Below the pieces are notes generated by a model. That model saw only the letters and a program-made list of their open reading frames with translations. It had not been told where the DNA came from and did no database searches. The position numbers and the translations under genes were made by a program. Shown here piece by piece: positions 1 through 32,126 of a stretch of 32,126 nucleotides of DNA (positions within the stretch are counted from its first letter, which is position 1; each line of letters begins with the position of its first letter). The DNA is from Streptomyces griseus. Its GTDB lineage: Bacteria > Actinomycetota > Actinomycetes > Streptomycetales > Streptomycetaceae. The DNA lies in the NCBI GenBank assembly GCA_002154345.1, contig MUNB01000167.1, forward strand, positions 1 through 32,126. Reading direction: 5' to 3'.

Positions 1-368
1 CCGGCGCCGCGCAGCCGCTCCGCCGCCCGGTGCTGCTCGCGGACCATCAACTCCAGCCGGTGGACCAGCTCCTGGCGTCCGCCGGGCCGCCGGTCGTGGG
101 TGGCCGCGGACGCGGAGTAGAGCGCGGCGGCGCGCACCGAGACCTGCTCGGCGAACCGGGCGCCGTGCAGTGCGGCGAGGTCCGCGAGCAGCGACTCCAC
201 CACGTCCCAGGGCGGGATCTCGACTCCGTCGAGGCAGGACCGCATACCGGCCGGATCGCGCCGGCCGAAGACCCCGTACCAACCGCGTCCGGGGTCGAGA
301 CGGGCCACCAGGTCCCGCAGGTATTCCGCGAACGCCCCTACTTCGTCAGCCTGTTGATGCACCGTCAT
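1..368 (-). CDS. Partial gene of unknown function, 5' end only
   Basis: An open minus-strand frame starts at the ATG ending at 368 and runs off the left edge of the window, giving about 122 residues. The N-terminus begins MTVHQQADEVGAFAEYLRDL and continues with a Trp-Tyr-Gly-Val-Phe-Gly stretch and an alternating helical region rich in Ala, Arg and Leu. No signal peptide or membrane segment is visible. The steady GC-rich codon pattern in this frame supports real coding. I do not recognise the family. Similar N-termini may occur in large streptomycete proteins with unassigned function, but this is an impression only. The rest of the gene lies outside the window. Confidence 0.65.
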   Translation of the reverse strand, partial: MTVHQQADEVGAFAEYLRDLVARLDPGRGWYGVFGRRDPAGMRSCLDGVEIPPWDVVESLLADLAALHGARFAEQVSVRAAALYSASAATHDRRPGGRQELVHRLELMVREQHRAAERLRGA

Positions 369-542
369 CGTCGCCCTCGCCGACCCTCGACCGGAGCCTT
401 CCCGTCCGGAGGCATTCGACCGCAGACGTGTTACGGGACGGCTACGCGCGGCTTTCGGGCACGCTGCGGCGGGAGCACGGCGCCCGGCCGCGCGCCCCCG
501 CGCGCGCTCCGTCCGGTCCGGTGGCGACGGGCCCGACCGGGC
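369..542. other. Intergenic stretch between partial gene and PPOX gene
   Basis: This very GC-rich spacer lies upstream of the partial gene and downstream of the PPOX gene, both minus-strand. A short inverted repeat GCCCG-AC-CGGGC at about 528-539, just past the PPOX stop, could be a weak terminator. No clear -10/-35 pair was recognised. Confidence 0.3.
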
Positions 543-923
543 TCAGAAGGTGACGGCGATCCCGGTGTGCGGGCGCTTGCCGAGCCGGGCGATCGTCGCC
601 GGCCAGTCGACGATCCAGAACTTCCAGGTGTACTTGCGGGCCAGCAGCTTGCGCGCCGCGCGGGTGCCGTCCTCGTCGAGGAGCGTCGCCGTGCCCTCCG
701 CGCTGGGGGCTCCGTCGGCGATCCTGCCGCGCACGTCGCAGACGGTCACGACGACCTTGCCGTTGTTGCGCAGCCGCTTGACCTTCCACGAGTCGGAGCG
801 GGTCCAGATGTACAGCACATCACCTTCGGCGGCGGCCCAGACGGGCGTGGCGACGGCTGTGCCGTTCTTCCGGTACGTGGTCAGGCTGACGTATTCGCTG
901 CGCGCGAAGTCCTGGAGAGTCAC
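543..923 (-). CDS. PPOX-class (likely F420-dependent) flavin/deazaflavin oxidoreductase
   Basis: A small 126-residue single-domain protein with the split-barrel fold pattern of the pyridoxamine-5'-phosphate-oxidase-like superfamily, FDOR-B type. Visible are the opening LQDFARSEYVSLTTYRKNG, the strand ATPVWAAAEGDVLYIWTRSDSWKVKRLRNN, then VVVTVCDVRGR and a C-terminal basic segment. Family members in actinobacteria use F420H2, or bind other cofactors, to reduce varied small molecules; the substrate cannot be read from sequence. The start is GTG at 923. The gene ends close to the next minus-strand gene upstream (9 nt gap), so the two may be co-transcribed. Length fits the family (about 125-145 residues). 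Confidence 0.85.
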   Translation of the reverse strand: MTLQDFARSEYVSLTTYRKNGTAVATPVWAAAEGDVLYIWTRSDSWKVKRLRNNGKVVVTVCDVRGRIADGAPSAEGTATLLDEDGTRAARKLLARKYTWKFWIVDWPATIARLGKRPHTGIAVTF

Positions 924-932
924 GGCGCGACC

Positions 933-2156
933 CTACGCGCCCCGGTGGGCGTCCTGCCGGTCGGGGCCGTCCGCATGGGTGAGGGTCTCCCAGGCGACGA
1001 ACAGATCGTCCGTGCCGGCGGGACGCGTGGCGGCGGCCAGCTTCTCGGTCTCCGGGAGCGCCAGGTGCAGGCGGTGGCTCAGATGGTTCAGGGCGATCTC
1101 GACGTCCGGGCCCATGGTCCGCACCACCGTGCCGCCGCAGAGCCACTTCGGCGGTTTCGCGCCGAGCTGGTAGCGGGCGTGGAACTCCAGGGCGGAGCGC
1201 AGCCGCTGGGCCTGTTCGGCGTAGAGGTCGACGCCCTGGTGCCAGGCGGTCTCGGCGATGTGCGCGGTGGCGGCGAGCGCGTAGCCGATGTGCATGAGGT
1301 TGCGGCAGGTCTCCTGGCCGAGCCCGTCCACGTACTTCCGCTGCTCGAACCAGTACGCGCGGATCTCCTCCGGGGTGTCGATGGTGCTGCCGGGCGGCGG
1401 CTTCGGCAGCGGCCCGTCGGAGGTCAGGTAGAAGTAGGCGGGCACCCGGTCGCGGTAGCGGCGCAGGGCGTCGGCGAAGACGGTGTGGTCCTCCAGGAAG
1501 ACGGCGATGCCGATGGCGGCGTCGGTCATCGTCAGTTCCCAGTTGCCGTTGTAGTCGGGCACCGGCGCGGTGACGTCGGGGAGGTAGGCCTTGCGCAGCA
1601 TCCACTTGAAGCGCTGGACGGCGGGGCCCCGCCAGGCCGGGTAGGTGGCGTGGACGAGGTCCGCGGCCCTGGCCCAGGTGGAGCCCGCCCAGGCGGCCTG
1701 GAGACCGGCGTTGCCGTCGCTGTGCTTCTTGAGGGCGGCGGACCAGGCGTCCATGATCCGTACGGCCTCGGCGGCGTACCGGGGCTCTCCGGTGAGCTGC
1801 CAGAGCAGGGCGTGGGTGTACGCGGCGATGGCGTCCTCGCGCTCCGCCAGGCAGGCCGGCGGCCCGGAGTTGGGCGGGCAGGCGACGTCCTCGGCCGGGT
1901 GCGGCGTGTAGGCGAGCGAGGCGTACCGGCTGGCCTTCATCGCGTCGAACGCGGACTTCCAGGGCTCCCGGCCTTCGGCGACCTTCTCCCGTACGGCGGC
2001 GAGCCCGTCGGCGCTGACCACCACGCCGGGATGCCGGAAGGCGGCCGGGCCCGTGGTGTCCTTGGGCGCGGCGGAGTCGTGGGCGGCGGGGGCGCAGGCG
2101 GGCAGCAGGAGCAGCGGGGCGATCAGGGCGGCGCGAAGACTCTTCCGTACGGGCAC
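933..2156 (-). CDS. Secreted lipoprotein with alginate-lyase-like (alpha/alpha toroid) domain
   Basis: 407 residues. The N-terminus has a basic stretch, a hydrophobic run and a lipobox LLPAC, so Cys21 is probably lipidated and the protein anchored outside the cell. The mature part is helical and matches the alginate-lyase family (Pfam Alginate_lyase, PL5-like): an early PGVVVSADGLAAVREKV segment, repeated W-containing helices (DAWSAALKKHSDGNAGLQAAWAG) and the characteristic NGNWELTMTDA block near residue 205. In streptomycetes these proteins are often called alginate lyase family protein, with no proven substrate. The GTG start at 2156 has a GGAGG only 1 nt upstream, unusually tight, but no better in-frame start is seen. 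It is probably a polysaccharide-degrading or -binding lipoprotein. Confidence 0.8.
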   Translation of the reverse strand: MPVRKSLRAALIAPLLLLPACAPAAHDSAAPKDTTGPAAFRHPGVVVSADGLAAVREKVAEGREPWKSAFDAMKASRYASLAYTPHPAEDVACPPNSGPPACLAEREDAIAAYTHALLWQLTGEPRYAAEAVRIMDAWSAALKKHSDGNAGLQAAWAGSTWARAADLVHATYPAWRGPAVQRFKWMLRKAYLPDVTAPVPDYNGNWELTMTDAAIGIAVFLEDHTVFADALRRYRDRVPAYFYLTSDGPLPKPPPGSTIDTPEEIRAYWFEQRKYVDGLGQETCRNLMHIGYALAATAHIAETAWHQGVDLYAEQAQRLRSALEFHARYQLGAKPPKWLCGGTVVRTMGPDVEIALNHLSHRLHLALPETEKLAAATRPAGTDDLFVAWETLTHADGPDRQDAHRGA

Positions 2157-2224
2157 GCCTCCACGGTGGACCGGGGCGGGGCGAGGCGCAGGATCTGTTG
2201 CGCCGCCCGTGCGCGGTCGCCCGG

Positions 2225-2494
2225 TTACGCGATCAGCGGCACCGCGGACGGTTCCGGCGCGCAGCGGCCGAGGATCTCGTCCAGGGAGAGGCCCAGCGCA
2301 CCGGCGAGGGCGGCCACGGTGAAGAAGGCGGGTGTGGGGGCGCGGCCGGTCTCGATCTTCCGGAGGGTCTCCGCGGAGATTCCGGCGCTCGCCGCGACGG
2401 CGGCCATGCTGCGCTCCCCGCGCGCCGCACGGAGCAGCGTGCCGAGCCGTTCGCCGCGCAGGCGCTCTTCGGGTGTCAGAGGGGTGCGGACCAT
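2225..2494 (-). CDS. XRE-family helix-turn-helix regulator
   Basis: An 89-residue protein made of one Cro/C1-type helix-turn-helix: helix 1 LGTLLRAARGER, the HTH core MAAVAASAGISAETLRKIETGR, then a fourth helix FFTVAALAGALGLSLDEIL. There is no sensor domain. It is divergent from the methionine aminopeptidase gene, and the 70-bp space between them carries three copies of a CGGTATAG-type half-site. The simplest inference is that this protein binds there and controls itself and the peptidase. The start is ATG at 2494. Confidence 0.9.
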   Translation of the reverse strand: MVRTPLTPEERLRGERLGTLLRAARGERSMAAVAASAGISAETLRKIETGRAPTPAFFTVAALAGALGLSLDEILGRCAPEPSAVPLIA

Positions 2495-2516
2495 GGGCCC
2501 ATCGTACTACGGAATG

Positions 2517-2565
2517 CCATTTCTATACCGTCATTACTATACCGCTTCGACCGGTATAGTAATGG
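2517..2565. promoter_or_regulatory. Three-half-site operator between XRE regulator and map
   Basis: Three copies of a 14-bp half-site are present. Plus-strand copy at 2552-2565: CGGTATAGTAATGG. Minus-strand copy occupying 2531-2544: CGGTATAGTAATGA. Minus-strand copy occupying 2517-2530: CGGTATAGAAATGG. The last two are perfectly contiguous direct repeats; the first two form a perfect 12-bp inverted repeat with a 7-bp centre. Each copy contains TATAGT or TATAGA, usable as a -10 box in its own direction. On the plus strand TATAGT (2555-2560) would place transcription start at about the ATG at 2568, so map may be leaderless. Confidence 0.75.
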
Positions 2566-2567
2566 GC

Positions 2568-3335
2568 ATGGTGCACATCAAGACGGACACACAGCTCGAA
2601 GCGATGCGCGAGGCCGGCCGGGTCGTCGCGCGGATCCTGACCCGGGCGCGGGAGGCGGCGGCGGTCGGCGTGACCCCCCGCCAACTGGACGAGGCGGCCC
2701 GCGAGGTGCTGAGCGAGGCCGGAGCCTCCTCGCCCTTCCTGAACTACAAACCGCACTTCGCGCCCACCCCCTTCCCGGCCGTCGTCTGCGTCTCGGTGAA
2801 CGACGCGATCGTGCACGGCATCCCCTCGGCCGAGCCGCTGCGCGACGGGGACCTGGTCAGCGTGGACGCGGGCGCGCTCCTCGACGGCTGGGCCGGTGAC
2901 TCGGCGATCAGCTTCACCGTGGGCGAGGCCCGCCCCGCCGACACCCGCCTCGTCGCCGCCGCGAACCGGGCCCTGGAGGCCGGGATCGGCGCGGCCGTGG
3001 TGGGCAACCGGATCGGGGACATCGCGCACGCGATCGGCACGGTCTGCCGCGAGGCGGGCTACGGGATCATGGAGGGCTACGGCGGGCACGGCATCGGCCG
3101 GACCATGCACGAGGACCCGTCCGTGCCGAACGAGGGGCGCCCCGGGCGCGGTATGCCGCTGCGGCACGGCATGGTCCTGGCGATCGAGCCCATGCTCATC
3201 GCCGGCGGCGGTGACGAGTTCCGCCACGACGCGGACGGCTGGACGCTGCGGACGACCGACGGCAGCCGGGCCTCGCACGCCGAGCACACGGTGGCGATCA
3301 CGAACGACGGCCCGCGCGTCCTGACCGCGCTGTGA
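2568..3335 (+). CDS. map: Type I methionine aminopeptidase
   Basis: 255 residues. It removes the initiator methionine from nascent cytoplasmic proteins. The pita-bread metal ligands are all present: Asp in SVDAGALLDGW, Asp in AGDSAISF, His in GGHGIGRTMHEDPSVPNEG, Glu in LAIEPML and Glu in SHAEHTVAI. There is no N-terminal zinc-finger or SH3-binding extension, so it is the short bacterial type Ia. ATG codons at 2562 and 2568 are in frame; 2568 is chosen because the -10-like TATAGT at 2555-2560 fits a leaderless start there, and no ribosome-binding site precedes either. Pairing with a private XRE repressor suggests a conditionally expressed second copy rather than the housekeeping gene, which usually lies in the ribosomal protein/adk region. 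Confidence 0.93.
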   Translation: MVHIKTDTQLEAMREAGRVVARILTRAREAAAVGVTPRQLDEAAREVLSEAGASSPFLNYKPHFAPTPFPAVVCVSVNDAIVHGIPSAEPLRDGDLVSVDAGALLDGWAGDSAISFTVGEARPADTRLVAAANRALEAGIGAAVVGNRIGDIAHAIGTVCREAGYGIMEGYGGHGIGRTMHEDPSVPNEGRPGRGMPLRHGMVLAIEPMLIAGGGDEFRHDADGWTLRTTDGSRASHAEHTVAITNDGPRVLTAL

Positions 3336-3359
3336 ACACTCGGTACAGCCGGACACCCC

Positions 3360-4070
3360 CTAGGAGCGTCCGACGAACTCCCTGGCCAGGGCCGCTCCCC
3401 GGCTCTGCGCCCGGGCGCGGCTCTCGATCGGGGAGACGCGGGAGTTCTTGAACGCGATGTACGTGACACCGGACGCCGCGCCTCCGGTCGCGGGGTCGGG
3501 GTCGATGCCCAGGGCCTTCGCCATGGCGTACGACGCCTCGCCGATGATGTTCGTGGGGCCGGTGTCGCCGATCACGCCGTAGCGCACCCGGTCGCGGTAC
3601 ACGACGGCCACGACGCTGCCGCCGGTGAGCCCCGACTTCCGGTAGTCCCACACCTTGCTCGGGCCCGGTACCACCACATAGGGGAGCGCGGCCGAGTCCA
3701 GCGGTTCGCCGCGGGAGCTCTGGAACGCGGTCTCCGGCAGGAAGTACGGATCGGTCTTCCTGTTGCAGGCCTTCGTCTTCCGGCCGTCGCAGTCGATGTC
3801 CATGTCCGCCTTCCAGAAGACGGCGTCCTCGGTGCCGCAGACGGGCACCGTGGCCTTCGCGCTGCCGCTGTCCGTGCGGTATGTGCCCTTCGAGATCCGG
3901 GCGCAGGCGCGGACCTCGGCCAGCAGCTCGGCGGCGGTCGCCGCGGTGGCCGTCGCCGACTCCTGTCCGGGGGCGGGCCCGGGGCCGGTGGCGGACGCGG
4001 GCAGGGCCGCCGCTCCGAGGAGCGCGGCGCCGCAGGCGGCGGATGTCAGGGCGAGCATGCGGGTGCGCAT
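3360..4070 (-). CDS. Secreted GH75-family chitosanase
   Basis: 236 residues with a signal peptide (basic MRTRM, hydrophobic Ala/Leu run, probable cleavage after PASA near residue 27). The mature part shows the glycoside-hydrolase family 75 pattern: AVFWKADMDIDCDGR, a Cys-Asn-x-x-TDPYF segment, YVVVPGPSKVWDYR, VVAVVYRDRVRYGVIGDTGP followed by NIIGEASYAMAKALGI, and a terminal GVTYIAF strand. The Asp in GDTGP and the Glu in IGEAS are the expected acid/base pair. It should cut beta-1,4-linked chitosan outside the cell. It is convergent with map (24-nt gap). ATG at 4070 is used; ATG at 4058 is also possible and would leave a shorter signal peptide. Confidence 0.88.
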   Translation of the reverse strand: MRTRMLALTSAACGAALLGAAALPASATGPGPAPGQESATATAATAAELLAEVRACARISKGTYRTDSGSAKATVPVCGTEDAVFWKADMDIDCDGRKTKACNRKTDPYFLPETAFQSSRGEPLDSAALPYVVVPGPSKVWDYRKSGLTGGSVVAVVYRDRVRYGVIGDTGPTNIIGEASYAMAKALGIDPDPATGGAASGVTYIAFKNSRVSPIESRARAQSRGAALAREFVGRS

Positions 4071-4118
4071 CGTGCGGAAGAACCCTTCCCTCGGACCTGG
4101 GGACGCCCGTACGGGTTC

Positions 4119-4183
4119 CCTTGGCGGTGCGCCAAGGCCGCGGGGCCGGTACCGCGCGCTGTGTCGCGTGATACCGGCCCCGC
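4119..4183 (-). terminator. Stacked hairpins downstream of gamma-glutamyltransferase
   Basis: A perfect 12-bp inverted repeat, GCGGGGCCGGTA at 4140-4151 with TACCGGCCCCGC at 4172-4183 (20-nt loop), lies just past the ggt stop in the direction of transcription. A second hairpin, CCTTGGC (4119-4125) with GCCAAGG (4131-4137), follows at once. There is no T-tract, which is common for streptomycete terminators. The pair could end ggt and shield the chitosanase promoter. Confidence 0.65.
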
Positions 4184-4206
4184 CGCCCCTGCTTCGTCCG
4201 GCCGGC

Positions 4207-6024
4207 TCAGTGACCGCCGCCCGGATGCACCACCATGGCCGAGCCGCCGCCCCGGCGCACCTTTTCCGCCGCCGCGAGCCAGCGGCCGTCGGGCAGCCGC
4301 TGCACTCCGGTGGCGGCTCCGATCTCCGGGTTCTGCTTGAAGGCGTGGCCGAGCTTCTCCAGCTCCGCGCGGACCGGACTGTTCCACAGGTCGGGCTCGA
4401 TCTCCGTCGTCGGCGCGTTGCGCTGGCTGGCGCGCGGCGCGGCGATGGCGTCGACCAGCGGGAGCCCCCGGTCCAGATGGCCGGTGAGCGACTGGAGGAC
4501 CGTCGTGATGATCGTCGCCCCGCCCGGCGAGCCGAGCGCGAGCACCGGCTTGCCGTGCTTCAGCACGATGGTCGGGGAGATCGACGAGCGCGGCCGCTTG
4601 CCCGGGCCCGGCAGGTTCGGGTCGTGGACCGCCGGGTTGGCGGGGGCGAAGGAGAAGTCGGTCAGTTCGTTGTTGAGCAGGAAGCCGCGGCCGGGCACGG
4701 TGATGGCGCTGCCGCCGGTGGACTCGATCGTCAGGGTGTAGGCGACGACGTTGCCCCACTTGTCGGCCGTGGTGAGGTGCGTGGTGTTCTCGCCCTCGAA
4801 CGTGGTGGGCGCGGCGGTGCCACCGCTGCCGCACCGCTCGGGGTTGCGCGGGTCGCCCGGCGGCAGCGGGCTGGTCAGCGCCCGGTCGTCGCGGATCAGG
4901 CACTCGCGCGCGTCGGCGAACCGCTGGCTCAGCAGTTCCTTCGTCGGTACGTCCTCGAAGGCGGGGTCGCCGACCCAGCGGCCCCGGTCGGCGAAGGCGA
5001 TCCGGCTCGCCTCGATGAGCCGGTGGAGGTACTGGGTCCGGCCGGCCCGGGAGAGGTCGGTGGACTCCAGGATGTTGAGCGCCTCGCCGACACTGGTGCC
5101 GCCGGAGGAGGAGGGGGCCATGCCGTAGACGTCCAGGCCCCGGTAGTTCACCTTGGTCGGGTCCCGGCGCAGGGTCCGGTAGGAGGCCAGGTCCTTGCGG
5201 GTCAGATCGCCGGGGCGGACGACCCGGGTGGCGTCCGGGTCGACGGGCGGCTTGCGCACGGTGCGCACGATGTCGTCGGCCAACTCACCCCGGTACAGCT
5301 CGCCGACGCCCTTGCGGCCGAGCTTCTCGTACGTACGGGCCAGGTCCTGGTTCTTGAACACCGAGCCGACGACGGGCAGTTCACCGCCGGGCAGGAACAG
5401 CTTCGCGGAGGCCGGGAAGTCGGCGAATCTGGCCTGGTTGGCGGCGGTCTGCGAGCGGAAGGTGTCGTCCACGACGAAGCCGTCCCGGGCCAGGCGTTCG
5501 GCCGGTTTCAGCAGCGTACGCAGGGACTTGGAGCCCCAGGCGTCCAGCGCCCGCTCCCAGGTGGCCGGGGTGCCGGGTGTACCCACCCCGAGGCCGCTGG
5601 TCACACCCTCCTCGAAGGGGATCGGTGTGCCGTTCTCCAGGAAGAGCGAGGCGTCCGCGCTGCGCGGGGCGGTCTCGCGGCCGTCGATGGTCCGCACCTG
5701 GCGCGTCTTCGCGTCGTAGTGGACGAAGTAGCCTCCGCCGCCGATGCCCGCGGAGTACGGTTCCGTCACGCCGAGCGCCGCCGCGGTGGCCACGGCCGCG
5801 TCCACCGCGTTGCCGCCCTTGCGCAGCACCTCGATCCCGGCGGCGGACGCGTCCGCGTCGACGCTCGCCACCGCTCCCCCATGCCCCACCGCCACCGGGG
5901 ACTTGGGCGGCGCGGGCCTCGGCGCGGTGGGCCCGGCGGTGGCCGCCGGGGCGGCGGCTCCCACCGAGGCGACCACGGCGAGGACGGCCAACAGCGACGT
6001 GTTCCGACCGACGGAACGGCGCAT
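4207..6024 (-). CDS. ggt: Gamma-glutamyltransferase (secreted)
   Basis: 605 residues, the usual family length. It cleaves gamma-glutamyl bonds of glutathione and related peptides and transfers the glutamyl group. It has a Sec-type signal peptide (hydrophobic run to about residue 30), so it acts outside the cytoplasm. Large-subunit landmarks are VLRKGGNAVDAAVATA and TEPYSAGIGGGGYF. The autoprocessing site GENTTHLTTADKWGN puts the catalytic N-terminal Thr of the small subunit at about residue 414. Small-subunit landmarks are the SSISPTIVL and LGSPGGATIITTV blocks. The start ATG at 6024 has a good GGAGG 5 nt upstream. The terminator hairpins follow immediately. Confidence 0.95.
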   Translation of the reverse strand: MRRSVGRNTSLLAVLAVVASVGAAAPAATAGPTAPRPAPPKSPVAVGHGGAVASVDADASAAGIEVLRKGGNAVDAAVATAAALGVTEPYSAGIGGGGYFVHYDAKTRQVRTIDGRETAPRSADASLFLENGTPIPFEEGVTSGLGVGTPGTPATWERALDAWGSKSLRTLLKPAERLARDGFVVDDTFRSQTAANQARFADFPASAKLFLPGGELPVVGSVFKNQDLARTYEKLGRKGVGELYRGELADDIVRTVRKPPVDPDATRVVRPGDLTRKDLASYRTLRRDPTKVNYRGLDVYGMAPSSSGGTSVGEALNILESTDLSRAGRTQYLHRLIEASRIAFADRGRWVGDPAFEDVPTKELLSQRFADARECLIRDDRALTSPLPPGDPRNPERCGSGGTAAPTTFEGENTTHLTTADKWGNVVAYTLTIESTGGSAITVPGRGFLLNNELTDFSFAPANPAVHDPNLPGPGKRPRSSISPTIVLKHGKPVLALGSPGGATIITTVLQSLTGHLDRGLPLVDAIAAPRASQRNAPTTEIEPDLWNSPVRAELEKLGHAFKQNPEIGAATGVQRLPDGRWLAAAEKVRRGGGSAMVVHPGGGH

Positions 6025-6129
6025 ACGTACCTCCAGTCAACGGATCTCCGCCGCAGGGTAGCCCCGGCGGACCCGGATCGTCAGGACCGCCTCGAACGGT
6101 TACCCGAATGACCGATACCATGCGCGCCC

Positions 6130-6876
6130 ATGACGGACGACGTACGCAACATCGTGCTGGGCGTGATAGCCGCCGGCATCAGCGCCTCGCTGGGCTGGCT
6201 GGCCCGGACCTATCTCTGGCGGCGCAAACTCCGCCGCAAGCAGGTCTTCTTCGGGCTGCCGGCCAACTCCGAATGCCTGCTGGTGGTCAACCGGTACGCC
6301 GGCGCCGACGGTTCCGTGCACCGCCACGACGCCTTCGCGCTGCTCGAACTCTCCGCGCTGATCAAGGACTGCGCGGCGCACGCGCAGATCGTCACGCACG
6401 ACACGGCCCAGCAGGGATTCGGGGAGCGTACGGAATTCTGCGTCGGCGGTCCGATGTCCAATCAGCGGATGGCGGCCCACCTGCGGACCCTGCTGCCCGG
6501 CGTGCGGATCAACATCGAGCAGGATCCGGGCCCGGACCGGGTGGCGTTCCAGGTCGGCTCGGAACGCTACCGGCTGGAGCCGGGCACCTCCGAGTACGTG
6601 CTGCTCGCCCGGCTGACGGGTGGTCAGGAGGCCCGCCCGGTCTTTCTGTTCTGCGGTCAGCGGGCCATCACCAATCAGGCGGCGACCCGTTATGTGGCGC
6701 GGAACTACGAGAAGCTGCTCCGCAAGCACGGCAACAAGTCGTTCTGCCTGCTGTTGAAGGTCGTCAACTCCCAGGCGTACGGCCCCGATGTGGTCGAGCT
6801 CGTCGGCGATGTGACCCGCGAGGCGCAGGCCCCGGCGCCCACCGCCCCGCCCGCCTCGCACCGGGCGGGCAGCTGA
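6130..6876 (+). CDS. Membrane-anchored protein of unknown function
   Basis: 248 residues. One membrane segment lies near the N-terminus (NIVLGVIAAGISASLGWLAR), followed by a positively charged stop (RRKLRRK), so the bulk probably lies in the cytoplasm. The remaining 200 residues look like an alpha/beta domain: ECLLVVNRY, a histidine-rich HRHDAFALLELSALI, QIVTHDTAQQGFGERTEFCVGGPMSN, and a later YVLLARL and VFLFCGQRA. No catalytic motif is recognised. It is divergent from ggt and convergent with the MurJ-type gene (10-nt gap). TACCAT at 6116-6121 could be a -10 box for a nearly leaderless transcript. I would annotate it as a conserved hypothetical. Confidence 0.8.
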   Translation: MTDDVRNIVLGVIAAGISASLGWLARTYLWRRKLRRKQVFFGLPANSECLLVVNRYAGADGSVHRHDAFALLELSALIKDCAAHAQIVTHDTAQQGFGERTEFCVGGPMSNQRMAAHLRTLLPGVRINIEQDPGPDRVAFQVGSERYRLEPGTSEYVLLARLTGGQEARPVFLFCGQRAITNQAATRYVARNYEKLLRKHGNKSFCLLLKVVNSQAYGPDVVELVGDVTREAQAPAPTAPPASHRAGS

Positions 6877-6886
6877 CCGCGCCCCT

Positions 6887-8539
6887 TTATCGGCGTCGCA
6901 GCCGTGCCCGGCCGGCGGCGACCGCCGTGGTGATCTCGCCGATCCCGAACGGCCGGGCCAGCAGCACCACGACGAGCAGCAGTGCGAGGGTTCCGGCTCC
7001 GGCGGCGGCCACGTCCCCGGCGCCCTCCGTCGCGCGGGCCGCGCCGTACGCCAGCGCACCGGCGGGCAGACAGGCGGCGATCAGCCGGACATGCGCGCCG
7101 AGGGTCGGCGACCGCAGCGGGGAGGCGGCCCCGGGCCCCGACAGCCGCCTCGACAGGACGTATCCGGTGACGGCGAACCCGGCGAAGAAGGCCACCGTGC
7201 TCGCCCCGGCCATCCCGGTCACCGCCCAGCGCGCCGGCAGCAGCAGATACGCGGCGACCGAGAGGCCCGCCTGCACGGCGGCGATCACCAGGTTGAGCAG
7301 GAACGGGGTGCGGGTGTCGCTCATCGCGTAGAAGCCGCGCGAGAGGACGTACTGCCCGGAGAAGGCGAGCAGCCCGGGGGCGAACGCCATCATGATTCCG
7401 GCCATCACCGTGATATCGGCGTCGGTGGTGCGCCCGTACCCGAAGACGGAGCCGAGCACCCAGGGCGCCAGCACCAGCAGGGCGGTGGCGGCGGGCACGA
7501 CGACGGCGGCGCTGGTGCGCAGGGCGTACGCGACGTCGCGCCGCAGCCCGGCGAGGTCGCCGTCGGCCGCCGCCCGGCTCATCCGGGGCATCAGCGCGGT
7601 GACGAGCGAGACGGTGATGATGCCCTGCGGGACGACCCAGAGCTGGTAGGCGTAGCTGTACGCGGTGTAGCCCGCCCCGCCCGCCACCTGCTGCTCGAAC
7701 GCCTCCTGACCGGCGATGGTGGAGTACCGGGTGACGACCCAGTACGCGAGCTGGTTGGTGAGGACCAGCAGCACCAGCCAGCCGGCCGCGCGCATCGGCC
7801 GGGTCAGTCCGCTGCCGCGCCAGTCGAACCGGGGCCGCCAGCGGAACTTCGCGGCGCGCAGGGCGGGTATCAGGGCGAGGGTCTGGACGGCGATCCCGGC
7901 GGTGGTGCCCCAGCCGAGGAGGTGGGCGTCGGTGTCGGAGAGGGCGCCGTCCGAGCTCGCGGCGACGGCGATGTAGAGGCCGAACACCCCTATGATCACT
8001 ACGTTGTTGAGGACCGGGGTCCACATCATCGCGCCGAACCTGCCGCGGGCGTTGAGGACCTGGCCGAGCAGGGTGAACAGCCCGTAGAAGAGGATCTGCG
8101 GCAGGCAGTAGCGGGCGAGGGCGACGGTCAGTTCGGCCTGGCGGTCGTCGTAGTCGGTGTAGAGCCCGACGATGAGGGGCGCGGCCGCGACGGCGAGCGC
8201 GGTGAGCGCGAGGAGGCCGACGGTGCACAGGGTGAGCAGCCGGTCGGTGTACGCCGCTCCCCCGTCGGCGTGCTCCTTGGCGGCCCGGACCAGTTCGGGG
8301 ACGAAGACCGCGTTGAGCGCGCCGCCGATGAGCAGGATGTAGAGGATGTTGGGCACGGTGTTGGCGACCGTGTAGCCGTCCGCGGTCAGGCCGGTGCCGA
8401 GTGCGGCGACGACGACGGCCGAGCGGACGAAGCCGGTGGCGCGCGAGACGACGGAGCCGGCCGCCATCACGGCCCCGCTGCGCAGCACCGAGGCCGGCTT
8501 GACCGAAGGCCCGGCGGTGCTGTCGACGGTCGCGCTCAC
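6887..8539 (-). CDS. MurJ/MviN-type polytopic flippase
   Basis: 550 residues with about 14 predicted membrane segments; MATE/MVF superfamily. Typical MviN features are ATGFVRSAVVVAALG in the first helix region, PNILYILLIGGALNAVFVPEL, and a PQGIITVSLVTALMPRMSRAAADGD loop (PxG..S.......P..S pattern). MurJ proteins move lipid II across the membrane for peptidoglycan synthesis. Streptomycetes have more than one MviN-like protein, and the housekeeping copy lies near the chromosome origin with a long cytoplasmic tail. This one lacks any C-terminal kinase-like or soluble domain, so it may be a second, accessory flippase. The GTG start at 8539 has GGAG 7 nt upstream. It is divergent from an L,D-transpeptidase, another peptidoglycan enzyme. 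Confidence 0.85.
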   Translation of the reverse strand: MSATVDSTAGPSVKPASVLRSGAVMAAGSVVSRATGFVRSAVVVAALGTGLTADGYTVANTVPNILYILLIGGALNAVFVPELVRAAKEHADGGAAYTDRLLTLCTVGLLALTALAVAAAPLIVGLYTDYDDRQAELTVALARYCLPQILFYGLFTLLGQVLNARGRFGAMMWTPVLNNVVIIGVFGLYIAVAASSDGALSDTDAHLLGWGTTAGIAVQTLALIPALRAAKFRWRPRFDWRGSGLTRPMRAAGWLVLLVLTNQLAYWVVTRYSTIAGQEAFEQQVAGGAGYTAYSYAYQLWVVPQGIITVSLVTALMPRMSRAAADGDLAGLRRDVAYALRTSAAVVVPAATALLVLAPWVLGSVFGYGRTTDADITVMAGIMMAFAPGLLAFSGQYVLSRGFYAMSDTRTPFLLNLVIAAVQAGLSVAAYLLLPARWAVTGMAGASTVAFFAGFAVTGYVLSRRLSGPGAASPLRSPTLGAHVRLIAACLPAGALAYGAARATEGAGDVAAAGAGTLALLLVVVLLARPFGIGEITTAVAAGRARLRRR

Positions 8540-8594
8540 TGAAGGTCTCCCGTGTTCCGAGGTGCAGGCCGACGGTGGAGCGTACTCCGGACCG

Positions 8595-8665
8595 CGAGGA
8601 CGCCTCGACGTCAGGGTTTTCCCTGAGCGGACGGAACCCGACATGGGGGAAATACCTCTCCCATG
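8595..8665. promoter_or_regulatory. Three adjacent hairpins in the murJ-type/ldt divergent region
   Basis: CGAGG (8595-8599) pairs with CCTCG (8603-8607). TCAGGG (8611-8616) pairs with CCCTGA (8621-8626) around TTTT. CATGGGGGA (8642-8650) pairs with TCTCCCATG (8657-8665) with one G-U. The last two lie in the probable 5' leader of the L,D-transpeptidase, before its GGAGG at 8683-8687. They could be operators or leader structures; no promoter boxes were recognised with confidence. Confidence 0.4.
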
Positions 8666-8695
8666 CCGAGCGTCTCTGCCCTGGAGGTTTTTCCG

Positions 8696-9901
8696 TTGAG
8701 TCCCGCACGCCCGCACATCCGTCGTACCGCCCCGGCCGGCCGGAGGGCCCGGCTCGCCCTGACCGGGCCCGCGGCGCTGCTCGCCGCCGCGCTCACCGCG
8801 TGTTCGGGCGGCTCCTCGGGATCCGCCGGGTCGGGCGGGGACGACAAGGCGCCCGCCACCAGCGTCTCGGTGAACCTCACGGGCAAGGCCGCGACGCCCG
8901 GCGGTCCGGTGAAGGTGACGCTGGCGCACGGAAAGCTCCAGGCCGTGTCGGTGACGGCGGGCAAGGGCGGTGCGCTGGCCGGGAAGATATCCGCCGACGG
9001 CCGTACCTGGACATCGGAGCGGGTCGCCGCACCGGGCACCGCGTACACCGTCGAGGCGAAGGACACGGGCGGCGGCAGCGACCGGGCGGCGTTCACCACC
9101 GCCGCGGCCGAGAAGGTCAACAAGCTGTCGCTGGCGCCGGGGAAGAACACGACCGTGGGCATCGCACAGCCGCTGTCCGTCGTCTTCGACCACCCGGTGA
9201 AGGACAAGGCGGCCGTCGAGAAGGCCCTGAAGGTCTCGACGTCCAACGGCACCGAGGGCTCCTGGGGCTGGCTCCAGGACTACTCGGGCAAGGACCGGGT
9301 CGACTGGCGGCCCGAGGAGTACTGGAAGCCCGGTACGAAGGTCACCCTGGACGCACGGCTGAACGGCGTGAACACCGGCGCCGACGGCGGCTGGTTCGTC
9401 CGCGACTACGCGACGACGTTCACGGTCGGCGCGGCCCAGGTGGTCGAGGTCGACCTCGACCGGCACCGGCTCGCCCTGCGCCGGGACGGGAAGCAGGTCC
9501 TGGACCTCCCGATGTCGGCGGGCACCCCGGGCGGCGAGAAGGCCTCCTGGCGGGGCACGGCGGTCCTGATGTCGAAGGAGGGCACGATCAACATGCGCTC
9601 CGAGACGGTGGGCCTCGGCGACGCCTACGACAAGATGGTCGACTACTCGATGCGGCTGACCTGGTCGGGGATGTACGCCCACGCGGCCCCGTGGAACGCG
9701 CGCCACTTCGGTCAGGCCAACCGGAGTTCGGGCTGTGTCGGGATGAGCGACGCCGACGCGGCCGCGCTGTACGGGCAGGTGCGGGTGGGCGACCCGTTCG
9801 AGATGACCGGCGCGGAGGCCAAGGGCACGGTCGCCGAGGGCAACGGCTACGGCGCGTGGAACGTCTCGTGGGCCGACTGGCGGGCCAAGAGCGCCCTGTA
9901 G
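8696..9901 (+). CDS. L,D-transpeptidase lipoprotein
   Basis: About 401 residues from the TTG at 8696, which has a strong GGAGG 8 nt upstream; the in-frame ATG at 8663 lacks a well-placed site. The lipobox LTAC makes Cys36 the lipidated residue, so the enzyme sits on the outer membrane face. Two Ig-like beta domains (about 60-250) precede the YkuD catalytic domain (about 255-370). The catalytic part has YAHAAPWNARHF, whose His is the probable base, and NRSSGCVGMS, whose Cys is the nucleophile. Such enzymes form 3-3 peptidoglycan cross-links. The residue before Gly-Cys is Ser where SHGC is usual. It lies next to a MurJ-type flippase, in line with cell-wall work. Confidence 0.93.
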   Translation: MSPARPHIRRTAPAGRRARLALTGPAALLAAALTACSGGSSGSAGSGGDDKAPATSVSVNLTGKAATPGGPVKVTLAHGKLQAVSVTAGKGGALAGKISADGRTWTSERVAAPGTAYTVEAKDTGGGSDRAAFTTAAAEKVNKLSLAPGKNTTVGIAQPLSVVFDHPVKDKAAVEKALKVSTSNGTEGSWGWLQDYSGKDRVDWRPEEYWKPGTKVTLDARLNGVNTGADGGWFVRDYATTFTVGAAQVVEVDLDRHRLALRRDGKQVLDLPMSAGTPGGEKASWRGTAVLMSKEGTINMRSETVGLGDAYDKMVDYSMRLTWSGMYAHAAPWNARHFGQANRSSGCVGMSDADAAALYGQVRVGDPFEMTGAEAKGTVAEGNGYGAWNVSWADWRAKSAL

Positions 9902-9938
9902 CGAGCGGCTGCTGACACGACGGCCGGGGCCCGACGTC

Positions 9939-9988
9939 CGCCGAGCGGCCCCGCGTCGCGTAGTTCCACGACGCGGGGCCGCTCGGCG
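9939..9988 (+). terminator. Strong 20-bp hairpin terminator after ldt
   Basis: The arms at 9939-9958 and 9969-9988 are perfectly complementary over 20 bp, nearly all G-C, around a 10-nt loop CGTAGTTCCA. It sits 38 nt past the ldt stop. No T-run follows. The perfect symmetry means it could end transcription from either side. Confidence 0.8.
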
Positions 9989-10006
9989 TCGGCAGACTGG
10001 TCGGCG

Positions 10007-10231
10007 ATGCCCCCGTACACCTTCCACGGGCAGACGCCGGGCCGGCCGTTCCCCGTGGACCCGGAGCTGTGCTCCACGGCCCACGACGTCCCGGCCGGTC
10101 ACCGGCTCGCCCTGGTGATCGACACCGTCGATCCGCTGTACATCGAGCACAACCCGACCGGCGCGCAGCTGACCTTCTTCCCGCCCTCCACGGACCCGGG
10201 TCGACTCCCGGTCCCGCTGCGCGAGAAGTGA
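10007..10231 (+). pseudogene. Remnant: C-terminal end of an S15-type X-Pro peptidase/CocE-like hydrolase
   Basis: A 74-codon frame encodes only what looks like the C-terminal jelly-roll tail of an X-Pro dipeptidyl-peptidase (S15) protein: PGRPFPVDPELCSTAHDVPAGHRLALVIDT then DPLYIEHNPTGAQLTFFPPS and a final PVPLREK. The catalytic alpha/beta-hydrolase part, about 500 residues in the family, is absent; directly upstream is the ldt terminator hairpin. The ATG at 10007 has no good ribosome-binding site. The likely history is deletion of most of an ancestral gene. It might be expressed as a small protein, but I see no sign of that. The family match is from pattern memory. Confidence 0.55.
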
Positions 10232-10238
10232 TCACCGA

Positions 10239-10284
10239 CTGCTGCCGGGCGGGCACTGCCCGGCTACTGCCCTCCCGGCAGCAG
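10239..10284. terminator. Bidirectional terminator between peptidase remnant and gluD
   Basis: The outer arms CTGCTGCCGGG (10239-10249) and CCCGGCAGCAG (10274-10284) are perfectly complementary. Alternative inner arms GCCGGGC (10244-10250) and GCCCGGC (10258-10264) also pair. The right part overlaps the last gluD codons. It probably ends the gluABCD message. Confidence 0.55.
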
Positions 10285-11151
10285 CGTCCCCGGTTCGGCC
10301 GGGGTCACCCCCACCGCCTTCGTCTTCGGATTGCGCCGCTGACGACGGGCCACCCAGGTGGCGAACCACGAGAGCAGCATGCACATCCCGATGTAGATCG
10401 GGGAGATCACCATCACGACGGGGATGAAGGGAAGATCGTAGTCGAGATTCGACGCGATCAGCTTTCCGGCGTGGAGGAATTCCTCGTAGGTGATCAGATA
10501 GCCCAGTGAGGTGTCCTTGAGCGCGACCACCAGCTGACTGATGATGGTAGGCAGCATCGCGCGTACGGCCTGGGGTGCCAGGACGAACGTGGTGACCTGT
10601 GTCTTGCGCATCCCGAGCGCGTACGCGGCCTCGCGCTGGCCCCGGTCCACGGAGTTGATCCCGGTGCGGAACACCTCCGCGAGGACCGAGCCGTTGTAGA
10701 GCGTGAGACCGGCGACCAGGGCGGGCAGCGGCTGGACCTTCAGCGCCACGAAGATGAAGAAGATCATCACCAGTACCGGCATGGCCCGGAAGAACTCGAC
10801 CAGCAGGGTGGAGATCCAGCGCAGCACCCGGTGTTCGGAGAGCCGGCCGACCGCGAGGACCGCGCCGAGCGCGAGCGAGAGGACCGCGGCGTACGCGAAC
10901 GCCTTGAGGGTGTTGCCGAGGCCGCGCAGCAGCAGTTCCTGAATGCCCTTGTACTCGAAGGGCGTCCACTTCTGCGCGGTGAACTGGTCGGTGTCGAAGA
11001 GCAGATAGACGATCCAGCCGAACAGCGCCACGATCAGCACCGTCGAGGCGATCCCGTACATCAGGTGCCGCTTGCGGGCCACCGGTCCGGGGATGTCGTA
11101 GAGCGCGGTGGCCGCGGGCGACGACGGCCTGCGGGTGAGGGTCTTGGTCAT
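10264..11151 (-). CDS. gluD: Glutamate-type amino-acid ABC transporter permease GluD
   Basis: 295 residues. An N-terminal membrane segment is followed by the HisMQ-type permease domain. The EAA loop for contact with the ATPase is EAAYALGMRKTQVTTFVLAPQA (about residues 173-195). The protein continues past the core with a basic tail, as in corynebacterial and streptomycete GluD. It forms the membrane pore with GluC. It overlaps the gluC stop by 4 nt (ATGA), showing translational coupling. Last gene of the gluABCD operon. Confidence 0.93.
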   Translation of the reverse strand: MTKTLTRRPSSPAATALYDIPGPVARKRHLMYGIASTVLIVALFGWIVYLLFDTDQFTAQKWTPFEYKGIQELLLRGLGNTLKAFAYAAVLSLALGAVLAVGRLSEHRVLRWISTLLVEFFRAMPVLVMIFFIFVALKVQPLPALVAGLTLYNGSVLAEVFRTGINSVDRGQREAAYALGMRKTQVTTFVLAPQAVRAMLPTIISQLVVALKDTSLGYLITYEEFLHAGKLIASNLDYDLPFIPVVMVISPIYIGMCMLLSWFATWVARRQRRNPKTKAVGVTPAEPGTLLPGGQ

Positions 11152-11792
11152 CGTGCCACTCCCCAGCGCTTCTCCATCACGTTGAACACCGCGCTGATGG
11201 TCAGGGTGATGATCAGGTAGCCGACGGCGATCCAGATGAAGGACCAGATGATGCTGTAGCCGAGCTCGTTGAGCGTCTTGTAGGTGCCGAGGAGTTCGGT
11301 GACGCTGAACGCGCCGGCGATCGCGGAGTTCTTCGCCAGGGCGATCAGGGTCGAGCCGACCGGGGGGATCACCGACCGGAACGCCTGCGGCAGCACCACG
11401 GTGCCGAGGGTCTGGCCGAAGTTCATGCCGAGGCTGCGGGCCGCCTCGCCCTGGCCCTTGGGCACGGTGTTGATGCCGGAGCGCAGCACCTCGCAGATGA
11501 AGGCCGAGGTGTAGCAGCCGAGCGCGATGACGGCGAAGACCTGGAACGGCAGGACGAGCCCGAAGCGGGGCAGGCCGAGCAGGACCGCGAAGAACAGCAG
11601 CGTCAGCGGGGTGTTGCGGAGCACGGTGACCCAGACCGTGCCCAGCACCCGGAAGGAGCCGACGGGCGCGACCCGGAAGGACGCCATCAGGAAGCCGAGG
11701 ACGAGCGCCAGCGCGGAGGCGTAGACGGTCAGCTCGACGGTCCCGAGGAAGCCCTTGCCGTAGAGGGAGAAGTTCTCTGTCAGTACGTCCAT
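11148..11792 (-). CDS. gluC: Glutamate-type amino-acid ABC transporter permease GluC
   Basis: 214 residues, a compact HisMQ-family permease with about five membrane segments. The coupling loop is GEAARSLGMNFGQTLGTVVLPQAFRSVIPP with the EAA-type glycine. It pairs with GluD to form the uptake channel for glutamate or a related acidic amino acid. It starts 17 nt after the gluB stop. Confidence 0.93.
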   Translation of the reverse strand: MDVLTENFSLYGKGFLGTVELTVYASALALVLGFLMASFRVAPVGSFRVLGTVWVTVLRNTPLTLLFFAVLLGLPRFGLVLPFQVFAVIALGCYTSAFICEVLRSGINTVPKGQGEAARSLGMNFGQTLGTVVLPQAFRSVIPPVGSTLIALAKNSAIAGAFSVTELLGTYKTLNELGYSIIWSFIWIAVGYLIITLTISAVFNVMEKRWGVAR

Positions 11793-11809
11793 GGGTGAGG
11801 CGCGTCCCC

Positions 11810-12739
11810 TCAGTTCGCCGGGTAGCGGTCGATGGGCGGCGGGGTCGGCGCGGGCGCTCCGGAGAGGCCGAGCGTCGCTTCGTACGCCTTCTTCCAGTTG
11901 CCGTTTCTCTCGTTGGCCTCCAGCGCGTCGTTGATCGCGTTGCGCAGGGCGTTGTCGCCGCGCGGTACGCCGATGCCGTACGGCTCCTGGGAGAAGGGCT
12001 TGCCGACGACCTTCATCTCGTCGGGCGCCTTGGCCGCGAAGCCCAGCAGGATCGCGTCGTCGGTGGTGACGGCGTCGACCTGGTAGGTGAGGAGGTTGTC
12101 GACGCAGATCGAGTACGTGTCGTACGCGACGAGCGTCGCCTTGGGGTAGTCGGCGGCGATGCGCTGGTAGGGCGTGGAACCGGCCGCCGAGCAGACGGTC
12201 TTGCCCGCCAGGTCCTGGGGCCCGTTGATGTCGTTCTCGTCGGTGCGCACCAGCAGCCCCTGGCCCGCCATGTAGTACGGGCCGGCGAAGCCGACGAGCT
12301 TCTTGCGCAGGTCGTTGATGGTGTAGGTGCCGACGTAGTAGTCGATCTGGCCGTTCTGCAGGGCCGTCTCGCGGTTGGCGGAGGCGATCGTGCGGAAGCG
12401 GATCGTCTTCGGCTCGAAGCCGAGCGAGGCCGCCACCATCCGGGCGATCTCGATGTCGAACCCGGAGTAGATCCCGGTCGCCGGGTCCTTCTCCCCCAGG
12501 TACGGCTGGTCCTCCTTGGCGCCGACCACCAGATAGCCGCGCCGCTTCGCCTTGGTCCAGGTGCGGGAGTCGGGCAGTTCGAAGCCGGTGTCCACCTGGT
12601 ACGTCGGCAGGGCCTCGGCCTTGGGGCCCTTGACCGGCGGGCTGCCGTCCTTCCCGCAGCCCGCGGCGAGTGCGGCGAGCAGGAGACCGGCCACCAGGGC
12701 GACCGCCCTGCCCGTACGCGTGTTCCTCGTGCGCAACAT
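11810..12739 (-). CDS. gluB: Glutamate-binding lipoprotein GluB
   Basis: 309 residues. The signal sequence ends in the lipobox LAAGC, so Cys28 is lipidated and the protein is tethered outside the membrane. The periplasmic-binding-protein family 3 domain is clear: YLVVGAKEDQPYLGEKDPATGIYSGFDIEIARMVA, IRFRTIASANRETALQNGQIDYYVGTYTI, and TVCSAAGSTPYQRI in the second lobe. It captures the substrate for the GluC/GluD pore. Gap to gluA is 12 nt. Confidence 0.94.
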   Translation of the reverse strand: MLRTRNTRTGRAVALVAGLLLAALAAGCGKDGSPPVKGPKAEALPTYQVDTGFELPDSRTWTKAKRRGYLVVGAKEDQPYLGEKDPATGIYSGFDIEIARMVAASLGFEPKTIRFRTIASANRETALQNGQIDYYVGTYTINDLRKKLVGFAGPYYMAGQGLLVRTDENDINGPQDLAGKTVCSAAGSTPYQRIAADYPKATLVAYDTYSICVDNLLTYQVDAVTTDDAILLGFAAKAPDEMKVVGKPFSQEPYGIGVPRGDNALRNAINDALEANERNGNWKKAYEATLGLSGAPAPTPPPIDRYPAN

Positions 12740-12751
12740 GGAAGCCTCCCC

Positions 12752-13495
<744 letters not shown>

Positions 13496-13661
13496 GCGCT
13501 GCCCTACCCACTTGTCGCTGTGTCGAGGTCAGCGCAAACTATCCATCGCGAAAAGGGACTTCGCACCCGACACGCGTAAATGGCGCAAAAGGCTTTTTAA
13601 CTGGATTAGTCGAAGAGGGTAGGTACGGACGGGGGCGGGCGGGGGCCGGCCGGCTCCCGGG
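13496..13661. promoter_or_regulatory. Upstream region of gluABCD
   Basis: This 166-bp space is AT-richer than its surroundings (runs such as GCAAAAGG and CTTTTTAAC near 13585-13600) and must hold the gluA promoter, read on the minus strand. GATAGT at about 13543 (minus orientation) is a possible -10. A GC-rich imperfect hairpin near 13634-13658 probably ends the DUF6278-like gene. Confidence 0.4.
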
Positions 13662-14102
13662 TCAGTTCTCCGCGGACTCCGCGTACACCTGGGAGAGCTC
13701 CGGGCTGCCCGCCACCGCCCAGTCGAGACCGGCCGCCACGACGTCGATCTCCCGCCCGGACTCCAGCCGCACCACGGGCCGGCCGCTCGGCCAGATGTCC
13801 CACACGGCGCCCGGGACGGTCCGCACGATCACCGTGCCGAGATAGAGACCGGCGTCGTTGCCGAGCCAGGGAAGCTCTTCGGGGTCGTCGCGCCAGCGGG
13901 GCGGCAGCTGGTCGAGCGCGGCCAACGAGGCGGAGGTGTCGTCGAGTTCGAGTCCGTGCTGCCCCGCCCGGACGCGCAGCAGTTCGCATTCGGCGAGCAG
14001 CTCGGCCACACCGTCGGGGTCCGTCTCGACGGCGGCGGCGAGTGTGCCCGAATGCGTACCACCCTGACGCTTACGCCAGTTGTCCAAGAAAGGGATGTTC
14101 AT
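13662..14102 (-). CDS. DUF6278-like conserved protein
   Basis: 146 residues. It opens with MNIPFLDNWRKRQGGT and continues with a helical segment (VAELLAECELLRVRAGQHGLELDDT), then DQLPPRWRDDPEELPWLGNDAGLYLGTVIV and a beta-rich end with IWPSGRPVVRLESGREIDV. There is no signal peptide, membrane segment or catalytic motif. It looks like a streptomycete-conserved single-domain protein; I assign it to DUF6278 from memory of the N-terminus. No function is proposed. It is divergent from the SDR gene. Confidence 0.75.
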   Translation of the reverse strand: MNIPFLDNWRKRQGGTHSGTLAAAVETDPDGVAELLAECELLRVRAGQHGLELDDTSASLAALDQLPPRWRDDPEELPWLGNDAGLYLGTVIVRTVPGAVWDIWPSGRPVVRLESGREIDVVAAGLDWAVAGSPELSQVYAESAEN

Positions 14103-14210
14103 ACCACTAGGGTCCCATCCCGGCCAGGTTCCGCACCACAGGGCGCGCGGCGTTCACCGTTCCGCCACCCGACCCGGCCCGGTGACCGAGCGGATATCTA
14201 AGGTACGTAC

Positions 14211-14990
14211 ATGAGTGCACAGACGTACGTCGCGGAACTGTTCTCGCTGGAAGGCCGGGTGGCGGTGGTCACCGGAGGCAGCTCCGGCATCGGCCGGGCG
14301 ATCACCGGCGCGCTGGCCCGGGCCGGGGCGAGCGTCGTGGTCATGGCCCGCCGGGAGGCGGAGCTGAGGAAGACCGTGGACGAGCTGACCGCCGAGGGCT
14401 GCCGGGCGGCCTGGGTGAGTGCGGACCTGAGCACCACCGAGGGGGTCCGCACGGGGGCGGAGGAGGCCGTGGTGCCGTTCGGCGAGCCGGACATCCTGGT
14501 GAACTGCGCCGGGATCAATCTGCGCCCGCCGATGACCGGGCTCGGCGAGGACGTCTGGGACACCACGATGGCGGTGAATCTGAAGGCCCCGTTCCTGCTG
14601 GGGCAGCGCTTCGGGCCGGGCATGGCCGAGCGGGGGTACGGGCGGATCATCCACGTCACCTCGCAGCAGGCGCACCGGGCCTTCGTGAGCAGCGGCGCCT
14701 ACGGGGTGTCCAAGGGCGGCCTGGAGTCGCTGACCCGCTCGCAGGCCGAGGCGTGGTCGCCGCACGGCGTCACCGTGAACAGCCTGGTGCCCGGTTTCGT
14801 GCTGACCCCGCTGAACGCGCGGCTCCAGTCGGACCCGGAGAAGGTGGCGGCGCTGGCCGCCCGCACCATGGTGGGCCGTAACGGTCTCGCGGAGGACTTC
14901 GCGGGGGCCGCGGTGTTCCTGGCGGGGCGCTCCTCGGCGTATGTCACGGGGCAGTCGGTGTGCGTGGACGGCGGGTTCTCGGTGCACTGA
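14211..14990 (+). CDS. Short-chain dehydrogenase/reductase
   Basis: 259 residues, classical SDR. The cofactor motif is TGGSSGIG near residue 22, the NNAG equivalent is NCAGI, and the active site comprises Ser in HVTSQQ with YGVSK. The C-terminal AYVTGQSVCVDGGFSVH is the usual end of 3-oxoacyl-ACP reductase/glucose-dehydrogenase-like members. An Arg after the second strand (MARREAE) suggests NADP(H). Substrate unknown. The ATG at 14211 has AAGG 7 nt upstream. It is unlinked to neighbours by orientation, and is too far from the cluster at the right to assign to it. Confidence 0.9.
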   Translation: MSAQTYVAELFSLEGRVAVVTGGSSGIGRAITGALARAGASVVVMARREAELRKTVDELTAEGCRAAWVSADLSTTEGVRTGAEEAVVPFGEPDILVNCAGINLRPPMTGLGEDVWDTTMAVNLKAPFLLGQRFGPGMAERGYGRIIHVTSQQAHRAFVSSGAYGVSKGGLESLTRSQAEAWSPHGVTVNSLVPGFVLTPLNARLQSDPEKVAALAARTMVGRNGLAEDFAGAAVFLAGRSSAYVTGQSVCVDGGFSVH

Positions 14991-15023
14991 GGCCGCCGCC
15001 CACGCGAGGGGCCGCTGTGGAGC

Positions 15024-15770
15024 TCAGGGGTTCTGCTGCCGGAGGGCCCCGGCCGCCTCGTCCACCGCCCGCTCCACCGCGGCGGACACGGCCTCCTTGT
15101 CCAGGCCGAGACCGGTCAGCACGCCGGAGCCGTCCTCGAACTCCAGCAGGGCCAGCAGGATGTGCTCGGTGCCGACGTAGTTGTGGCCGAGCCGCAGGGC
15201 CTCGCGGAAGGTCAGCTCCAGGACCTTGCGGGAGTCCGGGTCGTACGGGATCAGCTCGGGCGCCTCGTCCACGGGGACGGGCAGCGCCGCGGTCGCCGTC
15301 GCCCGCAGCGCGTCCGGCTCAACGCCCTGCCCGACGAGGACGCGGGCGGCGATGGCCTCGGGCTCGGCGAGCAGGCCGAGGATCAGATGGGCGGGGACGA
15401 TCTCGGCGTGCCGGGCGGCCTGGGCCTCGTTGTGGGAGGCGACCACCACGTTGCGGGCGCGCGGGGTGAAGCGGTTGAAGCCCTCGTTCGGGTCCAGGTC
15501 CGAGGAGCTTTCGCCCTTCTTGGGCACGAAACGCTTCTGGGCGGCCTGGCGGGTGACCCCCATGCTGCGGCCGATGTCGGTCCAGGAGGCGCCGGAGCGG
15601 CGGGCCTGGTCCACGAAGTGGCCGATGAGGTGGTCGGCCACGTCGCCGAGGTGGTCGGCGGCGAGGACCGCGCCCGAAAGCTGCTCCAGGGCGTCGTCGT
15701 TGGTCTTCTTGATGGCCTCGATCAGATCGTCGAGGCGTACGGAAGGGGTGACGGGAAGAGGCTGCGTCAT
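15024..15770 (-). CDS. Clp N-domain regulator with helix-turn-helix
   Basis: 248 residues. Residues about 5-90 hold a helical region with an HTH-like segment (SWTDIGRSMGVTRQAAQKRF). The remainder is a double Clp repeat (Clp_N): FNRFTPRARNVVVASHNEAQA with HLILGLL, and VLELTFREALRLGHNYVGTEHILLALL. There are no AAA+ modules, so it is not a chaperone. The Clp_N part may sense or bind peptides or ClpP-related partners; this is inference. The start ATG at 15770 coincides with the predicted transcription start of a TTGACA-type promoter inside a large palindrome, suggesting a leaderless, self-regulated message. An in-frame ATG at 15791 lies inside that palindrome and is less likely. Confidence 0.88.
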   Translation of the reverse strand: MTQPLPVTPSVRLDDLIEAIKKTNDDALEQLSGAVLAADHLGDVADHLIGHFVDQARRSGASWTDIGRSMGVTRQAAQKRFVPKKGESSSDLDPNEGFNRFTPRARNVVVASHNEAQAARHAEIVPAHLILGLLAEPEAIAARVLVGQGVEPDALRATATAALPVPVDEAPELIPYDPDSRKVLELTFREALRLGHNYVGTEHILLALLEFEDGSGVLTGLGLDKEAVSAAVERAVDEAAGALRQQNP

Positions 15771-15819
15771 GTGACAACCGTAGGTTGACACCCAGGGAGT
15801 GTCAACCTCGGGTTGTCAC
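15771..15819. promoter_or_regulatory. Nested 49-bp palindrome overlapping promoter of the Clp-N regulator
   Basis: The outer arms GTGACAACC (15771-15779) and GGTTGTCAC (15811-15819) and the inner arms GGTTGACAC (15783-15791) and GTGTCAACC (15799-15807) share one centre at 15795. On the minus strand TTGACA (15805-15800), a 17-bp spacer and TACGGT (15782-15777) form a good promoter whose start falls at about 15770, the A of the ATG. The operator thus covers the whole promoter, which fits auto-repression. Confidence 0.8.
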
Positions 15820-15857
15820 GTGGCGCGGGGCCTCGCGCCCGCCTCCGCCCGCCCCGC

Positions 15858-16637
15858 TCAGAGATCCAGGTCGACGACGACCGGGGCGTGGTCGGACGCG
15901 CCCTTGCCCTTGCGCTCCTCGCGGTCGACGTAACTGTCCTTGACGGCGGCGGTGAACGGGGCGTTGCCGAAGGTGAGGTCGATCCGCATGCCCTTGTTCT
16001 TCGGGAACCGCAGCTCGCGGTAGTCCCAGAAGGTGTAGGCGCGGTCGTACTTGAGGGGGCGGGGGTGGACCTCGCTCAGACCCTCCGCCTCCAGGGCCGC
16101 GAGGGCGGCGCGCTCGGCGGGCGTCACATGGGTGGCGCCCTCGAACAGCGCCGGGTCCCAGACGTCCTCGTCGGTCGGGGCCACGTTGAAGTCGCCCAGG
16201 ACCGCGAACGGCAGGCTCCCCGCGGCGTCCGCCGCCACCGCCTTCCGCAGGGCCTCCAGCCAGCGCAGCTTGTACGCGTAGTGCTCGTGCGCGACCTCGC
16301 GGCCGTTGGGCACGTACACCGACCACAGGCGCAGCGGGCCGCAGGTCGCCGAGATCGCGCGGGGCTCCTGCACCCCGTCGTACTCCGGGCCGCCGGGCAG
16401 CCCGGTGACGACGTCGGCGAGGCCGACCCGGGAGAGCAGCGCGACCCCGTTCCACCGGCCGGTGGCGTTGACCGCGGACTCGTAACCCGCCTCGCGCAGG
16501 GCTTCGGCGGGGAACTGCTCCGCCGTGCACTTGGTCTCCTGGATGCACAGCACATCGGTGCCGCTGCTCTCCAGCCAGGCCAGAAGCCTCGGCAGCCGGG
16601 CGGTGATCGAATTGACGTTGTACGTGGCGATGCGCAT
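15858..16637 (-). CDS. xthA: Exodeoxyribonuclease III
   Basis: 259 residues, exonuclease-endonuclease-phosphatase fold. It acts as an AP endonuclease and 3'-exonuclease in base-excision repair. Catalytic positions are visible in order: Asn in ATYNVNSI, Glu in CIQETKC, Tyr in SVYVPNG, Asp and Asn in GDFNVAPT, Asp in RIDLTFGN, and the Asp-His pair in SDHAPVVVDL at the end. The ATG at 16637 directly begins the conserved MRIATYNVNS, so the upstream ATG at 16661 is rejected. Confidence 0.95.
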   Translation of the reverse strand: MRIATYNVNSITARLPRLLAWLESSGTDVLCIQETKCTAEQFPAEALREAGYESAVNATGRWNGVALLSRVGLADVVTGLPGGPEYDGVQEPRAISATCGPLRLWSVYVPNGREVAHEHYAYKLRWLEALRKAVAADAAGSLPFAVLGDFNVAPTDEDVWDPALFEGATHVTPAERAALAALEAEGLSEVHPRPLKYDRAYTFWDYRELRFPKNKGMRIDLTFGNAPFTAAVKDSYVDREERKGKGASDHAPVVVDLDL

Positions 16638-16679
16638 GGCAGCCAACCTAGCGGCTCCCACTGACAGCGGCCGCCGGGC

Positions 16680-17333
16680 TCACAGCTCGGTGGTGCCGCC
16701 CGGGGCCAGCCGGCCGTGGTCCGCGCCGCCCAGGGCGCCGATCTGGTGGTCGTAGACCGGCCGCGCCAGATCGGTCAGCAGGGCGTCGTGGACGTCGATG
16801 GCGCGGCGCGGCTTGACCTCGCGTACGTAATCGATGACCTCGGAGATCTTGCTCCAGGGGGCCATCACCGGCAGCAGGAGGGTGTCCACGGGACGCTCGG
16901 GCACGGTGAGCGCGTCGCCGGGGTGGAAGACCGAACCGTCGACGAGGAAGCCCACGTTGGTGATCCTCGGGATGTCCGGGTGGATCACCGCGTGCAGCTC
17001 GCCGTGCACGGTGACGTCGAATCCGGCGGCGGTGAACGCGTCCCCGTCGCCCACGGTGTGCACCCGCCCCGGGAACGCGGCCGAGAGCTGCTCGGCGACG
17101 CTGCGCAGCGTCCAGATCTCGGCCGCCGGGTTCGCCTCCAGGCCCGCCCGCAGCCGCGCCTCGTTGAAGTGGTCGGGGTGCTCGTGCGTCACCAGCACGG
17201 CGTCCGCGCCGAGCGCCGCGTCGTCCTCGGAGAAGCCTCCGGGGTCGATGACCAGGACCCGGCCCTCCTTCTCGATCCGGACGCAGGAGTGGGTCTTCTT
17301 GGTCAGGGTGAGTGCCCGAGGCGATGCGTTCAT
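16680..17333 (-). CDS. MBL-fold metallohydrolase (UlaG-like)
   Basis: 217 residues. The metal-binding motif is THEHPDHF near residue 70, with later metal-ligand candidates in HPGDA and the AIDVHDALL block near 185. The short opening LTKKTHSCVRIEKEGRVLVIDPG fits the UlaG/L-ascorbate-6-phosphate lactonase-like branch, widespread in actinobacteria with mostly unknown substrates. It begins 12 nt from the end of the next upstream gene, pcaDC, so they may share a transcript. Confidence 0.9.
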   Translation of the reverse strand: MNASPRALTLTKKTHSCVRIEKEGRVLVIDPGGFSEDDAALGADAVLVTHEHPDHFNEARLRAGLEANPAAEIWTLRSVAEQLSAAFPGRVHTVGDGDAFTAAGFDVTVHGELHAVIHPDIPRITNVGFLVDGSVFHPGDALTVPERPVDTLLLPVMAPWSKISEVIDYVREVKPRRAIDVHDALLTDLARPVYDHQIGALGGADHGRLAPGGTTEL

Positions 17334-17345
17334 GGCCCCATCCTG

Positions 17346-18635
17346 CTACGCGGGCGGCGTGGTTTCCTCCTGGATCACCTGCTGCGCGACGGCGAAGGCG
17401 GCCCCGGCGGCCGGGATCCCGCAGTAGACCGCGGTCTGGAGCAGAACTTCCTTGATCTCGGCGGGCGTCAGACCGTTGCGCAGGGCGGCCCGGGTGTGCG
17501 CGGCCAGGCCCTCCAGGTGGCCGGAGGCGACGAGCGCGGTGAGCGTGATGACGCTGCGGGTGCGGCGGTCGAGGCCGTCCCGGCTCCAGACCTCGCCCCA
17601 GGCGTACCGGGTGACCAGCTCCTGGAAGTCCTCGGTGAAGGCGTCGGCCGAGGCGTTCACCGCGTCGACATGGGCGTCGCCCAGCACCTCGCGGCGTACC
17701 TTCGTGCCCTGCTCGTGCCGGATGTCCGGGGCCGGCGCGGGGGCGTCGGCGGCCACTGCGGCCGGGGCGATCTCGGCCACCGGGGCGAAGGGGACCGCGG
17801 GCGTCGCGGGGCCCGGGGCCGTCGGCAGTACGGGGATCGCGGCCGAGGTGTCCTGCTGCCACGCGGTGGAGAAGTGCATCAGCAGCAGATCGCTGACGGC
17901 GGCGGGCTGCTCGACCGGCGCGAGGTGCGAGGCGCCGGGCACCAGCGCCAGGCGGGCGTCCGGTATCCCGGCGACCAGCGTGCGGGCCTCGGCGGGCCCG
18001 GTGACCTGGTCCTCCGCCCCGACCAGGACCAGCGTGGGAACGCCGATCCGGCCCAGCGCGCCACGGATGTCGAACGCCGCGAGCGCCTCGCAGGCGGCGA
18101 TGTAGCAGCCGGGGTCGGTGGTGCGGACCATTTGCACGGCCCACTCGACGATGGCGGGCTGCGCGGCGGCGAAGCCGGGGGTGAACCAGCGCTCCGGAGC
18201 GGTGCGGGCCATCGGCTCCAGGCCGTTGGTACGGACGATCACGCCGCGCTGACGGAACTCGTCGGCCGTGCCGAACCGGGGCGAGGAGGCGACGAGCGCC
18301 AGCGAGGCCACCCGGTGCGGGTGGCGCAGGGCCAGGTCCGCGCCGATCGCGCCGCCGATCGAGCAGCCCGCGTAGCCGAAGCGCTGGACGCCGAGACCGT
18401 CCAGGGTCGCGAGCAGCCGGTCGCCCAGCTCGGCGACGGAGGCGGCGGCGTGGGCGGGCGCGCCGCCGTGGCCGGGCAGGTCGTAGCGGAAGATCCGCCA
18501 GTGCTGGGACAGCTCGGGAATCTGGCGATCCCACATGTGCCACGTCGTCCCGAGCGAGGGGCCGATCACCAGGACCGGGGCGTCCTCGGGCCCGTCGAAG
18601 CGGTACTGCATGGATTCCGTCGGATTGTCACTCAC
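17346..18635 (-). CDS. pcaL: Bifunctional 3-oxoadipate enol-lactonase/4-carboxymuconolactone decarboxylase
   Basis: 429 residues in two domains. The N-terminal alpha/beta hydrolase (about 1-255) has a nucleophile elbow GYAGCSIGG and a terminal GASHLAPVEQP holding the catalytic His; it hydrolyses 3-oxoadipate enol-lactone. After a Pro/Ala-rich linker comes the carboxymuconolactone decarboxylase domain (about 305-425), with VLGDAHVDAVNA and TALVASGHLEGLAAHTRAALRNG. The PcaD-PcaC fusion is known in actinobacteria as PcaL. These are two sequential steps of the protocatechuate branch of the beta-ketoadipate pathway, yet no pcaG, H, B, I, J or F gene is in the window. GTG at 18635 is chosen because it begins the conserved hydrolase; another GTG lies 9 nt upstream. 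Confidence 0.85.
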   Translation of the reverse strand: MSDNPTESMQYRFDGPEDAPVLVIGPSLGTTWHMWDRQIPELSQHWRIFRYDLPGHGGAPAHAAASVAELGDRLLATLDGLGVQRFGYAGCSIGGAIGADLALRHPHRVASLALVASSPRFGTADEFRQRGVIVRTNGLEPMARTAPERWFTPGFAAAQPAIVEWAVQMVRTTDPGCYIAACEALAAFDIRGALGRIGVPTLVLVGAEDQVTGPAEARTLVAGIPDARLALVPGASHLAPVEQPAAVSDLLLMHFSTAWQQDTSAAIPVLPTAPGPATPAVPFAPVAEIAPAAVAADAPAPAPDIRHEQGTKVRREVLGDAHVDAVNASADAFTEDFQELVTRYAWGEVWSRDGLDRRTRSVITLTALVASGHLEGLAAHTRAALRNGLTPAEIKEVLLQTAVYCGIPAAGAAFAVAQQVIQEETTPPA

Positions 18636-18877
18636 CGTTCCCACGCTCCCACATCTCTCCGGGCCGCCGACCGGCGGGGGCCGGAGAGCGGCCGCACCGC
18701 GTCGGGCGGTACGGAGGCGGAGCACGGCACACACAGGTGGCCCCCTTTCGCCGACCGGCGCAGAAAGAGGGCTCGCCCTATGCGAACGCAAATGAAGGAT
18801 GGGCACGCGAGAATACGGGAGGCAGTGGCGTGCCGATACGGAACGAAGCCCGGGGAATTGCCTCTCCGGGCTTTTCC
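18636..18877. other. Intergenic region between pcaL and DUF1772 gene
   Basis: This 242-bp space must hold the pcaL promoter. It also contains most of one copy of an imperfect 21-23 bp tandem repeat (see 18866-18918). No RNA gene, clear promoter pair or open frame with coding bias was seen. Confidence 0.3.
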
Positions 18878-18918
18878 CTACCGGAGCACAGGGGTTTCCG
18901 GCTTTCCGTACCGGAGCA
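18866..18918. repeat. Imperfect tandem repeat over the DUF1772 stop codon
   Basis: The units at 18866-18888 and 18898-18918 read CCGGGCTTTTCCCTACCGGAGCA and CCGGCTTTCCGTACCGGAGCA, about 30 bp apart, differing by one substitution and two single-base indels. The left copy contains the stop codon (18878-18880, minus strand). It looks like a recent short duplication at the 3' end of the gene. Confidence 0.6.
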
Positions 18919-19465
18919 GAGCGGCGCACAGAGCACCGAGACTCAGAACACAGAAAAGGGTCCGGAAGATGTTCACCGGCACCCAGACCGATTTGAAGTC
19001 GTCGATCACCGCGTGCACGTCCTGGGCGGACGCGGAGCCGCCGAGCGCCGCGAGGTCCGCGTTGAGGGGAAGGTTGACCGCGACGGTGACGACGAGCACC
19101 AGCAGATAGCAGAGTGCCGCGGCGGCCAGCGGCAGGGCCACCGCGCGGCGCTTGCGGCGGAAGGCCACGATCGCGGCGGCGACCGTGAGCCCCAGCGTGG
19201 CGAGGAAGACCAGGCCGAACAGCGCGCTGCCGTCGATCGCCGCGTTGAACCGCTGCATGGCCGCCGCGTAGGCGGCGTCGTCCAGCTCGGCCAGGCCCGG
19301 CATCACCGAGATGTCGTAGGCGAAGAACAGCCCCGCCATCAGCCCCGTGCAGAGCACGGATGCCACGAGGAGCGGCGCGGTGATCCGGTCACCGGCGGGC
19401 GGATGCCCGCCGGGCCGGACCGGGCCGGCCTGGTACGGGGTGGCATGGGGAGGGTAATGGCTCAT
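18878..19465 (-). CDS. DUF1772 (anthrone-oxygenase-like) membrane protein
   Basis: 195 residues with four membrane helices. The family signature is visible in GLMAGLFFAYDISVMPGLAELDD followed by AMQRFNAAI, then LATLGLTVAAAIVAF, a third helix ALCYLLVLVVTVAVNLPLN and a final helix with NIFRTLFCVLS. A few DUF1772 members act as cofactor-free anthrone oxygenases or demethoxylases in polyketide pathways; most have no known role. The ATG at 19465 has AGGA 7 nt upstream. It lies 150 nt downstream of the cluster's last clear gene in the same direction, so it may be the final cluster gene or a flanking gene. Confidence 0.8.
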   Translation of the reverse strand: MSHYPPHATPYQAGPVRPGGHPPAGDRITAPLLVASVLCTGLMAGLFFAYDISVMPGLAELDDAAYAAAMQRFNAAIDGSALFGLVFLATLGLTVAAAIVAFRRKRRAVALPLAAAALCYLLVLVVTVAVNLPLNADLAALGGSASAQDVHAVIDDFKSVWVPVNIFRTLFCVLSLGALCAALLRYGKPETPVLR

Positions 19466-19615
19466 GTCGCAGTCCTGTCGATCGGATGGACTCTCCCGGG
19501 CGGTGGCGTACGGTGCACGCGGCAGAACGGAGCGTGTACGCGGTGCGCGCGATCATCCCAACAGGTTCAGGGCCCAAAGGTCCATACCTCACGCACTCAC
19601 GCGCATACGCGTACG

Positions 19616-20557
19616 TCACCCCCGGCCGCCGGAGGAGGCCGCCAGGCACTCCTCCAGGAACGCCAGCGCCCGTGCGTGGTAGAGCGGGGCGGCCAGCCCG
19701 AGGCTGAGGTTGTGTCCGGCCTCCGGCAGGCGTTCGACGGCCGGGCGGCGCGTGCCCGTGAAGCTCGCGGCCACCGCGGCCAGTTCGTCCCGGTCCAGGC
19801 GCCACCAGCCCTCGTACGCGCCGAAGGTGAGGCGTACCGGGCAGCGCACCCGGGCGGCGGCCGCCGGGAACCGGGCGGGCCACCGCCCCGTCTCCGCCTC
19901 CTCCGCGGCCGGAACCTCACGGAGGAGGGCACGGCTGGCCCGGAAGGTGCCGCCCGGATAGAGGCGCAGCGGCCCCCAGTTGAGCTCTCCCGCCCCGCCG
20001 GCCAGCGTGTCCGGGAAGTGGGCGGCGGCCGGTGCGTAGTGCCAGCCGCAGCCGTTGAGGTCGAGCCCGAGCAGGCGGTCGGCGGGGGTCGCCCCGGTCC
20101 AGGGCTCCCCTGCCAGGTGCAGGGCGGTCTTGCCGCCGTCGGAGTGTCCGAGCAGGAAGAACCCGGCCCCGACCGGGTGGAGTCCGGCGTAGTCGGCGAG
20201 CGATCGGCGCAGCAGCCGGGCCTGTTCGGCGAGCGGCAGACCGTGCGGGAGGGCGGCGCGGGAGAGACCGTAGCCGGGCCGTTCCACCGCGAGGACCGTG
20301 TGGCCGAGCGAAGTGGCGAGGGCGAGGAGCGAGGTGTGCGGGGCGACCGGTCCGGCGAAATAGCCGGGTGACATGGCCCGGCCGTGGACGGCGACGAGTA
20401 CCGACCTGGGCGCGCCGGTGGCCGGTTCGGCCCGCCAGGCGCCGAGGCGGTGGCGGCCGTGGCCCAGCACGATCTGTTCCACCCCGCCCGGAGCGACGTC
20501 GTGCCCGGCCGCAGTGAGGTCCGCCGTGGCCACCGACTCCGTCGGCGCGGCGCTCAC
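19616..20557 (-). CDS. Alpha/beta hydrolase
   Basis: 313 residues from the GTG at 20557, which overlaps the trpC-like stop (GTGA). The fold is shown by VLVAVHGRAMSPGYFAG (oxyanion strand-turn), the nucleophile elbow FLLGHSDGGKTAL with Ser, RLTFGAYEGWW near the acidic residue and a terminal EAGHNLSLG with His. No lid or signal peptide is seen, so it is cytoplasmic. Translational coupling to the pathway genes argues that it is part of the pathway, perhaps releasing a product from the carrier protein or hydrolysing an intermediate. The exact substrate cannot be inferred. Confidence 0.85.
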   Translation of the reverse strand: MSAAPTESVATADLTAAGHDVAPGGVEQIVLGHGRHRLGAWRAEPATGAPRSVLVAVHGRAMSPGYFAGPVAPHTSLLALATSLGHTVLAVERPGYGLSRAALPHGLPLAEQARLLRRSLADYAGLHPVGAGFFLLGHSDGGKTALHLAGEPWTGATPADRLLGLDLNGCGWHYAPAAAHFPDTLAGGAGELNWGPLRLYPGGTFRASRALLREVPAAEEAETGRWPARFPAAAARVRCPVRLTFGAYEGWWRLDRDELAAVAASFTGTRRPAVERLPEAGHNLSLGLAAPLYHARALAFLEECLAASSGGRG

Positions 20558-21366
20558 GCGGGCACGTCCTCGGCCTCGTCGGCGACCGCGGGGCCGGTCA
20601 CGGGGGCGGGGTGCGGCAGGACCGGGAGCGCTTCGACGGTGAGCGGCACCGTGACCCGCCCGGTCTCCTCGGTGCCCGCGGCGCGGTGTGCGTCGAACTC
20701 GGCCAGCCAGGCGTCCACGCTCGGCGCCCGCAGCAGCGCGGTCCCGATGAGCAGGCCCCGGTAGCCCTCGGCCAGCAGACCGGCGGCGGTGGCGGGGTCG
20801 CCCACCGCGCTGGCGCTGACCGGGCAGAGCGTGCCCGCGGCCCGTACGGCGGGCAGCAGCGCACGGCTGCGGTCCAGGTCTCCGGCACCCCGTTCGCGAG
20901 CGGTGATGTCCTTGTTGTTGACGGCGACCACGCAGTCCTGCGGGTCCGGCAGACCGATCGCCTCCTCGACGTCGGTGATCTCCACGAACGGGGTCATCCC
21001 GTGCGCCCGGCATGCGCGGGCCAGGTCGTGCAGGGACTCCCGGGGCAGCAGCGCCGCGGTCAGCAGGACCGCCGAGACGCCCGCTCGGGCGGCGGCGGTG
21101 ATCTGATCGTGCCGGGTCACGAAGTCCTTGAGCAGCACCGGGACGTCCACGCGGGCCGTCACCTCGTGCAGCATGGCGGCCGAACCGCCGAACCAGCGGC
21201 CGGTCACGACGGACACGCACGGGGCTCCGGCCCGCTGGTAGGCGGCGGCGATGTCGCCGGGGGCGCGGCCCCGCAGCAGGTCGGCGCCGTGCGCGTCGCG
21301 GGACTTCACCTCCATGATCACGGGACGGTCCGCGCCGAGGAGCGCGGAGAGGAAGGGCTGCGTCAT
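20554..21366 (-). CDS. TrpC-like (indole-3-glycerol-phosphate synthase paralogue), probably altered specificity
   Basis: 270 residues. The (beta/alpha)8 barrel and most catalytic residues of indole-glycerol-phosphate synthase can be aligned: Glu19 and Lys21 in VIMEVKSR, Lys80 in VLLKDFV, Glu129 in PFVEITD and Asn150 in VAVNNKD, with the phosphate loop GLLIGTALLR. Differences are strong. The N-terminal segment of about 45 residues that covers the active site in normal enzymes is missing; the SPS after the first Lys is replaced (DAHGAD); the Glu of the usual ESG is Ala (SASAV). There is also a 50-residue Pro/Ala-rich C-terminal tail. It may cyclise a modified carboxyphenylamino-deoxyribulose-phosphate analogue. 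The gap to the TrpF-like gene is 48 nt. Confidence 0.85.
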   Translation of the reverse strand: MTQPFLSALLGADRPVIMEVKSRDAHGADLLRGRAPGDIAAAYQRAGAPCVSVVTGRWFGGSAAMLHEVTARVDVPVLLKDFVTRHDQITAAARAGVSAVLLTAALLPRESLHDLARACRAHGMTPFVEITDVEEAIGLPDPQDCVVAVNNKDITARERGAGDLDRSRALLPAVRAAGTLCPVSASAVGDPATAAGLLAEGYRGLLIGTALLRAPSVDAWLAEFDAHRAAGTEETGRVTVPLTVEALPVLPHPAPVTGPAVADEAEDVPA

Positions 21367-21414
21367 CGGGCTTTCCTCACGAAGTGGCGGGCTTCTCTTG
21401 CGGGGCGGGGGACG

Positions 21415-22107
21415 TCACGGCGCGGGGGCGGGTGTGCCGGTCCAGGCGCGGTCCAGCGCGGCGACCCGGGCCGGGTCGAGGAGGCCGGCGTCCGCACGGG
21501 CGGCATGGTCGATGTCGACGCCCCGGAACCCCGGGTGCGCGGCGAAGGCGTGACCCGGTGCGTCGGCCTCGCCGAGGCCGCCCGCGAGGAGGAACGGCCG
21601 GGGCAGGACGGGCAGCAGGGCCTCCAGCGCCTCGGCCGGCACGCGGTGGCCGGTACTGCCGACCGCCCCGCCCCGGGTCGCCGCGTCGACGAGGAACAGG
21701 TCCGCTCCGGCGCGGGCGTACGCCGTCAGGAACGGCCGCTCGACGCACGCCCCGTCAAGAACGTGCACGGCCTTGACCAGCACCGCGTCGGGAAGGGCCG
21801 CGCGCAGGGCGGCCACGGCCGCGGGCGGCTGGTAGGCGTGGAGCTGGATCCAGCGCACCCGGGCGGCGCGGGCGGCCGCGGCGATCCGTTCGGCGTCGTG
21901 CAGGAAGGTGACGAGCACCGGCTCGGCCCGGCCCGCCGTGCGGACGGCGCCGGCCAGTTCGGTCAGTCGATCGCCGGTCAGATCGCGGGCCCCGTTCTCC
22001 ACCCCGTACCAGAGGCCGACGAGATCGGCCCGTGGCGCGACGGCGGCGGCCTCCTCGGGGGCGGTGGCGCCGCACACCTTGAGCAGCGGCCGGGGCGGGG
22101 TGCTCAT
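21415..22107 (-). CDS. TrpF-like (phosphoribosylanthranilate isomerase paralogue)
   Basis: 230 residues, barrel of the TrpF family. Cys12 in LLKVCGAT is the expected general base and Asp141 in DLFLVDA the general acid; the WIQLHAY and LLAGGLGEAD strands match QLHG and AGGL of normal enzymes. The last phosphate-binding turn, normally VDVSSGVE, is VDIDHAAR, so the Ser-Ser-Gly and Glu are lost. Normal TrpF isomerises phosphoribosylanthranilate by Amadori rearrangement. Streptomycetes generally lack TrpF and use the dual enzyme PriA, so a separate TrpF here points to a pathway of its own. ATG overlaps the upstream stop by 4 nt. Confidence 0.85.
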   Translation of the reverse strand: MSTPPRPLLKVCGATAPEEAAAVAPRADLVGLWYGVENGARDLTGDRLTELAGAVRTAGRAEPVLVTFLHDAERIAAAARAARVRWIQLHAYQPPAAVAALRAALPDAVLVKAVHVLDGACVERPFLTAYARAGADLFLVDAATRGGAVGSTGHRVPAEALEALLPVLPRPFLLAGGLGEADAPGHAFAAHPGFRGVDIDHAARADAGLLDPARVAALDRAWTGTPAPAP

Positions 22108-23249
22108 CCGCCCAGCCCCAGGGCCGAGGCGACGTGGTTGTACTGGATGTCGTTGGTCCCGGAGTAGAGGGTGCCCGCGACCGCGGCGCGTACCTCCTTC
22201 TCCAGACCGACCTCGGCGAGGTAGCCCGCGCCGCCGAAGACGCGGACCGCCGAGAGGCTGGTGGACAGGGCGGCCTCGCTGGCGAGGATCTTGGTGATGG
22301 CGAGGTCGGCGGTGACGTCCTCGCCCGCGGCGAGCCGCTCGGCGGTGTCGTAGAGCCACTTGGCGGCGGTGTCGGTGCGGATCTTCATGTCGACCACGCG
22401 GTGCGAGACCGCCTGGTAGTCGCCGATGGGGTGGCCGAAGGCCCGGCGTTCCCGGGCGTAGCCGACGGTGCGCTCCAGCCGGTGGCGCATCTCGCCGAGC
22501 TGGACGGTGAAGCCGAACAGGATCTCGCGCTTCATCACATGGTCCAGGACGAGCAGTCCGCCGCCGACCCGGCCCAGCACCCGGTCGGCGGGTATCCGGC
22601 AGCCGTCGAGGTGGAGGGTGGACAACGGGGCGGTGCGCAGGCCCATCTTGGCGGTCGTCCCGCCGACGGAGAGCCCGGGGGTGTCCCGGTCGACGAGGAA
22701 GGCGGTGGTGCCGAGCGGTCCGCCCTCCGGTCGGGTACGCGCGTAGACGACGAAGACGTCGGCGATGGGGCCGTTGCTGACGAAGGCCTTGCCGCCGGTG
22801 AGGACGTAGTGCGTGCCGTCGCGCTCGGCACGGGTGGTCATCGCCATGGCGTCGGATCCGCTGTCGGGCTCGGTGATGGCGTGCGCGCCGATCAGCTCGC
22901 CCGAGCAGATGCCGGGCAGATAGCGCTCGCGCAGGGCGTCGCTGCCGAAGGCGGTCAGGGGGACGCCGGTGCTGGCCATCGACGTGGTGGCGCAGAAGTT
23001 CAGCCCGGACTCCCGGCAGGTCTCGCCGAGGGTCTCCAGGACGTGCAGGGTGGTCAGGAGGGACTGGCCCGCGCCGCCCCACTGTTGGGGGAACGGCAGG
23101 CCGAGGACTCCGCTGTCGGCGAGGGACCGCCAGCGGTCCGGTTCGAACGCGGACCGGGCGTCCGCCTCGATGTGTCCTTCGCTCAGGATCTTGCCCCACT
23201 GGGCCATGCCGGCGCAGAGCGCCTGCTGATCCGCGTCGCGGTTTCTCAT
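22104..23249 (-). CDS. Acyl-CoA-dehydrogenase-fold flavoprotein with unusual active site
   Basis: 381 residues, full-length family member. The FAD-binding block AITEPDSGSDAMAM (about 125-137), the TGGKAFVSNGPIADVF strand, RERRAFGHPIGDYQAV and VRVFGGAGYLAEVGLEKEVR are typical. The catalytic Glu is not where expected: the Y-E-G-T position is Tyr-Ser-Gly-Thr (Ser363), and the alternative helix-G position (as in isovaleryl-CoA dehydrogenase) appears to be Lys240 in VMKREIL, with a Glu two residues on. It may oxidise a carrier-bound aminoacyl group, as the relatives PltE and RedW do with prolyl-carrier protein, or do other flavin chemistry. GGAAGG lies 7 nt before the ATG. Confidence 0.88.
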   Translation of the reverse strand: MRNRDADQQALCAGMAQWGKILSEGHIEADARSAFEPDRWRSLADSGVLGLPFPQQWGGAGQSLLTTLHVLETLGETCRESGLNFCATTSMASTGVPLTAFGSDALRERYLPGICSGELIGAHAITEPDSGSDAMAMTTRAERDGTHYVLTGGKAFVSNGPIADVFVVYARTRPEGGPLGTTAFLVDRDTPGLSVGGTTAKMGLRTAPLSTLHLDGCRIPADRVLGRVGGGLLVLDHVMKREILFGFTVQLGEMRHRLERTVGYARERRAFGHPIGDYQAVSHRVVDMKIRTDTAAKWLYDTAERLAAGEDVTADLAITKILASEAALSTSLSAVRVFGGAGYLAEVGLEKEVRAAVAGTLYSGTNDIQYNHVASALGLGG

Positions 23250-23337
23250 GGCGGAGCCTTCCGTACGGGCCGTGCGGGTGGCCTCGGTCGATGACGGGCG
23301 GAGAGGTGACGGCGGTGTCCCGTCGTCATCAGGTCGG

Positions 23338-23362
23338 CGGGCGCCCGTGGTTCAGGCGCCCG
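23338..23362. repeat. Hairpin in the gap between the EctC-like and dehydrogenase genes
   Basis: CGGGCGCC (23338-23345) pairs with GGCGCCCG (23355-23362) around a 9-nt loop. It lies in the 144-nt gap 23250-23393, the longest inside the otherwise tightly packed operon. A weaker bulged inverted repeat (GATGACGGG with CCCGTCGTCATC) lies near 23290-23330. It could be an internal terminator, an attenuator or an mRNA-stability element. Confidence 0.45.
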
Positions 23363-23393
23363 TCGGGTGAGCGGCTGTGCGGCCCGGACAGGC

Positions 23394-23768
23394 CTAGTAG
23401 GCCGAGGAGACGCCCTCGGCCAGGCTGTGCACCTCGTCGCCCTGGAGCGCCGGGGCGAAGACGCAGACCAGACGCAGGTCCTCGTGCGGCGAGGCGATCA
23501 GGAAGTGCGGGTCGTTGTTGTCGAGCGAGTAGAGGACGCCCGGCGTCAGCGGATGACTGGTGCCGTCGAGTTCCACCACCTCGCCGGAGCCCTCGATGCA
23601 GTAGCAGGTCTCCAGGTGGTTGCGGTACTCCAGGCGGGACTTGGTCCCGGCCCGCACGGTGGTGTCGGTGACGCTGTAGCCCAGGCCGTCGGCGTCCAGG
23701 ACGAATCTGCGGCTGAGTCCGTTGCCCCAGTCGACGGTCTTGACGGTCTCGATGTTACGGATGAGCAC
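23394..23768 (-). CDS. EctC-like cupin (ectoine synthase homologue)
   Basis: 124 residues; the ectoine synthase cupin is recognisable along its whole length: LGYSVTDTTVRAGTKSRLEY, RNHLETCYCIEGSGEVVELDG, LTPGVLYSLDNNDPHFL and RLVCVFAPALQGDEVH. The probable iron ligands are Glu53, Tyr80 and His88. EctC closes N-acetyl-diaminobutyrate into ectoine, a cyclic amidine, by losing water. No ectA, ectB or ectD is near; it lies between TrpA-like and dehydrogenase genes. I infer cyclodehydration of a pathway intermediate, possibly to an amidine. The start is GTG at 23768, 5 nt after a very strong AAGGAGGA, and overlaps the TrpA-like stop by 14 nt. Confidence 0.9.
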   Translation of the reverse strand: MLIRNIETVKTVDWGNGLSRRFVLDADGLGYSVTDTTVRAGTKSRLEYRNHLETCYCIEGSGEVVELDGTSHPLTPGVLYSLDNNDPHFLIASPHEDLRLVCVFAPALQGDEVHSLAEGVSSAY

Positions 23769-24594
23769 GGGTGTCCTCCTTCGGACGGGCGGTGTGGGGA
23801 CGGCCGAGGGCGGCGACGAAGGAGCGGTAGCCGTCGACCGGGTCGGACCCGGCCTCCAGACTCCGTTCCACCGCGGCCACTCCGGCGGAGCCGACGATCG
23901 CCGCGTCCGCGCCGCTGCGGGCGACGGAGGCGAGATCCTCGGCGGTGGACACCCCGAAGCCGACGGCTATCGGGGAGGCGGTGAGGTCGCGCAGGGCGGC
24001 GACGGTCGGCGCCAGACCGGCGTGGCCGCCGTCGGGCGTTCCGGCGCCGCTGCGCCCGTAGCGCGCGACCAGGTAGAGGTATCCGGTGGCGTGGGCCGCC
24101 GCCTCGGCGACGGTGGCCGGTGCGCTGGCCGGATAGCAGGTGGTGACCTCGGGCAGGCCCGCCGCGTGCAGCGCCTCGTGGTGGGCCTGCCGCAGCCGGG
24201 GCGGCAGGCCGTGGGCCAGCAGGGCGTCGGCTCCGCTGTCCGCGACGGCACGGGCGTAGTCGGCGGGCGCGGCGGTGCGCAGGCTGTGGCTCCAGTCGGC
24301 GAGCACCGCGATCCGCAGCCGCTTCAGCCCCGGCCGTACGGCGGCGACGAAGTCCAGGGTCTCGCGCAGCCCGACGCCCCGGGTCAGCGCACGGTCGGCG
24401 GACCGGCGCACGACGGGCCCGTCGGTGGGCGAGTCGGGGAAGGGGACGGCCAGTTCGAGGCAGTCGACGCCCGACGCGTCCAGCTGCGCGACGAGGTCGG
24501 TGAGGACGGGCAGCGGCGGGTCGCCCGCGTTGAGGAAGACCGCCAGGCCCAGCTCCTCGCGGGCGCGGGCCTCGGCGAAGAATTCATCCGGCAC
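23755..24594 (-). CDS. TrpA-like (tryptophan synthase alpha paralogue)
   Basis: About 279 residues from the GTG at 24594, 9 nt after GGAAGG; a GTG at 24603 is also possible. The catalytic pair of TrpA is kept: Glu47 in LELAVPFPDSPTDGP and Asp58 in the same block. The strands AVFLNAGDPPLPV, VGFGVSTAEDL and AIVGSAGV match the family. Loop 6, usually containing a GVTG motif that closes the site and talks to TrpB, is instead ARYGRSGAGTPDGG. Normal TrpA splits indole-glycerol phosphate into indole and glyceraldehyde-3-phosphate. No trpB is present, so this copy may release the free heterocycle, as plant BX1 does. It overlaps the TrpD-like gene by 11 nt. Confidence 0.85.
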   Translation of the reverse strand: MPDEFFAEARAREELGLAVFLNAGDPPLPVLTDLVAQLDASGVDCLELAVPFPDSPTDGPVVRRSADRALTRGVGLRETLDFVAAVRPGLKRLRIAVLADWSHSLRTAAPADYARAVADSGADALLAHGLPPRLRQAHHEALHAAGLPEVTTCYPASAPATVAEAAAHATGYLYLVARYGRSGAGTPDGGHAGLAPTVAALRDLTASPIAVGFGVSTAEDLASVARSGADAAIVGSAGVAAVERSLEAGSDPVDGYRSFVAALGRPHTARPKEDTRAHP

Positions 24595-25606
24595 GGCCCG
24601 CACCCTTCCCCTTCAGTCGGTCCAGCAGGTCGAGCGCCGCCCCGTCGTCGAGCGCGGCGCCCGCCTCGGCGACCGCTTTCGCCCAGTCGTCGCGGTGACC
24701 GGCCGCCAGGGCGAGCGCGGCCGCGTTGAGCTGGAGGGTGGCGCGCAGGGGACCGCCCGCCCGGCCGGCGAGGACGGTACGGAAGTGCTCGGCGGCGGCC
24801 TCCCGGGGGACGGGGGCGAGATCGTCGGGTGTTCCGTCCGCGGGGACGAGGTCGCCGGCGCGGAGTGTCAGAGTGCCGCCGTCGGGGAGGTGGACCGTGT
24901 TGTCGCAGATGCTGAGGAGTTCGTCGGCGCCGAGCGGGTTGGTCACCAGCCAGGTCGCCGGGGCGCCGGGCCGGGCGGCCAGGGCCCGCAGGGCGGGCGG
25001 GACGCGGCCCCCGCTGACGCCGGTGACCTGGGCGGCCACCGGGACGGCCGCGAGGAACGGGCCCAGGGTGTTGAGGAACCGGCCGAACACCCGCATGGGC
25101 GTGGGCACGGCCAGCAGGGCGAGCCGGGCCAGCTGCACGGGGTAGACGAACGGCCCGGTGAAGACGATGCCGTGGGCGTCCAGTTGGCCGGACGCCTGGT
25201 CGAGGGAGGCGGCGAACGGGACGCCGAGCCGGTCCAGGAGGTCGACCGAACCGGTGCGCGCGGTGTGGGCGCGGGAGCCGGACTTGACGACCCGGACCCC
25301 GCAGGCGGCGGCGACCAGCGCGGCGGCCGTGGACAGGTTCACGGTGGGCGGACCGCCGCCGGTGCCCACCACGTTCACGGTGCCGGGCCAGGGCGTCGCG
25401 GGCCGCGCGGGCCGCCGCCGGTCCAGCGCGTCGAGCAGGGCGAGCAGGCTGTCCTCCTCGGGCAGGGCCGCGGTGAGGGAGGCGAGGAGCGCCAGCGCGT
25501 CACCGCGGTCCAGTGCTCCGTCGGCCAGCGCCTGCCAGAGTGCGTCCCACTGCTCGGGGCCGGCCGGGGCGCGCCGGTCGACCATCGGGACGAGGGCCGG
25601 GTGCAC
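24584..25606 (-). CDS. TrpD-like (anthranilate phosphoribosyltransferase paralogue)
   Basis: 340 residues, the usual length. The PRPP loop GTGGGPPTVNLSTAAALVA (81-99) and an Asp-Glu pair in GADELLSI (metal binding) are kept. The acceptor-site motif, normally KHGNR, is KSGSR (108-112), and the following Ser-rich loop reads HTARTGSVD. These changes lie where anthranilate binds, so the acceptor may be another aminated carboxylate. Normal TrpD joins anthranilate to PRPP. The GTG start at 25606 has GGGAGG 7 nt upstream and comes 3 nt after the carrier-protein stop, so the two are tightly coupled. Confidence 0.87.
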   Translation of the reverse strand: MHPALVPMVDRRAPAGPEQWDALWQALADGALDRGDALALLASLTAALPEEDSLLALLDALDRRRPARPATPWPGTVNVVGTGGGPPTVNLSTAAALVAAACGVRVVKSGSRAHTARTGSVDLLDRLGVPFAASLDQASGQLDAHGIVFTGPFVYPVQLARLALLAVPTPMRVFGRFLNTLGPFLAAVPVAAQVTGVSGGRVPPALRALAARPGAPATWLVTNPLGADELLSICDNTVHLPDGGTLTLRAGDLVPADGTPDDLAPVPREAAAEHFRTVLAGRAGGPLRATLQLNAAALALAAGHRDDWAKAVAEAGAALDDGAALDLLDRLKGKGAGRAG

Positions 25607-25609
25607 GGC

Positions 25610-25873
25610 TCAGCCTCCCGTGGCGGCGGTGCTCCGGGAGCGCGCGATGTAGGCGTCGATGGCGTTGACGCTGCGGAAGTTCTCGGGGTCGAGGTCGGTG
25701 TCGCCGACCGCCAGCCGGAAGTGGTGCTCGACCCAGGCGATCAGCTTGAGGACGCCGAGGCTGTCGAGCGCGCCGTCGGCCAGGAGGTCCATGTCGTGCG
25801 GGAGTTGGGAGGGGGTGAGGTCGGGAAGGAACTCCCGGACGATGTACTCGCTGATCTGGTCGGCGTTGCTCAC
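25610..25873 (-). CDS. Free-standing acyl/peptidyl carrier protein
   Basis: 87 residues, four-helix carrier-protein fold. Ser38 in LLADGALDSLGVLKLIAWVE is the phosphopantetheine site. The protein is acidic with a short flexible end. It is followed 3 nt later by the TrpD-like gene and preceded (96 nt gap) by the adenylation enzyme, which probably loads it. The GTG start at 25873 has AAGGAG 6 nt upstream. It likely carries the aminoacyl or acyl unit used by the ketosynthase or the flavoprotein. Confidence 0.93.
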   Translation of the reverse strand: MSNADQISEYIVREFLPDLTPSQLPHDMDLLADGALDSLGVLKLIAWVEHHFRLAVGDTDLDPENFRSVNAIDAYIARSRSTAATGG

Positions 25874-25969
25874 GGGGTGCTCCTTGGCGGGTTGCTCGTA
25901 CGGGGTTCTCGGGTGGCGCGGGGCCCGCCGGCGGCTGCCGGGCGGTCCGCGGAGGACGGTCGGTCCGGG

Positions 25970-27469
25970 TCAGGACGCGGTGGCGGCGGGTGCGGCCGCG
26001 GTCCGCGTGATCGCGCGGCGGTCCACCTTGCCGGTGCTGGTGCGCGGCAGGGGCTCGGTCACGGGGACGAGGAGGCCCGGTACCCAGCCGCGGGCCAGCC
26101 GGGCGGTGCAGTGCCGTTTGAGGTCGAGGCTGTTGGCGGTGGAGCCGTCCTTCAGCCGTACGACGGCGATCAGACGGCGGCCCTCGACCGGGTCGGGGAC
26201 GGTGGTCACCCCGGCCTCCAGCACCTCGGGGTGTTCCAGCAGCACCTGTTCGACCTCGCCGGTGTTGACGGCGACGCCGCGGATCTTCACCTGGTGGTCC
26301 AGCCGGCCGACGAGCCGGAGAGTGCCGTCCTCGTCCTGCTCGACCAGGTCGCCGGTGCGGAACCACCGGGTGCCCGGACCGCCGTCCGCCGCCGGGTCCA
26401 GGACGAACTTCTCGGCGGCCCGGCGCGGATCGGCGTAACCGGTGCTCTGGAAGGGGGTGGAGACCTCCAGTTCGCCGCGTCCGGGCCCGGTCAGCAGCCG
26501 GCCGTCGGAGTTCCGCAGCCTCAGGCGTACGCCGGGGAGCGGGCGGCCCAGCGGCATCGGGGCGGACTGCGGGAGGCTCCGGTCGACCTCGTGGATCAGG
26601 CTGTCGTTGGTCTCGGTGCAGCCGTAGATGTTGTGCAGCCGGGCGCCGGGGGCGAGGTCCATGAGTTCGGCGAGCGCCTGCTCGGGCATCACGTCGCCGG
26701 TGAACGCCGCGTGCCGGACGGTCTCCAGCGGGCCGCCGCCCTCCACCCGGACCTGGGTGCCGACCAGGGCGTAGAAGAGCGGGACCGCCTGGACCACCTC
26801 GACGCGGTGGGTGCGCAGCAGGCGCAGGAGCCCCCGGCCGCTGGCCGCCGTCGCCGGGTCCACCAGGACCACCTGGCCGCCGTGGGCGAGGGTGGTCCAG
26901 ACGTCGAGCAGGCAGAGGTCGAAGTTGAGCGGGGCGTAGTTGAGCACCGGGGTGGTCTCGGCGATGCCGAAGGCGTCCGCGGCCCAGCCGGTGAAGGCCT
27001 CCACGGACCGGTGCGGCAGCGGGACCGCCTTGGGGATGCCGGTGGAGCCGGAGGTGGTCAGGACGAGGGCGGTGCCCGGCGGCACCGCTCCCCCGCCGCG
27101 CTCGCCGTGCTCCGGATCCCTCGCCGTGACGGCAGGACCGGCGAGCGCGTACCGGCAGCCCGCCTCCGCCATCACCGCCGCGACGTGGTCGGGCGGCAGG
27201 GTGGGCGAGGGCAGCAGTGCGGGGCGGCCGGTGGCCAGGCAGGCCAGGACGGTGGCGACGGTGCCGGGCGACTTCTCGTCGAGCACGGCGACCGTGGCCC
27301 CGGCGGGGACGTGTTCGGCGAGCCGGGCGCGGGCGGCGGCGGTCGCGTCGGCCAGTTCCCGGTAGCTGGTGGGGCTGCCGTTCCACCACAGGGCGGGGGC
27401 GTCCGGGGTCTTGTCGGCCCAGCGGAGTACGGATTCGGCGGTCTCGCCGTGGCGGTCGGTCCGGGTCAT
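25970..27469 (-). CDS. Free-standing amino-acid adenylation enzyme
   Basis: 499 residues, ANL superfamily, with no carrier or condensation domain. Core motifs: LVLTTSGSTGIPKAVPLPHR (A3, 135-154), NFDLCLLDVW (A4), IYGCTETNDS (A5), TRWFRTGDLVEQDEDG (A7), LVGRLDHQVKIRG (A8) and a terminal PRTSTGKVDRR with the catalytic Lys. Asp184 in the A4 block takes the place of the Asp that binds the alpha-amine in NRPS domains, so the substrate is probably an amino acid. The following Leu residues resemble the Asp-Leu-Leu start I recall for stand-alone prolyl ligases such as PltF and RedM, but I cannot assign the substrate with confidence. ATGA overlap with the dehydratase gene. Confidence 0.9.
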   Translation of the reverse strand: MTRTDRHGETAESVLRWADKTPDAPALWWNGSPTSYRELADATAAARARLAEHVPAGATVAVLDEKSPGTVATVLACLATGRPALLPSPTLPPDHVAAVMAEAGCRYALAGPAVTARDPEHGERGGGAVPPGTALVLTTSGSTGIPKAVPLPHRSVEAFTGWAADAFGIAETTPVLNYAPLNFDLCLLDVWTTLAHGGQVVLVDPATAASGRGLLRLLRTHRVEVVQAVPLFYALVGTQVRVEGGGPLETVRHAAFTGDVMPEQALAELMDLAPGARLHNIYGCTETNDSLIHEVDRSLPQSAPMPLGRPLPGVRLRLRNSDGRLLTGPGRGELEVSTPFQSTGYADPRRAAEKFVLDPAADGGPGTRWFRTGDLVEQDEDGTLRLVGRLDHQVKIRGVAVNTGEVEQVLLEHPEVLEAGVTTVPDPVEGRRLIAVVRLKDGSTANSLDLKRHCTARLARGWVPGLLVPVTEPLPRTSTGKVDRRAITRTAAAPAATAS

Positions 27470-28311
27470 CGGCCCGCTCCCGTCCCGGGGCCCAGCCGGA
27501 GCCAGCCGCCCTTGACGGCCGCGGCGCCCCCGGACCGTACGGTGAAGGCGACGGTGTCCCCGGCGGAGGAGGGCGTGAGGTCGAGGGTCGTTGCCTCGCC
27601 GGGCAGGACCGGGCGGGCGAAGCGCGCGCCGATCGCCCGGACCCGGTCGACGTCTCCGTCCGCGTACCGTTCGGCGGCCTCCTCCACGGCGAGTGCCACG
27701 AGGCTCATGCCGTGGGCGATGACATCGGCGAACCCGGCCGCCCGGGCGGCCTCCGGGTCGAGGTGGACGGGGTTGAGGTCGCCGGCCGCGTGCCCGTAGT
27801 CGGCTATCCACTCGCGGTCGATCGTGAGGTCGCGGCTGACGGTGTCGCCCGGTGTCTGTGGACGCGCCGATGCCGTGGGGACGAGGGTGCCGTGCGGTTC
27901 GGCCGCTCGGATGCCGGCGAGCAGGATGTGGGCGGTGAGCCGGGCCTGTTCGGCGCCGGTCGCCCGGTCGGTGAGTGTGGTGGTCAGGACGAGCCGGGTG
28001 CCCTTGGCCTCGACGCGTACGGCGTCGAGTGCGGCGGACGCGTCGAGCGGGGCGCCGGGGCGCGGCGGGTGGTGCAGCTCGATCTCCTGGGCGAGGTGGA
28101 CCAGCGAGTACGGGCCGTGGCCGGCGGCGAGGCCGGCGACCGTGCGCTCGGCGAGCGGATGGGTGAGGACGAAGGCGGCCAGCGGCCCCGCCGCGGCCCG
28201 GCCGGGTGCCGGGCGGGCCAGCGCCCGGCGGGTGACGGTGCGGTGGCGGTGAGCGGCGGCCGCGTCGAGGAGCGGTGCGGACGGGGCGGGCGCGGAGGCG
28301 GGGGTCGTCAT
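27466..28311 (-). CDS. MaoC-type (R)-hydratase/dehydratase
   Basis: 281 residues, a double hot-dog protein. The C-terminal half carries the hydratase-2 motif YGHAAGDLNPVHLDPEAARA with Asp178 and His183 as the catalytic pair, followed by VIAHGMSLVALAVEE. The N-terminal half is a degenerate hot-dog without that motif. Such enzymes add or remove water from 3-hydroxyacyl/enoyl thioesters. Beside the ketosynthase and carrier protein it probably dehydrates a carrier-bound beta-hydroxy acyl chain. No ketoreductase is in the operon part seen here. Both ends overlap neighbours by 4 nt, so it is fully coupled. Confidence 0.87.
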   Translation of the reverse strand: MTTPASAPAPSAPLLDAAAAHRHRTVTRRALARPAPGRAAAGPLAAFVLTHPLAERTVAGLAAGHGPYSLVHLAQEIELHHPPRPGAPLDASAALDAVRVEAKGTRLVLTTTLTDRATGAEQARLTAHILLAGIRAAEPHGTLVPTASARPQTPGDTVSRDLTIDREWIADYGHAAGDLNPVHLDPEAARAAGFADVIAHGMSLVALAVEEAAERYADGDVDRVRAIGARFARPVLPGEATTLDLTPSSAGDTVAFTVRSGGAAAVKGGWLRLGPGTGAGR

Positions 28312-29567
28312 GCGGGGGTCACCACCAGGCTGCTGTTGTGGCCGCCGAAGCCGAAGGAGTTGGTCAGCGCGGGGCCGGTGGGGACAGGCCGCGGGGTGCC
28401 GTGGACCACGTCGATCTCCATCTCGGGTTCCGTTCGTGTGTGGTTGGCGGTGGGCGGCACCGCACCGGCGTTCATCGACAGCACGGCGACCACGAGTTCG
28501 ACGGCTCCGGCCGCTCCGATGAGGTGGCCCAGCACGCCCTTGCTGGCGGTGACCGGCGGGCCGTCCGGCCCGAACACCTTGGCCAGGGCGGTGGCTTCGG
28601 CGCGGTCGTTGTGCACGGTGGCGGTGCCGTGGGCGTTGACGTGGGCGATGTCCGAGGGGGCGAGACCGGCGTCGGCGAGCGCGCCGGTCATGGCTTCGGC
28701 GGCGTACGCCCCGTCGGGGTGCGGGGCCGAGAGGTGGTGGGCGTCCGAGGTGGCGGCGTATCCGGCGACCAGGCCGTGCGCCCGGCCGCCCCGGGCGCGC
28801 ACGTCGGCCGCCCGCTCCAGCACCACGAAGGCGGCGCCCTCGCCCATCACGAAGCCGTCCCGGCTCTCGTCGAACGGCCGGCACGCGGTGGCCGGTTCGG
28901 TGCGCAGGGAGGCGGCGTTGAGGTTGCCGAACCCGGCGAGGGTGATCGGGGTGAGGGTCGCCTCGCAGCCGCCCGCGATCACCACGTCGGCGCGGTGGTC
29001 GCGGAGCATGGCCGCGCCGATCCCGATGGCGTCGGCCCCGCTGGCGCAGGTGGTGGAGACGGTGAGCGCCGGTCCGTGCCAGCCCAGTTGGAGGGCGATC
29101 TGGGCGGCGGCGGCGTTCGGCATCGTCATCAGGGGCATCAGCGGGCGGACCCCGCCGGGCCCCTTCGCCGCGAAGTTGACGGACTCGGCGTCGCTGGTGC
29201 TGCGGCCGCCGACGGCGTTGCCGACGACGATGGCGCAGCGGGCGGCGGGCGCCTGCGGCAGCCCGGCGTCGGCGTGGGCGGCCAGCGCCGCGGCGAGCCC
29301 GTAGCGGGCGAAGGGGTCGAGCCGCCGGGCCGCCTTGCCGGCCAGCGCCTCCTGCCAGGGCAGGCCGTGGCCGGTGAGCTCGGGCACCCGGCAGCCGATC
29401 TTGATGCGGTGGCCGGTGGTGTCGAAGTGGGTGAGGCCGACCGCGAGGGACCGGCCCGCCGACACCGCGGTCCACAGGTCCTCGGTGGTGAGTCCGGCCG
29501 GGGTGACGGCGCCGATCCCGCTGATGGCGATGTCCGGCCGGGCGGAGCGTTCCGCTTCGGTGCGCAT
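28308..29567 (-). CDS. Beta-ketoacyl-ACP synthase, FabF type
   Basis: 419 residues, full-length KAS II fold. The Cys-His-His triad is intact: Cys174 in TVSTTCASGADAIG, His313 in NAHGTATVHND and His348 in KGVLGHLIGAAG. The terminal TNSFGFGGHNSSLVV is typical. It should perform decarboxylative Claisen condensation of a malonyl-carrier unit with an acyl or aminoacyl thioester. No chain-length-factor partner, with its Cys-to-Gln change, lies next to it, so this is not a type II KS-alpha/CLF pair as far as can be seen. A purine-rich AAGGAA precedes the ATG. Confidence 0.93.
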   Translation of the reverse strand: MRTEAERSARPDIAISGIGAVTPAGLTTEDLWTAVSAGRSLAVGLTHFDTTGHRIKIGCRVPELTGHGLPWQEALAGKAARRLDPFARYGLAAALAAHADAGLPQAPAARCAIVVGNAVGGRSTSDAESVNFAAKGPGGVRPLMPLMTMPNAAAAQIALQLGWHGPALTVSTTCASGADAIGIGAAMLRDHRADVVIAGGCEATLTPITLAGFGNLNAASLRTEPATACRPFDESRDGFVMGEGAAFVVLERAADVRARGGRAHGLVAGYAATSDAHHLSAPHPDGAYAAEAMTGALADAGLAPSDIAHVNAHGTATVHNDRAEATALAKVFGPDGPPVTASKGVLGHLIGAAGAVELVVAVLSMNAGAVPPTANHTRTEPEMEIDVVHGTPRPVPTGPALTNSFGFGGHNSSLVVTPA

Positions 29568-29660
29568 GGTCCGTGTGGTTCCTTCCCGTTCCGGTGACCG
29601 GCCGTCGGCCGTGGACGAGGTCGCCGCGCTCGCGTGGGTGCGTGGGCGGCGCGGGCGGTG

Positions 29661-30875
29661 TCAGCCCGTCAGCAGGCCGCACTCTCCGGCGGCCTTGAGG
29701 AACGCCTCGGCGGCGAGGTCCACGTCCGCTTCGGTGTGCCGTGCGGTGACGGCGATCCGCAGCCGGGCCAGGTCGCGCGGTACGGCGGGGGTGACCACGG
29801 GCAGCCCGATCACGCCCAGCCGACGGGCGGTGGTGGCCAGGTCGTAGGCCGACTCGTCGCTGCCCGCGATGAGCGGCACGACGGCGGTCTCGCTGTCGCC
29901 GGTCCGCATGCCGCCCGCGGTCACCAGCTCCCGGAACCGGGCTCCGTACCCCTGGATGAGGGCGACGCGCTCCGGTTCGGCCCGCAGCACGCGCAGCGCC
30001 TCCAGGGCGGCGCCGGCCGAGGCGGGCGCGAGGGCGGCGGAGAAGAGGAACGGCCGTGCGGCGTACCGGAGATGGCCGATCAGCTCGGACGACCCCGCGA
30101 CCCAGCCGCCCATGGAGGGGATGGCCTTGGACAGGGTGCCGAGCTTGACGTCCACCCGGACCCGCCGGTCGAAGTGCTCCTCCACGCCCAGGCCGGTGCG
30201 GCCGATGACGCCGAGGGCGTGGGCCTCGTCGGCCATCAGGAGCGCCTCGTGGGCGTCGCAGACCTCGCGGAGCCGGGGCAGCGGCGCGATGTCGCCGTCC
30301 ATGGAGTAGACGCTGTCGACGATGACCAGACGGACTCCGCCGGGGGCGGCGGCCTCCATGCGGCGGGCCAGGTGCTCGGTGTCGTTGTGCCGGAACCGGA
30401 CCACGGTCGCCCCGCTGAGGCGGCAGCCGTCCACGATGCTGGCGTGGGCGTACTTGTCGACGAAGACGGTGTCGCCGGGGCCGACCAGGGCTCCGATCGT
30501 GCCCACGTTGGCGGCGTAGCCGGAGCCGAAGACGATGGCGGACTCCCGCTCGGCGACGGTGGCGACCTCGTCCTCCAGCTCCTCGTGGAGCGGGATGGAC
30601 CCGGCGAGGGCGCGTACTCCGTGGTTGCCGGTGCCGTAGCGGGCGGCGGCGGCCTGGGCGGCGGCGACCACGCGCTCGTCGCCGGCCAGCCCCAGGTAGC
30701 TGTAGCCGGACATCATCAACAGGCGGCGGCCGTCGAGGTCGACGTAGGCGGTGTCGCGCTCGGCGGTGTAGGGGACGAAGCTGTTGCGGCGCTCGGGATC
30801 CGACTCCAGCGAGGCCACGCGCCGCCCCGTCGCCTCCAGTTTGTGCGCGATTCTCCCCCACGCTGCGGATGCCAT
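29661..30875 (-). CDS. Alpha-oxoamine synthase (AONS/ALAS/KBL family)
   Basis: 404 residues. PLP-dependent fold-type I enzyme that condenses an amino acid with an acyl-CoA or acyl-carrier thioester with loss of CO2, giving an alpha-amino ketone. Visible: MMSGYSYLGLAGDERVV, GVRALAGSIPLHEELE, IVDSVYSMDGDIAPL, DEAHALGVIG (cofactor Asp216 and His219), and Lys250 in LGTLSKAIPSMGG as the Schiff-base lysine. It is first in the operon. ATG at 30875 is chosen for its AGAGGA 8 nt upstream; ATG at 30890 has no site. Relatives in prodiginine pathways (PigH) extend pyrrolyl-ketoacyl chains with serine. Confidence 0.9.
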   Translation of the reverse strand: MASAAWGRIAHKLEATGRRVASLESDPERRNSFVPYTAERDTAYVDLDGRRLLMMSGYSYLGLAGDERVVAAAQAAAARYGTGNHGVRALAGSIPLHEELEDEVATVAERESAIVFGSGYAANVGTIGALVGPGDTVFVDKYAHASIVDGCRLSGATVVRFRHNDTEHLARRMEAAAPGGVRLVIVDSVYSMDGDIAPLPRLREVCDAHEALLMADEAHALGVIGRTGLGVEEHFDRRVRVDVKLGTLSKAIPSMGGWVAGSSELIGHLRYAARPFLFSAALAPASAGAALEALRVLRAEPERVALIQGYGARFRELVTAGGMRTGDSETAVVPLIAGSDESAYDLATTARRLGVIGLPVVTPAVPRDLARLRIAVTARHTEADVDLAAEAFLKAAGECGLLTG

Positions 30876-30902
30876 CGGCCGTCCTCTCATTGGTGACTGC
30901 CA

Positions 30903-30918
30903 TTGCACACGGGTGCAA
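30903..30918. promoter_or_regulatory. 16-bp palindrome in the leader of the biosynthetic operon
   Basis: TTGCAC (30903-30908) and GTGCAA (30913-30918) are perfect inverted arms around ACGG. The site lies between the predicted -10 box and the start of the alpha-oxoamine synthase gene, where a repressor could block transcription. The binder is not identifiable from this window. Confidence 0.45.
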
Positions 30919-30937
30919 CGAATCTGATCCGGCTCGA

Positions 30938-30969
30938 ATTCAACGGGCCACTCGCAATCGAGGCGCAAC
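30938..30969 (-). promoter_or_regulatory. Candidate SARP-type promoter of the biosynthetic operon
   Basis: Read on the minus strand, heptamers GTTGCGC (30969-30963) and ATTGCGA (30958-30952) are direct repeats 11 bp apart. Exactly 8 bp after the second comes TTGAAT (30943-30938), a usable -10. This 11-bp repeat with 8-bp spacing to the -10 is the known layout of SARP binding sites. There is no good -35, also usual for SARP-activated promoters. The message would start near 30931, leaving a leader of about 56 nt. Confidence 0.55.
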
Positions 30970-31025
30970 ACGGGAGCAAGATCAAACAGTCATCGGAGGA
31001 TTTGCCTGTGCCGGGGACTCTGATT

Positions 31026-31044
31026 CATCAGGCGTTAACTGATG
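31026..31044. promoter_or_regulatory. Inverted repeat upstream of the SARP promoter
   Basis: CATCAG (31026-31031) and CTGATG (31039-31044) are perfect inverted arms with a 7-bp centre. The repeat lies 16 bp before the TTGACA box of the SARP gene, so it could be an operator for that promoter. Short arms make chance occurrence possible. Confidence 0.35.
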
Positions 31045-31060
31045 CAACTTAATGGGGTAG

Positions 31061-31088
31061 TTGACACACACTCTTTTTGAACGAGAAT
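31061..31088 (+). promoter_or_regulatory. Promoter of the SARP gene
   Basis: TTGACA at 31061-31066, a 16-bp spacer and GAGAAT at 31083-31088 form a sigma-HrdB-like promoter in the most AT-rich part of the window. The transcript would start at about 31095, giving a long leader of roughly 195 nt before the GTG at 31292. Within that leader I see no clear riboswitch or open frame. Confidence 0.5.
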
Positions 31089-31291
31089 GCTGTTTACTCA
31101 GCCGTGGAGAAGAATTGACCAAGCTCCTTCCGGATCACCGCAGCCCTCCCACGGGATCCTCACGTGCGCCACTGGGCACACGAGCCACACGCTGAGGTCC
31201 ACGCACGGAACCGCACGCACGCCAGACAGTCGACTTCCGTCACTCATGCCGCCGAGGAAGTCGCCGCAACCTCTTCTTGGGGGGATCGATC

Positions 31292-32098
31292 GTGCTCATC
31301 AGGCTTGTCGGCCTCGTCTCCATCGAACATGAATCCGAAGCCCCGCGGGTGCTGGCCAGTCATCAGGCACAGATCGCCTTGGCCCGGCTCTGCCTGGAAC
31401 GTCCCTCCGGCATAGGCCGGGAGCAACTCGCCGACACCATATGGCCGGACGGCCTGCCCAGCACCTGGGCCTCGGCATTACGCAGTGTCGTCAGTCGTCT
31501 CAGAGCCTCCCTCTCGGAGGGGGCGAGCGCCGAGCCGGCGGTGATCGCCCACGGCGGACGCTATCTGCTGCGACTGCCGGAGGACGCCCAGGTGGACGTG
31601 GAGCGCGCGGAGCAGGCCGCGTTCACCGCCGCCGTCGCCCACCGCGAGGGCGACCACAGCACCGCGCAGCGGCTCGCGACCACCTCCGTGTCCTTGCTGC
31701 GGGGCCCGTTCCTGGCCTCCCACGAGGGCGAGTGGGTGGAGTCCGTCCGGCGTCACCTCAAGGATCTGCGGGTCTCGGCCCTGGAGACCGCGAGCAGTTC
31801 CTCGTCCGCTCTCGGCGACACCCACCACGCCCTGCGGTACGCCGCGGAGGCGGTGCGCCAGGCGCCGTTCCGGGAGAGCGCCTACCGCTGCCAGATGACC
31901 GCGCACCGGCTGGCCGGCAACCGGGCCGAAGCCCTGCGGATATACCAGCAGTTGCGCGTCGTCCTCGCCGAGGAGCTGGGCTGCGACCCCAGTCCGGAGA
32001 GCGAGGCCGCCTACCTCGGCCTGCTGGACCGGACCCGGCTGCCGGGCGCCCCGCTCCGGACGGAGTGGGAAACGATGTCAACCCACCGGCTGAGCTGA
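31292..32098 (+). CDS. SARP-family pathway activator with a TTA codon
   Basis: 268 residues, the short SARP type (ActII-ORF4/RedD-like) with no NB-ARC or TPR extension. The N-terminal OmpR-like winged helix runs to about residue 95 (REQLADTIWPDGLPSTWASA, LRSVVSRLRASL, HGGRYLLRL). The bacterial transcriptional activator domain (about 100-250) follows, with DVERAEQAAFTAAV, LLRGPFLA, LRYAAEAVRQAPFRE and QLRVVLAEELGCDPSPESEA. GTG at 31292 has GGGGGGA 6 nt upstream and starts at the conserved LIRLVGLV; a TTG at 31277 overlaps that site and is rejected. Codon 63 (31478-31480) is TTA, read by the bldA tRNA. It is divergent from the biosynthetic operon, which it probably activates. Confidence 0.93.
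   Translation: MLIRLVGLVSIEHESEAPRVLASHQAQIALARLCLERPSGIGREQLADTIWPDGLPSTWASALRSVVSRLRASLSEGASAEPAVIAHGGRYLLRLPEDAQVDVERAEQAAFTAAVAHREGDHSTAQRLATTSVSLLRGPFLASHEGEWVESVRRHLKDLRVSALETASSSSSALGDTHHALRYAAEAVRQAPFRESAYRCQMTAHRLAGNRAEALRIYQQLRVVLAEELGCDPSPESEAAYLGLLDRTRLPGAPLRTEWETMSTHRLS
31478..31480 (+). promoter_or_regulatory. TTA codon (bldA control point) in the SARP gene
   Basis: The in-frame leucine codon TTA at position 63 of the SARP is the rare codon that streptomycetes read only with the developmentally controlled bldA tRNA. I noticed no other in-frame TTA in the cluster genes. The pathway could thus be delayed until development begins. Confidence 0.85.
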
Positions 32099-32126
32099 TC
32101 CCCGGCACGGCAGTGGGGAGGGACGC

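Follow-up and report, generated by a model that had tools for sequence, protein, structure and literature searches.

A predicted pyrrolopyrrole cassette of the kosinostatin type joined to chain-building genes in Streptomyces griseus

What might be made by an operon in which paralogues of four tryptophan-biosynthesis enzymes, an ectoine-synthase homologue and an adenylation (A) enzyme with its carrier protein (PCP) adjoin a ketosynthase (KS) and an alpha-oxoamine synthase (AONS)? We analysed such a locus from Streptomyces griseus in a stretch of 32 126 nt, referred to as the window. In our reading, with a probability of roughly 0.6, the window is one arm of a SARP-linked cluster that would make a carrier-bound pyrrolo[2,3-b]pyrrole of the bicyclic amidine type and pass it to a discrete fatty-acid-like system.

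Organization of the locus

The operon consists of 12 minus-strand genes (19616-30875) with a divergent SARP gene on the plus strand; this unit, proposed in the initial annotation, was confirmed by Pfam searches of the ORFs and by checks of frames and coupling (Table 1). The operon genes were open, six junctions overlapped by 4-20 bases and the widest gap inside the operon was 144 bases, with gene starts being our own choice; the AONS gene probably starts at 30875 rather than at the opening of the ORF at 30971, since distant homologues align across only ~400 of 436 residues. Pfam families on the minus strand were aminotransferase I/II (AONS), ketoacyl-synthase, MaoC, AMP-binding, Glycos_transf_3 (TrpD), Trp_syntA, Ectoine_synth, acyl-CoA dehydrogenase, PRAI and IGPS, and, slightly below cut-off, alpha/beta hydrolase. 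The genes trpE, trpG and trpB, earlier claimed to be absent, were indeed not seen among the selected ORFs of the window that were scanned. The ordinary IGPS and the ordinary ectoine synthase of the same genome sit apart, on contigs C339 and C173, respectively.

Table 1. Coordinates of features in the window and the matches on which their assignment rests
Feature	Position	Strand	Match
Anthrone-oxygenase-like protein, possible accessory gene	18878..19465	-	Pfam 6e-13
Alpha/beta hydrolase, last operon gene	19616..20557	-	Pfam Abhydrolase_1 1.6e-5, 25.2 bits (cut-off 25.8)
IGPS (TrpC)-like cyclase	20554..21366	-	Pfam 4.6e-34
PRAI (TrpF)-like isomerase, Cys7 and Asp126	21415..22107	-	Pfam 3.3e-6; NCBIfam 3.3e-16, below cut-off
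Prolyl-carrier-protein-dehydrogenase-like flavoprotein (ACAD)	22104..23249	-	NCBIfam RedW 365 bits, below cut-off 650
EctC-like cyclase	23394..23768	-	Pfam 1.8e-36; PDB 5onm alignment
TrpA-like lyase with E49 and D60	23755..24603	-	Pfam 1.2e-42; TIGR00262 above cut-off
TrpD-like phosphoribosyltransferase	24584..25606	-	Pfam 1.1e-31
Carrier protein (PCP), DSLG motif	25610..25873	-	NCBIfam ACP matches, all below cut-off
Free-standing A enzyme, proline-ligase-like, code D-L-L-L-A-T-I-D-S-K	25970..27469	-	Pfam; PDB 6o6e
MaoC-type dehydratase, double hot-dog length	27466..28311	-	Pfam MaoC_dehydratas 8e-19; frame checked
FabF-type ketosynthase, Cys-His-Lys-His	28308..29567	-	TIGR03150 395 bits, below cut-off 494
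Alpha-oxoamine synthase (BioF/SPT-like)	29661..30875	-	TIGR00858 375 bits, below cut-off 426
SARP-type activator (BTAD domain)	31277..32098	+	Pfam BTAD 1.7e-28
Contig end	32057..32126		70 bases repeated at start of C191

Past the SARP gene the cluster continues on contig C191 of the same genome, whose start repeats the last 70 bases of the window; the overlap was established by eye from the printed ends, and both contigs are colinear with genome G005 at 92-93%. A second operon there (C191:112-8519) encodes an ACP, KASIII, SDR, methyltransferase, flavoenzymes (BVMO-like, FAD oxidases) and a PPTase.

All but one of the 40 chain-type loci listed had a SARP homologue (52-91%), and identities were 59-93% in another comparison; the exception, L117, had been labelled 'no AONS' solely from a partial AONS match. 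Of 37 loci of the window type, 22 had a homologue of the terminal hydrolase within the stretch fetched, and 24 of 43 chain-type loci had one of the anthrone-oxygenase-like protein (at least 60 bits) somewhere in that stretch. An Rfam search of the window gave no matches. In the AONS-SARP intergenic region a repeat search found just one 9-base and one 7-base pair, nothing resembling a SARP box; one sigma-70-like site was observed at 31061-31088.

Occurrence of the cassette and its relation to kosinostatin

The comparison covered 84 loci, whose named 80 were the best 80 of 413 by likeness to the window EctC; shares in this sample are not frequencies in nature, and some strains are counted twice (e.g. 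L064/L120, L091/L095). Classes were assigned by our own bit-score thresholds, and class counts are lower bounds because short contigs (e.g. L065-L067, L070, L074, L082, L085, L087) are incomplete.

Eight genes, coding for the A enzyme, PCP and the TrpD-, TrpA-, EctC-, ACAD-, PRAI- and IGPS-like proteins, form a cassette found complete in 69/84 loci and in the gene order of the window in 67/84; such ordered recurrence over dozens of loci is beyond chance. Class I loci, of the window type, have the cassette together with AONS, KS and MaoC genes (37/84; in L064/L043 the class I cluster was without an A or PRAI match). The same eight genes in the same order were present in the kosinostatin producer Micromonospora okii TP-A0468 (L129), in which a type II KS lies 10 kb from the cassette and a search of the draft genome gave a single EctC homologue; in this way the early lead to kosinostatin was verified for 8 of the 12 operon genes. 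All eight homologues, in order, were also found in S. spiroverticillatus (L118), reported as a carrier of the kosinostatin cluster. Active-site signatures are common to the window and kosinostatin types, both in the A codes (DLLLATIDSK in the window, DLLMVTLDSK in L129, DLLLVTVDSK in L118) and in the residue tallies given below, which run over both types. The assignment of the eight genes to the kosinostatin pyrrolopyrrole cassette is secure, and we consider it very probable that cassette and heterocycle alike are those of kosinostatin.

The kosinostatin/quinocycline clusters (kst, ksn) share with the window all eight heterocycle genes in the same order; the window type, however, has SARP-AONS-KS-MaoC genes plus the KASIII/ACP/SDR/methyltransferase/BVMO operon, and no type II KS-alpha match in the stretches fetched. 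There, KS-alpha (500 bits) was found in 0/37 class I loci, with no type II KS/CLF beside the cassette, and the ORFs and queries searched in the window and C191:1-14000 revealed only chain-builder genes. Also unlike the kosinostatin/quinocycline clusters, the window type has no transglutaminase-like gene, which occurred in 17/41 other loci and in 0/43 chain-type loci. The junction of the cassette with KS and AONS, earlier put forward as a new scaffold, is real, although the 37 class I loci show that it is not unique to this locus. A characterized cluster with this gene set and a known product was not found in the open-access literature searched.

In five loci A, PCP, EctC, ACAD and the transglutaminase-like gene occurred without Trp genes, four of them having a TrpB-like enzyme; four further loci combined the cassette with TrpB-like and UbiD decarboxylase genes. 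Such associations are to be expected if the cassette supplies a heteroaryl acid as well as an indole-like nucleophile. A TcmI-type cyclase (PF04673) occurred in 12 of 16 genomes, none near a second-kind cassette by the listed coordinates. A doubt that second-kind cassettes sit in type II PKS clusters was dropped, as the KS/CLF/ACP annotation of S. xanthii and KS-alpha searches placed several of them there. The records of S. clavuligerus and Nonomuraea are unannotated at the loci in question.

TrpA and PRAI were missing from the class I cluster of genomes G129 and G174, and IGPS from their kosinostatin-like cassette. Whole-genome searches gave one cassette-type place per missing gene, which in G129 was present in two copies at mirrored ends; ordinary copies of IGPS and TrpA, at 30-32%, were also found. 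Each cluster thus lacks cassette genes present in the other, a pattern that suggests one intermediate shared by class I and kosinostatin-like clusters; alternatively, both clusters might merely be decaying. The two genomes are ~95% identical at these loci, so the complementary losses probably represent a single event. Searched over ~60 kb, the surroundings of the second G129 cassette gave no match to type II KS above 28%; they do contain kosinostatin-like cyclase, FabG, methyltransferase, helicase and transporter genes.

Proposed route and fate of the heterocycle

Every substrate and every reaction in the route proposed here is assigned from gene identities, the shared cassette, conserved residues and the second operon. 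L-glutamine, or its cyclic amidine, would be loaded on the PCP by the A enzyme; the EctC homologue would join the alpha-amine to the side-chain amide with loss of water, to form 5-amino-1-pyrroline-2-carboxyl-PCP, an amidine analogue of proline, which the RedW/PigA-like flavoprotein would oxidize to 5-aminopyrrole-2-carboxyl-PCP. The exocyclic amine could be phosphoribosylated by the TrpD-like enzyme with PRPP, followed by an Amadori rearrangement by the PRAI-like enzyme; the IGPS-like enzyme could shut the second ring on the free pyrrole carbon adjoining the amine, with loss of water and no CO2. Cleavage of glyceraldehyde-3-phosphate by the TrpA-like enzyme would leave 1,6-dihydropyrrolo[2,3-b]pyrrole-2-carboxyl-PCP. 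An acyl chain would be built or extended by KASIII, ACP, SDR, MaoC and KS and joined to an amino acid by the AONS, with possible tailoring by BVMO-like and FAD oxidases, methyltransferase and hydrolases. We rather strongly infer that the heterocycle arises from glutamine, a route somewhat more likely than not.

Among the chain-building enzymes, the PLP lysine of AONS was kept in 38/38 homologues and the catalytic residues of KS in 43/43. That the KS/AONS system uses the PCP thioester directly is a guess, given just short of even odds, since KASIII, KS and MaoC resemble ordinary chain builders. One could instead suppose, with odds moderately against, that the pyrrolopyrrole is released from the PCP and coupled later to a separate aminoketone chain made by KASIII, KS, MaoC and AONS. 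The second-operon KASIII, ACP and SDR indeed resemble a self-sufficient chain builder, the operon ends with an alpha/beta hydrolase, and the KS resembles FabF and not PigJ (68 bits to the PigJ model, cut-off 900); yet the transglutaminase-like gene, the presumed release enzyme of other types, was found in none of the 43 chain-type loci.

Origin of the heterocycle

Ectoine synthase is known to convert glutamine to its cyclic amidine in a side reaction, which is very inefficient, with the equilibrium on the glutamine side (PMC6344544, PMC5924519); the function of orphan EctC proteins, the group of the window homologue, was called unresolved in the same papers. The homologue shares with ectoine synthase the cupin fold, metal site and catalytic residues: metal ligands E57, Y84 and H92, together with Y52 and T40, were kept in 84/84 homologues, in loci chosen by two patterns including W21 and H55/E57, so that those residues were partly preselected. 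In contrast to ectoine synthase, it accompanies a carrier protein, no ectA or ectB was seen beside it among the window ORFs, and the carboxylate-binding Asn38, a residue kept in 437 ectoine synthases, gives way to Thr in 83/84 homologues, a change that fits a thioester substrate. The DSLG serine of the PCP, which had no Pfam match, was kept in all 79 homologues found.

D235 of A enzymes holds the alpha-amine of the substrate; D235, D330 and S331 were each invariant in 75/75 homologues, whereas A enzymes from five control loci with a RedW-like dehydrogenase nearby had V330 (5/5) and C331 (4/5). These residues lead us to infer that an amino acid is activated. The controls came from loci with a dehydrogenase under the RedW cut-off, three genuine RedW loci that were fetched giving no A-enzyme match, and the controls are putatively of proline type, going by their codes. 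The window code is unlike any glutamine code known to us.

In the published kosinostatin model the heterocycle derives from nicotinic acid and ribose; the nicotinate origin is assigned to kstB/kstC in Table 5 of PMC7918784 and repeated in PMC5321127 and PMC8400222. Applied to the window, whose cassette is the same as that of kosinostatin, the A enzyme would load nicotinic acid on the PCP, other cassette enzymes would contract the ring to a pyrrole, and a ribose-derived ring would be added by the Trp-like enzymes. We find this unlikely: nicotinate has no alpha-amine for the invariant D235, the flavoprotein is of prolyl-PCP lineage, and an amidine-forming EctC would be left without a clear role.

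Prodiginine pathways make their pyrrole with RedM/O/W or PigI/G/A, followed by PigJ/PigH. A similar origin, with pyrrole-2-carboxyl-PCP made from proline by A and ACAD and with EctC acting elsewhere, had been offered as an alternative for the window. The lineage part of this proposal stands: the best single-stretch PDB chain for the A enzyme was the L-proline ligase 6o6e (166.8 bits), which also speaks against a glutamine route, and the top PDB match of ACAD, whose nearest relatives are RedW/PigA/prolyl-ACP dehydrogenases, was 4irn, a prolyl-ACP dehydrogenase. Both proteins are of proline/prolyl-carrier lineage, yet they are components of the kosinostatin cassette. The window also has KS and AONS genes, as prodiginine clusters do; however, its KS is not of PigJ type, its AONS is BioF-like with no PigH model among the NCBIfam matches listed, and it has EctC and four Trp enzymes in addition. 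The D330/S331 pocket differs from that of the controls, pyrrole-2-carboxylate offers no exocyclic amine to the TrpD-like enzyme, and EctC accompanies A, PCP and ACAD even where Trp genes are missing; a proline route seems quite improbable.

The Trp-like proteins resemble TrpD, TrpF, TrpC and TrpA in family and catalytic residues (E49/D60 of TrpA kept in 76/76 where aligned, with two gaps; Cys7/Asp126 of PRAI in 75/75 where aligned, with one gap) but differ in lost anthranilate recognition, in the lack of a TrpB in the ORFs scanned and in the predicted substrate, an aminopyrrole on a carrier protein. KHGN, the anthranilate-binding motif of TrpD, has become K[ST]G[SA] in 77/77 homologues, and E210 of IGPS has become Ala in 75/75; these residues argue against anthranilate as substrate. 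A duplicated pathway to tryptophan, indole or an anthranilate-derived unit, suggested by the TrpD, F, C and A paralogues, is therefore very hard to reconcile with these replacements, with trpE, trpG and trpB unseen, with the ordinary IGPS elsewhere, and with the finding that S. albidoflavus makes no kosinostatin once its PRAI gene ksnC3 is disrupted (PMC13099267).

Implications

Coming back to glutamine, we tentatively propose, at odds a little below even, that the EctC homologue acts as a glutaminyl cyclase dependent on a carrier protein and that the cassette is a portable pathway to pyrrolo[2,3-b]pyrrole-carboxyl-PCP with glutamine and PRPP as its precursors, which would replace the nicotinate origin, with the window class joining the thioester to a fatty-acid/oxoamine-synthase line in an undescribed scaffold. 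To our knowledge, the pyrrolopyrrole ring system comes only from quinocyclines. The module is spread over many actinomycetes and several cluster types, and thus probably marks a family of unexplored pyrrolopyrrole products.

A 158 kb region with the kosinostatin cluster in Micromonospora sp. 28ISP2-46 was typed by antiSMASH partly as ectoine, the gene behind the label not being given; 'ectoine' labels may mark the pyrrolopyrrole module instead. The module offers a testable function for orphan ectoine-synthase homologues and, for the kosinostatin heterocycle, an equally testable alternative to the origin that has been published; if true, the proposal would give a group of orphan ectoine synthases their function and correct the nicotinate origin of kosinostatin.

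Operon structure and extension of the cluster

The initial annotation had proposed a unit of twelve coupled minus-strand genes with a divergent SARP gene, and this arrangement was borne out (see table); with start codons chosen by us, adjacent genes overlap by 4-20 bases at six junctions, and the widest internal gap is 144 bases. The window is the whole of contig C76 in a genome of 7.8 Mb and 846 contigs; an ordinary IGPS and an ordinary ectoine synthase are present elsewhere in this genome (contigs C339 and C173, respectively).

Features of the operon and of its surroundings in the window
Feature	Position	Remark
Alpha-oxoamine synthase (AONS), FabF-type KS, MaoC dehydratase	first three genes of operon 30875-19616	
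Adenylation (A) enzyme, carrier protein (PCP), TrpD-, TrpA-, EctC-, ACAD-, PRAI-, IGPS-like	middle of operon 30875-19616	
Alpha/beta hydrolase	end gene of operon, to 19616	
SARP gene	31277-32098	divergent from operon
Anthrone-oxygenase-like gene	18878-19465	directly behind operon
Fused 3-oxoadipate enol-lactonase/4-carboxymuconolactone decarboxylase (PcaDC)	17346-18611	558 bits, cut-off 390

Homologues of the anthrone-oxygenase-like gene were seen within the fetched locus in 24 of 43 chain-type clusters (those with AONS, KS and MaoC, and their KS/MaoC relatives). The PcaDC fusion is probably a part of catabolism unrelated to the cluster.

The cluster extends past the window end. Three Streptomyces strains have annotated plasmids on which a second operon, across the SARP gene, codes for an SDR, a KASIII, a small carrier protein (annotated as hypothetical, with a DSL motif), a CMAS-like methyltransferase, an FMO/BVMO-like flavoprotein, a cytokinin-dehydrogenase-like FAD protein, an SRPBCC protein and an alpha/beta hydrolase; a PPTase is present in two of the three. 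All nine second-operon genes have homologues on contig C191 of the same genome (positions 112-8519; identity 50-80%). Compared by eye, the window ends with the 70 bases that open C191, and an uninterrupted chromosome (G005) is colinear with both contigs at 92-93%; sequence past 32126, with the second operon, lies on C191. Another homologue of the BVMO-like flavoprotein (53-54%), adjoined by SDR and hydrolase matches, was observed at locus L151 of the same genome as the window (contig C306, 12000-25482).

Distribution of the cassette

A TrpD-like match at E <= 1e-30 was found in 17 of the 295 genomes of the genus, counting the window's own. A scan of genome contigs with EctC alignment A1 gave 413 relatives; the best 80 along with four plasmid loci made the set of 84 loci examined. 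Core genes were present as follows: A in 75, PCP in 79, TrpD in 77, TrpA in 78, EctC in 84, ACAD in 81, PRAI in 76 and IGPS in 75 loci. The complete eight-gene cassette was observed in 69 loci, in 67 of them with identical order and strand. By our thresholds, 37 loci had AONS, KS and MaoC, the window's type (class I); six had KS and MaoC but lacked a full AONS match, two had MaoC without AONS or KS, three lacked any Trp gene, and the remaining 36 were of other types (several on truncated contigs), though these shares are not natural frequencies, as the 80 loci were ranked by similarity to the window's EctC. In a FastTree phylogeny of seven concatenated proteins (70 tips) the 45 chain-type loci, including the window and also L138 and truncated L087, which we assigned there, separated from the rest with support 1.0.

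In a near relative of the window's cluster (L117, on G178:C175, S. durocortorensis) the oxoamine synthase match ends half way, with no SARP match after it; this locus is rearranged or misassembled.

Active-site residues and the proposed route

Position D235 of the A enzyme, the alpha-amine holder in A domains, was conserved in 75 of 75 sequences, as were D/S at pocket positions 330/331. Five control A enzymes had V330 (5/5) and C331 (4/5); they came from 8 loci fetched out of 21 genomes with a RedW-like match, and the dehydrogenases of the control loci scored 373-403 bits, below the RedW cut-off of 650, while no A match was found in the three fetched loci with a dehydrogenase over this cut-off. 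The top single-stretch PDB chain for the A enzyme was L-proline ligase 6o6e (166.8 bits); chains ranked above it were two-stretch NRPS sums. The ACAD-like protein scored under the cut-offs of both NCBIfam models RedW (365 bits) and PigA (338 bits), with prolyl-ACP dehydrogenase 4irn (270 bits) as top PDB match, followed by 6cxt, deposited as butyryl-CoA dehydrogenase (266 bits), and L-prolyl-carrier dehydrogenase 5zw0 (242 bits).

None of the 77 TrpD-like proteins has kept the KHGN motif. All 75 IGPS-like proteins retain E51, K53, K110 and E159 and have Ala in place of E210, and 72 of them retain N180; E49/D60 of TrpA and C7/D126 of PRAI were retained in every aligned case.

In all 84 EctC-like proteins the metal ligands E57, Y84 and H92 were retained together with W21, R25, T40, Y52 and F106; W21 and E57 were partly preselected, since the scan patterns include W21 and H55/E57 (they do not include Asn38, Y84 or H92). 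Position Asn38, described in the ectoine synthase literature as the binder of substrate carboxylate, is Thr in 83 proteins and Cys in one. Passages of PMC6344544 and PMC5924519 describe a side reaction of ectoine synthase, inefficient and reversible, that converts glutamine to a five-membered amidine.

Taken together, the data on A, ACAD, EctC and the Trp set fit a proposed route from glutamine to pyrrolopyrrole. Glutamine would be carried on PCP, cyclised and oxidised to an aminopyrrole; phosphoribosylation of the aminopyrrole and Amadori rearrangement would be followed by closure of the second ring on the free pyrrole carbon, and pyrrolo[2,3-b]pyrrole-carboxyl-PCP would remain after a retro-aldol step had released glyceraldehyde phosphate. 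The published view is that the kosinostatin heterocycle originates from nicotinate, as stated in passages of PMC7918784, PMC5321127 and PMC8400222. Among the openly accessible papers listed in our searches, none described either the glutamine route or the window's cluster class. A transglutaminase-like gene was present in 17 of 41 other loci versus none of 43 chain-type loci; the window's class may therefore keep the thioester on PCP for use by the KS or the oxoamine synthase.

Connection with kosinostatin clusters

The likeness to kosinostatin biosynthesis suggested in the initial annotation was confirmed in Micromonospora okii TP-A0468, which a passage of PMC8698034 names as a kosinostatin producer: its locus (L129) has the eight cassette genes ordered as in the window, with a type II KS 10 kb away and a single EctC homologue in the record set searched. 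Two further species that passages of the literature name as carriers of the kosinostatin cluster, S. spiroverticillatus (L118) and Nocardiopsis alkaliphila (L119), also have the full cassette. In S. albidoflavus, disruption of ksnC3, the PRAI gene, abolished kosinostatin, according to a passage of PMC13099267.

Complementary gene losses were seen in genomes with two cassettes. Genomes G129 and G174 each have a class I cluster (L041, L042) without TrpA and PRAI and a second, kosinostatin-like cassette (L048, L060) without IGPS. In G174, whole-genome search placed each of IGPS, PRAI and TrpA at a single cassette-type site; the result for G129 was the same except for a mirrored second copy at the opposite end of the chromosome. 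The ordinary copies of IGPS and TrpA had 30-32% identity to the query. The two genomes are ~95% identical in that region, thus their losses are probably a single event. In G251 the class I cluster (L043) lacks A and PRAI, both present in the other cassette (L047), and a search of this genome found PRAI at no other place. The simplest reading is that the class I cluster and the kosinostatin-like cassette have enzymes, and therefore an intermediate, in common; the same picture would arise if both clusters were decaying. The second cassette of G129 is flanked by kosinostatin-like helicase, transporter, aromatase/cyclase, FabG and methyltransferase genes; around it (L048, L053, L054) no type II KS match >28% was found in ~60 kb.

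Other combinations of cassette genes

Loci L088, L123, L133, L153 and L154 have A (in L153 3 kb away on the opposite strand), PCP, EctC, ACAD and a transglutaminase-like gene, with no TrpD/A/F/C match; a TrpB-like PLP enzyme is present as well in each of them except L154. The predicted product of this module is an aminopyrrole unit, which may be an aminopyrrolyl amino acid. Four loci (L100, L116, L134 and L140, the last with PRAI and IGPS under our thresholds) combine the cassette with a TrpB-like enzyme (in L116 605 bits, above the TIGR01415 cut-off of 519) and a UbiD decarboxylase; judged by gene content, the set looks as if built for a pyrrolopyrrole analogue of tryptophan. TrpB and UbiD would make sense if the cassette product were a heteroaryl carboxylic acid, decarboxylated to an indole-like nucleophile. 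UbiD is also present in L122 and L137, both with a type II KS.

A glutamate/leucine-dehydrogenase-family gene follows the cassette in L090, L095, L097, L121, L128, L130 and L152; in L152 (S. clavuligerus pCLA1) an NRPS is close to the cassette. Orphan EctC genes are located immediately ahead of a type I PKS or NRPS gene in Rhizobium gallicum (L156) and Mycetohabitans endofungorum (L157), an arrangement that suggests amidine formation on a carrier, also outside actinomycetes.
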